A DNA stretch of 64,000 nucleotides from Prorocentrum cordatum. Lineage: Eukaryota > Sar > Dinophyceae > Prorocentrales > Prorocentraceae. Each line of letters opens with the position of its first letter. Positions within the stretch are counted from its first letter, which is position 1. The translations under genes and the position numbers were made by a program. Under the pieces are notes generated by a model that ran no database searches, was not told the origin of the DNA, and saw nothing but the letters and a program-made list of their open reading frames with translations. The stretch spans positions 174,219-238,218 of the forward strand of contig CAUYUJ010015721.1 of assembly GCA_963575745.1 (NCBI GenBank), written 5' to 3'. Positions 1-64,000 of the stretch are shown here, in pieces.

Positions 1-303
1 TCGTAGAGCTCTTTGGACGCGTGACGCTGCTTGGAGCACAGAAAGAAAGCTTTCCCAAACATCAGCTTGAAAACTCGAATATCGGTTTTTACCAGACGTC
101 GGTTCCGCCAAGTGTTTTGATAGTAGCACTGCAGCTACGAACCTAAGAATTTGACAGCAAGACGCGACATAACCCACTACAGGTGCGGAAAGTACTGCTT
201 CTCGAAACGAACTTTCAAATTTCTCACAATCATCAAAAAACCGACCCTCGGTTGCCACATTGTTCGCCTGGGCCGGGTGGGCCAACTGGGGCCGGGTGGA
301 CCA
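1..303 (-). mobile_element. A-type Helentron-like element, partial
   Basis: The window opens inside the CTCGTAGAGCTC repeat that follows the hairpin in every A element, so the hairpin itself lies just outside. The body matches other A copies (stretches such as AGTGTTTTGATAG, CCCACTACAGGTGCG and CACATTGTTCGCC). It is cut at the GGCCA^ACT site, where the next element begins. Non-coding; open frames here are shadows of the repeat. Confidence 0.7.
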
Positions 304-742
304 ACTGGAGCCGGCGGTAAACCGTCAACCAGGTTACCGCCGGGACCCACGAGAGTTCTGAACGAATCAGTGCTCATATTAGGAGAAGACAGCGTTCGCA
401 TCAATTAGCTTGAAAACTCACAAAATGAATTTTTGGGGTTTGACACGGCGTCGTTCGCTTCAAATGTTTCGACTGTAGTACTGAAGCTACAGGCCTGAGA
501 ATTTGACTGGCAGGCGCGGCATAACCCACTGCAGGTGCGAAAAATACCGGTTTTCAAAACTAATGGTCAAATATCCCACACCCCTCAAAAAACCGACCCC
601 AGGTCACCACACTGCCCGCCCGAGCCGGGTGGGCCAACTAGCCCCACCCCCCGCCGGAATTCCTCTAGCTCATCGACGCCGAAGAGCTCTACGAGGAACT
701 CCTTTAGCTCATCGCTGCCGAAGAGCTCTACGAGCACAAGAA
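304..742 (-). mobile_element. A-type Helentron-like element with intact hairpin
   Basis: It begins ACTGGAGCCGG. The hairpin at 311-343 has a perfect 10-bp stem, CCGGCGGTAA pairing with TTACCGCCGG around a 13-nt loop. The body ends with GAGCTCTACGAGG near 700, the inverted copy of the sequence after the hairpin. A second short copy of that end (about 705-742) is probably the tail of the interrupted host element at 1-303. Non-coding. Confidence 0.7.
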
Positions 743-988
743 GAAAGCTTCCTTCAGTATCAGCTGAAAAACTCGAAAACACATGTTTTTCGGTTTTCAC
801 CCGACGTCGGTTCCGCAAATTGTTTTGATAATAGTACTGCAGCTACGGACCTGAGAATTTGAGTGGCAGACGCGGCATAACCCACTACAGAAGCGAAACA
901 TACCGGTTCTCAAAACGAATGGTCTAATCTCACAATGTTCGTCCAACAGACAAAAACTTCAGACATTGCCCGCCCGGGCCAGGCAGGT
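743..988 (-). mobile_element. A-type element lacking its hairpin end
   Basis: A-type body sequence (AAGCTTCCTTCAG, CGACGTCGGTTCCGC, GGCAGACGCGGCATAACCCACTAC) with no hairpin at its left end, so truncated. It runs to the next hairpin element at 989. Nothing coding is seen. Confidence 0.6.
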
Positions 989-1020
989 CAACTGGGAGCC
1001 GGCGGCAAAACGTCAACCAG
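989..1020 (-). repeat. Left half of a terminal hairpin split by a LINE
   Basis: ACTGGGAGCCGGCGGCAAAACG then TCAACCAGG is the left stem and loop of the element hairpin. The right stem is missing. After CAACCAGG the sequence turns into the T-rich 3' tail of a minus-strand LINE, the same junction seen at 18741, 29673 and 51631. Confidence 0.75.
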
Positions 1021-2244
1021 GTTTTTGCGGTTTGCGGTCCGACCACGGGGCCCTACAGGGGCGGTCGGGTTGGTGCAGCCATCCCCTGTGGGCTGGATGT
1101 GCCCTGAAAAACGTGATACTCTTGAAGTATCTTGCAAGCAGAGCGGGCAAGTCTCGAGGCGGCCTCAAGCTCACACTGAGTAACCGTCGCATCGGGAAGC
1201 AGGCCAAAAGCCTCCTCGGCCAACGGACGGGTAAACGTGTGCAGGCAATCACTCACCCCCTCCCCAGATTGCTCACTGATGAACTCACCGTCTAGCCACC
1301 CTTCCCCCCCAGCACCTGCACTGCCAATGCCACCGTCGTACGCACCACGGATGGCGATCAATGTTTCAGTATTGTTTATATGTTGTTGAATGCTTCTGTA
1401 CCTCGATTGTAATGGTAGATGTCTGATTTCCCAAGTCAGTCGGTCGGCACGGTCATTGCCTTCACGATAGTGATGACGCCACGAATCATATCCTGTGGCT
1501 GGGCCCTGCAGCTTAAAATTTCGACAGGCGTCGTCTAACAGATCAATACCCCCCCCCCACCTGCGATCGGTATATATTGTTGCTGCAATTCCACCTTCCC
1601 CTCATCCAGTTGGTTATCAGCATGGAGTCGCCTAACAGCTCCATCGCCACCCCGCCTCGTCGCTCGAAGCGGACCTCACTTTCAAAGTTTGCCGCGAGGC
1701 GCCTGGCAATACGATCAAGCGCCGCCTGTGTATACTGTTTGTCCTCCTCCTCCTCCTCCTCCTCCTCTCTGTGTATCTGACCTCCCACCCCCTTAAAGAT
1801 AAAACCCTCCGTCATATGTGAAAATCCCGCCGCGCACAGTCGGGCCGCAGCAAACTCGCGAAAACCATGTTCACTCCAGTCGAGATGGCGCCACCAGTTC
1901 ACACCAGCAGCCTGCGCAAATAGGAAGTCCCACGGCCTGTAGCCTGTAGGTAACCTCCTCCCTGTTAGTCTGGTCATCTCCGTCCTCCTCCCACTTGCAG
2001 TAATCATAGCCTCCCTCCTCTCCGTCCACTCCCCCAATCCGCGCAGCATCGCAACACGTGAAAGAACAAAGGGCCTTGACATGTCATCCGACACAGGTGG
2101 TGCTGGTGTCGGAGCCTGACCAGGCTGGGTGGTCGAGAGCCTCTGTCGTTGGCCCCGCACCGTCTCACGGAAGATCCTCGCACGCTGACGCCGATTGGTA
2201 CGCGCCTCCTCCCCCGACGCGGGCGCTAACATAGGTGCGCACGT
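1021..2244 (-). mobile_element. 5'-truncated LINE fragment in the hairpin loop
   Basis: Minus-strand non-LTR retrotransposon piece. Its 3' end, read in sense, is a CCGCAAACCGCAAAAACC tail that joins the loop of the hairpin at 989-1020. Only the region after the reverse transcriptase is present: a conserved linker domain and the permuted RNase H. At about 2245 it meets a plus-strand LINE fragment head to head, so the 5' part is lost. The family differs from LINE-A and LINE-B but has the same domain order. Confidence 0.75.
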
Positions 2245-2256
2245 ATGCATCATCAT
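1053..2256 (-). pseudogene. LINE ORF2 C-terminal region with circularly permuted RNase H, one frameshift
   Basis: Read on the minus strand from 2256. The first part carries a linker domain shared with LINE-B (LRGLGEW, then GYRPWDFLF, then WWRHLDWSE), a run of eight to nine glutamates encoded by a TCC repeat, and the third RNase H motif LLGDSMLI. Translation stops at 1543, just after a run of ten C (1549-1558) that has shifted the frame. In the next frame the rest follows: REGNDRADRLTW (fourth motif), IRGAYDGGIG (first motif) and TVTQCELEAA (second motif). All four catalytic acids are present in the order 3-4-1-2. In life this would degrade RNA in RNA:DNA hybrids during retrotransposition. It is probably inactive here because of the truncation and frameshift. 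Confidence 0.75.
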
Positions 2257-2721
2257 AAAGATTCTATGGCTTCACACCCTGGGAGTTCCACGACTGGGAA
2301 TTTATCTAATGCAGTTGTGAGTTCAGCAGTGACGGAGGACGAGGAGAAACGTAAACGCGCAGATTATTTGCTTCAGTTGGCGTGTAATTTAAGGATCAGG
2401 AAATACTGTTTCCGCAAGTCTGGCTGGGTAAAACTCGTTCACTCTTTCACGGCTGCCACGCTGTATCGCCTTATGGCCTCGGGTGCCCAGGAAAAGGCTG
2501 TGTTGCTTGAAGCGCTTCTTCGGGATCGCGCGAGACTTGGCCCGATAGCCAATTTGACCCATCTGTCGACGGATATCAGAGACTTTAGTCACCACAGACT
2601 CGTTCCCAAAAGCGTTACGGAAGCCATGAGATACGTGACGAATTTTCCGGATGAATGGATGCGTCGCAATGTAAAGAACTACCGCGAGTTGGCGGCCAAG
2701 GCGGGATACCCAATTGATTGA
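2245..2721 (+). CDS. Unrecognised ORF in LINE fragment (158 aa)
   Basis: Start ATG at 2245, overlapping by 12 bases the start of the divergent minus-strand ORF at 2256. The protein is basic and mostly helical in appearance, with a charged segment (EDEEKRKRAD) near residue 35 and no motif I can name. It stops in an ATTGATTGATTGATTT run. The reading continues in the next frame as the RNase H remnant, so it is probably the upstream part of a broken LINE ORF2. Function unknown. Confidence 0.4.
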   Translation: MHHHKDSMASHPGSSTTGNLSNAVVSSAVTEDEEKRKRADYLLQLACNLRIRKYCFRKSGWVKLVHSFTAATLYRLMASGAQEKAVLLEALLRDRARLGPIANLTHLSTDIRDFSHHRLVPKSVTEAMRYVTNFPDEWMRRNVKNYRELAAKAGYPID

Positions 2722-3041
2722 TTGATTTAGTGATTGCACATAGGCTGACATGGTTGGCCAGAACCAGAAATTGCTACGTTGGATTCCATACTTCCCTTAT
2801 TGAACATGCGAGCAAAACAAAACTAGACGGCCTCCGTGGATTCTTCGACGGAGGTCGCTCTGTGGAGGGATGTGCTGCAGAATGGTGTTTAGGTTTGTGT
2901 GTACACGGGACGTGGCTGTTCGTGGCGGAGGAAGCTTTCTCGCTTGATGCCTCTGCTTCTGTCGTGTTCTGTGTGATGTTTGCAGCGCAACGGCTCTGTA
3001 TGGCCGTGGTGCACGTTTTGGGTAGCCTCTTTCATCTCTAA
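2718..3041 (+). pseudogene. Decayed permuted RNase H fragment
   Basis: The protein keeps the family pattern but has lost catalytic residues. AHRLTWLARTRNCY corresponds to ADELTHHAREGNCY of the 37.8 kb copy, with Asp replaced by His. LRGFFDGGRSVEG keeps the first-motif Asp. The helix that should read ELSAAERL reads VMFAAQRL, so the Glu is gone. The order of motifs (fourth, then first, then second) is the same permuted order. Clearly non-functional. Confidence 0.6.
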
Positions 3042-3242
3042 CCTGTTCCTACACCTTTGCAATTTCACATGTCGTGCTGCATCCTTTTCCTTGTTCCTGC
3101 ATCCTATTCCGATGCCTATGCCTCAGTGGCTCGGCAGTGTGATGATAAGAGATGCCTTCTCTAGCTACCCTGTGCTCCGTTTGGGAGTTTTAGGGCTCAG
3201 CTGTCACAGCTGTCCGCGCCCTGACTCAAACTCAAAAATCAA

Positions 3243-3270
3243 GGTTGACGGTCTACCGCCGGCTCCCAGT
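3243..3270 (+). repeat. Hairpin half flanking the plus-strand LINE
   Basis: GGTTGACGGTCTACCGCCGG followed by CTCCCAGT: the loop, right stem and 3' end of a plus-sense element. Its left stem has been displaced by the LINE. The CCAGT end is the same as in all other copies. Confidence 0.7.
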
Positions 3271-3456
3271 GATGTCGGTGCCTCTACAAGGAGGCCTTAC
3301 AGAAGACACAGAACGAAGATAAACAAGCTAATTGGTGAGACTGTACACCCTCTCAATGTACCCGCGACTCAAAGCACGGGCGCGACCTGAAAGCTAGCTC
3401 GTCACAATCGCGGAGTCGCCTAGAATCTGAAGACCGAAACCAGGGATCGCCGAATC
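3271..3456. other. Unassigned sequence
   Basis: About 190 bases between the hairpin half and the decayed reverse transcriptase. I see no ORF, repeat unit or RNA fold I can support. It may be the 3' part of the decayed LINE that follows. Confidence 0.3.
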
Positions 3457-4988
3457 TCACATTGTCTTCCTCATGTCATGGATGGCAAAACGTTTCGCCA
3501 GATGCCCCAAACCAGCAGGTGAAATACAAGTGCCCCCCTGGATCTCCGAACTCATTTTCAGAAAGAGTGGGCAATTCTTGTTCCCGAACGTGCTGTATTG
3601 CTGGAAATTGAACAACATTGACGGCTTGCAAACATGTTCCGCCCACAAACTCCCCTCGAACGAAAGCCACGGCCGTGGTCCGTTGAACTCAACAAGAGAA
3701 TATTGCCAGCTGCGTTGATCCACATTCTCACCCCCTCCCCATGTGTCTCCTGCACATCCGTCCTCCCCGCGTTCAAGTAGGGCCCAAACGAAGCACAACA
3801 CATGATATGCTGTTCACTCCAAATTCCCCAGATGTTATCGACGTTGTCACTTGTGTCCCCCATCAGAATACCCAGGAAGCTACATGCGTTTTTGGAAAAA
3901 AAACATCGCGCGCAAAGGAATCTTGACCAGAGAATGGTAAACGAAAAAATGGAAACGATGGACCTGAACACCGCGGCCAGACATTTGTTTCCGAACGCTT
4001 CCAACGCCGAGAGTCCGAGAGTCGACGGTCATGCCCTCGCAGCAGCATGAGGCCAGGCTCAGCACCCGCTCGACATACAACGAACTTGCGACGAAGCTCC
4101 ACACCTTGAGAACGAAAGTACGATGCCTGGCTGAACAGGCCTTCCGAGCACAAGATAGACGATACTCCAAGTCGCGGTGAATGCGAAGGTTGTGGTCATG
4201 TATGACCACCACGCCCAAGGCCTGAATCTCCGTGGCTTTACGGAGGACAGGACGAGATCTTGACCAGGAGCCACCGTCCCGTTCGCCAGAATCCGAGCAG
4301 AATATGTAAGAACCATGTACTGTATGCTCGAAGTTTCCCAAGCAAACGAGAACGAAGAGAGTGTATAAGATATGCCACAAAACATCCTGGTGAACCCTCA
4401 ACGGCACTTGGCAGACAGGAACACAATGTCCACCCAGATAAGGAGGCTAATCCAACTGTCCTTGGAGAACTCCCCAGAGCGGAACTGCGCGGGATAATCG
4501 ACCTGCTCCCTGTCCCAGACCGAGGAAATATCCGCCCACGCTGCGGCGCAAATAGACACGAAAGCAAATTGCCCCTCAGTGGTTCTCGCACGTATGCAAC
4601 GTTCCAAGCCTGCATCTTCCCCCTCCATACCTTTATAGGAAACCTTGCCCTGGTAATATATCAGAGGATCAAGACGCGCATGCATGAGGTAAGACGGACA
4701 TTCGGCATGCCGTAGCCACTGATAAACGTTAGCCACCGTGGTGTCATCGAAGGCTTGCAGAACGTCGACCGACGTTGGCAACGTGACACGTGCCCCCCCT
4801 TCCCCCGCGCACTTTGTGTTGTGATATGCATGTGGGGGACGAGGTGATCAGGTGCGCGGAATGGCGTTCCCTGCAGCCGTCGATCCCGAGACGCCTGAGG
4901 AGCCCAGTCTCCCCGATTTTTTTCGACGAGCAGAACGATGCAAGACGAGAACCAGCGACTGAGTGAAGCCTGCATCACCAGGAGCCCC
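3457..4988 (-). pseudogene. Decayed LINE reverse transcriptase
   Basis: Several minus-strand frames together follow the LINE reverse transcriptase. From 4781: SVDVLQAFDDTTV matches motif A (CDIERAFDAVTL in LINE-A), EGEDAGLERCIRARTTEG spans motif B, and SLLIWVDIVFLSA sits where motif C (xxDD) belongs. Further on, IQALGVVVIHDH and CCEGMTVDS match the thumb (LNVLGYQI, AAEAITIDS). From 3801, NGPRPWLSFEGSLW matches the linker domain before RNase H. At least three frame changes are needed and no RNase H motifs follow, so it is a truncated, dead copy of a third family. The right edge (about 4988) abuts the end of a B element. Confidence 0.65.
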
Positions 4989-5007
4989 CCCTCTCCAGGG
5001 CCCCGGA

Positions 5008-5407
5008 ACTGGGAGCCGGCGGTAAACCGTCAACCAGGTTACCGCCAGGACCCTCGTAGAGCTCTTAATAGACCAGGTCGGTTCCGAGATAACAGCAGAA
5101 AAACGTTTGTCAATAACAGCTTCAAAAATAAAGAAATGTTGTTTTTGGTCGTACACAATGTTGGTTCCCCGCAGTCTTTTGATCGAAGTATTGCAGCTAG
5201 GGTCCTAAGGACTGCACCATCGAAAGCGTCATGATTCACTGCATAGAATAAAAATTCAAATTTGCTAAACGAATTTCGAAATCTCTCGTCATCTTCCGAA
5301 AACCGACCGCAGGTCACCACATTGTCCGCCCGGCCCGGGTTGGCCAACTAGCCGCACCCCGCGCCGGAATTCCTCTAGCTCATCGATGCCGAAGAGCTCT
5401 ACGAGGT
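5008..5407 (-). mobile_element. Complete A-type Helentron-like element (about 400 bp)
   Basis: A full unit with a reconstructable empty site. Left flank CCCCGGA and right flank ATTACTCTTAAGC rejoin to the B-element end seen intact elsewhere (CCCCGGAATTACTC). The insertion is therefore at A^A on plus, T^T in element sense, without target duplication. The hairpin is at 5016-5048. CCCTCGTAGAGCTCTT follows it and the inverted AAGAGCTCTACGAGGT closes the unit. Non-coding. Confidence 0.75.
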
Positions 5408-5432
5408 ATTACTCTTAAGCTTCCAGCAATAA

Positions 5433-6484
5433 CTGGGCGCCATCTGTAAACCGTCAACCTTTCTTACCGCCGGGGGACTCGTAGAGCTTCCTGACAGCAT
5501 ATAATGTCGAAAAAAATATGCAGAAAAAATAGTTTTCCAGCGCAAGCATAACTCGAACAATACGAATAGTTTGGCAAACCTAGCTCGAGTATCAGACCAA
5601 GTTCAGACTCTGCACGCGACATGCGGACGCGTCTGATGTCTCTGAATCGATTCCTGTGATTACCAGCCCTGCAGCCCCCCCAACAGCCCGAGTTAAGTGC
5701 AGGAAAACGACAGCACCTCTCAGGATGACTCGAACAATACGAATAGTTTCGCGGACCTAGTTCGGGCAGCAGACAGATTTCGGAGCTTTGGATTCGAAAG
5801 GCGGACGCGCCTGATGTCTCCGAATCGATTCCAGTGATTACCAGCCATGCAGCCCCCCTACAGCCCGAGTTAAGTGCAGAGAACCGACAGCATCTCTCAA
5901 GATGACTCGAACAATACGAATAGTTTCGCGATTATAGATCAGGCAGCAGACCGAGTTCAGAGCTCTGGATTCAACAGAGAACGGCCACTGATGATTCTGA
6001 ATCAGATTCTGTACGTATCAGCTAGTGGCTGTCCTGTAGCTCGAGTTAAGTACAGAAAACCGAGAGCGTCTGTCAAGATGACTCGAATAATACGAATAGG
6101 TTTGCGGACCTAGCTCGGCTAGCAGACCGAGTTCAGACTTCTCGATGCAACAGACGAACGCGCCTGATCATTCTGAATCGATTAGCTGTGCTTACCAGCT
6201 CTGTAGCTGTCCTAAAGCTCGAGTTATCTTGAGAAAACCGTCACCGCGTGACAAGATGACCCGAAACGGGCGATCCCGCCTTGACGCTTTTTGGCAGCAA
6301 AAGGTACCCGATCAAGCTGAGATCAAGACGGCCAGCGGGAATAAGATCGAATATCACGGAAAAAAATACTAGAGCTCTAACGAATGTTGAAATTTTGAGA
6401 ACCAAATATTCAACCGACCAAAAGTCAGCAAAAGGTCCGCCGAGATTTTTCTTGCCAACTAGCTCTCCAGCGCCCCGGAATTAC
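5433..6484 (-). mobile_element. B-type element with 177-bp tandem units
   Basis: Begins with a degraded hairpin (5440-5473) followed by ACTCGTAGAGCTTCC. GACTCGAA(C/T)AATACGAATAG recurs near 5726, 5904 and 6080, and GACCCGAAACGG near 6258, giving a spacing of 176-178. The last unit changes into a unique end block (GATCCCGCC, AATAAGATCGAATATCACGG, CAACCGACCAAAAGTCA). Each unit holds the short inverted repeat AGCTGT/ACAGCT. It is interrupted by the A element starting at 6485. Non-coding; long frames arise because 177 is divisible by three. Confidence 0.7.
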
Positions 6485-6821
6485 TGGGAGCTGGCGGTAA
6501 ACCGTCAACCAGGTTACCGCCGCGAGCATCGTAGAGCTCTTTTCTCGCACGGCGCTGCTCAGAACATGCGGCGGGAGCTTTTTTGATACGCGAGGCGAAA
6601 ACTCGAAAAATGAATTATTTTAGTTGTCACCGAACGACGGTCCCGCCAAGTGTTTTGATAGAAAAACTGCAGCTACGGACCTGAGAATTCATTGGCAGAC
6701 GCGACAAAACCCACTACAGGTGCGAAAAATACCGGTTCTTAAAACGAATGTCCAAGTCTCCTACAAAGTTCGTCCAACCGACCCAAAGTTCGCACATTGT
6801 CCGTCGGGGCCGGGTCGGCCA
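6485..6821 (-). mobile_element. A-type element, hairpin part, split by a B element
   Basis: Hairpin at 6491-6523 (CTGGCGGTAA/TTACCGCCGC). The body runs to CGGGTCGGCCA at 6821, is interrupted by the B element 6822-8620 and resumes at 8621 as ACTAGCTCCACC. This is one of the clearest nested insertions in the window. Confidence 0.75.
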
Positions 6822-8620
6822 ACTGGGCGCCGGCGGTAAACCGTCAACCTGTGTTACCGCCGGGGGACTCGTAGAGCTTCCTGACAACATATAATGTCGA
6901 AAAAATTACAGAACAAATAGTTTTTCAGCCCAAGCAATTTCAAACCTCTCGGATGCAACAGCCGAACGCCCCCGATGCTTCTGGATTGTCTTCTGTACGA
7001 GCTCTGTAGCTCTGCTACAGCCCGAGTTACGTGCGTAAATCGACAGCACCTCTCAAGATGACTCGAACAATACGAATAGTTTGGCAAACCTAGCTCGAGT
7101 ATCAGACCGAGTTCAGACCTCTGCATGCGACAGGCGAACGCGCCTCATCATTCTGAATCGACTCCTGTGATTACCAGCCCTGCAGCCCTCCCTACACCCC
7201 GAGTTAAGTGCAGGAAACCGACAGCACCTCTCAGATGACTCGAACAATACGAATAGTTTCGCGGACCTAGTTCGGGCGGCAGACAGAGGTCGAAGCTCTG
7301 GATTCGAAAGGCGGACGCGCCTGATGTCTCCGAATCGATTCCAGTGATTACCAGCCATGCAGCCCCCCTACAGCCCGAGTTAAGTGCAGAGAACCGACAG
7401 CATCTCTCAAGATAACTCGAACAATACGAATAGTTTCGCGATTCTAGATCGGGCAGCAGACCGAGTTCAGCGCTCTCAATTCAACAGACAACGGCCACTG
7501 ATGATTCTGAAGCAGATTCTGTACGTATCAGCTATGTAGCTGTTCTGTAGCTCGAGTTAAGTACAGAAAACCGAGAGCGTCTGTCAAGACAACTCGAATA
7601 ATACGAATAGGTTTGCGCATCTAGCTCGGCTAGCAGACCGAGTTCAGACCTCCGGTTCAACAGGCGAACGCGCCTCATCATTCTCAATCGATTAGCTGTG
7701 CTTACCAGCTCTAGTTCAGACCTCTGCATGCGACAGGCGGACGCGCCTGTGATTACCAGCCCTTTAGCCGCGCTACAGCCCGAGTTAAGTGCAGAAAACC
7801 GACAGCATCTCAGAATGACTCGAACAATACGAATAGTTTCGCGACCTAGTTCGGACAGCAGACCGAGTTCTGAGCTCTGGATTCGCCAGGCGGACGCGCC
7901 TGATGTCTTCAAATCGATTTCTGTGACTACTAGCACTGCAGCCTCCCTACAACCCGAGTTAAGTACAGAAAATCCAAAGCACCTCTCAAGATGACTCGAA
8001 GAATACAAATAGTTTCGCGATTCTAGAGCGAGCAGCAGACTGAGTGCAGAGCTATGGATTCAACAGACAAACGCGACTAGTGACTCTGAATCGTTTTCTA
8101 TAAGTATCAGCTCTGTAGCTGTCATATCGCTCGAGTTAAGTACAGAAAACAAAGAGCGCATGCCAAGACAACTCGAATAATACGACTAGGTTTGCGGGTC
8201 TAGTTCGGCTAGCAGACCGAGTTCAGACCTCTGGGTTCAACAGGCGAACGCGCCTCATCATTCTAAATCGATTAGCTGTGCTTAACAGCTTTGTAGCTGT
8301 CCTGTATCTCGAGTTAAGTCCAATATACCGATAGCGCGTATCAAGATGACTCGAAACAGCCGATCCCGCCTGGGCGCTTTTTGGAAGTAAAAGGTGCCCG
8401 ATCGAGCTGAGATCAAGATGGCGAGCGGGAATAAGATCGCATATCACGGGAAAAAATACCAGAGCTCAAACGAATTGAGGAATTTCGAGAACAAAATTTT
8501 CAGCCGACCAAAAGTCACAAAAAGGTCCGTCGAGATTTTTCTTCTCAACTAGCTCTCCAGCGCGCCGGAATTACTCTTAAGCTTCCAGCAAATAACTTGC
8601 TAAGGAAAGCTCTACGAGTT
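6822..8620 (-). mobile_element. B-type element nested in an A element (about 1.8 kb)
   Basis: Starts ACTGGGCGCCGGCGG, hairpin about 6830-6862, then ACTCGTAGAGCTTCC. It ends with the inverted copy GGAAAGCTCTACGAGTT. The flanks GGCCA and ACTAGCTCC rebuild the uninterrupted A sequence GGCCAACTAGCTCC, so the insertion is precise (T^T in element sense, or a 3-bp ACT duplication if the terminal ACT is counted as target). The interior is an array of about nine 177-bp units with one deletion junction near 7710, where two units are fused, and the unique end block from about 8345. Non-coding. Confidence 0.8.
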
Positions 8621-8735
8621 ACTAGCTCCACCCCGCGCCCGAATTCCTCTAGCCCATCGTTGCCGAAGAGCTCTACGAGGTACCCTTGGGGTTCCAGCAA
8701 CTTGGCAGCGTCCAAAAACCGGAGAGCAAAGAGAA
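8621..8735 (-). mobile_element. Remainder of the split A element plus C fragments
   Basis: ACTAGCTCCACCCCGCGCC to GAGCTCTACGAGG (8621-8680) is the end of the A element begun at 6485. It is followed by a short piece with GGCAGCGTCCAAAAACCGG, which matches the end of the GC-rich C repeat. Confidence 0.65.
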
Positions 8736-9742
8736 CTGGGCGCCGGCGGTAAACCGTCGACCTTGGCTACCGCCGGGAAACTCGTAGAGCTTCCTAGCTC
8801 GACTTAAGTTGAGAAAACCGACAGCACCTACCAACATTCCGACTGATAGTGAATATTTTTTGACCTCTGAATGCGACAGGCGAACGCGTCTGATGTCTCT
8901 GAATCGATTCCTGTGATTACCAGCCTGCAGCCCCCCTACAGCCCGATTTAAGTGCAGGAAACCGAGAGCACCTCAGGATGACTCGAACAATAATAGTTTC
9001 GCGAACTCGGCAGCAGACAGAGTTCCGAGCTCTGGATTCGAAAGGCGGACGCACCTGATGTCTCCGAATCGATTACAGTGATTACCAGCCATGCAGCCCC
9101 CCCACAGCCCGAGTTCAGTGCAGAGAACCGACAGCATCTCTCAAGATGACTCGAATCATACGAATAGTTTCGCGATTCTAGATCGGGCAGCACACCGAGT
9201 TCAGAGCTCTGGATTCAACAGACAACGGCCACTGATGATTCTGAAGCAGATTCTGTACGCATCAGCTCTGTAGCTGTCCTGTAGCTCGAGTTAAGTACAG
9301 AAAACCGAGAGCGTCTGTCAAGATGACTCGAATAATACGAATAGGTTTGCGGACATAGCTCGGTTAGGAGACCGAGTTCAGACCTCTGGGTTCAACAGGC
9401 GAACGCGCCTGATCATTCTGCATCGATTAGCTGTGCTTACCAGCTCTGTAGCTGTCCTAAAGCTCGAGTTATCTTGAGAAAACCGTCACCGCGTGACAAG
9501 ATGACTCGAAACGGCTGATCCCGCACGTGTGCTTTTTGGCAGTAAAAGGTACCCGATCGAGCTGAGATCAAGATGGCGAGCGGGAATAAGATCGAATATC
9601 ACGGGAAAAAAAAAACTAGAGCTCTAACGAATGGTTGAATTTCGAGAACAAAATTTTCAACCGACCAAAAGTCACCAAAAGGTCCGTCGAGATTTTAGCG
9701 CCCCGGAATTAGTGGGCGCAGGCGGTAAACCGTCAACCTTTG
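8736..9742 (-). mobile_element. B-type element, followed by a hairpin half split by a LINE
   Basis: Hairpin about 8743-8776, then GAAACTCGTAGAGCTTCC and an array of roughly 177-bp units with the unique end block from about 9500. At 9719-9742 the left half of the next hairpin is seen (CAGGCGGTAAACCGTCAACC) and runs into the T-rich tail of a LINE fragment. Non-coding. Confidence 0.65.
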
Positions 9743-10204
9743 TTTTTTTTGCGTCTTTGCTGGGACCATCTTGGCCACTAAGGCCAGGTCCAACAAAGTA
9801 TCAGGCGGAACAGAGCCTCTTATTTAACACGCAAGCAGTCAGCTCTTATACCACACAGCGAAGCAGAAGGAATAAAGAGAATCACATGCCGCAATGACAC
9901 AATCAAACGCAAAGCACACAAAAGACAAACGAATGAGTCAGTGAACAGCGAAGCTGTTGGAATAAACAAGAACACAGATAAAGAAGAAACAATGTGTGAC
10001 TTATCACTGCGAATGATCAAAGAAGGTCTGCACTACCTGTGGGAGCACATCGCATATGCGCTCCGCCGCTGATAGTTCCGTATCTGTAACGTAACAGTGG
10101 CGCTTGGTGGCAGACACCAAGCCGCAAGATACACATCCTTGAAAATGATGTCGGTCCGCGAGAAGATATATTTGTTTCGCAGACCAATCTGAGAGCATAT
10201 AATC
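9743..10204 (-). mobile_element. Short 5'-truncated LINE 3' end in a hairpin loop
   Basis: Its sense 3' tail (GACGCAAAAAAAACAAA) joins GGTTGACGG of the hairpin loop. On the right, CGCCGGGGGGACTCGTAG resumes the hairpin stem and element start. It contains the last helix of an RNase H and about 260 bases of 3' untranslated sequence. The untranslated part shares ACAGCGAAGC and CTCTTATT words with the inserts at 51.6 and 54.0 kb. Confidence 0.65.
10004..10204 (-). pseudogene. C-terminal fragment of a permuted LINE RNase H
   Basis: The minus-strand frame ends VTDTELSAAERICDVL followed by about 18 residues and a stop at 10004. In LINE-A, LINE-B and the 37.8 kb fragment the same helix (TVTECELSAAEALL, TVTEAELSAAERL) is the last element of the protein, so this piece fits the end of a permuted RNase H. 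The other motifs were lost by 5' truncation. Upstream residues in this frame come from the flanking B array and are not part of the gene. Confidence 0.6.
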
Positions 10205-10671
10205 GCCGGGGGGACTCGTAGAGCTTCCTGAGAGCATATAATGTCGAAACAAATTACAAAGAAAAAATAGTTTTTCAGCCCAAGCAATTTCAAACCTCTC
10301 GGATGCAACAGCCGAACGCCCCCGATGCTTCTGGATTGTCTTCTGCACGAGCTCTGTAGCTCTTCTACAGCCCGAGTTACGTGCGTAAATCGACAGTAGC
10401 TCAAGATGACTCGAACAATACGAATAGTTTGGCAAACCTAGCTCGAGTATCAGACCGAGTTCAGACCTCTGCATGCGACAGGCGGACCCGTCTGATGTCT
10501 CTGAATCGATTCCTGTGATTACAGCCATTTAGCCCCTTACAGCCCGAGTGTAGTGCAGGAAACCGACAGCACCTCTCAGGATGACTCGAACAATACGAAT
10601 AGTTTTGCGGAGCTAGTTCGGGAGCAGATAGCCGGGGGACTCGTAGAGCTTCCTGAGCATATATAATGTCG

Positions 10672-10707
<36 letters not shown>

Positions 10708-11621
10708 AGAGAACGAATGTTTTTTTCAGCCTAAACGATTCCAGACCTCCCGATGCAACAGCCAAACGCCCCTCATGCTTCTGCATCGTTTTCTGTGCGC
10801 ACGAGCTCCGTAGCTTTCCTACAGCCGGAGTTACGTGCGGAAATCGACAGCACCTCTCAAGATCACTCGAACAATACAAATAGTTTCGCGACTTTAGCGA
10901 GTATCAGACCGAGTTCAGACATCTGAATGCAACAGGCGGACGCGTCTCCGAGTTCAGGGCTCTGAATGGGCAGGTGGACGCGACTGATGTCTCCGAATCG
11001 ATTCCAGTGATTACCAGCCCTGCAGCCCCTTAGAGCTCGAGTTAAGTGCAGAAAACGGACAGCACCTCTCGAGATGACTCGACAAATGAATAGTTTTGCG
11101 AACCTAGCTCGAGCAGCACACCGAGTTCCGAGCTCTGAATTCGGCAGGCGGACGCGTCTGATGTCTGCGAACCGATTCCTGTGAGTACGAGCCCTCTAGC
11201 CCCCAGCCCGAGTTAAGTGAAAAAACTGTCAGCGTCTCTCAAAGATGACTCCAACAATACGAATAGTTTCGCGAACCTAGCTCGGGCAGCAGACCGAGTT
11301 CAGACCTCTAGATGGAACAGGAGAACGCGCCTGGTGATTCGCAATCGATTTCTGTGAGAATGAGCTCTGTAGCTGCCCTAGAGCTCGAGTTAAGTACAAA
11401 ATACCGACAACGCGTATCAAGATGACTCGAAACAGCCGATCCCGCCGCGATGCTTTTTTACAAAAATATTTACCCGATCGAGCTGAGGTTAAGAAGGCGA
11501 GCGGGAATAAGATCGAATATAATCGAAAAATTACTAGAGCTCTAACGAATGTTGAATTCCGAGAAACAAATTTTCAACCGACCAAAAGTCACCAAAAGGT
11601 CCGTCGAGATTTTTCTTGCCA
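10205..11621 (-). mobile_element. B-type array, two partial units joined
   Basis: Resumes the B element broken by the LINE fragment. Near 10630 a second B start (GCCGGGGGACTCGTAGAGCTTCC) follows directly after an incomplete unit. Repeats of about 177 bp continue to the unique end block near 11420-11620. An A35 run lies at 10672-10706. Non-coding. Confidence 0.6.
10672..10706 (+). repeat. Poly-A run (35 bases)
   Basis: An expansion of the short A-run that follows ATAATGTCG in other B copies (five to eight A elsewhere). Either slippage or an assembly artefact. Confidence 0.85.
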
Positions 11622-12190
11622 ACTGGGCGCCGGCGGTAAACCGTCAACCTTTGTTACCGCCGGGGACTCGTAGAGCTTCCTGAGAACATATAATGTCGAA
11701 AAAAAATACACAGAAAAGATAGTTTTTCAGCCCAAGCAATTTCAGACCTCTCGGATGCAACAGCCGAACGCCCCCGATGTTTCTGGATTGTCTTCTGTAC
11801 GAGCTCTGTAGCTGTCCTACAGCCCGAGCTACGTGCGTAAATCGACAGCACCTCTCAAGATGACTCGAACAATGCGAACAGTTTGGCAAACCTAGCTCGA
11901 GTATCAAACCGAGTTCAGACCTCTGCATGCGACAGGCGGAAGTGTCTGATGTCTCTGAATCGATTTCTGTGATTACCAGCCCTGCAGCCCCCCCCCTACA
12001 GCCCGAGTTAAGTGCAGGAAACCGACAGCACTTCTCAGGATGACTCGAACAATACGAATAATTTCGCGGACCTAGTTCGGGCAGCAGACAGAGTTCGGAG
12101 CTCTGGATTCGAAAGGCGGACGCGCCTGATGTTTCCGAATCGATTCCAGTGATTACCAGCCATAGAGCCCCCCTACAGCCCGAGTTAAGT
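11622..12190 (-). mobile_element. B-type element, first part
   Basis: Hairpin 11630-11663, then ACTCGTAGAGCTTCC and three or so tandem units. It is interrupted at GAGTTAAGT by the C repeat and resumes at 12489 with GCAGAGAACCGAC, so the monomer sequence is continuous across the insertion. A stop-free minus-strand frame crosses this block and the C repeat, but its repetitive peptide (a 59-residue period) argues against a real gene. Confidence 0.65.
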
Positions 12191-12488
12191 TCCCGGAGAG
12201 CTCGCTGAGAGCTGAAGGGTTTAAGATTAGAAGCCGGACGGTGGTGGTGCCTGCCAGGAGCTCCTCCATGGCGGTCCACAGGCCTCGCAGCAGCTCCGGT
12301 GAACCGGCAACTGGTCCGGGAGAGCTTCCGGCAAGCTTCCACGCGTGCCTGCACGCGTGGAGGCACGCATGGAAGCGTTTCTGCCAGCGCTTCGGCAGCG
12401 CTGCAGGGGAGCTTCCCAACTCTCTCCAGGAAAGATTTCCCGTCCCTAAAAGGTCTCTTCGCTCTTCGGGTTTTGGACGCTACCAAGT
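12191..12488 (+). mobile_element. C repeat: GC-rich element with a 34-bp palindrome, inserted in a B unit
   Basis: About 298 bp from TCCCGGAGAGC to GGACGCTACCAAGT. The host monomer GAGTTAAGT-GCAGAG is split exactly here, and AAGT is present at both junctions (12187-12190 and 12485-12488), so a 4-bp target duplication or a shared end is possible. A near-palindrome lies in the centre (12339-12372). Other copies share the same two ends, which supports a discrete mobile unit. No coding capacity seen. Confidence 0.65.
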
Positions 12489-13588
12489 GCAGAGAACCGA
12501 CATCATCTCTCAAGATAACTCGAACAATACGAATAGTTTCGCGATTCTGGATCGGGCAGTAGACCGAGTTCAGAGCTGTGGACTCAAAAGAGAACGGCCA
12601 CCGATGATCCCAAATCATACTCTGGACGTATCAGCTCTGTAGCTGTCCTGTAGCTCGAGTTAAGTACAGAAAACCTAGAGTGTCTCTCAAGATGACTCGA
12701 ATAATACGAACAGGTTTACGGACCTAGCTCGGCTAGCAGATCGAGTTCGGACCTCTCGGTTCGACAGGCGAACGCGCCTGATCATTCTGCATCTGTGCTT
12801 ACCAGATCTGTAGCTGTCCTAAAGCTCGATACGAATAGGTTTGCGGACCTAGCTCGGCCAGCAGACCTAGTTCGGGCAGCAGACAAAGTTCGGAGCTCTC
12901 GATTCGAAAGGCGGACGCGCCTGATGTCTTGGGATCGATTCCAGTAGCCCGAGTTAAGTGCAGAGAACCGACAGCATCTCTCAAGATGACTCGAACAATA
13001 CGAATAGTTTCGCGATTCTAGATGGGCAGCAAACCGAGTTGAGAGCTCTGGATTCAACAGACAACGGCCACTGATGATTCTGAGGCAGATTCTGTACGCA
13101 TCAGCTCTCTAGCTGTCCTGTAGCTCGAGTTGAGTACAGAAAACCGAGAACGTCTGTCAAGATGATTCGAATAATACGAATAGGTTTGCGGACCTAGCTC
13201 GGCTAGCTGACCGAGTTGAGACCTCTGGGTTCAACAGGCGAACGCGCCTGATCATTCTGGATCGATTAGCTGTGCTTACCAGCTCTGTAGCTGTCCTGAA
13301 GCTCGAGTAATCTTGAAAAAAAACGTCACCACGTAACAAGATGACCCGAAACGGCCGATCCCGCCTGCCTGCTTTTTGGCAGAAAAAAAGTACCCGATCG
13401 AGCTGAGATCAAGACGGCGAGCAGGAATAAGATCGAATATCATGGGAAAAAATACTAGAGCTCAAACGAATTGTTGAATTTCGAAAAGAAAATTATCAAC
13501 CGACCAAAAGTCACCAAAAGGTCCGTCGAGATTTTTCTTGCCAACTAGCTTTCCGGCGCCCCGAAATTACTCTTAAGCTTCCAGCAAT
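12489..13588 (-). mobile_element. B-type array, second part
   Basis: Continuation of the B element after the C insertion, with deletion junctions near 12800 and 12935 where parts of units are missing. The unique end block lies at about 13340-13560 (GATCCCGCC, AATAAGATCGAATATC). Ends in CTTCCAGCAATA at the next hairpin element. Non-coding. Confidence 0.6.
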
Positions 13589-13949
13589 AACTGGAAACCG
13601 GCGGTAAACCGTCAACCAGGTTACCGCCGGCACCCTCGTGGAGCTCTTTTCTCACACCGCGCTCCTCAGAATACAGAGAGTAAGCTTCTGGAGTGAGAAA
13701 CGAAAAAATCGAAAAATCACGTTGTTCTCTTTTTATCGAACGTCGATTGCTCCAAGTGTTTTGATAAAAATACTGCACCTACGGGCCTGAAAATTTTACT
13801 GGCAGACGCGTCTTAACCCACTACAGGTGCGAAAAATCTGCTTTCTCAAAATGAATTGTCAAATATCTTTCAAATATTCGCAAAACCACCCAAACGTTAT
13901 CACTTTGTCCTTTCTCGCCGGGTCGGCCAACTAGCTCCACCCCGCGCCG
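13589..13949 (-). mobile_element. A-type element, split
   Basis: Hairpin 13598-13630 (CCGGCGGTAA/TTACCGCCGG). Inserted at CAGCAATA^ACTTGC of the B end block (T^T in sense). The body is itself cut at GCGCCGGA^A by the next B element. Non-coding. Confidence 0.7.
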
Positions 13950-14926
13950 GAACTGGGCGCCGGCAGCAAACGGTCAACCTTGCTTACCGCCGGAAGACTC
14001 GTAGAGCTTCCTAGCTCGACTTAAGTTGAGAAAACCGACAGCACCTTCCAACATTCCGACTCATAGTGAATATTTGTCGACCTCTCAATGCGACAGGCGG
14101 ACGCATCTGATCTCTGCGAGTCGACTTCTGTCATTACAAGCCATGCAGCCCCCCTACAGCCCGAGTTAAGTGCAGAAAACCGACAGCACCTCTCAGGATG
14201 ACTCGAACAATACAATAGTTTCGTGGACCTAGTTCGGGCAGCAGACCGAGTTCTGAGCTCTGGATTCGACAGGCGGACGCACCTGATCTCTTCGAATCGA
14301 TTCCTGTGACAACAAGCACTGTAGCCTCCCCCCCCAGCCCGATTTGAGTGAAGAAAACCGAGAGCACTTCTCAAGATGACCCGACCAATACGAATAATTT
14401 CGCGATTCTAGATCGGGCAGCAGACCGAGTTCAGAGCTCTGGATTCGACAGACAAACGCAACTGATCATTCTGAATCGGTTTCTGTAAATATAAGCTCTG
14501 TACTTGTCCTACAGCTCGACTTAAGTACAGAAAACCGAGAGTTTCTGTCAAGATGACTCGAATAATACGAATAGGTTGGCGGACCTAGCTCGGCTAAGAG
14601 ACCGAGTTCAGACCTCTCGATTCAACAGGCGAACGCGCCTAATCATTCTACATCGATTAGCTGTTTTTACCAGCTCTGTACCTGTCCTAAAGCTCGAGTT
14701 ATGTTCAGAAAACCGTCAGCGCGTATCAAGACGACTCGAAACGGCCGATCCCGCCAAAGTGCTTTTCGATGGTAATATTCACGATCGAGCTGAGATCAAG
14801 ATGACGATCGGGAATAAGATCGAATATCACGGGAAAAATACTAGAGCTCTAACGAATTGTCAAATTTCGAAAAGAAAATTTTCAACCGACCAAAAGTCAG
14901 TAAGTTCCGTCGAGATTTTTCTTGCC
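13950..14926 (-). mobile_element. B-type element
   Basis: Degraded hairpin 13960-13993, then GACTCGTAGAGCTTCC and a variant first unit (CCAACATTCCGACTCATAGTG) that also opens the arrays at 8.8, 15.2 and 25.4 kb. Four further units and the unique end block follow, cut at CTTGCCA^ACT by the next A element. Non-coding. Confidence 0.65.
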
Positions 14927-15202
14927 AACTGGAACCAGCGGTAAACCGTCAACCTGGTTACCGCTGGGAACCTCGTAGAGCTCTTTTCTTGCACAGCGAT
15001 CTTCGGAACGCATGGAGAAAGCTTCTGAGGCGAGAAACGAAAAACTCGAAAAATCACGCTTTTCTGTTTTATACAACCTCCGTTGCTCCAAGTGTTTTGA
15101 TAGTAATACTGCACCTATGAATCTCAAAATTTTACTGGCAGAACATAACCCACTACAGGTGCGAAAAATCTGGTTCATTAAAAAGAAGTCAAATATCCTT
15201 CA
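14927..15202 (-). mobile_element. A-type element with a compensated hairpin
   Basis: The hairpin at 14935-14967 reads CCAGCGGTAA/TTACCGCTGG. The third stem pair is A-T instead of G-C, changed on both sides. The body is short and stops at AAATATCCTTCA where the next element begins. Confidence 0.7.
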
Positions 15203-16242
15203 ATGCCGGCGGTAAACCGTCAACCTTGGTTACCGCCGTAGAGCTTCCTAGCTCGACTGAAGTTGAGGAAACCGACAGCACCTACCAACATTCCGGCTCA
15301 TAGTGAATATTTTTTGACCTCTGAATGCGACAGGCAGACGCGTCTGATGTCTGCGAATCGACTCCTGTCATTACCAGCCCTGCAGCCCCTCTACAGCCCG
15401 AGTTAAGTGCAGAAAACCGAGAGCACTTCTCAGGATGATTCGAACAATACAGTAGTTCAGACCTATTTCGGGGAGCGGACCGATTTTCCGAGCTCTGGGT
15501 TCGAAAGGCGGACGCGCCTCATGTCTTCAAATCGATTCCTGTGACAACAAGCACTGTAGCTTCCCTACAGCCCGAGTTAGTACATAAACCCGAGAACTTC
15601 TCAAGCTCACTCGAACAGTACGAATAGTTTAGCGATTCTAGATCGTGCAGCAGACCGAGTTCAGAGCTCTGCATTCAACAGACGAATGCGACTGATGATT
15701 TCGAATCGGCTTCTGTGAGTATTAGCCCTGAAGCTGTTGTATAGCTCGAGTTCAGTGCAGAAAACCGAGAGCGTCTATCAAGATGACTCGAATAAACGAA
15801 CAGGTTTGCGGACCTAGCTCGGCTAGTAGACCGGGTTCAGACCTCTGGATTCAACAGGCGAACGCACCTAATCATTCTACATCGATTAGCTGTGCTTACC
15901 AGCTCTGTAGCTGTCCTGTAGCTCGAGTTATGTTCAGAAAACCGTCAGCGCATATCAAGATGGCTCAAAACGGCCGATCCCGCCACCGTGCTTTTCGATA
16001 GTAATATTCACCCGATCGATCTGAGATCAAGATGGCGAGCGGGAAGAAGATCGAATATCACGGGAAAAAAAAAACTAGGGCTCTAACGAAAGATCAAATT
16101 TCGAGAACAAATTTTTCAACCGACTAAAAGTCACGGAAAGTTCCGTCGAGATTTTTCTTGCCAACTAGCTCTCGAGCGCGCCAAAATCACTCTTAGGCTT
16201 CCAGCAACTTGCTTAGGGAAGCTCTACGAGTCATTGTACATT
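15203..16242 (-). mobile_element. B-type element
   Basis: Hairpin 15206-15238 runs straight into GTAGAGCTTCC. Units of about 177 bp and the unique end block follow, closing with GGGAAGCTCTACGAGT near 16230, the inverted copy of the start. Non-coding. Confidence 0.65.
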
Positions 16243-16541
16243 GGCGCCGGCGGTGAACCGTCAACCTGGTCACCGCCGGAAACCTCGTAGAGCTCCTAGC
16301 ACGCGTAAGAGTGCTCAGCGTCAAAAGAGAGGGCTTCTGGAAGCATTTCTCGAAAAAGAGAAAACATGATTTTTTTCATGTCGAATTAAAGGTGGTTGCT
16401 CCAAGTGTTTTGGTAGTAAAAGTGCGCCTAGAGAGCTCATATTAAGACGCAGAGGCCCTCGAAGTCGTTTACAGGTGCGAAAAATCTTGTTTCTCAAAAT
16501 AAATGGTCAAATATCTTTGAAATATTCGTACAACCACCCAA
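16243..16541 (-). mobile_element. D-type element (A variant), split by a B element
   Basis: The hairpin at 16247-16279 is the GTGA form: CCGGCGGTGA pairs with TCACCGCCGG, so both arms changed together. AACCTCGTAGAGCTCC follows. The body stops at CAACCACCCAA and resumes at 17663 with AAGTTACCACATTGTCC. Confidence 0.7.
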
Positions 16542-17662
16542 ACTGGGCGCCGGCGGTAAACCGTCAACCTTTCTTACCGCCGGGGGACTCGTAGAGCTTC
16601 CTGACAATATATAATGTGGGAAAGAATTTCAGAGAACGACTAGTTTTTCAGCCCAAGCGATTATAGACCTCTCAAGATGACTCTAACAAAACAAACGAAC
16701 AGTTTTCCAATCGAGCTCGAGTATGAAACCGAGTTCAGACCTCTGAATGCGACAGGCGGACGCGTCTGATGTCTGCGGATCGATTCCTGTGATGACCAGC
16801 TCTGCAGCCCCCCATACAGCCTGAGTTCAGTGCAGAAAACCGAGAGTACCTCTCAGGATGACTCGAATAATACAACAGTTTCGCGAATCTCGTTCGAGCA
16901 GCAGACCGAGTTCTGAGCTCTCGGTTCGACGAACGGACGCGCCTGATGTCTCGAAATCGATCCCTGTGACCAGCAGCACTGCAGCCCTTCCCCAGCACGA
17001 TTTAAGTACAGAAAACCGAGAGCACTTCTCAAGATGACTCGAACAATACCAATAGGTTCGCGAACCTAGCTCGGGGAGCAGGCCGAGTTCAGAGCTCTTG
17101 ATTCAACAGACGAACGCGCCTGATAATTCTTAATCGATTTCTGTGATTATCAGCTCTGTGGCTGCCCTACAGATCGAGTTAAGTACGAAAAACCGAGAGC
17201 GTCTGCTACAATGACTCGAATAATACGAATAGGTTTGCGACTCTAGCTCGGCTAGCAGACCGAGTTCAGACCTCTGGATTCAACAGGCGAACGCGCCTAA
17301 TCATTCTGAATGCATTAGTTGTGCTGACCAGCTCTGTAGTTGTTCTGAAGCTCGAGTTATCTTGAGAAAACCGACAGTGCGTATCAAGATGACTCGAAAC
17401 GGCCGTTCCCGCCTGCCTGCTTTTTGGCCTTCAAAGTTACGCGATCGAGCTGAGATCAAGATGGCGAGCGGGAATAAGATCGAATATCATGGGAAAAAAT
17501 ACTAGAGCTCTAACGAATTGTCAAATTTTGAGAACGAAATTTTCAACCGACCAAAAGTCACCAAAAGGTCCGTCGAGATTTTTCTTGCCAACTAGCTCTC
17601 CAGCTCCCCGGAATTACTCTTAAGCTTCCAGCAATAACTTGCTAAGGGAAGCTCTACGAATT
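16542..17662 (-). mobile_element. B-type element nested in a D element
   Basis: Complete unit of about 1.1 kb. It starts ACTGGGCGCCGG, has its hairpin at 16550-16583 and ends GGGAAGCTCTACGAATT. The flanks CCACCCAA and AAGTTACCACATTG rebuild the uninterrupted A/D sequence found at 29.1 and 38.8 kb, so the insertion lies within a run of A (T^T in element sense). Inside are five 177-bp-type units and the unique end block. Non-coding. Confidence 0.8.
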
Positions 17663-17768
17663 AAGTTACCACATTGTCCGCCTCGGCCAGGTGGGCCAAC
17701 TAGCTCCACCCCGCGCCGGAATTCCTCTAGCTCATCGACTCTAGCTCATCGATGCCAAAGAGCTCTAC
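17663..17768 (-). mobile_element. Remainder of the split D element
   Basis: AAGTTACCACATTGTCCGCC to GAGCTCTACGAGGT: the second part of the element begun at 16243, closing with the inverted terminal repeat. Confidence 0.7.
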
Positions 17769-18580
17769 GAGGTACTTGGTAGAGTCCAAAACCCAGAGAG
17801 CGGGAGACCCTTCGAGAGGGGAAACTTGGTAGCGTCCACTTGGTAGCGTCCAGAACCCGGAGACCAAAGAGAACACACACACGAAAACCTTCCTGGCAAG
17901 CCCACGGAAGCACGCGTGAAGCTCTTCTGGGGCTCTGGGGAGCTCCCCGGCAGCGCTTCCGAAGCGCTGCCAGGAACGCTTTCACGCGTGCCTGCACGCG
18001 AAACCCGGAGAGCGAAGAGACCCTTTAGTGACGGGACATCTTTCCTGGAGAGCTCCGGAAAGCTCCCCTGCATCGCTGCGGAAGCGCTGGCAGAAACGCT
18101 TCCATGCGTGCCTGGACGCGCGCAGGCACGCATAGAAGCTTGCCGGAAGCTCTCCCCGACACGTTGCCGGCTCAGACGAGGCGCTGCGAGGATTCTCGAG
18201 CGAGGAAAAGGAGCTCCTGGCGCCACCACTGTCGGGCCTTCTAATCTTAAACCCTTTAGCTCTCAGCGAGCTCTCCGGGAATATTCGTAGGAAGCTCCCT
18301 CGGGTCCGGTGCAGCGCTTCGAAGGCACTGCCGCCCGCCCCCATGCGTGCCTGCACGCGTGCAGGCACGCATGGACGCGTGTCCTCCTGCAATGCTCTGT
18401 CAATCTCTCCCGGGGCACCTCGAAAGCTCTGTCTAACCTCTCTGAAGCGATCCTGCATTGCTGCGGACCCGCTGCCAGGTCAGGCGAGTTGCTGCGGGGA
18501 TCGTGGAACGGCGGAGAGGCTGCTGGCGGGCACGATCACCGTCCGGCTTCTAACTAGCTCTCAGAGAGCTCTCCCGGAAA
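17769..18580 (-). mobile_element. Cluster of three partial C repeats
   Basis: ACTTGGTAG(A/C)GTCC, the C end, occurs at 17773, 17823 and 17838. Two truncated copies and a third (about 18282-18580) follow. At 18341-18374 there is a perfect 34-bp palindrome whose half-site is CCATGCGTGCCTGCACG. Near 17951 GCAGCGCTTC and GAAGCGCTGC form another inverted repeat. Copies finish with CTCTCAG(A/C)GAGCTCTCCGGGAA. No gene seen. Confidence 0.6.
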
Positions 18581-18741
18581 ACCACCCCAAACTTATCTCT
18601 TTGTCCTTTCTGGCCGGGTCGGCCAACTAGCTCCACGCCGAGCCGGAATTTCTCTAGCTCATCGATGCCGAAGAGCTCTACGAGATACTAGCTCTCCAGC
18701 GCGCCGGAACTGGGAAACGGCGGTAAACCGTCAACCAGGTT
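18581..18741 (-). mobile_element. A/B fragments ending in a hairpin half
   Basis: Short pieces of A (ACTAGCTCCACGCC to GAGCTCTACGAGAT) and of a B end block (ACTAGCTCTCCAGCGC). A hairpin start follows (ACTGGGAAACGGCGGTAAACCG), broken after CAACCAGG by LINE-A copy 1. Confidence 0.65.
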
Positions 18742-21700
18742 TGTTTGTTTGTTTGGACTCGCGTTCCCAGCTGGGTGCAGCTGGGCGAGGACCGGTCCCG
18801 CAGCAACACACGGGCAGCGCTGAGCAGCGCTTCGGCTGCCGACAATTCACATTCTGTGACTGTAGCTCCTTCGAGGAGCCACGCGGCCTCGGCCACATCC
18901 CTCCAAACGAGGGGCACGGCACTAGAAACAGCAAACTCATGCCCAGCAGGGAAGGGGCCCACGGTTCTCGCGGAAGCGATGCCTATCTCACTGGGATTGC
19001 ACTGAGTATTGATTAAGCCGATCTGAAGCCAGAAACCACATCCTGATCCTTGCTGGTCAACCCCGCCATCAAAGCCTCCCCTGATAGCGAACGGTACGAG
19101 ATAAGTTTCGAATGGATATAGATAACAATGAGTTCTGTAGAATGTGCGGCCATATCTGGCCTCATGCGTCAATTCATCCGCTCGTGTATTGTCCTCCCTG
19201 AATTCGTGTCTCCATATCTCACGTCCCAAGGCAGCAGGCCTCAGATTGAAACACGCAGCGAGCTCAAAGGTACAATCAATCATGGCAGCTGTCCTCTTGC
19301 AGTAGCCACGATTCTCACATCTCCATTTACCCTGGAGCCAGGAGCAGATAAGTAGTGAGTCACCCTTGAACTCAGCAGCAAAACCCTCTGACGATATGTC
19401 CCACACAGTCGCACGCTCCTGGATCATCGCATATCGTATTGCAAGCTTGGCGGACTCTTTGGGGTCATACTTGGGGTGCAGAGGGTTGGTCGCGGTGTCG
19501 ACCATCTCAGCATCGGCCTTCTCTCGAGCCTCAGGGGAGCCTCGAGGTCCATTAGGAGAGCCCTTCCAAGACACCACAAAGTAATCATAGACCTTAGATT
19601 TGTTGTATTGTATAAGGAGTTGCTTCCATACCTCCAAGAATTGAACCCAATCACCCCGTACAGACTCCCACCACTTTTCCCCAAAGAACTGAATGTATGG
19701 GAACTGCCAAGACCGTCCGCCCACAGACACAGGGCCTCCACGAAGCCGTTTGCCCGAACTAGATAAGGCCCTGTTGCCGTGTTGTCGTAGAACCTCTGTT
19801 ATTGTATCGCGAGCCGTGATCCAGCCCACATTGTACATCATAAGTGCACGTCGGGAGTCGCGAAAGGCCCTCCTCCCTCTTGAGACGGCAAGTGGCTCGT
19901 CTCTGAGAGCTTGGGCTGCTCCCTCTCCAGAGGGCATCGGCTGTGAGCGGGCAATGGAACAGGCGACCTGCGTGCATAGATCCTCCAGGCGTCTCTCCAT
20001 ATCCGTAATCCTCCCCTCCACCTCCATCATAGTCGTAGCAGGAACATCCTCCCCCCGTCCCTCCGTAAAGCGAACACGTTTAGCACGTTGAGTCGTTGAT
20101 CCCTCCACCTCAACCTCCGTCCTTGCCGTCCTGTCCTCCTCCAAAGATAGTAAATATTGCCTCGTGGAGCGCATCATGCCCCAGCTCTTCCAGCACAGCA
20201 TCTGCACAGCCGATGGGAAACCCCCATCGCAGAAGATTGTCCTGACTCGTGTCAGTGCAGCTGGCCGCCATACCTCCCACCCCACATCTCCTGGCTTCCT
20301 CCTCCCTGACATTCTCAGAAGACACATACCCTCGAACGCATGGATAACCCTCACACACTCACTGTCAATCGTGATGGCCTCTGCTGCATATAAAAGGCGG
20401 CTCTGCACAGTCGATTGATATCGACGAAACTTCTTCACCAGAGGCAGCGCCCTGCACGTAAAATACTGCACCTGCGCAAAGAACGCCCGTCGGGCCTGCT
20501 GGACGCGCTCCTGCACATCCGTGTGGATAGCAGTGAAACTTCTGGGAATCTGATACCCCAGCACATTCAAACTCTCAACATGCTTGAAAGGTACAATCCG
20601 CGAGCCAATCTGAACCGTGACCGTATCAGTGTACTGAGTACCACACACCATCATTTCTAAACTCTCCTCCTTCCACTCCATCCCCCAATCCCTGAGAGCA
20701 GTAGTGAAGGCAGTGGCTGCCACCTGCGCCTCCGATGCTGACTTGGCGGCCAGAAAAATATTGTCGGCCCAGAGAGCATGATTCCATCGTGCATACCGGC
20801 AGTGATCATCATGGCATGGCATCTCGACTCCGACACCGCGCTGGTCCAGGCGAGCAATCACATCCCGCCACATAGCAATAGTGACAATAGTAAACGCGAT
20901 AGGTGATTCGGTACCCCCAGTACGGAGCGACCTGTCCCACTGCACATTTGGGATTGTCACTCCTTCAAACAGCACCGTGCATGAGGTAGATGAAAGAGGC
21001 TCCAATAACGCATACTGTAACCGTGCACTGATCCCCAGGGCCGTCATCGCTCTCGAGACTGTCGGCAGCGTCACAGCATCGAACGCCCGCTCGATGTCAC
21101 AGCTGAGGAGCCACGCCGTTTGATCTCGCCCCCATGTGGAAGCATGCTGTGCAATACATTTCATGGCCGATGAAATCTCCCAGCAACGCCGTCCGCTGGT
21201 AAAACCGTAGACCGCCATATCACTCATGAAGGGTTCCACACATCTTTCCAGTAAAATCGTCACGCACGTGAGATACCACTTGGCCAAGGTATTTCCAACA
21301 AGCAGGTTCCTTGTTTGTCGCAATGTTTCCAGTTTACTCGTTTTCGGCATAAGTGTTAGGTATACTTCCTGCCATTCCCTTGGCGTCGGGCGAAGCCCGT
21401 TGAATATATCAGAGAAAACCTTACCAATAGAACGCACTGACCTCCACGAAAGAGCCTTGAGAAGTTCAACCGAGATGCCGTCGGGCCCACAGGCCCGTCC
21501 TGTTCGGAGCCTGCTCCGCGCCTGCAGAATAGTAGAGTATGTGATCGTAAGTGTGTTGTCCGAAGAGGCTGTTGATTGAGATGCATGGCGACGCAATGTG
21601 GACACAAGCTCCCGATTGCGGGCTCTGGAGTCATCACAAGTCATACTCTGCACAGCATATCGCTCCACCTCCTCCGCCCATAGTTCCCTGTCCTCCGTCA

Positions 21701-22025
21701 TCATAGTCGTAGGCCCCACATCCCCTCCCCCAGTGTCCGTCACCCTCAACTCCGTCACACGTGTCCTCCTCCCCTTCCTAGATGGTAGTGCCTCCCACTC
21801 CACCTTCCGTCGGCGATATTCCCGCGCCAGCGGTCTGATGCGACGTCGAAGGTCTCGAGCCAGCGCTCTGTCCTTCCTAGCCCGTGCCTCTCTGAGCTGT
21901 ACCTCCAGCTCGGCATGTTGAGGAGTCCTACTTGGCGGGAGCCCTCTGGAGTACCTGGGGGCCCTCACCGTGAGGAGTGGTAACGCATGTCCAGCGATCG
22001 TTCCAGCAATACGTTGTGGGGGCAC
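18678..22025 (-). CDS. LINE-A ORF2: reverse transcriptase with circularly permuted RNase H (1115 aa)
   Basis: Copies LINE RNA into DNA at the nicked target. Residues 176-190 hold GRACGPDGIS. Motif A is SCDIERAFD (308-316), motif B RTGGTESP (368-375) and motif C LWADNIF (418-424), where the second Asp of xxDD is Asn. The thumb follows (LNVLGYQI, about 486). A linker with GRSWQFPYIQFFGEKWW lies near 770-787. The RNase H acids come in the order Asp889 (KGDSLL), Asp950 (REDNTRADELTH), Asp986 (RGGFDGG) and Glu1060 (TECELSAA). A normal RNase H would read 986-1060-889-950. The frame has no stop of its own: it runs through the (AAAC)n tail into the hairpin and stops at 18678. The true N-terminus lies upstream in the endonuclease, now out of frame. 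Confidence 0.85.
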   Translation of the reverse strand: MPPQRIAGTIAGHALPLLTVRAPRYSRGLPPSRTPQHAELEVQLREARARKDRALARDLRRRIRPLAREYRRRKVEWEALPSRKGRRTRVTELRVTDTGGGDVGPTTMMTEDRELWAEEVERYAVQSMTCDDSRARNRELVSTLRRHASQSTASSDNTLTITYSTILQARSRLRTGRACGPDGISVELLKALSWRSVRSIGKVFSDIFNGLRPTPREWQEVYLTLMPKTSKLETLRQTRNLLVGNTLAKWYLTCVTILLERCVEPFMSDMAVYGFTSGRRCWEISSAMKCIAQHASTWGRDQTAWLLSCDIERAFDAVTLPTVSRAMTALGISARLQYALLEPLSSTSCTVLFEGVTIPNVQWDRSLRTGGTESPIAFTIVTIAMWRDVIARLDQRGVGVEMPCHDDHCRYARWNHALWADNIFLAAKSASEAQVAATAFTTALRDWGMEWKEESLEMMVCGTQYTDTVTVQIGSRIVPFKHVESLNVLGYQIPRSFTAIHTDVQERVQQARRAFFAQVQYFTCRALPLVKKFRRYQSTVQSRLLYAAEAITIDSECVRVIHAFEGMCLLRMSGRRKPGDVGWEVWRPAALTRVRTIFCDGGFPSAVQMLCWKSWGMMRSTRQYLLSLEEDRTARTEVEVEGSTTQRAKRVRFTEGRGEDVPATTMMEVEGRITDMERRLEDLCTQVACSIARSQPMPSGEGAAQALRDEPLAVSRGRRAFRDSRRALMMYNVGWITARDTITEVLRQHGNRALSSSGKRLRGGPVSVGGRSWQFPYIQFFGEKWWESVRGDWVQFLEVWKQLLIQYNKSKVYDYFVVSWKGSPNGPRGSPEAREKADAEMVDTATNPLHPKYDPKESAKLAIRYAMIQERATVWDISSEGFAAEFKGDSLLICSWLQGKWRCENRGYCKRTAAMIDCTFELAACFNLRPAALGREIWRHEFREDNTRADELTHEARYGRTFYRTHCYLYPFETYLVPFAIRGGFDGGVDQQGSGCGFWLQIGLINTQCNPSEIGIASARTVGPFPAGHEFAVSSAVPLVWRDVAEAAWLLEGATVTECELSAAEALLSAARVLLRDRSSPSCTQLGTRVQTNKQTWLTVYRRFPVPARWRASIS

Positions 22026-24737
22026 CGTCGGGATCTGTACGTCCGCCAGGACCTGGAATTGGGCCTCCTCCCGATACGATTGGAACTCTTTGTGGCTTGT
22101 GTGGTGCGGCTAGGGGGGCCTTGATATTTCGTGACCTGAGGGTTCTGCATCTGGAACTCGGCGTAGACACAGGCGTGATCCGAGAAGTTGGTAGTCGGGG
22201 TCTCTGGGATCCAATCCGTTCGGCATTCAACCAAGTCACCCTCCCAGGATTGTGGGACCATGAGATAGTCAAGCACTTTTGGCGCAATAGTCTTCGCCCC
22301 AGACTTGCGTCGAGCATTGTTCGCACGATGCACGAAGGTCGGCTGCCGAGAGTACGGCGAGCCAAGAATTGACTGCCAGCAAGCGCATCCGACATAGCCA
22401 CTCCTGCAGCTGAGATCGCCACATGTCCTCCTCCCACCGTCTATCCTCCGTATCATTCCCATATCCCCTCCCGTCGAGAATCTGCACAGCGCCTCCAGTC
22501 ACCGTGCCTCCTGAACAGGTGATGTCGGGCGCAAGCTCAACATTAAAATCCCCTGCAATCACAAGCTCACATGTGTATCTGCACTCCTCCTTCCACCTCC
22601 GATAAGTTGTTTCGATTGTTTTCAGCATCTCAAAAGCCACCTCCAATGAACGATTCTCCGATCTATTCGGAAAGTACGCAGAGACAAGAAAGATACACGG
22701 ATGACGCAAGCACACAATAGCAAGACGAGCATGATTGTTCCAAGAACGAACTATGTTGTGACAAGACTTCCCCCTCAAAGCTATGGAAGCCTTCCTGTCA
22801 CTTGAGTAAACTAGGTGCCAGCCAAGCAGCTGAATTGAATTGGACGGTAAGTGTTCACACTCCTGTAAACAGAACACTTCACAGCCGTGAGAAAGAAGTG
22901 CCCTCATGCAAGCAAATCCCCGATCTGCTGTAGCCCCTTGTTTCATAAGATTCTGGGTGCCTAGCCTATGCTGGGCTGTGGGGCCACCAGCCCGACTGGC
23001 ACCTCTGCACCGTCACACCCTGCCGGCAAGACTCGCAACAAATGTGTCGTATGTAGTCGTCACACCGCTGCGCATAAGTACACCCTCCCAGATCTCGCGG
23101 TCCACTGTCCACCCCGTATTGATACGAAAGGATGCCAGTTCCACAGGTCGATGCTGAGGATCCTGCGGCTTGGTCCACATTGTGCTCCGTCCGTTGGGTC
23201 CCGAACCTGTCTCCCCCCTGATCTCCATGGCCTCACTGTTGGTGCACTCGCGGTATGTCCCGTAGAAGCGTCCCACAGCTCCGATATGATCACGTTTCCA
23301 TGGTGGAGCTTCTATACGTACGCGGACCCGACTGGGTCGTTGTAACATGCCCTGGAACATGCTGTCATAGTCTGGAGGTGACCTCGAAACCTGAGCCGCA
23401 TTCCTCTGGGGATTCGGAGTTAAAGCATCATCAAAAGCACGCTTCACGTTGTATAGTGTCGAAGAGTCGGTTCCTACAATGAATTTGATTTTGATCGTAC
23501 TCAACATCATCCTACTTCCATTCATACGTAATGTGCCCTCGTAATCGATCCTAGCTTCATCCTCTGCAGCGATGGCCGTCTTCAAATTAGTGATGAATTG
23601 TGCAGCGTCCGTGTCTCTCATCATACTGGCCGAACGTGTAACCGCTGTCCCGTTCCAGTCAGTCCAGCCTGTGAGCTCCACATAGCTGGGATTGAAGCTG
23701 GATGGTCCCGAGAGTCCTGGTGGGCCTCCTCCATAGGAAGGTGCCGTGGTCGAGGCAGCACCTGATATCACACTGGGGTTCTTCTTGAGATCCTGCATTT
23801 GTCGTTCCAAGTTGCTCATCCTGATGTCGGAGGCCTCCTGACGGTTCGAGATGCTCTGAATATCGGCCCTAATTTCGACGTTTTCTTGTTGCCTAACTTT
23901 GCTCTCGAGTACGTTGAGCTCCGCGAAGGCCTTGAACCAGGATGGGGCCTCGTCCGAGACCACACTGAGTTTCTTTCGCTTCTCCTCGAGTTCCCCCAAG
24001 AGTGCCTCCTGAGGACCGTTGACACGATGTTTGACATTTCGTTGGGCGTCGTCGCTAACACCCTGCATACCCTGACGCTCTCCAGCACCTTCAGGGACAA
24101 CAGCCGCTTGGGCCGCCGCTTGTTGTGCCTCCGTGGGCATACCTGGGGGTCCCCCTAGAGCACCTTGTGGAGCTGGGCCTCTAGGAACAACGGGAGCGCC
24201 TCCAGATCCTTGACCTCCAGGACTGACCTGACCTGCTGGAGCCCCTCCCACACGCCCTCCGTTGATCGTATTTCCCGCCACAGCTGCGTTGGAAGGAGTC
24301 TGCATCATACTCATGAGCCCTGTATTCATATTCACAAATGAAGATGGGACAACACAATGACTATCACTATCTGGTGTGGAGTCGGCAGTATTCAATCTCC
24401 CGTCCAGTGGAAGGTCACGCACAATTTGCTCGGTATCCTGAAGCTGCCTCTTCCGAGACGCCCTCTCAACAGCAGAATCTGGTCTCTGTCCGTAATCCTG
24501 TGAGTCCTGCAAATAAGGTACAGTCGGGGAAATATCCTCCAGCTGGAAACGTCTAGCAAGTATGGAAAAGTCGCACCCGTCCGTCGTTGCACACACGACA
24601 AGCAAAACAACAACAATTACAGCACACAAAGCAGGCGGCCTGGCTTGCCTGGAAGATGCCGTACTCGTCGTTGGCAGCGATGGCCGCCGCGCCGCTCCCC
24701 CGCGACGCCGACACCCCCTGAGCTCCTGTGGGAGCCA
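18736..24737 (-). mobile_element. LINE-A copy 1, near full length (about 6 kb)
   Basis: Non-LTR retrotransposon with ORF1 (coiled coil plus conserved domain) and ORF2 (EEP endonuclease, reverse transcriptase, linker, permuted RNase H). Its sense 3' end is a short (AAAC)n tail joined to the hairpin loop. At the 5' side CCAGGTTACCGCCGGGACC resumes the hairpin, so CCAGGTT on both sides is a likely 5-7 bp target duplication. The second copy at 29.7-35.8 kb is closely similar along its whole length. ORF2 has two frameshifts in the endonuclease. Confidence 0.85.
21965..22946 (-). pseudogene. LINE-A ORF2 N-terminal EEP endonuclease, frameshifted
   Basis: Exonuclease-endonuclease-phosphatase domain that nicks target DNA to prime reverse transcription. 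From 22946 one frame carries VFCLQECEHL, SAYFPN and VIAGDFNVEL (the metal-binding Glu and GDFN motifs). It then shifts to a second frame (21965-22462) with PKVLDYLMVPQSW and TNFSDHACVYAEF, the SDH motif near the C-terminus. A second shift returns to the frame of the reverse transcriptase at about 22025. All key motifs are still present, so the two indels look recent. Copy 2 reads through the second junction without a break. Confidence 0.75.
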
Positions 24738-24776
24738 GGTTACCGCCGGGACCCTCGTAGAGCTCTTTTTCCACAC
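23013..24776 (-). CDS. LINE-A ORF1 protein (up to 587 aa)
   Basis: Probable RNA-binding and multimerising protein of the LINE particle. The middle has a Gly/Pro/Ala-rich stretch and a charged coiled coil (LLGELEEKRKKLSVV through SNLERQMQDLKKN). The C-terminal third (from YVELTGWTDW to about VKRAFDDAL) has a beta-alpha-beta look and aligns with LINE-B ORF1 (LTLSGWT, then FFVHGTSKETVWKVREEF), consistent with an RRM-like fold. The first 15 or so residues are read from the flanking hairpin, so the true start is internal or non-AUG. A hydrophobic run (LCAVIVVVLLVVC) near the start is odd. The stop lies about 67 bases before the first ATG of the endonuclease frame. Confidence 0.7.
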   Translation of the reverse strand: MWKKSSTRVPAVTWLPQELRGCRRRGGAARRPSLPTTSTASSRQARPPALCAVIVVVLLVVCATTDGCDFSILARRFQLEDISPTVPYLQDSQDYGQRPDSAVERASRKRQLQDTEQIVRDLPLDGRLNTADSTPDSDSHCVVPSSFVNMNTGLMSMMQTPSNAAVAGNTINGGRVGGAPAGQVSPGGQGSGGAPVVPRGPAPQGALGGPPGMPTEAQQAAAQAAVVPEGAGERQGMQGVSDDAQRNVKHRVNGPQEALLGELEEKRKKLSVVSDEAPSWFKAFAELNVLESKVRQQENVEIRADIQSISNRQEASDIRMSNLERQMQDLKKNPSVISGAASTTAPSYGGGPPGLSGPSSFNPSYVELTGWTDWNGTAVTRSASMMRDTDAAQFITNLKTAIAAEDEARIDYEGTLRMNGSRMMLSTIKIKFIVGTDSSTLYNVKRAFDDALTPNPQRNAAQVSRSPPDYDSMFQGMLQRPSRVRVRIEAPPWKRDHIGAVGRFYGTYRECTNSEAMEIRGETGSGPNGRSTMWTKPQDPQHRPVELASFRINTGWTVDREIWEGVLMRSGVTTTYDTFVASLAGRV

Positions 24777-25049
24777 GGCGCTGATCGGTAAGCATGAAGA
24801 AAGCGTCTAGAGCAAGACCTGAGAAACTCGAAAAAATCACGTTTTTCTGTTGTTATCCAACGTTGATTCCCCAAGTGTTTTCATAGTAATACTACAGATA
24901 CGGACCTGAAAACTTTACTGGCAGACGTGCCTTAACCCACTACAGGTGCGAAAAATCTGCTTTCTCAAAATAAATGGTCAAATATCTTTCAAATATTCTG
25001 AGAACCACCCACAAGTTACCACATTCTCCGCCTCGGCCGGGTGGGCCAA
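24735..25049 (-). mobile_element. A element body resumed after the LINE
   Basis: CCAGGTTACCGCCGGGACCCTC is the right half of the hairpin split by LINE-A copy 1, followed by a normal A body. It is cut at GGGCCA^ACTGG by the next element. Non-coding. Confidence 0.75.
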
Positions 25050-25348
25050 CTGGCGCCGGCGGTGAACCGTCAACCTCGTCACCGCCGGGAACCTCGTAGA
25101 GCTCCTCTCACTGGTATGAGTGCAGAGAATCAACACAGAATGGAAAAATAGAGATTTTTCGAAAATCATGAAATTCGATTTTTTCGATGTTCATATTCGC
25201 TCAGTTCCTGGGAGTCAACTCATGCAAAAATGCATCGAGAGAGCTGAGCTGCTGTCATAGAGGAGTTTATACGCCAATGCTAGGCGTAATAATCTGATTT
25301 CTTACAATAAATGGTCAAATATCTTTCAAATTTTCGCAAAACCACCCA
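25050..25348 (-). mobile_element. D-type element
   Basis: Hairpin 25056-25088 of the GTGA/TCAC form, then AACCTCGTAGAGCTCC. The body is typical of D (TCAACTCATGCAAAAATGCATCGAG, an inverted ATGCA...TGCAT included). It ends at AACCACCCA where the B arrays begin. Non-coding. Confidence 0.65.
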
Positions 25349-28300
25349 ACTGGGCGCCGGCGGTAAACCGTCAACCTTGGTTACCGCCGGGGAACTCGTA
25401 GAGCTTCCAAGCTCGACTTAAGTTGAGAAAACCGACAGCACCTACCAACATTCTGACTCATAGTGAATATTTTTTGACCTCTGAATGCGACAAGCGGACG
25501 CATCGGATGTCTGCGAATCGACTCCTGTCATTACCAGCCCCGCAGCCCCCTACAGCCCGAGGTCAGTGCAGAAAACCGACAGGATCTCTCAGGATGACTC
25601 GAACAATACAATAGTTTCGCGAACCTAGTTCGGGCAGCAGACCGAGTTCCGAGCTCTGGATTCGACAGGCGGACGCGCGTGATCTCTTTAAATCGATCGA
25701 TATGACAGCCAGCACTGTAGCCCCCTCTCAGCGCAAGTTGAGTGAAGAAAACCGAGAGCACTTCTCAAGATGACTCGACCAATACAAATAATTTCGCGAT
25801 TCTAGATCGGGCAGAAGACCGAGTTCAGAGCTCTGGATTCGACAGACAAACGCAACTGACGATTCTGAATCAGTTTCTGTAAATATCAGCTCTGTAGCTG
25901 TCTTACAGCTCGGTTAAGTACAGAAAACCGAGTTCTGTCAAGATGACTCGAATAATACGAATAGGTTTGCGGACCTAGCTCGGCTCACAGACCGAGTTCA
26001 GACCTCTGGATTGAACAGGCGAACGCGCCTAATCATTCTGCATCGATTAGCCGTGCTTACCAGCCCTGTAGATGTCCTAAAGCTCGAGGTCTGTTGAGAA
26101 AACCGTCAGCGCGTATCAAGATTACTCGAAACGGCCGATCCCGCCAGAGTGCTTTTTGGCCTTCAAAGTTACCCGATCGAGCTGAGATCCAGATGTCGAG
26201 CGGGAATAAGATCGAATATCAAGGGAAAAAAAATACTAGAGCTCTAACGAATGGTCAAATTTCGAGAACAAAATTTTCAACCGACCAGTCAGCAAAGCTC
26301 CGTCGAGATTTTTCTTGCCAACTAGCTCTCCAGCGCGCCGGAATTACTGGGCGCCGGCGGTAAACCGTCAACCTTGGTTACCGCCGGGAGACTGATAGAG
26401 CTTCCAAGCTCGACTTAAGTTGAGAACACCGACAGTACCTACCAACATTCTGACTCATAGTGAATATTTTTTTGACCTCTGAATGCGACAAGCGGACGCA
26501 TCGGATGTCTGCGAATCGACTCCTGTCATTACCAGCCCCGCAGCCCCCCTACAGACCGAGGTCAGTGCAGAAAACCGACAGGATCTCTCAGGATGACTCG
26601 AACAATACAATAGTTTCGCGAACCTAGTTCGGGCAGCAGACCGAGTTCCGAGCTCTGGATTCGACAGGCGGACGCGCGTGATCTCTTTAAATCGATCGAT
26701 ATGAGAGCCAGCACTGTAGCCCCCTCTCAGCGCAACTTGAGCGAAGAAAACCGAGAGCACTTCTCAAGATGACTCGACCAATACAAATAATTTCGCGATT
26801 CTAGATCGGGCAGAAGACCGAGTTCAGAGCTCTAGATTCGACAGACAAACGCAACTGACGATTCTGAATCAGTTTCTGTAAATATCAGCTCTGTAGCTGT
26901 CTTACAGCTCGAGTTAGTACAGAAAACCGAGAGTTTCTGTCAAGATGACTCGAATAATACGAATAGGTTTGCGGACCTAGCTCGGCTCACAGACCGAGTT
27001 CATACCTCTGGATTCTACAGGCGAACGCGCCTGATGATTCTGAGTGCGATAGCTGTGCTTACCAGCTCTGTAGCTGTCCTCAAGCTCGAGTTAAGAACAA
27101 AATAGCGACAGCGCGTATCAAGATGACTCGAAACGGCCGTTCCCGCCAGTGTGCTTTTTGGCCTTCAAAGTTACCCGATCGAGCTGAGATCAAGATGTCG
27201 AGCGGGAATAAGATCGAATATCACGGGAAAAAATACTAGAGCTCTAACGAATGGTCAAATTTCGAGAACAAAATTTTCAACCGACCAAAAGTCACCAAAA
27301 GTTCCGTCGAGATTTTCTTGCCAACTAGCTCTCCAGCGCGCCGGAATTACTGGGCGCCGGCGGTAAAAACCTTCAACCTGTTACCGCCGGGAGACTGATA
27401 GAGCTTCCAAGCTCGGACTTAAGTTGAGAGAACACCGACAGCACCTACCAACATTCTGACTCATAGTGAATATGTTTTGACCTCTGAATGCGACAAGCGG
27501 ACGCGTCTGATGTCTGCGAATCGACTCCTCTCATTACCAGCCCCGCAGCCCCCCCTACAGCCCGAGGTCAGCGCAGAAAACCGAGAGCATCTCTGAGGAT
27601 GACTCGAACAATACAATAGTTTTCGCGAACCTAGTCCGCCGGGCAGCAGACCGAGTTCCGAGCTCTGGATTCAACAGGCGGACGCGCATGATCTCTTTAA
27701 AGCTATTCATGTGACAACCAGCACTGTAGCCCCCTCTCAGCGCAAGTTGAGTTAAGAAAACCGAGAGCACTTCTCAAGATGACTCGACCAATAAGAATAA
27801 TTTCGCGATTCTAGATCGGGCAGAACACCGAACTCAGAGCTCTGTATTCGACAGACAAACGCAAGCGACGATTCTGAATCAGTTTCTGTAAATATCAGCT
27901 CTGTAGCTGTCTTACAGCTCGAGTTAAGTACAGAAAACCGAGAGTTTCTGTCAAGATGACTCGAATAATACGCATAGGTTTGCGGACCTAGCTCGGCTCA
28001 CAGACCGAGTTCAGATCTCTGGATTCAACAAGCGAACGCGCCTAATCATTCTGCATCGATTAGCTGTGCTTATCAGCTCTGTAGATGTCCTAAAGCTCGA
28101 TTTATGTTGAGAAAACCGTCAGCGCGTATCAAGATGACTCGAAACGGCCGATCCCGCCAGAGTGCTTTTTGGCCTTCAAAGTTACCCGATCGAGCTGAGA
28201 TCGAGATGGCGAGCGGGAATAAGATCGATATCACGGGAAAAAATACTTAGAGCTCTAACGAATGCTGAAATTTCGAGGACAAAATTTTCAAACCGACCGA

Positions 28301-28400
28301 AAAGTCAGCAAAAGTTCCGTCGAATTTTCTTGCCACTAGCTCTCCAGCGCGCCGGACTTACTCTTAAGCTTCCAGCAACTATCTTAGTGAAGCTCTACGA
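25349..28400 (-). repeat. Higher-order repeat: three B elements in tandem, period about 1 kb
   Basis: Three successive units start at about 25349, 26346 and 27351 (spacing 997 and 1005). Each begins with a hairpin (25357-25390, 26353-26386, 27357-27390) and the variant first unit (CTGACTCATAGTGAATAT). Three to four 177-bp-type units and the same unique end block (TTTTTGGCCTTCAAAGTTACC, GTCGAGCGGG) follow. The three are far more alike than B elements elsewhere, so they arose by recent duplication. Non-coding. Confidence 0.75.
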
Positions 28401-28547
28401 AGTCACTTGTAAGCGTCCAAAACCCGGATAGCGAGGCAAAGGCGCGGAGCGCCGCTCCAAAGCGCCGCACGGCGACCTCTGCCAGGCCGCCTGGAACGAT
28501 GCGTGGGGCGCTGGAAACCTCGCAGGAGACGCCTGCGAGGGCGCCTT
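28401..28547 (-). repeat. C-like GC-rich fragment
   Basis: Starts ACTTGTAAGCGTCCAAAACCCGG like the C repeat but the interior differs. CTCGCAGG and CCTGCGAG (about 28516-28539) form an 8-bp stem. GCGCGGAGCGCCGC is locally palindromic. No gene. Confidence 0.5.
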
Positions 28548-29640
28548 TTACTGGCGCCAGCGGTGAACCTAACCTGGCCACCCGCCGGGAGGGAGGGAAC
28601 CTCGTAGAGCTCCTAGCACGGCGTAAAGAGTGCTGTAAGGCAATCAAAAGAGAGGGCTTCTGGAGCATTCTAGCATTGCTGCGAAAAGATGTCGGCGCAT
28701 TTTTTTCAATGTCCCGACCTAAGATGGTTCCTCCAAGTGTTTTGATAGTAAAAGCGCACCTACAGAGCTCATACTAAGACAGAGAGGCCCTCATAGTCGT
28801 ATACAGGTGCGAAAAATCTGCTTTCTCAAAATAAATGGTCAACTGGCGCCGGCGGTGAACCGTCAACCTGGTCATCGCCGGGAACCTCGTAGAGCTCCTC
28901 TCACTAGTAAGAGTGCAGAGAATCGACACAGAATGAAAAAAATCGAGATTTTTCGAAAACTTTAAATTTTATTTTTTTCAATGTTCATAGTCGCTCAGTT
29001 CCCGGAAGTCAACTCATGCAAAAATGCATCGAGAGAGCTGAGCTGCTATCGGAAAGGAGTTCATATGCCAATGCTCGGCGTAAAAATTTGCTTTTTCAAA
29101 TTAAATGGTCAAATATCTTTGAAATTTTTGCAAAACCACCAAAAAGTTGCCACATTGTCCTTTCTCGCCGGGTCGACCAACTAGCTTCCACCCCGCGCCG
29201 GGGAAAATTCCTCTAGCTCATCGACCCGAGCTTAAGAGCGAGGTATCTTCAAATATTTGCAAAACCATCCAAAAATTGCCACATTGTCCGACCGTGATGG
29301 GTCTGGCCAACTGGACCGATGTAAATCGCAACCAGGTTAACCGCGTACCCTCGTATAGCTCTTTCTTCATACGGCTCTTCGTAGAACAAACGAAAAAGCT
29401 CTCGAGCAAGAAACAAGAAATGAAAATATCATTCTGTTTTTATCCAACCTTGGTTCCTCTAAGTGTTTTTTTTTGAATTGTAAACTGCCCTACAGACATA
29501 AGAATTTTACTGGCAGACGCGTCCTTAACCCACTACAGCTGCGAAAGCTGCGGGGTTCTGAAAATAAATGGTCAAATATCTTCCAAAAAATCGCAAAACC
29601 ACCCAGAAGTTATCACATTGTCCGTTCTGGTCGGATCGGC
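28548..29640 (-). mobile_element. Two D-type elements and one A-type element
   Basis: D elements with hairpins at about 28556-28588 (degraded) and 28848-28881 (GTGA form). The second is inserted at GGTCAA^A of the first. Near 29313-29346 a badly decayed hairpin (ACCGATGTAAATCG) precedes an A body that runs to 29640. Non-coding. Confidence 0.55.
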
Positions 29641-29673
29641 TAACTTGGCGCCGGCGGTAATACGTCAACCTGG
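29641..29673 (-). repeat. Hairpin left half split by LINE-A copy 2
   Basis: CCGGCGGTAATACG then TCAACCTGG (29651-29673), followed by TTTGTTTTGTTTTGTTT, the tail of the second LINE-A copy. Same loop position as copy 1. Confidence 0.8.
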
Positions 29674-30905
29674 TTTGTTTTGTTTTGTTTGGACTCGCGT
29701 TCCCAGCTGAGTGCAGCTGGGCGAGGACCGGTCCCGCAGAAGCACACGGGCAGCGCTAAGCAGCGCTTCGGCTGCCGACAATTCACATTCTGTGACTGTA
29801 GCTCCTTCGAGGAGCCACGCGGGCCTCGGGACGAATGCCCTCCAAACGAGGGGCACTGCACTAGAAAACAAGCAACTCATGCCCAGCAGGAAGGGGCCCA
29901 CGTTCTCGCGGAAGCGATGCCTATCTCACTGGGATTACACTGAGTATTGATTAAGCCGATCTGAAGCCAGAAACCACATCCTGATCCTTGCTGGTCAACC
30001 CCGCCATCAAAGCCTCCCCTGATAGCGAGCGGTAAGAGATAAGTTTCGAATGGATATAGATAACATCGAGTTCTGTAGAATGTGCGGCCACATCTGGCCT
30101 CATGCGTCAATTCATCCGCGCGTGTATTGTCCTCCCTGAATTCGTGTCTCCATATATCACGCCCCAAGGCAGCAGGCCTCATGTTGAAACACGCAGCGCG
30201 CTCAAAGGTACAATCAATCATGGCAGCTGTCCTCTTGCAGTAGCCACGGTTCTCACATCTCCATCCCCCCTGCAGCCAGGAGCAGATAAGTAATGAATCA
30301 CCCTTGAACTCAACAGCAAAACCTTCTGAGGATATATCCCACACCGTCGCACGTTCCTGGATCATAGCATAACGCAGTACAAGCTTGGCGGACTCTTTGG
30401 GGTCATACTTGGGGTGCAGGGGGTTGGTCGCGATGTCGGCCGTCTCAGCATCGGCCTTCTCTTGAGCCTCAGGGGAGCCTCGAGGCCCATTAGGAGAGCC
30501 CTTCCAAGACACCACAAAGTAATCATAAACCTTAGCTTTGCTGTATTGTGCACGGAGTTGCTTCCAGACCTCCAAGAACTGAGCCCAGTCGCCCCGCACA
30601 GACCCCCACCACTTTTCCCCAAAGAACTGACTGTAAGGGAACTGCCCAGACCGACCGCCCACAGACACAGGGCCTCCACGAAGCCGTTTGCCCGAACTAG
30701 ATACAGCCCTGTTGCCGTGTTGTCGTGGAACCTCTGTTATTGTGTCGCGAGGCGTGACCCAGCCAACATTGTACATCATAAGCGCACGTCGGGAGTCTCG
30801 AAAGGCCCCCCTCCCCTTTTGAGACGGCAAGCTCTTCGTCTCTGAGAGCGTGGGCAGCTCCCTCTCCAGAGGGCATCGGCTGTGAGCGGGCAATGGAACA
30901 GGCAA
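29665..30905 (-). pseudogene. LINE-A copy 2: linker and permuted RNase H
   Basis: From about 30815 the frame carries the linker (RSGQFPYSQFFGEKWW), then KGDSLLICSW, REDNTRADELTH and RGGFDGGVDQQ, ending early at 29877. The last motif (TVTECELSAAEALL) is in another frame that ends at 29665. The four motifs are thus all present in permuted order, with one shift before the last. Confidence 0.75.
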
Positions 30906-32176
30906 CCTGTGAGCAAAGATCCTCCAGCCGCCTCTCCATACCCGTAATCCCCCCCTCCACCTCCATCACAGTCGCTGCAGGTGTACCCTCCCCGCCCATC
31001 CGCAAAGCGAACACGTTTAACACGTTGAGTCGTTGACCCCTCCACCTCTACCTCCGTCCTTGCCGCCCTGTCCCCCTCCAAAGATAGTAGGTATTGTCTC
31101 GTGGGGCGCATCATGCCCCAGCTCTTCCAGCAAAGCATCTGCACAGCCGACGGGAAACCCCCATCGCAGAAGATTGACCTGACTCGTGTCAGTGCAGCTG
31201 GCCGCCATACCTCCCGCCCCACATCTCCTGGCTTCCTCCTCCCTGACATTCTCAGAAGACACATACCCTCGAACGCGTGGATAACCCTCACACACCCACT
31301 GTCAATCGTGATGGCCTCTGCTGCATATAAAAGACGGCTCTGCACAGTCGATTGGTACCGACGAAACTTCTTCACCAGAGGCAACGCCTTGCACGTAAAA
31401 TACTGCACCTGCGCAAAGAATGCCCTTCGGGCCTGCTGGACGCGCTCCTGCACACCCGTGCGGATAGAAGTGCAACTTCTGGGAATCTGGGCCCCCAGCA
31501 CATTCAAACTCTCAACATGCTTGAAAGGTACAGTCCGCGAGCCAATCTGAAAAGTGACCGCATCAGTGTACTGAGTACCACACGCAATCATCTCTAGACT
31601 CTCCTCCTTCCATTCCATCCCCCAATCCCTGAGAGCAGTAGCGAAGGCAGCGGCCGCCTCCTGCGCCTCCGATGCTGACTTGGCGGCAAGAAAAATACTG
31701 TCAGCCCAGAGAGCATGATTCCAGCGTGCATACCGACAATGATCATCATGGCATGGCATCTCAACTCCGACACCGCGCTGGTCCAGGCGAGCAATCACAT
31801 CACGCCACATAGCAATAGTGACGATAGTGAACGCGATAGGTGATTCGGTACCACCAGTACGGAGCGATCTATCCCACTGCACATTGGGGGTTGTCACTCC
31901 TTCAAACGGCACCGTGCATGAAGTGGATGAGAGAGGCTCAAATAACGCATACTGTAGCCGTGCACTGATCCCAAGGGCCGTCATCGCTCTCGAGACTGTC
32001 TGCAGCGTCACAGCATCGAACGCCCGCTCAATGTCACAGCTGAGGAGCCACGCCGTTTGATCTCGCCCCCATGTGGAAGCATGTTGTGCAATACATTTCA
32101 TGGCGGATGAAATCTCCCAGCAACGTCGTCCGCTAGTAAAACCGTAAACCGCCATATGACTCATGAAGGGTTCCAC
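30776..32176 (-). pseudogene. LINE-A copy 2: reverse transcriptase core
   Basis: Reads SCDIERAFDAVTLQTV (motif A), RTGGTESP (motif B) and LWADSIFLA (motif C), where the second position of xxDD is Ser instead of the Asn of copy 1. The thumb follows (LNVLGAQI, YAAEAITID). The frame is lost near 31010 and again near 30810, next to C-rich runs. The upstream part is in another frame. Confidence 0.75.
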
Positions 32177-33527
32177 ATCGTTCCAGTAAGATCGTCACAC
32201 ACGTAAGATACCACTTGGCCAAGGTATTTCCGACGAGCAGGTTCCTTATTTGTCGCAGTGTTTCTAGTTTGCTCGTTTTCGGCATGAGTGTTAGGTATAC
32301 CTCCTGCCATTCCCTTGGCGTCGGGCGAAGCCCATTGAATATATCAGAGAACACCTTACCAATACCACGAACTGACCGCCACGAAAGAGACTTGAGAAGC
32401 TCAACCGAGGTGCCGTCGGGCCCACAGGCCCGTCCTGTTCGGAGCCTGCTCCGCGCCTGCAGAATAATAGAGTATGTAATCGTAAGTGCGTTGTCACAAG
32501 AGGCTGCACAAGCATTCCTAAGTCCGGAATGTTTGAATCGACTTTTCTGGACTTCGGCAGAGTGTGTAATCGTAAGTGCGTTGTCACAAGAGGCTGTAGA
32601 TTGAGATGCATGGCGACGCAGTGTGGACACAAGCTCCCGATTGCGGGCTCTGGAGTCATCACAAGTCATACTCTGCACAGCATATCGCTCCACCTCCTCC
32701 GCCCACAGTTCCCTGTCCTCCGTCATCATAGTCGTAGGCCCCATATCCCCTCCCCCAGTGTCCGTCACCCTCAACTCCGTCACACGTGTCCCCCTCCCCT
32801 TCCTAGATGGCAGCGCCTCCCACTCCACCTTCCGTCGGCGATATTCCCGCGCAAGCGGTCTGATGCGACGTCGAAGGTCCCGAGCCAACGCTCTGTCCTT
32901 CCTAGCACGTGCCTCTCTGAGTTGTACCTCCAGCTCGGCATGCTGAGGAGTCCTACTCGGCGGGAGCCCTCGAGAGTACCTGGGGGCCCTCACCGTGAGG
33001 AGCGGCAACGCATGTCCAGCAATCGTTTCAGCAAGACGTTGCGGGGGCACCGTCGGGATCTGGGCGCCCGCCAGGAACTGAAACTGGGCCTCCCCCCGAT
33101 ACGATTGGAACTCTTTGCGGCTCGTGTGGTGGCCAGGGCGGCCCTGATATTTCGTGGCCTGAGGGCTCTGCATATGAAACTCGGCGTAGAAACAGGCATG
33201 ATCCGAGAAGTTGGTAGTCGGGGTCTCCGGGATCCAATCCGTTCGGCATTCAACCAAGTCACCCTCCCAGGATTGTGGGACCATGAGATAGTCAAGCACT
33301 TTTGGCGCAATAGTCTTCGTCCCAGACTTGCGTCGAGCATTGTTCGCACGATGCACGAAAGTCGGCTGCCGAGAGCACGGCGAGCCAAGAGAATTGATTG
33401 CCAGCAAGCGCATCCGACACAGCCATTCCTGCAGCTGAGATCGCCACATGTCCTCCTCCCACCGTCTATCCTCCGCATCATTCCCATATCCCCTCCCGTC
33501 GAGAATCTGCACAGCACCTCCAGTCAC
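32133..33527 (-). pseudogene. LINE-A copy 2: endonuclease C-terminus joined to reverse transcriptase N-terminus
   Basis: A single frame from the endonuclease end (KVLDYLMVPQSW, NFSDHACFYAEF) into the start of the reverse transcriptase (RACGPDGTSVELLKSL). This shows the two domains belong to one protein. It carries a 30-residue insertion absent from copy 1 (between about 32475 and 32600), where a stretch of about 30 bases containing GTAAGTGCGTTGTCACAAG is present twice. It ends by frameshift at the site where copy 1 reads on. Confidence 0.75.
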
Positions 33528-33561
33528 CGTGCCTCCTGAACAGGTGATGTCGGGCGCAAGC

Positions 33562-33873
33562 TCAACATGTGTATCTGCACTCCTCCTTCCACCTCCGATA
33601 AGTTGTTTCGATTGTTTTCAGCATCTCAAAAGCCACCTCCAGTGAACGTTTCCCCGATCTGTTCGGAAAGTACGCAAAGACAAGAAAGATACACGGATGA
33701 CGCAAGCACACAATAGCAAGACGAGCATGATTACACCAAGAGCGAACTATGTTGCGACAAGACTTCCCCCTCAAAGCTACGGAAGCCTTCCTGTCACTTG
33801 AGTAAACTAGATACCAGCCAAGCAGCTGGATTGAATTGGACGGTAAGTGTTCACACTCCTGTAAACAGAACAC
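33562..33873 (-). pseudogene. LINE-A copy 2: endonuclease N-terminal part, deleted at its active site
   Basis: Carries FCLQECEHL and FAYFPNRSG but stops before GDFN. Compared with copy 1, 29 bases are missing between two ACAT words near 33568. This removes the GDFN motif and shifts the frame, so this copy cannot nick DNA on its own. Confidence 0.75.
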
Positions 33874-33962
33874 TTGAACAGCCGTGAGAAAGAAGTGCCC
33901 TCACGCAAGCAAATCCCCGATCTGCTGTAGCCCCTTGTTTCATACGATTCTGGGTGCCTAGC

Positions 33963-35789
33963 CTAAGCTGGGCTGCGGGGCCACCAGCCCGACTGGAACC
34001 TCTGCACCGTCACACCCTGCCGGCAAGGTTCGTCACATATGTGTCGTATGTAGTCGTCACACCGCTTCGCATAAGTACACCCTCCCAGATCTCGCGGTCC
34101 ACTGTCCACCCTGTATTGATACGAAAGGATGCCAGTTCCACGGGTCGATGCTGAGGGTCCTGCGGCTTGGTCCACATTGTGCTCCGTCCGTTGGGTCCCG
34201 ATCCTGTCCCCCCCCCTGATCTCCATAGCCTCACTGTTGGTACACTCGCGGTATGCCCCATAGAAGCGGCCCACAGCACCGATATGATCACGTTTCCTAG
34301 GTGGGGCCTCTATGCGCACACGGACCCGACTGGGTCGTTGTAACATGCCCTGGAACATGCTGTCATAATCTGGAGGGGACCTCGAAACCTGAGCCGCATT
34401 CCTTTGGGGATTCGGAGTTAAAGCATCATCAAAAGCACGCTTCACGTTGTATAACGTCGAGGAGTCGGTTCCTACAATGAATGTGATTTTGATCGTACTC
34501 AACATCATTCTACTTCCATTCATACGTAATGTGCCCTCGTAGTCGATCCTAGCTTCATCCTCTGCTGCAATGGCCGTCTTCAAATTAGTGATGAATTGTG
34601 CAGCGTCCGTGTCTCTCATCATACTGGCCGAACGTGTAACCGCTGTCCCATTCCAGTCTGTCCAGACTGTGAGCTCCACATAGCTGGGACTGAAAGTGGG
34701 GGGTCCTGAGAGTCCTGGTGGGCCCCCTCCGCAGGAAGGTGCCGTAGTCGAGGCTGCACCTGATATCACACTGGGGCTCTTCTTGAGATCCTGCAACTGT
34801 CGTTCCAAGTTGTTCATCCTGATGTCGGAAGCCTCCTGGCGATTCGAGATGTTCTGAATATCGGCCCTGATTTCGACGTTTTCTCGTTGCCTAACTTTGC
34901 TCTCAAGCACGTTGAGCTCCGCGAAGGCCTTAAACCAGGATGGGGCCTCGTCCGAGACCACACTGAGTTTCTTTCGCTTCTCCTCGAGTTCTCCCAAGAG
35001 TGCCTCGTGAGGACCGTTGACACGATGTTTGACATTTCTTTGGGCGTCGTCGCTAACACCCTGCATACCCTGACGCTCCCCAGCACCTTCAGGGACAACA
35101 GCCGCTTGGGCCGCCGCTTGTTGTGCCTCCGTGGGCATACCCGGGGGTCCCCCTAGGGCACCTTGTGGAGCTGGCCCTCTAGGAACAACAGGAGCGCCTC
35201 CAGATCCTTGACCTCCAGGAATGACCTGACCTACTGGAACCCCTCCCGCACGCCCTCCGTTGGTTGTCGCTCCCGCCACAGCTGCGTTGGAAGGAGTCTG
35301 CATCATATTCATGAGCCCTGTAGTCATATTCACGAATGAAGGTGGGACTAAACAGTGGCTATCACTATCTGGAGTGGAGTCGGCAGTATACAATCTCCCG
35401 TCCAATGGAAGGTCACGTACAATCTGCTCGGTATCCTGAATCTGTCTTCTCCGAGATGCCCTCTCAACAGCAGAACCTGGTCTCTGTCCGTAATCCTGCG
35501 AGTACTGCAAATATGGTACAGTCGGGGAAATATCCTCCAGCTGGAATCGCCTCGCAAGAACTGAAAGTCGCACCCGTCCGTCCTTGCACACAAGACAAGA
35601 AAACAACAAATACAGCACATGAAGCAGGCGGCCTAGCTGACCTGGAAGATGCCGTACTCGTCGACGGCAGCGACGGCTGCCGCGCCGCTTCCCCGCGGCG
35701 CCGACACCCCCCTGAGCTCCTGTGGGATCCAAGAGCCCCAGAGCCGAGATGTCTTGAGCCGGGGCCCTCGTAGAGCTCTTTTCTCGCAC
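33963..35789 (-). CDS. LINE-A copy 2: ORF1 protein (up to 608 aa)
   Basis: Intact frame closely matching copy 1 from LARRFQLEDISPTVPY onward: Gly/Pro/Ala-rich middle, coiled coil (LLGELEEKRKKLSVV) and the conserved C-terminal domain. The last 50 or so residues differ by a frameshift near 34210, next to a run of C. The first residues are read from the flanking A element (REKSSTRAPA), so the annotated start is not the true one. Confidence 0.7.
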   Translation of the reverse strand: MREKSSTRAPAQDISALGLLDPTGAQGGVGAAGKRRGSRRCRRRVRHLPGQLGRLLHVLYLLFSCLVCKDGRVRLSVLARRFQLEDISPTVPYLQYSQDYGQRPGSAVERASRRRQIQDTEQIVRDLPLDGRLYTADSTPDSDSHCLVPPSFVNMTTGLMNMMQTPSNAAVAGATTNGGRAGGVPVGQVIPGGQGSGGAPVVPRGPAPQGALGGPPGMPTEAQQAAAQAAVVPEGAGERQGMQGVSDDAQRNVKHRVNGPHEALLGELEEKRKKLSVVSDEAPSWFKAFAELNVLESKVRQRENVEIRADIQNISNRQEASDIRMNNLERQLQDLKKSPSVISGAASTTAPSCGGGPPGLSGPPTFSPSYVELTVWTDWNGTAVTRSASMMRDTDAAQFITNLKTAIAAEDEARIDYEGTLRMNGSRMMLSTIKITFIVGTDSSTLYNVKRAFDDALTPNPQRNAAQVSRSPPDYDSMFQGMLQRPSRVRVRIEAPPRKRDHIGAVGRFYGAYRECTNSEAMEIRGGDRIGTQRTEHNVDQAAGPSASTRGTGILSYQYRVDSGPRDLGGCTYAKRCDDYIRHICDEPCRQGVTVQRFQSGWWPRSPA

Positions 35790-36124
35790 TGCGCTCCTCG
35801 GTACATATGAAGGAAGCGCCCGAGCAAGACCCGAAAAAAACTCGAAAAATCACAACTTGTTGCTTTTATCCGAAGGTGGTTCCGCCAAGTAATTCGATAG
35901 TAATACTGCACCTACAGACCTGAGAATTTAACTAGCAGACGCGGCATAACCCAATACAGATGGGAAAAATCTGGTTTCTTAAAATGAATTGTCAAACATC
36001 TTTCAAATATTCGCAAAATCGACCCAAAGTTGACACATTGTCCTTTCTGGCCGGATCGACCAGCTAGCTCCACCCCGCGCCGGAATTCCTCTAGCTCATC
36101 GATGACGAAGAGCTCTACGAGGTA
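35758..36124 (-). mobile_element. A element body after LINE-A copy 2
   Basis: CCCTCGTAGAGCTCTTTTC through a normal A body to GAGCTCTACGAGGTA. With the hairpin half at 29651 it forms one A element split by the LINE. Non-coding. Confidence 0.7.
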
Positions 36125-37345
36125 TCTTGGTAGCGTCCAAAATACGGAGAGCGAAGAGACCCTTGGGGACGGGAAATCATTCCTAGAGAGCTCTGGGGGG
36201 CCCCCCTGCAGCGCTTCTGAAGCACTGTCAGGAACGCTTCCACGCGTGCCTGCACGCGCGCAGGCACACGTGGACGCGCGCTGCCGGCACGGGCGAACTG
36301 CTGCGGGGATCGTGAAGCGGCGGAGATGGGCTGCTGGCGGGCACCACCACCGTCCGGCTTCTAAAACCCTCTAGCTCTCAGAGAGCTCTCCGGGAAAAGA
36401 AAACACACACCGGAAAGCTTTCCTGGCGAGCCCTCGGACGCTCTCGTGAAGCGCTTCTGGAGCTCTGGGGGGCCCCCCTGCAGCGCTTCTGAAACGCTGC
36501 CAGGAACGCTTCCACGCGTGCCTGCACGCGTGCAGGCACGCGTAGACGCTTGCCGGAAGCTCTTCCGGACCCGCTGCTGGGTCGGACGAGTTGCTGCGAG
36601 GATCCTGGACCGGCGGAGATGGGCTGCTTGCGGGCACCACCACCGTCGGGCTTCTAATCTAAAACCTTCTAGCTCTCAGAGAGCTCTCCGGGAAAATCTC
36701 GCACCCAACCAAAAAGTTCCCACATTGTCCGCCCGGACGGGGTTGGCCAACTAGATGCACCCCGCGCCGGAATTCCTCTAGCTCATCGATGCCGAAGAGC
36801 TCTACGAGGTACTCTGCAGTGCCCTTGTGCCTGGGGGCTCTCCTGAAGCGCTGCTCAAGCGCTGCTGGGCACGCTTCCACGCGTGCCTGCAGGCGTGCAG
36901 GCACGCGTGGACGCCAACCGGAAGCGCCCCCGGACCCGCTGCGAACTCGAACAAGTTGCTGCGACGATTCTGGAGCGGCGAAGATGGGCTGCTGGCAGGC
37001 ACCACCACCGTCCGGCTTCTAATCTGAAACCCAATAGCTCTCAGAGAGCTTTCCGGGAATAACGAAGAGCTCTACGAGGTATGCCGAAGAGCTCTACAAG
37101 GTATAAGAGCCCGGGGGCTTCCCCGAAGAGCTTCTGGACCACTTCCAGGCACGCTTCCACGCGTGCCTGCACGTGTCCAGGCACGCGTGGACGCGTGCCC
37201 GAAGCGTTCCCGGACGAGCAGCCGGGATCGGCGGGTCGCTGCGAGGGTCGCGCAGCGGTGGAGGTGGGCTGCTTGCTGGCACCTCCACCGTCCAGCTTCT
37301 AATCTAAAACCGTATTCCCGGAGAGCTCTCTGAAAGCTATAGGGT
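36125..37345 (-). mobile_element. Cluster of four C repeats
   Basis: Copies at about 36125-36397, 36398-36695, 36813-37060 and 37101-37345, separated by short A fragments. Each has GCAGCGCTTC-type inverted repeats, a central palindrome (36240-36273, 36512-36545, 36877-36910, 37157-37190), GGGCTGCT(G/T)G(C)GGGCACC and the CTCTCAGAGAGCTCTCCGGGAA end. Very GC-rich; no gene seen. Confidence 0.65.
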
Positions 37346-37619
37346 TTTAGACTGGGATCCGGCGGTAAACCGTCAACCAGGAACCGCCGGGAGCCGCGTA
37401 GAGCTCTTTTCTCGCGCGGCGCTGCTCGGAACACACGGAAAACGCTTTCTCAAGCGTGAAGAAAAAAGCTCGAAAAATACGCCCGTTTTCATCCGGTTCC
37501 CTTGATAGTAACATTGCATCTACGAACCTAAGAATTGGACTGGCAGACACGCGTGAGAAAGATGTGTTATTATGATTTCTGCGCGGGGGAGAGCGAAAAA
37601 AATCACCATCAGTTCGAGA
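37346..37619 (-). mobile_element. Truncated A element and unassigned junction
   Basis: Hairpin at 37359-37390 with the TT of the right arm missing, then an A body to about 37545. The next 75 bases (CGTGAGAAAGATGTGTTATT...) match none of the repeat families. Confidence 0.5.
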
Positions 37620-37759
37620 CAATCGGAGCGTGAGAAATACGAATAGTCTCGTGGACCTAGCTCGAGTAGCAGACCGTATTCAGATCTATCGATGGAACAA
37701 ACGAACGCGTCTGGTGATACTGAATTGGCTTCTGTGCGCACCAGCTCTGTAGCTCTTCT

Positions 37760-38388
37760 AAATCTTGGGCTTGGTGTTTGGTCAGGCTACACAGGGCGCG
37801 CGCGCCCAAGCCTAAGGGCTAGAGCCAGTTAAATCCGCCTCCTCCGCTTTGCAGAGGAAATTTCTTTAACGATGTGCTCCACACCTGTGCACAGGCGCTC
37901 GGCAGCAGACAATTCTGCCTCCGTCACGGTGGCTCCTACATCAAACATGTAGGCTTCTGAGCTCACGAGTGTCCACGCGCCATTCTCTGGAGCAACTTCG
38001 ATCCAGCGACCTCCTGCGGCACCCTCACTGCTCACTCCACCATCCCAGCATCCTCTGATGTATTTGATGTTTGTCCTGTTCTGTTTGATATTGTCGTGCT
38101 TGTAAATTCTGTAACAGTTTCCTTCTCTCGCATGGTGTGTAAGCTCATCAGCATAGGCATTGGCTTCCCTATAGATATGTTTCCAGAAATCCCTTCCGTA
38201 CGTCGGGCATCGTATGTTGTGTTGTTCACTCACGTCATACATGATATTTTGTATCCTGGCGATCCGTTTGGCATACCCACTGTTGTCACAAGCCCAGACT
38301 CCCTTCAGCCATTGTACGACCGCCCTACTGTCAGCGCACATTTCACCGCACATTTCAACAGCACCCTACTTCAACAGCAAATCTTGGG
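37760..38388 (-). mobile_element. 5'-truncated LINE with a 10-bp target duplication
   Basis: AAATCTTGGG occurs at 37760-37769 and 38379-38388. Removing one copy and the insert restores the B monomer (CTCTTCTAAATCTTGGGTTGAGTACAG is split there). This is the only LINE piece in the window not in a hairpin loop. It contains only the RNase H. The sense 3' end lacks a clear A-tail (CCAAACACCAAG). Confidence 0.8.
37829..38353 (-). CDS. Complete circularly permuted RNase H domain of a fourth LINE family (174 aa)
   Basis: The most compact view of the permuted domain. Asp8 (CADSRAVVQWL), Asp69 (REANAYADELTHHA), Asp104 (RGCWDGGVSSEG) and Glu147 (TEAELSAAERL) correspond to motifs 3, 4, 1 and 2 of a standard RNase H. 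The domain ends in a basic tail (SSAKRRRRI). It would cleave RNA in hybrids during reverse transcription. No upstream reverse transcriptase remains. A 12-base repeat around the first Met (GAAATGTGCGGTGAAATGTGCG) marks the truncated edge. It differs widely from LINE-A and LINE-B, yet the order is the same. Confidence 0.8.
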   Translation of the reverse strand: MCGEMCADSRAVVQWLKGVWACDNSGYAKRIARIQNIMYDVSEQHNIRCPTYGRDFWKHIYREANAYADELTHHAREGNCYRIYKHDNIKQNRTNIKYIRGCWDGGVSSEGAAGGRWIEVAPENGAWTLVSSEAYMFDVGATVTEAELSAAERLCTGVEHIVKEISSAKRRRRI

Positions 38389-38469
38389 TTGAGTACAGAA
38401 AACCGACAGCATTGGTGCAAATGACTCGAAGAATACAAATAGTTCTGCGGACCTAGCTCGAGTAGCAGA

Positions 38470-39400
38470 CCGAGTTTAGACCTCTGGATGCGACAGACGA
38501 ACCTGCCTAATGATTATGAATTGCTTTCTGTGAGCATCAGCTCTGTAGCTCTCCTGAATCTCGAGTTAAGCACAGAAAACCGTGAACGCGTGTCAAGATG
38601 ACTCGGCAAGATGACTTGAAACGGCTGACGGTCCCCTCAGATCTTTTGATAGTAATATTGCAGCTACGGACCTGAGAATTTAACTGGCAGACGCGGCATA
38701 AGCCACTACAGGTGGGAAAAATACCAGCTCTTAAAACGAATGTTCAAATTTTGCAGAAAGATACAAAACTCGACCCAAAGTTACCACATTGTCTCTTAAG
38801 GTCAGGTCGGCCAACTAGCTTCACGCTGCGTCCGAATTCCCCTTAGCTCATCTTGCCGAAGAGCTCTACGAGGTACGAGGGCGTCCGAGGGCTCGCCAGG
38901 AAAGTTTCCCGGCGTGCGTGTAACTCGTAGAGCTTCCCTTAGCTAGTTGCTGGAAGCTTAAGAGTAATACCTCGTAGAGCTCTCCGGCAAGATGAGCTAA
39001 GAGGAATTCGGGCGCGGTGGAGCTAGTTGGCCGAGCCGACCTTAAGAGACAATGTGACGACTCGGAGTTGGTTTTTCAATCTTTGTGAGAAATTTGAAAA
39101 TTTGTTTTGAGAACTGGCATGTCTCCCACCTGTTGTGGGTCATGCCGCGCCTGCCAGTTAAATTCTCAGGTCCGTAGCTGAAATACTACTATCAAAACAC
39201 TTGCTGGAACCGTCGGCCGTTTCGAGTCATCTTGACACGCGTTCACGGTTTTCTGTGCGTAACTCGAGATTTAGGACAGCTACAAAGCTGATATTAACAG
39301 AAACCGATTCAGAATCATCAGGCGCGCTCGTCTGTTCCATCGAGAGGTCTGAACTCGGTCTGCTAATCGAGCTAGGTCCACGAACCTATTCGCATTATGC
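38470..39400. repeat. Inverted repeat marking a switch of element orientation
   Basis: About 400 bases on each side of a spacer near 38880-38970 are reverse complements with many substitutions. Both arms share an unusual direct fusion of a B unit (GTGAACGCGTGTCAAGATGACTCG) to the middle of an A element (TACGGACCTGAGAATTTAACTGGCAG). The inner edges are GCTCATCTTGCCG(A/G)AGAGCTC. Left of this axis element sense is minus; right of it, plus, to about 51.6 kb. Confidence 0.7.
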
Positions 39401-39689
39401 GAGTCATCTGGAAAGGTGCTGTCGGTTTTCTGTACTTAACTCGAGATTCAGGACAGCTATAGAGCTGATACCTACAAAAATCGAGACAGAATGATCAGGC
39501 GCGTTCGTCTTTTCTATCGAGAGGCCTGAGCTCGGTCTGCTTCTTGCGCATTATAACAACTAGTCATACTCTGCTAGTTTGGAAGCTCATTTTCTAGATT
39601 AACTCGAACGATAAGCTCTGCACGAAAACGGAGCTCTTCGAGGCTTCCGGCGGTTACCTGGTTGACGGTTTACCGCCGGATCCCAGTCC
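39401..39689 (+). mobile_element. B monomers and a hairpin, plus sense
   Basis: Monomer sequence in reverse orientation to about 39540, then about 90 bases I cannot assign. A hairpin follows at 39646-39681 (CCGGCGGT/ACCGCCGG, with the AA/TT pairs disturbed). Non-coding. Confidence 0.5.
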
Positions 39690-41181
39690 CGGGGCGCTGG
39701 AGAGCTAGTTGGCAAGAAAAATCTCGACGGACCTTTTGGTGACTTTTGGTCGGTTGCAAATTTTGCTCTCGGAATGGAACCATTTGTTAGAGTTATAATA
39801 TTTGTTTCCCGCGATATTTGATCTTAGTTCGCCGTCTTGATCTCAGGTCGATCGGGTAGATATTACTGCCAAAAAGCACGGGCGGGATCGGCCGTTTGGG
39901 GTCGTCTTGACACGCGTCGTCGGTTTTCTGTACTTGACTCGAGCTGTAGGGCAGCTACAGAGCTGATATCAACAGGAACCCTCTCAGAATCATCAGGCGC
40001 GTTCGTCTATTGCATCCAGAGGTCTGAAATCAGTCTGCTGCTCGAGCTAGGTCCGCGAAACTATTCGTATTGTTCGAGTGATCTTGAGAGGTGCTGTCGG
40101 TTTTCTGTACTTAACTCGGGATCTAGGGTGGCAACAGGGCTGGTAATTACAGAAACTGATTCAGAGACATCAGGCGCGTTCGCCTGGCGCATGCAGAGGT
40201 CTGAACTCGGTCTGCTACTCGAGCAGGTTCGAGAAAATATTCGCATCACTCGAGTCATCTTGACAGGGACTGTTGGTTTTCTATACTTAACTCGAGCTCA
40301 AGGGTAGCTACATAGCTGAAACTGACAGAAACCGATGCAGAATAATCAGGCGCGTCTGTTGCATCCAGAGGTCTGAAATCGGTCTGCTACTCGAGCTAGG
40401 TCTGCGAAACTATTCGTATTGTTCGAGTCATCTTGAGAGGTGCTGTCGGTTTTCGCACGTCACTCGGGCTGTAGGAGAGCTACAGAGGTGATGCGCACAG
40501 AATCTGATTTGAAATCATCAGGCCGGTTCGTCTGTTGCATCCAGAGGTCTGAACTGGGTCTGGTACTGGGTCCGCGAAACTATTCGTATTCTTCGAGCCA
40601 TCTTGACAGGTGTTGTCCATTTTCTGTGTTGAACTCGGGCTGTAGGAGAGCTACAGATCTGATACGCAGAGAAAACGATCGAGAAGCATCAGGCGCGTTC
40701 GTCTGTTGCATCGAGAGGTCTGAACTCGGTCTGCTACCCGAGTTAGGTTCGCAAAACTATTCGTATTCGACCGATATTGTGGTTCCAAATGGTAGTGAAT
40801 TTCCTCACTGACAGCTCGAGCTTCGGCGGAAAATTAGAAGGAGATCATGAGGCGCGAAGCATCTAGACGCTTGGTTTGGGTCTGTTGTGAGCGCAGACGC
40901 CAAACACGGATCTGTACTCTGCTATTTTCTCCCTAATGGTACTGTTTCACTTGGTTCTACACGCTGCAGATGAGCTATGGAACTGTTCAGCACAGCAATG
41001 GGAAGGGAACATCAGGGGCAATAGTACAATGTATCTAGACGCCTGAGATCAGCTTGCTATCAGCGCTCGGGCTGAAAAACTATTCGTTCTCTGCTAATTC
41101 TTTGCACATAATACATGGTCAGGAAGCTCTACGAGTCCCCCGGCGGTAAGACAGGTTGACGGTTTACCGCCGGCGCCCAGT
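39690..41181 (+). mobile_element. B-type element, plus sense
   Basis: Begins inside the end block (GGAGAGCTAGTTGGCAAG), then tandem units read in the opposite direction to those before 38.9 kb. It ends with GAAGCTCTACGAGT, the hairpin at 41139-41173 and CGCCCAGT at 41181. The last units before the hairpin are divergent (CATCTAGACGC(T/C)TG, TCAGCACAGCAATGGGA) and recur before the hairpins at 42.9 and 44.8 kb. Non-coding. Confidence 0.6.
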
Positions 41182-41862
41182 TCTCTATGCTCTTCGGGTT
41201 TTGGACACTACCAAGTTCGCTCTCCGGTTTTTGGACGCTACCAAGTACCTCGTAGAGCTCTTCGGCATACATCGTAGAGCTCTTCGGCAAAGAGCTAAGA
41301 GGAATTCGCGCGCAGAGTGGAGCTAGTTGGCCGGCCCGACCAAAAGAGAGGATGTGGTAACCTGGGGTCGGTTTTTTTTTCATTTTATTTTGAAGTTCGT
41401 TTTCAGGAGTGAGATTTTCATCCCTGTAGTAAGCTATGGCGCACCTGCTGGTTAATTTTTTTGCTCTAGGGGAAGTATTACGATCAAAACACTTGGAGGA
41501 ACCGACTTTGCATCGACACCAAAAAATGCGTTTTTCTGAATCATCTGATAAGATTTTTCGGTGAGCAGGCAGGAAGGGAGGGACGGGAGTGGGTTATGCC
41601 GCGCCTGTCAGTTAAATTCTCAGGTCCGTAGGTGCAGTATTACTATCAAAACACTTGGAGCAACCGACTTTGGATGAGAACCGAACACTCGTGATTTTTC
41701 GATTTTTTCGGCTCTCGCTTCAGAAGCTTCCTTCATGTGTTCCGAGGAGTGCTGTGCAAGAAGAGAGCTCTACGAGGTGCCCGGCGGTAACCTGGTTGAC
41801 GGTTCACCGCCGGTCCCCAGTCGATGAGCTAGAGAAATTCCGGCGCAGGGTGGAGCTAATGA
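41182..41862 (+). mobile_element. A fragments, C ends and a hairpin
   Basis: Two C ends (GGACACTACCAAGT, GGACGCTACCAAGT) at 41190-41250 are followed by ACCTCGTAGAGCTC and A fragments. A plus-sense A body ends in a hairpin at 41781-41813 (one A-C mismatch) and CCAGT. The start of a further A element (GATGAGCTAGAG to GGTGGAGCTAATG) lies at 41822-41862, where a B element interrupts it. Non-coding. Confidence 0.55.
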
Positions 41863-42935
41863 CTCGTAGAGCTTCCCTCAGCTAGTTGCTGGAAGCTTAA
41901 GAATAATTCCGGCGCGCTGGAGAGCTAGCTGGCAAGAAAAATCTCGACGGACCTTTTGGTGACTTTTGGTCGGTTGAAAATTTTGTTCTCGACATTCAAC
42001 CATTCGTTTGAGCTCTATTATTTGTCCCATGGTATTCGATCTCATCCCCGCTCGCCGTCTTGATCTCAGCTCGATCGGGTACCTTTTACTGCCAAAAAGC
42101 GCACAGGCGGGATCGGCTGTTTCGAGTCATCTTGACAGGCGCTGTCGATTTGTTGTATTTAGCTCGAGCTGTAGGACAGCTACAGATCTGATACTGACAG
42201 AAGCCCTCTCAGAATCATCAGGCGCGTTCCTCTGTTGCATCCAGCGATCTGAACTCGGTCTGCTACTCGAGGTAGGTCCGCGAACCTATTCGTATTATTG
42301 GAGAGGTGCTATCGGTTTTCTGTACTGAACTCGAGCTGTAGGACAGCTACGGAGCTGAACTTACAGAAACCCATTCAAAATCATCAGGCGCGTTTATATG
42401 TTGCATCTATAGGTCTGAACTGGGTCTGATTGATACTCGAGCTAGGTCGGCGAACCTATTCGTATTATTCGAACCATCTTGACAGGTGCTGTCGGTTTTC
42501 TAGGCTTAACTCGAGCTGTAGGACAGCTATAGGGCTGATAATTACAGAAACCATTGGAAATCATCAGGCGCGTTCATCTATTGCATCTAGAGGACTGGGC
42601 TGGGTCTGCTACTTGAGCTAGGTACGCGAACTTATTCGTATTATGCGAGTCGTCTTGACAGATGCTGGTTTTCTGTACTCAACTCGAAATGTAGGAGAGC
42701 TACAGAGCTGGCACGCACGAATCAATTCAGCATCATGAAGCGCGTGCCCAGCACAGAAATGGGAAGGGAATTATCAGCGGCAATAGTATCTAGACGCCTG
42801 AGATCAGTCTGCTATCAGCGCTCGGGCTCAAAAAATATTCGTCCTCTGCTAATTCTTTGGGCATGATACGTGGAAAGGAAGCTCTACGAGTCTCCCGGCG
42901 GTAAGAAAGGTTGGCGGTTTACCGCCGGCGCCCAG
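41863..42935 (+). mobile_element. B-type element nested in an A element, plus sense
   Basis: Starts ACTCGTAGAGCTTCCC and ends with GAAGCTCTACGAGT, a hairpin (42894-42929) and CGCCCAG. The flanking GGTGGAGCTA and GTTGGTCGACCC rebuild the common A sequence GGAGCTAGTTGG(T/C)CGACC, the same site used by elements at 6822 and 48406. Interior of 177-bp-type units. Non-coding. Confidence 0.75.
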
Positions 42936-43208
42936 GTTGGTCGACCCGACGAGAAGAGACAATGTGACAACTTTGGGTCGGTGGTGTACGCCGCGTCTGC
43001 CAGTCAAATTCTCAGGTCCGTAGGTGCAGTATTACTATCAAAACACTTGGAGCAACCGTCTTTGGATAAAAACATAAAAACGTGATTTTTCTAGTTTTTC
43101 GGGTCTTGCTCCAGACGCTTTAAGTGCACCGAGGAGCGCCGTGCGAGAAAAGAGCTCTACGAAGGCCCCGGCGGTAACCTGGTTGACGGTTTACCGCCGG
43201 TTCCAAGT
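42936..43208 (+). mobile_element. Remainder of the split A element
   Basis: GTTGGTCGACCCGAC through the A body to GAGCTCTACGAAGG, hairpin 43168-43200 and GGTTCCAAGT. The element was begun at 41822. Confidence 0.65.
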
Positions 43209-43610
43209 ACCTCGTAGAGCTCTTCGGCATCGATGAGCTAGAGGAATTCCGGCGCGGGGTGGAGCTAGTTGGTCGACCCGGCCTGGGCGGACAATCTGAC
43301 GACTTTGGGTCGGTTTTGCGAAGATTTGAAAAATATTTGACCATTCATTTTGAGAAAGCAGATTTTTCGCACCTGTAGTGGGTTACGCCGCGTCTGCCAG
43401 TCAAATTCTCAGGTCCGTAGGTGCAGTATTACTATCAAAACACTTGGCGGAACCGTCCTTGGATAAAAACATAAAAAACGTGATTTGTCTAGTTTTTGGG
43501 GTCTTGCTCCAGACTCTTCCTTCATGTGTACCGAGGGGCGCCGTGCGAGAAAAAAGCTCTACGAGGGCCCCGGCGGTAACCTGGTTGACGGTTTACCGCC
43601 GGTTCCCAGT
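43209..43610 (+). mobile_element. Complete A-type element, plus sense (402 bp)
   Basis: Follows directly on the AAGT end of the previous element. 5' ACCTCGTAGAGCTCTTCGG, body, inverted AAAAGCTCTACGAGGG, hairpin 43570-43602, 3' GGTTCCCAGT. An exemplar of the unit in its own sense. Non-coding. Confidence 0.75.
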
Positions 43611-44814
43611 TCGTAGAGCTTCCCTTAGCTAGTTGCTGGAAGCTTAGGAGTAATTCCGGGGCGCTGGAGAGCTAGTTGGCAAGAAAAATCTCGACGGACC
43701 TTTTGCTGACTTTTGATCGGTTGAAAATTTTGTTCTCGAAATTCAACCATTCGTTTGAGCTCTACTATTTTTTACCGTGATATTCGATCTTATTCCCGCT
43801 CGCCGTCTTAATATCAGCTCGATCGGGCACCTATTACTGCTAAAAAGCATACGGGCGGGATCGGCCGTTTGGGGTCATCTTGACATGCGTTGTCGGTTTT
43901 TTGTACTGAACTCGAGCTGTAGGAGAGCTACAGAGCTGATACTCACAGAAACTGATTCAGAATCATCAGGCGCGCAGTGGTCTGAAATCGGTCTGCTACT
44001 CGAGCTAGGTCCGCAAAACTATTCGCATCGCTCGGGTCATCTCGACAGGGACTGTCGGTTTTCTGTACTTAACTCGAGCTCTAGGGGACCTACAGAGCTG
44101 ATACGCACGGAAACCGATGCAGAATAATCAGGCGCGTTCGTCTGTTGCATCCAGAGGTCTGAACTCGGTCTGCTACTCGAGCTAGGTCCGCGAAACTATT
44201 CGTATCGTTCGAGTCATCTTGAGAGGTGCTGTCCGTTTTCGCACGTAACTCGGGCTGTAGGATAGCTACAGAGCTCATACGCACAGAAACTGATTCGGAA
44301 TCATCAGGCCCGTTCGTCCGCACAGAAACTGATGCAGAAGCATTGGGAGCGTTCGTCTGTTGCATCGAGAGGTCTGAACTCGGTCTGCTACCCGAGCTAG
44401 GTTCACAAAACTATTCGTATTCGACCGACATTTTTTTCCAAATGATGGTAAATTTCTTTGAACTCGAGCTGTAGAGCAGCTCGAGAGCTCTTCGGCCGAC
44501 AAATCAAGAGGACATCATGAGGCACGAAGCATCTAGACGCTTGGTTTGCGTCTGTTGTGAGCGCAGGCGCCAAACACGGATTCGTACTCTGCTATTTTCT
44601 GCCCAATGGTATTTTCTACACGCTGCAAATGAGCTATAGAACTGTTCAGCACAGCAATGGGATATCACTAGACGCCTGAGATCAGTCTGCTATCAGCGCT
44701 CGGGCTCAAAAACTATTCGTTCTCTGCTAATTCTTTGGACATAATCCATGGTCAAGAAGCTCTACGAGTCCCCCGGCGGTAAGAAAGGTCGACGGTTTAC
44801 CGCCGGCGCCCAGT
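43611..44814 (+). mobile_element. B-type element, plus sense
   Basis: Begins TCGTAGAGCTTCCC (first bases missing), then the end block and tandem units. Ends GAAGCTCTACGAGT, hairpin 44773-44806 and CGCCCAGT. It is followed by TGGCCCACCCGG, A-type sequence, as at other nested sites. Non-coding. Confidence 0.65.
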
Positions 44815-44979
44815 TGGCCCACCCGGCCAGGGCGGACAACGTGGGAACTTTGGGTCGGTTCGGCAAAGATTTCGCAAGATTTGAAACCAAAGATCGTATT
44901 TTCCCCACATCCAAAGTGGGGTTCTTGTTTTCTCTGCACACCCCGCGCAGGAACACTCACCCCACCCCCTCTCCTCTTC

Positions 44980-45107
44980 TGCCTTCGCACACTCACTCAC
45001 TCACTCATCATCATCACCACTTACTCACACTCACACTCACTCACACTCTCATCATCAACATCAGCATCATCACTCGCGCTCTCTCACACGCTCAGTCACT
45101 CACATAC

Positions 45108-45149
<42 letters not shown>

Positions 45150-45190
45150 CTCGCACTCTGTCACACGCTCACTCATCCACATACTCACCT
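44980..45190. repeat. CACT/CATCAT microsatellite
   Basis: Runs of CACT and CAT, with an (ATC)n run of about 13 units around 45106-45148. Frames here give Ser/His-rich peptides of no meaning. Confidence 0.85.
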
Positions 45191-45192
45191 GA

Positions 45193-45655
45193 AGGAAGTC
45201 TCGGGCGGGAGTTCGTCTGTGTGTGAATTGTGAAGAAGTGTCAGGCGGGAGCCCCCTCCCTATGGGGCCCGCAGATCATGTTGGTAATCCGAGCGGGTCA
45301 TCCAAACCTTGTAACTGTCGTCACTTTTGGGCTCCTCAAGCTTGAGTACGGAGGAAGTCTCAGGCGGGGGCCTCGTCTGCGAGTGAACTGCGAGGAAGTC
45401 ACAAGCGGGAACCCCTCCCTATGGGGCCCGCGCTTCATGTTGGTAATCCGAGCGGGCCATCCAAACCCTGTAACTGTCGTCACTTTTTGGGCTCTTCAAG
45501 CCTGAATTTGGAGGAAGTCTCCGGCGGGAGCCTCGTCTGTGAGCGAATTGTGAGGAAGTCTCAGGCGGGAGCCCCCTCCCTATGGGGCCCGCAGATCATG
45601 TTGGTAATCCGAGCGGGTCATCCAAACCTTGTAACTGTCGTCACTTTTGGGCTCT
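45193..45655. repeat. Tandem repeat, three units of about 160 bp
   Basis: GGAAGTCTC(A/G/C)GGCGGG starts units near 45193, 45353 and 45512. Each contains CCTATGGGGCCCGC, ATGTTGGTAATCCGAGCGGG and CTGTCGTCACTTTT. Unlike the B units in sequence. Non-coding as far as I can see. Confidence 0.75.
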
Positions 45656-45659
45656 CGCG

Positions 45660-45960
45660 CTGCCAGAACGCCACTCCCGGGCCACATTGTGCATGCCCGG
45701 AGCCAACTGTAGGCCACTTCGTGTTCTTCGTGTTCCCAGAACACCATTCCCGGGCCACATTTTGAAACCCCGGAGCCAACTGTAGGCCACTTCGTGTTCT
45801 TCCTGTTCCCAGAACACCACTCCCGGGCCACATTCTGGATGTCCGGAGCCAACTGTAGGCCACTTTGTGTTCGTCGTGTTCCCAGAGCGTCATTCCCGGG
45901 CCACATTTGTGAATTTCGAATCCGAGGAGGGTCCTCGGAATTCGTACGCCTGTCGTCACT
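45660..45960. repeat. Tandem repeat, four units of about 73 bp
   Basis: CCAGA(A/G)C(A/G)(C/T)CA(C/T)TCCCGGGCCAC recurs near 45663, 45736, 45810 and 45882, with GCCAACTGTAGGCCACTT between. It leads directly into the helicase ORF. Confidence 0.75.
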
Positions 45961-46001
45961 TTTGGGTCCCCGCGGCCTGAATATGGCTGTCATGGGCCTG
46001 C

Positions 46002-47015
46002 TTGCTCCAAAGGGCGACTGAGGAGCTGACGACGACGACGACGAGACAGCGGCCGGGCGCAGGGGTAACCTCTTGTGTCCGGGCCGGGGGTGGTGACCCA
46101 TCCTCGGCCGAATCGGGGGCAGGGGTAGCCTCTTGCCTCCGGGTCGCCGGTGGCGACCCATCGGCGGCCGAATCGCCGGCGCCGGACAGGGCCAGCACGA
46201 TGGTCGTTGCCTTCTCGAACGCGCAGGCGAAGAACACCTCCACGGAGACTGTCAAAGCCAGAACGCTGCACAATGCCTGCGCCATGCGAGTCCAGAAGTA
46301 CATCACCGCGAAGCTGCGGCCGGGGGGCACGCAGAAGAGGCTGAAGTGGTTGTGGGAGCACGTCCGCGTTCTTGCCATCGAAGAGATAAGCATGGTGGCA
46401 GCCGCGCTGTACAACGCGCTGGACCTTCGCGCCTGCCACGGACGCAGTGACACGCACGACGTGCACGAGTCCAACTACCAGCGGCCACACCACCACTTCG
46501 GGCGCGCGCCTATCGTGTTGCACCTCGGAGATTTCCTGCAGCTGAAGCCCACCGGCAGCATTGGCCTCCTGACGGACGTGAACGAGCGCCTGGACGACGA
46601 CGAGTCGCACAGGTACGCGGATCCGCCGACGGTGGAGATCCAGCACGCCATCAAGGTCTTCTCTCAGATCCCCTGCGTCTTCGAGCTGAAGGGCACAAAG
46701 CGCTTCGAGCCTGGGGGCCCGCTGATCACGCTCCTGGGCTGCATGCGCGAGGGCAAGCCCTTCCCACCGGAGGTCTGGTCCGCCTGGGAGAAGACGTTGG
46801 CCACGGACAACCGCTGCGTCCTGGACCCTCGGCACCAGCAAGAGAACTTTCGGCTCGGCTACGGCATGGGCATCTACTGGGAAACGCTTGCGAGGTGGAT
46901 GAACACGCGTGCTCGTCGCGACGCTCGGCGTCTGTGCGTGCCCCTCGTTTCCTGCAGGCCGTTGACGAGTGCGGCACGATTCAGGGCGATCCCGACGCGG
47001 GTCGGCGCCTCCTGA
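46002..47015 (+). pseudogene. PIF1-family DNA helicase, N-terminal part
   Basis: Superfamily 1 5'-3' DNA helicase fragment. ARTLHNACAM (86-95) matches the segment after the Walker A strand. VLAIEEISMV (123-132) is the Walker B motif with Glu for the usual first Asp. LHLGDFLQLKP (173-183) is the next helicase motif. The Walker A GxxGxGKT is absent: residues 1-66 are a low-complexity run with a repeated SCLRVAGGDPSAAES phrase. The gene is therefore 5'-truncated or an upstream exon is missing. The frame is lost near 46949 and continues in the frame of the next entry. GC-rich, unlike the A/B repeats. Confidence 0.7.
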
Positions 47016-47770
47016 ACGCCCCGAACATGCACAAGACGGGGGACATCCACGGCGTCTTGCCGGCCCACGTCGGCATGGAGGTGCGGTTCACGGCAGCGCA
47101 GGAAGAGCTGAAGAAGAAGTTGGGGCTCGTGCAGGAGCAACGGGCCATCATCGCGTCTTTCGAGTTCCACCACGAGGACGAGCAGCGGCACGAGGAGCGC
47201 TCGGCAGGCCAGCTCTTTCGCCCCCGCTTCCTACCGCAGGGATTCTGGCTGCAGGTGCACGGCTTCAAGGAGTCTCCGATCTACCAGGAGGTCGCCGAGG
47301 TGCTGCGACAGGGCGCCGAAGACGCCGACGACGACGGCCAGGCCGAGGCGCGGGCGCGGAGATTGCTGATGTTCAGGCCCAGCGAAAAGGAGTTCACATG
47401 GCAGAGCTCGGGGCCGCACAACGTGCGCCGCTCGGGGTTCACCCTGACCCACGCGCCCTACCTGACCTCCACGCTGTCGCAGGGCCAGACGCTGCGCAAG
47501 GGCGTCACCATCGACTGCGCGAGAGACGAGGACGCTGGCCGCACGGGCATGTCTGACGAGCAGTGGTGGCTGCACCTCTACGTCATGCTCTCCCGCGCCA
47601 CGTGCATGTGGAACATGCTGATCCTGCGGCCGCCGCCGCGGGAGTTCCTGGAGCGAGGGCCGCCAGCGTCCTTGCAGAAGGCGCTCCTGGAGTTCGACAA
47701 GAGAGCGGTTTTGTCCAGGGCGGAGGCGAAGCAGCTCGCGGCAGAGTTGGGCTTCGTGCTGCCCGCCTGA
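46895..47770 (+). pseudogene. PIF1-family DNA helicase, C-terminal part
   Basis: Continues the helicase after a frame change of +2 (or -1) near 46949, where FLQAVDE picks up from RRLCVPL. It contains LLNAPNMHKTGDIHGVLPAHVGMEVRF (about 39-65), LTSTLSQGQTLRKGVTIDC (190-208) and LYVMLSRATCMWNMLILRPP (228-247). The last two are the C-terminal helicase motifs that close the ATP and DNA sites in PIF1 and RecD-like proteins. The stop is TGA at 47768-47770. Rolling-circle elements encode a helicase of this family next to their 3' end, and the hairpin lies about 490 bases downstream in the same sense. No Rep nuclease domain is visible. Confidence 0.7.
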
Positions 47771-48240
47771 GCGCGGCTGCGCCCCGCTCGAAGCCCGCGG
47801 GGTTGTCCCAACGGCTTGGTCTTGCGCGCAAACGGCTCGCGGGGTTGCCCCGACAGCCTGGCCCGCGGGGTTGCCCCAACGGCTGCGCGACGTGGCCATT
47901 AGAGAACGCGCCTGTGCTGGCCGAGGCGTTGACGGCGCCGAGGAAAACCGACACGCGCGCTCGTGCAATGGAAAGGCGAGGCGGCGGCGGGGCGCGAAAA
48001 AAACAGGAGGGCGAGGTCGGGGGCAACGTAGGGATTCGGGGGGGGGCCCGCGCCAGGGCAAGATGAAATATACGCAGAAGAGACAGTCAGGACGCCTCAC
48101 TAACCACGAGGACGACGGTGAGCGCTTTTTCCAGATTCGCCCAGAGGATTCTCATGTGGGGCCCTTCCGTCGGAGTAATTTCAATTTTTTCAGCAGGAGA
48201 GGAAACAATTTTCATGTCCCGCACAGCGCCACGCGGGAAA
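47771..48240. other. GC-rich 3' flank of the helicase with short direct repeats
   Basis: GCGGGGTTG(T/C)CCC(A/G)AC recurs at about 47797, 47838 and 47862, followed by GC-rich sequence to about 48060. From there a less GC-rich stretch leads into the A-type 3' end near 48200. No gene seen. Confidence 0.6.
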
Positions 48241-48298
48241 AGAGCTCTACGAGGCTCCCGGCGGTAATCTGGTTGACGGTTTACCGCTGGCTCCCAGT

Positions 48299-48405
48299 CG
48301 CTCTCCGGGTTTTGGAAAGATTTCCCGCCCCCGAGGTTCTCTTCGCTCTCCGGGTTTTGGACGCTACCATGAGCTAAAGGAATTCCGGCGCGGGGTGGAG
48401 CTAGT
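48299..48405 (+). mobile_element. C ends and the first part of a split A element
   Basis: Two copies of the C end (CTCCGGGTTTTGG, GGACGCTACCATGAGC), then AGGAATTCCGGCGCGGGGTGGAGCTAGT, the 5' region of an A element. It stops at GCTAGT, where two A elements are stacked, and resumes at 49201 as TGGTCGATCC. Confidence 0.65.
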
Positions 48406-48802
48406 ACCTCGTAGAGCTCTTCGGCATCGATGAGCTGGAGGAATTCCGGCACGGGGCGCAGCTAGTTGGCCGACCCGGCCCCGACGGACAATGTGTGAAC
48501 TTTGGGCCGGTTGGGCAAACATTGTGAGACATTTGAACATTCGTTTCAAGAAACGGAATGTTTCGCACCTGTAGTGGGTCACGCCGCGTCTGCCAATGAA
48601 ATTCTCAGGTCTGTAGCTGCAGTATTACTATCAAAACACTTGGGGGAACTGACTTTAGATGAAAACAAAATGTATTTTTCGAGTTTTGAGCGAACGCTTG
48701 ATGAAGCTCATTATATGTGTTCGAGCTGCGCCGCGTAAGGAAAAGAGCTCGACGAGGCTCCCGGCGGTAACCTGGTTGACGGTTTACCGCCGGCTCTCAG
48801 TA
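48406..48802 (+). mobile_element. Complete A-type element, plus sense (397 bp)
   Basis: ACCTCGTAGAGCTCTTCGG to CGGCTCTCAGT. Hairpin 48762-48794, inverted repeat GAGCTCGACGAGG before it. Inserted at GCTAGT^TGG of the surrounding A element. Non-coding. Confidence 0.8.
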
Positions 48803-49200
48803 CCTCGTAGAGCTCTTCGTCATCGATGAGCTAGAGGAATTCCGGCGCGGGGTGGAGCTAGTTGGTCGAGCCGGCGAGAAGAGACAGTGTGACAACTTTG
48901 GGTCGGTTTTGCTAATATTTGAAAGAAAATTGACCATTCATTTTGAGAAGGCAGATTTTGACGCCGAGCAATTGCATATAAACTTCGTTTCCTGAGCAGC
49001 TCAGCTCTCTAGAGCCAGTTTTCGCATAAGTTCACTTCCGGGAACCAACTTCCTGTTGACACCGAAAAATATCAATTTGAAGTTGTTCTAGAAATGCTCC
49101 GAGAAGCTCCATGCTTTGGTCCTGAGCACTATTACGCGTGCAAGGAGCTCTACGAGATTCCCGGCGGTGACCAGGTTGACGGCTCACCGCCGGCGCCAGT
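48803..49200 (+). mobile_element. Complete A/D-type element, plus sense (398 bp)
   Basis: Directly follows the AGT end of the previous unit. ACCTCGTAGAGCTCTTCGTC to CGGCGCCAGT, with a GTGA/TCAC hairpin at 49161-49193 (perfect stem). Its 3' side restores the host A sequence TGGTCGATCCGACC. Non-coding. Confidence 0.8.
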
Positions 49201-49540
49201 TGGTCGATCCGACCAGAAGAGACAAAGTGGTGACTTTGGGTCGGTTTTCCTAAGATTTGAAAGATATTCGACACTTCATTTTGAGAAAGCAGATTTTTCG
49301 CACCTGTAGTGGGTTATGCCGCGTCTGCCGGTCAAATTCTTAGGTCTCTAGCTTCAATATTATTATCGAAACACTTGGAGGAACCGACTTTGGATGACAG
49401 AAAAACAACGTGATGTTTTGAGTTTTTCGGCTCTCGCTTCAGAATCTTCCGTCATGCGTTCAGAAGAGCGCTGTGCAAGAAAAGAGCTCTACGAGGTGCC
49501 CGGCGGTAACCTGGTTGACGGTTCACCGCCGGTTCCCAGT
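49201..49540 (+). mobile_element. Remainder of the split A element
   Basis: TGGTCGATCCGACC through the body to GAGCTCTACGAGGTGCC, hairpin 49500-49532, CCCAGT. Confidence 0.7.
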
Positions 49541-50057
49541 GGACGCTACCAAGTGGACGCTACCAAGTACCTCGTAGAGCTCTTCGGCATCGATGAGCTA
49601 GAGGAATTCCGGCGCGGGGTGGAGCTACTATGGACGCTACCAAGTGGACGCTACAAAGTACCTCGTAGTGCTCTTCGGCATCGATGAGCTAGAGGAATTC
49701 CGGCGCGGGGTGGAGCTAGTTGGTCGACCCGGCCCGGGCGGACGATGCGGTGACTTTGGATAGGTGTTGCTGAGATTTGAAAGATATTTGGCAATTCATT
49801 TTGAGAAAACCGATTTTTCGCACCTGTGAACGACTATGAGGGCCTCTGCGTCTTCATATGAGCTCTGTAGGCGCACATTTACTATCCAAACACTTGGTGG
49901 AACCAACTTCATCTCGACATGAAAAAAATCTATACTAATTTGTTCGAGAAATGCCTCCAGAAGCTCTCGCTCTTTCGACTCTGAGCACTCTCACGCGTGG
50001 AAGGAGCTCTACGAGTTCCCGGCGGTGACCAGGTTGACGGTTAACAGCCGGCACCAG
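49541..50057 (+). mobile_element. C end fragments and an A/D-type element
   Basis: GGACGCTACCAAGT occurs twice at 49541-49568, followed by an A start cut after GGTGGAGCTA (49628). Two more C ends follow, then a full unit at 49659-50057 (399 bp, hairpin about 50018-50050, D-like body). Non-coding. Confidence 0.65.
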
Positions 50058-50456
50058 TACCTGCTAGAGCTCTTCGGCATCGATAAGCTAGAGGAATTCC
50101 GGCGCGGGGTGGAGCTAGTTGGCCGACCCCGCCCGGGCGGACAATGTGTGAACTTTGGGTCGGTTGGCCGAACTTTCTGAGAGATTTGAACATTCGTTTT
50201 GCGAACCGGTATTTTTCGCACCTGTAGTGGGTTACGCCGCGTCCGCCAGTGAGATTCTCATGTCCGCAGCCGGAGTATTACTATCAAAACACTTGAAGCA
50301 ACCGACTTTCGATCAAAACCAAAAAATCTATTTTGCGAGTTCTCAGCTAACGCTCGATGACGCCCTTTCATGTGTCCGAGCAGCGCCGCGCAAGGAAAAG
50401 AGCTCTACGAGGCTCCCGGCGATAACCTGGTTGACGGTTTACCGCCGGCTCCCAGT
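50058..50456 (+). mobile_element. Complete A-type element, plus sense (399 bp)
   Basis: ACCTGCTAGAGCTCTTCGG to CGGCTCCCAGT, hairpin about 50416-50448 with one changed base. Head to tail with the previous unit, sharing no spacer. Non-coding. Confidence 0.75.
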
Positions 50457-51607
50457 GGGCTGCTGGCAGGCACCACCGCCGTCCGGCTTCTACTCTTAAG
50501 CCCTATAGCTCTCAGAGAGCTCTCCGGGAACTTTAGGAGAGCCCCCCCGAGCGCTCCAGGAAAGATTTGAGCGGAGAGCAATTTGGGCGCAGGGTGGAGC
50601 TAGTGCCTCGTAGAGCTCTTTCACATACCTCGTAGAGCTCTTCGTCATCGATGAGCTAGAGGCATTCCGGCGCAGGGTGGAGCCAGTCGGCCGACCCGAC
50701 CAGAAAGGAGAATGTGACAACTTTTGGTCGGGTTCGCTAAGATTTGAAAGATATTTGACAGTTCATTTCGCAAAAACAAATATTTACTCCGAGCATTGGG
50801 GTCTAAAGTGTTCTGAGAGCAGCTGAGCTCCCTAGAGAGAGTTTTACTAGACTTTTGGAGGAACCGACATCATGTTGACACACAAAAATGCAAATTTCAC
50901 GTTTTTCTAGAAATGCTCCGAGAAGCTGTTTGCTTCGAATCTCAGCACTCTTAGGCGTGCAAGGAGCTCTACGAGTTTCCCGGGGATGACCAGGTTGACG
51001 GTTCACCGCCGGCGCCAGTCGATGAGCTGGAATTCGGGCGCGGGCTGGAGCTAGTTGGCCGACCCGACCAGAAAGGACAATGTGACAACTTGGGGTGGGT
51101 CTTGCTAATTTTTGAAAGATATTTGCCAATCCATTCTAGTAAAACAAATTTTTACTCCGAGCATTAGTGTGCAAAGTTTATTCAGCGAGCAGCTCAGCTC
51201 TCTGGAGAAAGTTTTACTATCCAAACATTTGGAGGAACCGACATCATGTTGACACCGAATGATGGAAATTCGGTGTTTTTCTAGAAATGCCCCCTCTTCA
51301 CTGTCTGTTTTGCATCTGAGCACTCTTACGCGTGCAAGGAGCCACGCGGTTCCCGACGGTGACCAGGTTAACGCTTCACCGCCGGCGCCAGTACCTCGTA
51401 GAGCTCTTCGGCATCGATGAGCTAGAGGAAGTCCGGCGCGGGGTGGAGCTAGTTGGCTGACTCGGCTCGGGCGGACAATGTGGTGACTTGGGGTCGGTTG
51501 TTCGGAGATTCTTAGAGATTTTAAAATTCGTTTGTGGAATTCAGATTTTATTCTCTGCTGTGGATCATGGCGCGCTTGATGGTGCAATTCCCAGAGTCCA
51601 CTGGGAA
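50457..51607 (+). mobile_element. C fragment and three A/D-type elements, plus sense
   Basis: A C piece at 50457-50540 (GGGCTGCTGGCAGGCACC to CTCTCCGGGAA). Then A/D bodies with hairpins at about 50979-51012 and 51352-51385, and an A element from 51393 that is cut near 51597, where element sense flips to minus. Non-coding; frames here are shadows. Confidence 0.55.
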
Positions 51608-51632
51608 CCGGCGGTAAACCATCAACCAGGTT
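51608..51632 (-). repeat. Hairpin left half split by an insert
   Basis: CCGGCGGTAAACCATCAACC then AGG, followed by TTTTTGTTGCGGAC. Same loop position and a similar T-rich tail (sense CCGCAACAAAAACC) as the LINE fragment at 1021. Confidence 0.75.
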
Positions 51633-52058
51633 TTTGTTGCGGACTTTGCGGTCGACTGTGCAGGCTTTCCAGCCTAGTCGGAGCAAGGAGCGGACGTATC
51701 CAAACAGGCAAGGCGTGAGTGAGCACAAACTCTTATTCACATCAAACCAATCCGAAATACGCATGTTCAACCCGCCGTATGACAAGAGGCGTATGCTCAA
51801 CGTCACATGTGAAGTAATCAACGAATTAGACGGGGAAACAACCCGTGGAAGAACGTCACCTGAAGAATATGAGGGGCTCCTGCCCTTTACACACCTGAAG
51901 CGCTTAGTGGGGCCCACAGCGGGCCGTAGAGCCATCATGGCTCCAGCGAGAGGTCAAACAGAGAGATAATGTGAGGAAAACAAGAACAGGTGAGATACCA
52001 GCAATACAGCCTTCGCTGTTCTAAACCGAATGTTGCATACAAGTGCGCACGAATAGCT

Positions 52059-53222
52059 TCATCCCAACTTGTCGAAACTCCTCGGGCGTCCGAAGAATAT
52101 TATTCGGTAATCGCTGCACTTGGAAACCTCAAGAAACTTGGCCATCTCGGCGCGGTTCATTTGTCCTGTCAAGAACCTGTGCACCTCGAAGAATCCTAGA
52201 AGATCCTCCAGCGTCGCTTGCACATTCTGGAGCATCTCATACAGTTTCCGAGCATAATCTGTTTGGGCCTTCTTTGTAGGGAACCCACGTTCTGTCACCA
52301 GCTTATCAAACAAATCCATTCCGTTCTTTAAATACTGGATCGCATTCAACTCGTTGATGCTGGCAACAGCGTCAATCCACGCTTTGACATCGGCAATGGT
52401 GGCCTGAGAGCACGTCGATGTCCCCTTGACCTTGTCACGATCTCTCCCTCGAGTCCTCTGGCGCGACTCCTTCGATACCTCATTGAGCGCGACGGGGCGA
52501 TTCAGACACCCCTGGGACGCTCCTGACAAGGCGCGGCTATCAGAATCAGACTGCACGTTCGGAGAGGACTCCGCACTCGAGGGTGCCTCCAGCTCCTCCT
52601 CCGACGCCACAGTCACTTCCCCAAGAAGAACTCCTGAAGCTCCTCCCTCCATCCCAACGACACTATCTGTCTGACAGCCGACTTCACAATGAAAGTCCGC
52701 AACATCAACCGTCTGCACTCCAACATCAACCAGCGATTCAGAAGCCTGCACTCCAATATCTACATCAACCAGCGATTCAGAAGCCTGCATACGGCAAGAA
52801 AGATTCTCCGAAACAGTCTTAATGTCAGCCTCCTCCTCCTCCTCCAAACTGCGTTTAACAACAGGTGCATCGCGCAACAAGAGATAATCTAGAACCAAAT
52901 CGGCAGTCGCCCGCTCCAGCCCTGGTGGTGGGAGACACGTAGGTGGCACCAAACCATCCAGAGGCAAACGAATAGGTAAATGCACACAGTATCCGTTTTG
53001 AACAGCCAGCGCCCGACGCATAATGCGAGCACTTTCACTCCGTACGTGTGGCATAACGAAAGATTGCAGAGACTGCCTCGGAAGCACCCAGCAAAACAAA
53101 TCAATTGAAGACAACTCAAGGCGATCAAACGTGTCAAATGAATGGCAGCGCAATATCACTCTAGGCGACAAACGTGTGAAACAAATCACTTGAAGACCAC
53201 TCAAGGCGATCAAACGTGTCAA
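52059..53222 (-). CDS. Unrecognised 387-aa protein in the hairpin-loop insert
   Basis: I do not recognise the family. The N-terminal third has hydrophobic and Pro-rich stretches (PTCLPPPGLERA). The middle is acidic with a near-exact repeat, QASESLVDV, followed by DIGVQAS, DVGVQTV and EVGCQTDS. The VG(V/C)QT phrases resemble dynein light chain (LC8) binding sites, which is a resemblance only. The C-terminal third is helical and basic-acidic mixed (KAWIDAVASINELNAIQYL to TGQMNRAEMAKFLEV). The first residues come from a local tandem duplication, so the true start may be further in. The frame is open over its full length, suggesting recent function. Confidence 0.5.
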   Translation of the reverse strand: MTRLIALSGLQVICFTRLSPRVILRCHSFDTFDRLELSSIDLFCWVLPRQSLQSFVMPHVRSESARIMRRALAVQNGYCVHLPIRLPLDGLVPPTCLPPPGLERATADLVLDYLLLRDAPVVKRSLEEEEEADIKTVSENLSCRMQASESLVDVDIGVQASESLVDVGVQTVDVADFHCEVGCQTDSVVGMEGGASGVLLGEVTVASEEELEAPSSAESSPNVQSDSDSRALSGASQGCLNRPVALNEVSKESRQRTRGRDRDKVKGTSTCSQATIADVKAWIDAVASINELNAIQYLKNGMDLFDKLVTERGFPTKKAQTDYARKLYEMLQNVQATLEDLLGFFEVHRFLTGQMNRAEMAKFLEVSKCSDYRIIFFGRPRSFDKLG

Positions 53223-53265
53223 ATGAATGGCAGTGCAATATCACTCTAGGCGACAAACGTGTGAC
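53101..53265. repeat. Tandem duplication of about 80 bases
   Basis: CTCAAGGCGATCAAACGTGT is present twice, with the following AATGAATGGCAG(C/T)GCAATATC and CTAGGCGACAAACGTGTGA, at an offset of about 86. It lies at the 5' end of the 387-aa ORF and supplies its first ATG (MTRLIALSGLQ and MTRLIALSCLQ in two frames). Confidence 0.8.
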
Positions 53266-53346
53266 TCCCTGACGCGCACTCGATCCCACTGGAGGTTACC
53301 CAGGCAGAGGGGATCAAATGTCAAGCGCCTTGAGCCGAGATTTTCT

Positions 53347-54032
53347 TGAGCCAGGCACCTCGTAGAGCTCTTTTCTTGCACAGCGCTCCTCTAAACACAT
53401 GAAGGAAGATTCTGAAGCGAGAGCCTAAAAACTCGAAAAATCACGTTTTTTTTCGGTTTTCATCCGAAGTCGGTTCCTCCAAGTGTTTTGATAATAATAT
53501 TGAAGCTAGAGACCTACGGATTCGACTGACAGACGCGGCATAACCCACTACAGGTGCGAAAAATCTGCTTTCTCAAAATGAATTGTCAAATATCTTTCAA
53601 ATATTCGCAAAACCGACCCAAAGTTAACACATTGTCCGCCCCGGCGGGGTCGACCAACTAGCTCCCCCCCGCGCCGGAATTCCTCTAGCTTATCGATAAC
53701 GAAGAGCTCTACGAGGTTTTATTCAGATCAAAAGACTAGGAGGAACCGATGTTCTAACAAAACCCGAAAAAACGTGTCTTCAGTTTTCTAACTCATATCA
53801 ACGAACTGACTTCTCCTGTTAGCTGGGAACTGATCTGGTCTTTTCAGACCTCTACGAGTGTCCCGGCGGTAACCTCGTTGACGGTTTACCGCCGGCTCCC
53901 AGTTGGCTCACCCGCCCAGGACGGACAAGGTGGTAACTTTGGATCGGTTTGTCAAAAATTTGAAAGAGAGAAAGCAGTTTTCCACGCCGCGCATTGGCAC
54001 ATAAACTGGCGCCGGCGGTGAACCGTCAACCA
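53347..54032. mobile_element. A fragments of changing orientation, hairpin, split hairpin
   Basis: A minus-sense A body (53347-53715) is followed by a plus-sense piece ending in a hairpin at 53863-53895 and CTCCCAGT. A short plus-sense A start follows. From 54008 comes the left half of a GTGA-type hairpin (CCGGCGGTGAACCGTCAACC at 54012), entered by the next insert. Orientation changes twice within 700 bases. Non-coding. Confidence 0.55.
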
Positions 54033-55335
54033 AGTCTGCGATGTCTGCGTCGGCCGACTCGAGCTCCCAAGGGAGCAGGCCAGGACACAGAGAACCTAAA
54101 CAGCGAAGCTGCAAAGATTAAAGCAGAGATGCATCAAACAGCGAAGCTGTACAGAAATGCACAAGACTGCAAGTACACGAGAAAACAACTAACAATATAA
54201 TGAGTGAAGCAATGCAGGCCATAGATATGGAAGCAAAGCTGGAAGCAGTGAGAGACCATACAGTAACCACTGGTTTATACGGCGATTACCGTCTCAACAC
54301 CACTGAGACAAACACGAAACTAAGAGAACTAAAATAGCGAGTGCGCTTCAAAGCAATGCGAGACCATGCAGTAATCACATATAGCGATTACCGTCTCAGC
54401 ACCACTGGAAGACCATGCACGTGAAACACAACGTCGAAATGTGGACTAGATAACGAATTAGACGCGCAACATACAGATGGAGCCAAGACACCCACCACTA
54501 CTTAGAGCGAATGCGGGCTCTTATCCGAACAAAGTGAAGATCAGGCGAAGCTCTTATTCAACACAGGTGCATGCACGACAACACACACAGGCATGAATAA
54601 AGGCAACGCAATGACAAATCACAGTAGTTCTAACTCGAAGTATGTGGAAATCAAATGCAATGAATTCTGAACTCCACTCGAGGCGACGTATGACCTCAAT
54701 ATCAAAGACCTCAATATCAAGTACAATGAATTCTGAGCTTCACTCGAGGCGAAATATGAAATCGGATGCCCAAAGACCTCAATATCAAGATACTCCGATG
54801 TCACAAAACTGTCAAAGTACTGAAGAAACTCGAACTGCAACTCGAACTGCAACTTCTAACTCACGAAAGAAACGATTCCAACCACCCCTCGAAGGTTCCC
54901 ACTGCGTTGTGAATAAGAGTACTCAGACTGCGACCAAAGTCAAAATTGGATACGTGCTGAGAGCAACTCGTACTAGATAACAAATGCGGCAAGCACAATC
55001 ACAAGCGGCCTGGAAGTACAAGCAGACAACGCAACAAGTACAAACAAGCGGCCTGGAAGTACAAGACAACAAATGCAACGAGTACGATCAAAGCAAGCGG
55101 CCTATGCACCTGCTCCAATAGGAGCTGTCTCACTTGACACAACAGAGAACCTGGCACCTATCGTCTGTAGGCCCACGGAGAGGAGGTCGTCGCAGCCGAC
55201 GAAGTACCCGAAGATATGGGACGGCCCGTACACGAGATGCACAGTGGAGTACGATACGTGTGTGCACAGAAAACCTGTCCGCACAATGCGGCTCGAGGAG
55301 GCCACCGACGGGCCAGGTCGCCGCTGAGCTCCCCG
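54033..55335 (-). mobile_element. Non-coding 1.3-kb insert in a hairpin loop
   Basis: Starts after CAACC of a hairpin loop and ends at GCGCCGGGAACCTCGTAGAG, where the D element resumes. It contains local duplications: GCGATTACCGTCTCA twice near 54280 and 54380, GACCTCAATATCAA three times near 54690-54800, and CAAGCGGCCT(G/A) three times near 55005-55105. ACAGCGAAGCTG words at 54100 and 54139 also occur in the insert at 9743. No long ORF; likely the 3' untranslated part of a LINE family or a non-autonomous derivative. Confidence 0.5.
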
Positions 55336-55732
55336 AGCGCCGGGAACCTCGTAGAGCTCCTTGCACGCATAAAAGTGCTCAGAATCGAAGCAGACAGCTT
55401 CTCGGAGCATTTCTCGAAAAAGCGTCAACTTTACATTTTTCGATGTCACTCTGATGTTGGTTCCCGCTAATTTTTGGATAGTAAAACTCTCTCTGAATAG
55501 CTGAGCTGCTCTGGAAACGAAGTTTATATGCCAATGCTTGGCGTAAAAATCTGCTTTTTGAAAATACAGGGTTAAATATCTTTCAACTTTTGACACAACC
55601 GGCCAAAAGAAACCACTTTGTCCGTTCTGGTCGGGTCGGCAAACTAGCTCCACCCCGCGCCGGAATTCCTCTAGCTCGTCGATGCCGAAGAGCTCTACGA
55701 GGTATTACTCTTAAGCTTCCAGCAACTGGGCG
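55336..55732 (-). mobile_element. D element body resumed, with A/B end pieces
   Basis: AACCTCGTAGAGCTCCTTGC and a D body (CTGATGTTGGTTCC, ATATGCCAATGCTTGGCG) to GAGCTCTACGAGGT at 55703. A B end piece (ATTACTCTTAAGCTTCCAGCA) follows up to the next hairpin. Non-coding. Confidence 0.6.
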
Positions 55733-57399
55733 CCGGCGGTAAACCGTCAACATTTCTTACCGCCAGGGGACCCGTAGAGCTTCCTGACCATATATTATGT
55801 CCAAAGAATTAGCAGAGAACGAATAATTCTTCAGCCCGAAAGCTGATAGCAGACTGATCTTGTCTAGTGATATCCCATTGCTGTGCTGAACAGTTCTACA
55901 AGAAAATACCATTAGGGAGAAAATAGCAGAGTACGAATCCGTGTTTGGCGTCTGCGCTCACAACAGACCGAGTTCAGACCTCTAGATGCAACAGACGAGC
56001 GCGCCTCATTATTCTGCATCGGTTTCTGTGCGCGTCAGCTCTGTAGCTCCCCTAGAGCTCGAGTTCAGCACAGAAAACCGACAGTCAGTTCATCGATGCC
56101 GAAGAGCTCTACGAGGTATTACTCTTAAGCTTCCAGCTGGGCGCCGGCGGTAAACCGTCAACCTTTCTTACCGCCGGGGGACTCGTAGAGCTTCCTCTCC
56201 AGATATTACAAAGAAGTAGCAGGGCGAATATTTTTTCAGTCCGAGCGCTGATAGCAGACTGATCTCAGGCGTCTAGATACTATTGCCGGTAATAATTCCC
56301 TTCCCAGTGCTGTGCTGAACAGGGCCAGCCAAGCGGCGCCTCATGATGTCCATCTCATTTATGTGCCAAAGAGCTTTTTCACCGACATTTCGAAGGTAAA
56401 TCGGTCCAATACGAATAGTTTTGTGACCTAGCTCGTCGCAGACTCAGTTCAGAGCTCTGGATGCTTTAGACAAACGCGCCTGTGATTCTGAATCGATGAT
56501 GTGTGCGTACAAGCTCTGTAGCTATGCTTATAAGTACAGATCTCCGACAGCGCCTGTTTAGAGAACTCGAAGAATACAAATGTTTTCGCAGACCGGGCTC
56601 GAATAGCAATCCTAGTTCAGACATCTCGATACAACAGACAAGCGCGCCTGATGATTCTGAATCGGTTTCTCTGAGTACCAGCTCTGAAGCCTTTCTACAG
56701 CCCGAGCTAAGTACTGAAAACCGACCGCACCTAGCTCGAGTAGTAGACCGATTTCAGACCTCTAGATGTAACTGACGAACGCGCCTTTAGTTCTGAATCG
56801 GTTACGTATGCGTAGCTTGTAGCTCCTCCACAGCTCGAATTGAACACCGAAAATCGACAGTATCCGCCAACAAAATTCGTATAATACGAATAGTTTCGCG
56901 ACCTAGCTCGAGTAGTAGACCGAGTTCAGACCCCTAGATGCTAGAGACAGACGCGCCTGATGATGATGAATCGGTTTCTGTGAAAATCAGCTCTGTAGCT
57001 TTCCTACAGCCCAAGTTAAGTACCGAAAACCGACAGCACCTGTCAAGATGACTCGAATAATCAAATAGTTTCGCGGACCTAGATCGAGTAGCAGACCGAG
57101 TTCAGACCTCTAGATGCAACTGACGAACGCGCCTGATAATTCTGAGAGGCTTTCTGTTAATATCAGCTATGTAGCTATCCTATAGCTGGAGTTATTTTCG
57201 AAAACCGCCACCGCGTGTCAAGATGACCCGAAACGGTCGATCCCGCCGCAGTGCTTCTTGGCAGTAATATCTACCCGATCGATCTGAGATTGAGACGGCG
57301 AGCGCGAATAAGATCGAATATCACGGGAAAAAATACTAGAGCTCAAACGAATTGAGGATTAAAGATTTTCAACCGACCGCAACTCAGAAAAACTGGGCG
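55733..57399 (-). mobile_element. B-type elements, minus sense
   Basis: Hairpin 55733-55765 with a short B piece, an A end, then a second B element from the hairpin at 56143-56176. Units of about 177 bp continue to the unique end block (57210-57390, CGATCCCGCCGC, GAATAAGATCGAATATCACGG). The first units carry GATATCCCATTGCTGTGCTGAAC, the mirror of the divergent units at 41-44.7 kb. Non-coding. Confidence 0.6.
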
Positions 57400-57490
57400 C
57401 CGGCGGTAAACCGTCAACCTTTCTTTTGCGTATTGCGTGCCGCCACAGCAGGGTCGGGTCACCGCCCAGGCGATAGCCACACAGGGAGGC

Positions 57491-58828
57491 CTAGTATCCT
57501 GCCAAATGCAGGCATTCCTCCACTCCCAAAAGGAGTTGTCGGGCAGACTCTAACTCAGCTGCAGTGATAGTGCTCGCGGGGGGAAGGAGGAAAGAGGAAG
57601 AGGCCACGTTGGGCTCCCACACGCCACTCGGAAGAGTGACAGGATATTCAGCAACAGAAGAGGAGCACAAATGAAAATCAATCTGCCAGCCACAGCCTAC
57701 GCCCAGATAGGATCTTCCACCATCGAAGCTTCCCCGAATGGCGTCGATCAGAATAGCGTTAGCTTTAACATGGGATAGGAAATCATGCCTAAAACGTGTT
57801 CTACAAATGCCCTGCCTAGCTCTGTGTGTTAACTCATCCGCAGCAGTATTGTCCTCTCTGTATACCCACTTGAAGATATGTCTCCCAAGACAGGCCGCCT
57901 GCACACCACATCTCTTAGCTAGAATGTCTAACTTATTCTGAATGCCGCCCACAATCTTGTCATAATGCACATTGGCAGTAAAATACAAGCCTTGGATCCA
58001 CCGCACAACGCATTGAGAGTCTCCCTTCAGTTCAATGGCAATCCTTCCCACCTGGAACTCCCACTCCGTGTAATCCTCCAATATCTTAGCATACCGTTTG
58101 GACAACACCTCCTCCTTCTTCCTGCTAAGCTCCTCCGAAAGTACCTCCTCCTCCCTCTCTTCCATAGGCTTCCAAGGAATAGGATCTTTAAGAACCAGGA
58201 AATCAGAAACACCAGGAACCTGAAGAAGCATAAAAACTTGACGAGCAAACTTGACCCAGGCCTCCTCTGACCATTCCAGAACATGGTACCAGTACTTCCC
58301 TCCCACAAGCTCAAAAGGTGTTCTCCACGGGCGCATGCCGATAGGAGCTCCGCCAGTCCTCACACGAGTCCCAGCACGTCCAGCCTGGCTTCCTAAAGAT
58401 AGTATCAGATCATCCCGCCTGGATTCCCACTCCCCTCCTCCGTGCAACATGGACAGTCGTGCCTGCAGGTAGCCGTTGACAGCAGTGCCCGTGTCCACCA
58501 CCGTGGGCTGATTGTAATAGCGGGTTGGGTCCTCGAACCTGTCTCTGAGTCTCGCCGTGTTCTGAGAAAGTTGGGTCCTCTGACGTTTGGCCTCATTCAT
58601 GCACAACGTTTTTCTTTTCCGTCGGTTCATGGGCTCGGAGGGCGTCGTATCATCAGCAGGAGCACCAGGAGCATACGAGGGAGGCGGCACCAATTGTGAG
58701 CCACCCACCACAGAAATCTCCTCCACGCCACCTCCGTCCCCTGCCAAAACAAGACAATGCAATATCCTTCGCCCATTTCCACTGCCGATATAGGAAGACC
58801 TGTGCGAGTGGAGGTCTGCCAGCTTCAT
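57491..58828 (-). CDS. LINE-B permuted RNase H module (445 aa frame)
   Basis: Separate frame, +1 relative to the reverse transcriptase and overlapping it by 176 bases. A linker domain (SMLHGGGEWESRR about 126, GMRPWRTPFELVGGKYW about 164-180) is shared with the fragment at 1053-2256. The RNase H acids follow as Asp270 (LKGDSQCVV), Asp331 (REDNTAADELTH), Asp369 (RGSFDGG) and Glu425 (ITAAELESA): motif order 3-4-1-2. In LINE-A the same domains are fused in frame to the reverse transcriptase, so the overlap is either a frameshift mutation near 58800 or a programmed shift. No separate promoter or splice signal is evident. Confidence 0.8.
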   Translation of the reverse strand: MKLADLHSHRSSYIGSGNGRRILHCLVLAGDGGGVEEISVVGGSQLVPPPSYAPGAPADDTTPSEPMNRRKRKTLCMNEAKRQRTQLSQNTARLRDRFEDPTRYYNQPTVVDTGTAVNGYLQARLSMLHGGGEWESRRDDLILSLGSQAGRAGTRVRTGGAPIGMRPWRTPFELVGGKYWYHVLEWSEEAWVKFARQVFMLLQVPGVSDFLVLKDPIPWKPMEEREEEVLSEELSRKKEEVLSKRYAKILEDYTEWEFQVGRIAIELKGDSQCVVRWIQGLYFTANVHYDKIVGGIQNKLDILAKRCGVQAACLGRHIFKWVYREDNTAADELTHRARQGICRTRFRHDFLSHVKANAILIDAIRGSFDGGRSYLGVGCGWQIDFHLCSSSVAEYPVTLPSGVWEPNVASSSFLLPPASTITAAELESARQLLLGVEECLHLAGY

Positions 58829-61688
58829 AAAAAGCTTGCCTCCCTCTTTTGTACATGCGCGACATGAATACAGCCCACCCCTCCTCCTCCCTCTTCGCTC
58901 TCCACGTCATCCTGCTCAACATCTTCCCCTCCTCCTTGTGTATAAATGCAATCGTAGAACTGTCAACTGTGGCTCCTTCCAAGCCGAAAAGAAACTTAGA
59001 TCTCACTCTAGATTCATATCGTGCAAATTTATTCTTCCAAGCAATCCTCCTGGAGGTGTAAAACGCTCGATCATTCCAGAAAGCACGAATAGCTTTTGCC
59101 ATACGGTATCGCACATCAACATGATCCTTGAAATTCCTCGCAATCTTAGTCCCCAGCACAATAATTTCATCCACCTGCGGAATAGTGATGTTCTCGGGGA
59201 GAGACACATTGGGCCCCCTGGACATACCTGGCGGGAACAACGTCACCATGAGAGGCTCCGTCACACCGGTGGTAGTACCCACGTCCATGAACTCAAGACT
59301 GCTCTGCTTCCAACGAAAGCCGTGGTCGTGGAGAGCCCACGTCAACTGCAGAATCATTTTAGCCAATGTGGGGCGATCAGGAGCCGTGAGAAGCACGTTG
59401 TCCGCCCATATGAAGTGACTCACAACAATACCTCCTGCTTCACCCGAGAGTACAACACCGACAGCATCTCTCGCCCAAGCAGACGTAATGTCACCAAACA
59501 TGACCAGGGATTGAGCAGTCCACAGATCAGGTCCTTCCTTAGAACCTGTCTTCACACACGTTGTCCAAGGGAGCGTATCAGTGCAGACACCCTCAAACTG
59601 AAAGACCGCCTCATTACCAACAGAGTTCTCAATAAGACCATACCGAAGCTCCACATCAACACTCAAACGCTCAAGTGTAGAAGAAGCAACTTGGACAGTG
59701 AGCGAGTCAAATGCAGTGGCAACATCCAGGGAAGCAACAACAATATTCTCCTCCTTCCCCCACAGTCTGGCATGTCTGCACATCGCCTTCAATCCCGACG
59801 TTACCTCATGTGTCTTACGACCTTGCTGGAAACCATACAAACACAGAGACGGAGCAACAACAGGAGCAATAGACACCAAATGCGAATTGAGTAGAATACA
59901 CAAGCAGCCCATGTACCATGTGTTAACGACAGAATTCACAGCAAGAGTACGACTGTCATCAAACCTCTTATCCTTGCCGTTCTTCAACATAATAGATGCA
60001 CGGATGAACTTCCAAGACTCAGGTGCCTCTGCCATTCGCCAGAAGCGTCGCTGGAAGCAGTCAAGCACCACACGGAGTGCTTCCCAGGACAAAGAACGTA
60101 ACATGCGTGCACTGATACCATCAGCACCTACCGCCTTGCCTTCACGAAGCCTGGAACGAGCACGACAGAGAACATGCATGGTAATAGGAGAAGAAGTGTG
60201 AGTGCTGCGCGCACGTGCCTCATCAGCTTGGACCCGAAGCTGCTCCAGAGTCGCCATATTCATAGCAAGACGTTCCGACTTAGAGTACTTAGCCCTGACC
60301 ACCCTCGTCATATCCTCCTTCCACTTACTGCGGTCTTCACACCATTCCCCGTCGATCATCATAGAGTTAGTAACAGTCTTAGTCTTGACCCCATCCCGAT
60401 AACGATAAAGAAGTAGACGTTTCATGAACTGCCTTCGAACACGATTCCAACGACGACGACTATCCTTGAACGTAGCCTCATCGATCTGACCAGATTTCCA
60501 GAGTTTGTGAACTCTGTAGTGGGCCTCTTTCACCTGAGCTTCCTCCTGGGTCAACTTCGGGATGAGCGAAGCCGATTTAAAGCCATAACAGCGTTTGTCG
60601 GCAACAGCCCCCTCCTTCAATCGTGATTCCAGGTCGGCTAGAGAAATGGATCTCCACCTAGTATGCCAGATCACCCTTCCCTCAGACTCCTCCGTGCAGT
60701 ACTGATTTTTGCGTTTTTTGTTTTGGCCGCAACCCCCACCAGACTTCCACCCAGCAACCTGTGTAACGGCCATATCAAACTCTCTGCACTGTTTCACCTC
60801 CTTACCCTCCAGCACAAACCACGAGGCGAACGATCGACTGCCAGTGGCCTTCGTCCTACCAGAGGACTTCCCCCGCAGCAAACATGGGAGATCAAAACAT
60901 ATCATCTTGTGGTCACTCCATTCAGTGTCTCGAGAGCCAGGAGGGTGCGCATACATAACGTGCAACTTAGAACACATAACATGAGTCTCCCAAGTCACAG
61001 AACACGCAACATAGTCAATGACGTGCTTAGTCCTAGCACCTCCACCACACCAGGTAAACTCACGGTCAATGAATGTGTTGATCAGCTTCAGACGTAGCTG
61101 GGCCATACAAACACACCAGGCACGCGCACATGCACCCTGCAACACATTCCTCTGCCTCTCCTCCCTCACAGTACGCTCGTTCACACCACCACCAGAGATA
61201 CGAAGTCGATCGATCTCAACATGAGGCTGCACTTCAACATTGGCGTCGGCACAAACAACAACATCATGAATACTGTACTTTTGACGCATGCGCACCACAG
61301 CACTCGATAATTCAAGAAGAACGTTCTGGTACAGATGGAACGTGGCCTGGTACCCCTCAGACGTTGTCCCAAAGAATCCTTGCTGAGGAAGATACACGCT
61401 AGCATAGATGAATGCGCCCACTTCTGGCCCACGGAAGGCACAGACCGCAAATCTTCTACCAGCAGCGTGTCCCAAGAAACAGGAGTTGAGAGTAGACGAG
61501 AATAGTACACCTGCTTGGCCCTCAATCGAGCCACTGTCAAGCTTCACTTCAGCTGAGCTGCGATAGTGAAAACCAGCCTCATTCAACGTATCACGTCTGA
61601 GAAACTGGCACTCCTGGAGCCCGACAAGTTGCACTCCCAGCTCACGCAAGTAAGGAAGAGCAGATAGGGAAGTAGCATCACTCATCAT
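58653..61688 (-). CDS. LINE-B ORF2: EEP endonuclease and reverse transcriptase (1011 aa)
   Basis: Nicks target DNA and reverse-transcribes the LINE RNA there. Endonuclease: GLQECQFL (23-30), VVVCADANVEV (143-153, with the GDFN motif changed to ADAN but Asp and Asn kept), HVIDYVACS (222-230) and WSDHKM (257-262). Reverse transcriptase: GADGIS (521-526), motif A SLDVATAFD (653-661), motif B KTGSKEGP (713-720) and motif C IWADNVLL (760-767), again with Asn for the second Asp. The thumb (IIVLGTKIARNF) follows. The frame is uninterrupted for over 3 kb, so the copy is young. The last 50 or so residues are probably out of frame: the native protein should pass into the frame of the RNase H module. 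Confidence 0.85.
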   Translation of the reverse strand: MMSDATSLSALPYLRELGVQLVGLQECQFLRRDTLNEAGFHYRSSAEVKLDSGSIEGQAGVLFSSTLNSCFLGHAAGRRFAVCAFRGPEVGAFIYASVYLPQQGFFGTTSEGYQATFHLYQNVLLELSSAVVRMRQKYSIHDVVVCADANVEVQPHVEIDRLRISGGGVNERTVREERQRNVLQGACARAWCVCMAQLRLKLINTFIDREFTWCGGGARTKHVIDYVACSVTWETHVMCSKLHVMYAHPPGSRDTEWSDHKMICFDLPCLLRGKSSGRTKATGSRSFASWFVLEGKEVKQCREFDMAVTQVAGWKSGGGCGQNKKRKNQYCTEESEGRVIWHTRWRSISLADLESRLKEGAVADKRCYGFKSASLIPKLTQEEAQVKEAHYRVHKLWKSGQIDEATFKDSRRRWNRVRRQFMKRLLLYRYRDGVKTKTVTNSMMIDGEWCEDRSKWKEDMTRVVRAKYSKSERLAMNMATLEQLRVQADEARARSTHTSSPITMHVLCRARSRLREGKAVGADGISARMLRSLSWEALRVVLDCFQRRFWRMAEAPESWKFIRASIMLKNGKDKRFDDSRTLAVNSVVNTWYMGCLCILLNSHLVSIAPVVAPSLCLYGFQQGRKTHEVTSGLKAMCRHARLWGKEENIVVASLDVATAFDSLTVQVASSTLERLSVDVELRYGLIENSVGNEAVFQFEGVCTDTLPWTTCVKTGSKEGPDLWTAQSLVMFGDITSAWARDAVGVVLSGEAGGIVVSHFIWADNVLLTAPDRPTLAKMILQLTWALHDHGFRWKQSSLEFMDVGTTTGVTEPLMVTLFPPGMSRGPNVSLPENITIPQVDEIIVLGTKIARNFKDHVDVRYRMAKAIRAFWNDRAFYTSRRIAWKNKFARYESRVRSKFLFGLEGATVDSSTIAFIHKEEGKMLSRMTWRAKREEEGWAVFMSRMYKRGRQAFYEAGRPPLAQVFLYRQWKWAKDIALSCFGRGRRWRGGDFCGGWLTIGAASLVCSWCSC

Positions 61689-61730
61689 TCTGATGTTCCA
61701 ACAGGCCGCCCTCAGCGGGCGGGTACGTCG

Positions 61731-63047
61731 TCACACGGAATCTCCATTCAGCAGCGTCTGCCAGGGCCCAGGAAGGATCTTGTCATCGAACTCAATCACC
61801 GATTCAGGCCTCAGAGTCCAACCATGCCTGGGATCCCAGGTTCCCAAACAGATCTGCCCACCGGTTTCAGGATAGCCCCAAGCCCAAGACATCACAGGAG
61901 ACCCATACTGAATTTTGACACGATTGTTTTTCTTCAGCGGGTTCCTCACACGAAAGTATGTAGCTGTAAGTTTACTGCCAGCCCTCACCTGTCCCTCACG
62001 CCAAGGCTCACACTGCACACGAATGCCGATGTACGACTGAGTAGCTGCAAGAAGGGAATCATCTCTCCAAAGGGGACCCGTGCGCGAGGAGATAACTTTC
62101 CAGAACTCCTCCCTGACCTTCCAGACAGTCTCCTTACTCGTGCCATGAACGAAGAAAATACGCAGCCTAAAGACACCGAACGGCTTGCCCTGGTACTCTC
62201 TATTAATGGCCTCACGATCAAAGATCTTCGCATTAACCTCAAACTGCGAGCCAACTTCATCTAAGAGAATCTGGATAACTCTGGTGGCCCTGGCCTCTGA
62301 CATGATGTTGCTCGTACGCGCCCGGACATCACGAGGGTCACCCGAAGTCCAGCCCGAGAGCGTCAAGTATCCAGGAACAAATGGGGTTGTGCTCCTGGGT
62401 CCTGCATTGCCTCCAAGACTCACCCGAGTAGATACAGAGGCAGCATCACTGGCCGCACCATCATTTCCTACCGTCGCTAACTGCTTCTGAACCTGAGCAT
62501 TCACCGCCTCCTGCTGCTGCTTCTGTTGCTTCACCTCCTCCCTAAGTTGTTCAAGGTCAGACTTCAAAGGTGCAACCTCCTGCTGGATCTCCTTCCTCAC
62601 CTCCTCCATATGTTCCGTCAGAGTACATTTGAGCATATCTGCCAAGTTCTGAAACTCATTACGCAGTAGACCAATAGTGACAGGTTCTTTGTCATCCGAA
62701 GCGCCCTTACCACCTATCCCAGCACGAGCCATCTTGGAGGACCTGGAAGCATCCCCCACCTCGTTTCTTTCACTGATCTGCTTCATAGAGACATCGGCAC
62801 AGGCAGCGGCAGCAGATGCAAAGGATGGAGCATGATGCATCACAAGTTGTGGTGGATGGCCAGCAGAAGATGGGTCTGTCGACATCGTATCTGCGATACG
62901 CCCTGCTTTCGAAGCTTCCAACGCCGAGAATAGAGCACGTTCGTCCTGTGTCGTATGCTCAGGGATATCGTCCCAGCCCTCAAAGTCCCAGTCGTCTTCT
63001 GAAATAACAGCCGTGATTGCAACACAACAAACACAAAGTGGCCCCAA
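61731..63047 (-). CDS. LINE-B ORF1 protein (438 aa)
   Basis: Probable RNA-binding protein of the LINE particle. It begins with a short Cys/Val-rich hydrophobic stretch (CVCCVAITAV) and an acidic segment. A Gln/Lys/Glu-rich coiled coil follows at about 140-195 (LEQLREEVKQQKQQQEAV). A conserved domain comes next, with LTLSGWT, ARATRVIQILLDEVG and FFVHGTSKETVWKVREEFW, which aligns with LINE-A ORF1. The C-terminal part has ESVIEFDDKILPGPW. The stop at 61731 is 43 bases before the ATG of ORF2. The frame is intact. Confidence 0.75.
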   Translation of the reverse strand: MGPLCVCCVAITAVISEDDWDFEGWDDIPEHTTQDERALFSALEASKAGRIADTMSTDPSSAGHPPQLVMHHAPSFASAAAACADVSMKQISERNEVGDASRSSKMARAGIGGKGASDDKEPVTIGLLRNEFQNLADMLKCTLTEHMEEVRKEIQQEVAPLKSDLEQLREEVKQQKQQQEAVNAQVQKQLATVGNDGAASDAASVSTRVSLGGNAGPRSTTPFVPGYLTLSGWTSGDPRDVRARTSNIMSEARATRVIQILLDEVGSQFEVNAKIFDREAINREYQGKPFGVFRLRIFFVHGTSKETVWKVREEFWKVISSRTGPLWRDDSLLAATQSYIGIRVQCEPWREGQVRAGSKLTATYFRVRNPLKKNNRVKIQYGSPVMSWAWGYPETGGQICLGTWDPRHGWTLRPESVIEFDDKILPGPWQTLLNGDSV

Positions 63048-63270
63048 GAGAAAAACTGGAATACAGTGTGCCAGCTAGCCACGGGATATCTGTAATAGGC
63101 CTGCCAACAATACACCAAGCAGAGAAGATGCCAGCCGCAAGCAGAGAAGATGCCAGCCGCCAGGCGCCAGCAGCCGCCGCTATCGCGAGGGTGCCGAGGC
63201 CCGAGTGGAGCGAGATGGACGGGCGCGGCCGAGGGCGGGAGGGGCGCGGCAGGGGGGGGCCACCAAGGAG

Positions 63271-63304
63271 TCCCCCGGCGGCAACCTTGGTTACCGCCGG
63301 GGGA
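63271..63304. repeat. Inverted repeat at the 5' junction of LINE-B
   Basis: GAGTCCCCCGGCGG just inside the LINE end is the perfect reverse complement of CCGCCGGGGGACTC in the resumed hairpin, with CAACCTTGGTTA between. The 14-bp arm cannot be simple target duplication. It suggests copying of the opposite strand during insertion, or insertion into an element whose left stem had this sequence. Confidence 0.7.
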
Positions 63305-64000
63305 CTCGTAGAGCTTCCTGACCATATATACTGTCGAAAAAATTGCAGAGAACGAATACTTTTTCAGCCCGAGCGATTTCAAACCTCTCAACGCAACAGC
63401 GCAACGCCCCTGATGATTTTGGATCGTTTCCTGCGCGTACCAGCTCGTGGCTCTCCTACAGTCCGAGTTCAATGCAGAAAAGGGACAACATCTGCCAAGG
63501 TGACTTCAAGAATACGAATAGTTTCGCGGACCTACCCCGAGTAGCAAACCCAGTTCAGACCTCTGGATGCAACAGACGAACGCGCACGATTTCGAATCAG
63601 TTTCTGTGCGTATCAGCTCTGTAGCTCTCCTGTGCGAAAATCGAGAACACCTCTCAAGATGACTCATACGAATAGTTTCGCGAACCTAGCTCGAGTCGCA
63701 GACCGAGTTCAGACCTCTGAATGCGACAGGCGAACGCGCCTGATGTCTTCGAATCGATTTCTGTGATTACCAGCCCTGAAGCCCCCCCACTGCCCAGGTT
63801 GAGTGCAGAAAAGCGACAGCACCTCTCAAGATGACTCGACCAATACAAATAGTTTTGCGGACCCAGCTCGGGCAGCAGACAGCGTTCAGACCTCTGGATA
63901 CAACAGACGAACGCGCATAATAACTTAGAATCATTTTCTGTGCGCATCGCCTCTGTAGCTCTCCTACAGCCCGAGTTACGTGCGAAAATCGACAGCACCT
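63289..64000 (-). mobile_element. B-type element, cut by the window end
   Basis: GGTTACCGCCGGGGGACTCGTAGAGCTTCC resumes the B element whose hairpin LINE-B entered. Tandem units follow (ATACGAATAGTTTCGCG near 63512 and 63668) to the last base. Non-coding. Confidence 0.65.

Follow-up and report, generated by a model that had tools for sequence, protein, structure and literature searches.

The window, that is, the whole stretch of 64,000 nucleotides analysed here, which seems to come from the genome of a red-tide alga, carries eight inserts next to halves of a hairpin. A near full-length copy of LINE family F1 with a 3' tail of (AAAC)n lies on the minus strand at 18741..24734, between two copies of the target duplication AACCTGG (18735-18741 and 24735-24741). 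Its ORF2 (18678..22025, minus strand) encodes a reverse transcriptase (PF00078, E 6.9e-13) and a probable RNase H and runs through the 3' junction into the target, while a putative piece of the endonuclease (22269..22946, minus strand) was recognised by LQEC and GDFN motifs found by eye, by alignment with family F4 and by a PF03372 match of E 0.028, below the curated cut-off. A second F1 copy (29671..35758, minus strand) starts with the spliced-leader-like CTCAAGACATCTCGGCTC, its 5' end joining a left arm ..CCCCGG at 35759. Family F4 is represented at 57420..63281 (minus strand), with an ORF at 58653..61688 (minus strand) for an endonuclease-like region and a reverse transcriptase whose motif C reads WADN (PF00078 E 2e-5, below cut-off). 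The other inserts are F3 (51628..53350, minus strand), which starts with CTCAAGAAAATCTCGGCTCAAGG after a left arm ..CCTGG; F6 (54032..55339, minus strand), with a left arm at 55340 and a probed 3' 20-mer that occurs once in the genome; the short F5 (9739..10204, minus strand, boundary approximate), with the left arm CCCCCGGCG by its 5' side; F2 (1019..2256, minus strand, 5' limit not located), whose RNase H region is ~33% identical to that of F1; and F7 (2724..3242, plus strand, 5' limit not located), which has the tail CTCAAACTCAAAAATCAA and an RNase H region weakly similar to that of F4. No LINE protein was recognised in F3, F5 or F6.

The 3' junctions of the eight inserts (1018, 3243, 9738, 18736, 29670, 51627, 54031 and 57419) all adjoin the core GGTTGACGG, five of them exactly and three with one changed base (1018, 29670 and 51627), and the orientation relative to the core is the same in all eight. 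This core is found at 34 sites in the window versus 0.4 expected, a number that none of 100 shuffles reached. Beside each insert, the core is followed by the right arm of the hairpin and has no left arm next to it; wherever the 5' side is readable, a left arm is located on the far side of the insert (24735-24750, 35759, 53351, ~55340, ~10204 and 63282-63301). The preliminary description had proposed one hairpin loop, entered in one orientation, as the landing site, which these junctions bear out, and had given the hairpin as 33 bp, which is corrected here to a stem of ~10 bp and a loop of ~13-14 nt. Its statement that nearly every LINE in the window sits there is fair but incomplete, as five of the seven RNase-H-like blocks end at a broken hairpin and two, at ~3271-3738 and 37850-38353 on the minus strand, do not (a row at 39656 was left out of this count, because there the read-through end of the query had matched target sequence). 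Likewise, of the eight inserts taken for LINEs, at least five have LINE protein similarity among the matches listed (those at 1018, 3243, 18736, 29670 and 57419), and those at 9738, 51627 and 54031 are LINE-like only by tail and junction.

The reverse transcriptase profile was also matched above its cut-off in another F1 copy (E 1.3e-12), and the best solved-structure match of F1 ORF2 was the reverse transcriptase region of L1 ORF2p (E 1e-8), with an RNase H chain at E 0.19. RNase H matches, as those of the F1 endonuclease, remained under the Pfam cut-offs, and the F4 endonuclease gave no PF03372-type match among the Pfam profiles and no solved-structure match. QE, GDFN, IDY and SDH motifs were found by eye. 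The endonuclease-like motifs lie towards the N terminus, with the reverse transcriptase and then an RNase H-like region after them; the mark of RLE-type site-specific LINEs (R2, NeSL, CRE) is a restriction-like endonuclease at the C terminus. Motif C was read only in rows aligned to the F4 query. Searches of a 5.8-billion-protein set, with ~8000 candidates scored in each, returned no protein relatives at E <= 0.001.

Two intact copies of the target are present in the window, a 402-bp element at 43209..43610 (plus strand), beginning with ACCTCGTAGAGCTC and ending with GAGCTCTACGAGG, the hairpin and CCCAGT, and a 400-bp element at 5008..5407 (minus strand), which has an empty-site match with one mismatch. 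The element has asymmetric inverted repeats and a 3' hairpin, the base to its left is T in 18 of 21 copies, and it inserts next to this T without target duplication. With the ends set at ACC..CAGT, an empty site within one mismatch was found for 9 of 16 copies (a count made without chance control and including some junctions with an adjacent element), compared with none of the 16 when the 3' end is placed one base earlier and one of the 16 when the 5' end is shifted likewise. A TIR transposon was rejected as the target because there is no target duplication and the hairpin was seen at one end only in the copies read. According to the accessible text of PMC5148889, Helitron2 elements combine asymmetric inverted repeats, a terminal hairpin and insertion next to T, and the target thus resembles the 3' end of a Helitron2 element. 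That it is instead some other single-ended repeat with a terminal hairpin is fairly unlikely: no Rep (HUH) domain is tied to the target hairpin, and the terminal CAGT matches neither CTRR nor any Helitron2 end described in that text, but the asymmetric inverted repeats, the hairpin beside the 3' repeat, the insertion mostly after T and the lack of target duplication all fit Helitron2. PIF1-like helicase fragment(s) lie at 46002..47770 (plus strand), with an intact hairpin downstream at 48257; only the first ORF matched PF05970 (E 3.7e-5, below cut-off), and a role as autonomous partner of the target element is possible, not established.

Exact right half-hairpins number 28,581 genome-wide, and junctions like those of the window recur across the genome. 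The exact sequence GGTTGACG lies within 30 bp of the 3' end in 238 of 294 F1 copies, and 15 of the 16 exceptions read (out of 56) still adjoin the core or part of it. For F4, the exact core is near the 3' end in 55 of 70 copies, with all 15 exceptions, each of them read, adjoining the core or part of it, and for F3 it is exact in four of seven genomic copies (five of the seven read), in addition to the window copy with its one changed base. Pairs of a CGCAAAA tail with the core number 2,026, versus 11 for the reversed pattern. Among LINE blocks in fetched loci that were picked independently of the junction, six of seven are at the hairpin (five by script and L032 by eye), and the block of L047 has no hairpin junction; this count leaves out L023, L024 and L025, where target sequence was matched by the read-through end of the query, as well as copies picked by an F1 or F4 3' end and an F1 block cut by the end of L044. 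Some junctions are altered: extra sequence separates tail and core in L052, and in L065 and L077 the core is reduced to CCAGG/CCAAGG. Most F1 and F4 copies have a single target point and a single orientation, and the junctions read show neither random flanks nor a single ancestral event. Together, these sequence data support the site-specific insertion of several independent LINE families in a transposon-like terminal hairpin throughout the genome.

It had also been suggested that the inserts are not one duplicated event, and this stands, because 5' start, tail, loop subtype and flank all vary from copy to copy. The 5'-shortened F1 copies have eleven different alignment starts, and left half-hairpins or target duplications lie beside many inserts. 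The left and right loop subtypes agree in seven inserts, either directly adjacent to the insert (window 24735, L044, L048 and L050) or with a short unaligned stretch between (L041, L043 and L051). Target duplication, 5' truncation and 3' tail are thus features of many but not all copies. In the full-length F1 copies L033, L036 and L038 the left arm is not directly at the 5' end, which does not fit a clean duplication, and the two sides of the F4 copy in the window disagree in loop type (CCAAGG in the left half-hairpin, 63282-63301, and GAAAGG in the right), which one clean duplication does not explain. The shared junction would be inherited rather than targeted if the Helitron-like element had carried along and amplified a single LINE insertion, or a handful of them, made in an ancestor. 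The target element is indeed highly amplified and some copies are duplicates, such as L037 and L040, which share both junctions and the flank; however, members of one family vary in where they start, in how long their tails are, in loop subtype and in the flank on the 3' side, the left and right loop subtypes match, and families whose reverse transcriptase regions are only ~31% identical have the same site. A single ancestral event was rejected as highly improbable, since the diversity of 5' starts contradicts it.

Site-specific insertion is further refined by a choice between loop variants, F1 and F4 using different ones. Among 100 F1 copies, the first listed of the 238, 30 have a six-nt and 63 a five-nt loop, whereas the numbers for F4 are 53 and 0 (p = 1.6e-18; seven F1 and two F4 loops of other kinds are left out). 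The GAAAGG loop, present in 31 of 104 empty sites, is found in none of the 100 F1 copies. Neutral sites hold more insertions in any genome, and in another alternative insertion is random, with survival only of copies in a dispensable hairpin. Yet a genome of 4.1 Gb would offer vast neutral DNA, and survival does not produce near single-base precision or a family-specific choice of loop; on these two grounds this explanation was rejected and we give it practically no weight.

Several inserts lie head to tail in one site with a core between them (L039 and L032, and likely also seven F4 and some F1 exceptions), which suggests that an intact hairpin is not needed for insertion. A fold-back of the target as the source of CCGCCGGGGGACTCC at the F4 5' end was dropped, because at L071 and L082, too, the core is followed by 5' ends of a similar kind. 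The tandem inserts bear on whether the endonuclease recognises an extruded hairpin, as a cruciform or single-stranded loop, rather than the linear sequence. Insertion takes place where loop and stem meet in a structurally constrained hairpin (innermost pair A-T in 92 and G-C in 40 of 154), and the R2 protein handles branched DNA (PMC6895275); but the later of two tandem inserts entered with one stem arm absent, already far away, and it is the loop letters, not the fold alone, that are chosen. The hairpin, implied earlier as the recognised structure, is thus probably not what the endonuclease sees, and recognition of the extruded form seems improbable.

We consider it highly probable (about 90%) that target-primed reverse transcription places several LINE families, which probably are of the APE-endonuclease type and carry reverse transcriptase and RNase H, at one and the same point of the hairpin that ends a highly abundant Helitron2-like transposon on its 3' side. 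The fixed point and orientation, the independent events, the left arm or duplication on the far side of many inserts, the varied 5' starts and the loop preference of F1 and F4 are seen directly in the sequence. The endonuclease would nick the bottom strand near CAACC(W)GGT^YACCGCC, where loop and stem meet, and the freed 3' end would serve as primer for copying the LINE RNA, starting in the A-rich tail of that RNA. A cut in the top strand ~6-12 bp further on, often at TTGA^CGG, would then result in the duplication, and in many full-length inserts a GG overlap would link the spliced-leader-like end of the RNA copy, GGCTCAAG, to the left arm at CCCGG. Recognition would be of a linear half-site, made up of the loop and a single arm, since both arms were no longer together in the sites that second inserts entered. 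For the LINE, the likely benefit would be a safe target with tens of thousands of copies, and the Helitron-like element likely bears the cost of a broken 3' end. A broader and more tentative reading, which we hold at slightly less than even odds, is a race at the level of sequence, in which structure limits the diversification of the loop, LINE endonucleases split into loop-variant specialists with inserts stacked in one site, and the LINE parasitises another parasite, breaking the 3' end of this host transposon.

With hundreds to thousands of natural, near base-precise integrations and their target variants in one genome, the specificity of LINE nucleases can be read without a screen. A further prospect is that of new nickases that are sequence-specific and coupled to reverse transcriptases. 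The system also provides a natural and sharply testable case of parasites specialised on other parasites. A limited literature search found no published account of LINEs aimed at a Helitron hairpin. Xenopus Tx1L inserts into the DNA transposon Tx1D, and R1, TRAS and SART1 are APE-type site-specific LINEs of rDNA and telomeric repeats. A transposon's terminal hairpin had been put forward as a new kind of target; a DNA transposon as LINE target has a precedent in Tx1L, while the hairpin loop as target and the split of loop variants between LINE families look new as far as this literature search reached. As with Tx1L, an APE-type LINE would be aimed at one site inside another mobile element; unlike Tx1L, the target here is a Helitron2-like terminal hairpin loop used by several LINE families, two of them with different loop variants. 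The fixed target and orientation and the multicopy refuge are shared with R1, TRAS and SART1, but the target is a transposon-like end and not a host repeat, WADN is present in the reverse transcriptase, and certain 5' ends seem to come from a spliced leader. The Tx1 and R1 clades are given as APE-type target-specific groups in PMC4640811. The target element itself is like Helitron2/Helentron in the three traits named above from PMC5148889, and differs by its 3' end CAGT, its ~10-bp GC-rich stem, the lack of a linked Rep-helicase and its role as a LINE target. Finally, dinoflagellate retrogenes with DinoSL relics have, according to PMC12014239, CTCAAG and then a degenerate CCATTTTGGCTCAAG at the 5' end, and the same arrangement is found here at the 5' end of LINEs and not of host retrogenes.

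The preliminary description had placed nearly every LINE of the window in the loop of one hairpin, always in the same orientation. At all eight named positions (3' junctions at 1018, 3243, 9738, 18736, 29670, 51627, 54031 and 57419), the insert's 3' end indeed takes the place of the left stem arm, each time in the same orientation. The loop core, GGTTGACGG, is exact at five of these junctions and carries a single altered base at three (1018, 29670 and 51627). Where readable, the displaced left arm was found across the insert (24735-24750, 35759, 53351, ~55340, ~10204 and 63282-63301). Five of the eight inserts resemble LINEs at the protein level; only tail and junction mark those at 9738, 51627 and 54031 as LINE-like. 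"Nearly every" is a fair description, though not a complete one: the broken hairpin terminates five of the seven RNase H-like blocks in the window and not the other two.

A genome-wide survey of 3' junctions had been proposed as a check; carried out for three insert families (assembly of 4,128,499,153 bases in 21,875 contigs), it gave core-flanked ends in each. For F1, a LINE family with reverse transcriptase (RT; window 18736 and 29671), the 3' 20-mer has 294 genomic matches, and exact GGTTGACG lies within 30 bases past it in 238. Of the 56 exceptions, the 16 present among 100 of the 294 copies were read: eight are hairpins carrying point changes, seven have a whole or partial core and then other sequence (CCAGG alone in L065), and one (L052) has additional bases ahead of the core. 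The second RT-bearing family, F4 (window 57419), has the exact junction in 55 of 70 copies; all 15 exceptions were read, eight being mutated hairpins and seven a core or part of it (CCAAGG alone in L077), then the apparent 5' end of another insert. F3, the family of window 51628-53350, is exact in four of seven copies (five of the seven were read), and additionally in the window copy with one base altered. The tail-plus-core pattern (CGCAAAA, 0-12 bases, GGTTGACGG) matched 2,026 times and its reversed pattern 11 times, a control that ignores core abundance, ~30,000 cores giving some tens by chance by our own estimate. Seven other LINE blocks in the F1 loci, chosen irrespective of their 3' end, could be judged: the broken hairpin terminates five (L035, two in L044, L043 and L051), one in L032 stops, as judged by eye, at a core ahead of an F1 copy, and the L047 block has no such junction.

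In agreement with the preliminary description, these inserts do not descend from one duplicated event, given that start points, tail lengths and loop variants all vary within F1. Eleven aligned F1 copies have 11 distinct start points, and a further nine are near full-length; L037 and L040 represent a single event counted twice. The RT regions of F1 and F4 share 31% identity. The F1 RT match exceeds the Pfam cut-off and that of F4 falls short; the RNase H matches are weak (E 0.19 and 0.042 in two comparisons), and the N-terminal endonuclease motifs were recognised by eye, with a PF03372 match at E 0.028 only. RT motif C is usually FADD/YADD (xADD). Among 26 RT blocks, mostly F1 (window 20181-21695, 31118-32155 and 58764-60368; L012, L032-L051), it reads WADN in 21, FADN in one, and WADS, WADD or WADF in one each, with one block lacking the motif.

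The window holds 34 copies of GGTTGACGG versus 0.4 expected, most of them within the intact hairpin CCGGCGGTRA-(loop)-GGTTGACGG-TYACCGCCGG-nCCCAGT. Single-strand folding backs the hairpin, with z values between -1.7 and -3.5. At the innermost position of the stem, 92 of 154 copies have A-T and 40 have G-C. Standard stem pairs number 1,325 of 1,386 versus at most 1,309 in 1,000 shuffles, a difference that kinship among the sequences alone can produce. The element ending in this hairpin is mostly 380-402 bp long, starts with ACCTCGTAGAGCTCTTCG or a near-identical sequence and ends with GAGCTCTACGAGG-hairpin-CAGT. Empty sites sought elsewhere in the sampled sequence matched these ends in 9 of 16 cases at up to one mismatch and 14 of 16 at up to three; these are raw counts without a chance baseline, and some of the hits represent junctions with an adjacent element. 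Moving the 3' end one base earlier left 0 of 16 (two at up to three mismatches), and moving the 5' end likewise left 1 of 16 (five). The base to the left is T in 18 of 21. By its termini and insertion, the element fits a Helitron2-like transposon as described in PMC5148889, with no Rep-helicase tied to these ends; a PIF1-like helicase fragment lies at window 46002-47770, and no Rep domain was seen in it. Further families share the 3' end and differ in their interiors, many with 177-bp direct repeats (5495-17500, 25470-28240, 37636-44430, 55930-57330 and 63370-64000).

The families differ in the loops that they occupy. In 100 of the 238 exact F1 copies, the loops are CCAGG (48), CCAAGG (27), CCTGG (15), CAAAGG (3) and others (7); in F4 (n=55), they are CCAAGG (27), GAAAGG (17), CAAAGG (9) and others (2), with CAAAGG calls partly ambiguous owing to the A-rich F4 tail. 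The ratio of six- to five-nucleotide loops is 30/63 in F1 versus 53/0 in F4 (p = 1.6e-18). GAAAGG, the commonest loop type of empty hairpins (31 of 104, a sample drawn partly close to LINE loci), is absent from those 100 F1 copies (p = 8e-11). Because of the CAAAGG ambiguity, the sampling of empty sites near LINE loci and the relatedness of copies by descent, these p values serve as guides.

At the 5' side, the loop subtype is identical left and right in seven inserts, with the left core abutting the LINE directly in four (window 24735, L044, L048 and L050) and separated from it by a short unaligned stretch in three (L041, L043 and L051); the matching subtypes indicate target duplications of ~6-12 bp. 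The F4 window copy (5' junction region 63201-63301) is a counter-example, with CCAAGG in its left half and GAAAGG in its right. Among the nine near full-length F1 copies, the left arm ..CCGG is joined to CTCAAG in L037, L040, L042 and L046, the core stands on the left in L039 and L051, and L033, L036 and L038 bear other sequence there. The window 29671 insert and F3 likewise have ..CCGG/CCTGG fused to CTCAAG, which is followed by ACATCTCGGCTCTAG in F1 and by A and then AAATCTCGGCTCAAG in F3. These ends agree with CCATTTTGGCTCAAG at 11 of 15 places, a raw figure without a chance baseline. CTCAAG plus degenerate CCATTTTGGCTCAAG is the pattern of DinoSL relics in PMC12014239, and because the 5' ends resemble such relics, the LINE RNAs are perhaps trans-spliced; the 5' end of such an RNA would join the left arm through a GG overlap. 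Spliced-leader-like 5' ends occur at window 35738-35758 and 53328-53350 and in F1 copies of L033-L051. A variable GAGCnGCATTGTGCnG-like motif recurs in different insert families, close to what are presumably their 5' ends (L071, L072, L075, L082, L083 and window 54032-55339).

Two head-to-tail F1 copies in L039 are separated by CCAGGTTGA alone, and in L032, F1 is preceded by another LINE's tail, then the core and a few bases. We infer that whichever member of such a pair arrived second used a site with one stem arm distant, and thus an intact hairpin would be unnecessary. Unequal exchange between short cores could also create head-to-tail pairs, and is considered less likely than insertion at such a site.

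The system works like a site-specific LINE, probably of the APE type. A transposon hairpin had been put forward as a new kind of target, a claim to be narrowed, since Tx1L inserts into Tx1D. That pair is the closest precedent for LINEs aimed at a Helitron2-like hairpin; unlike in Tx1L/Tx1D, the target here is the hairpin loop of a Helitron2-like element, and several families use this one target, with its loop variants divided between F1 and F4.
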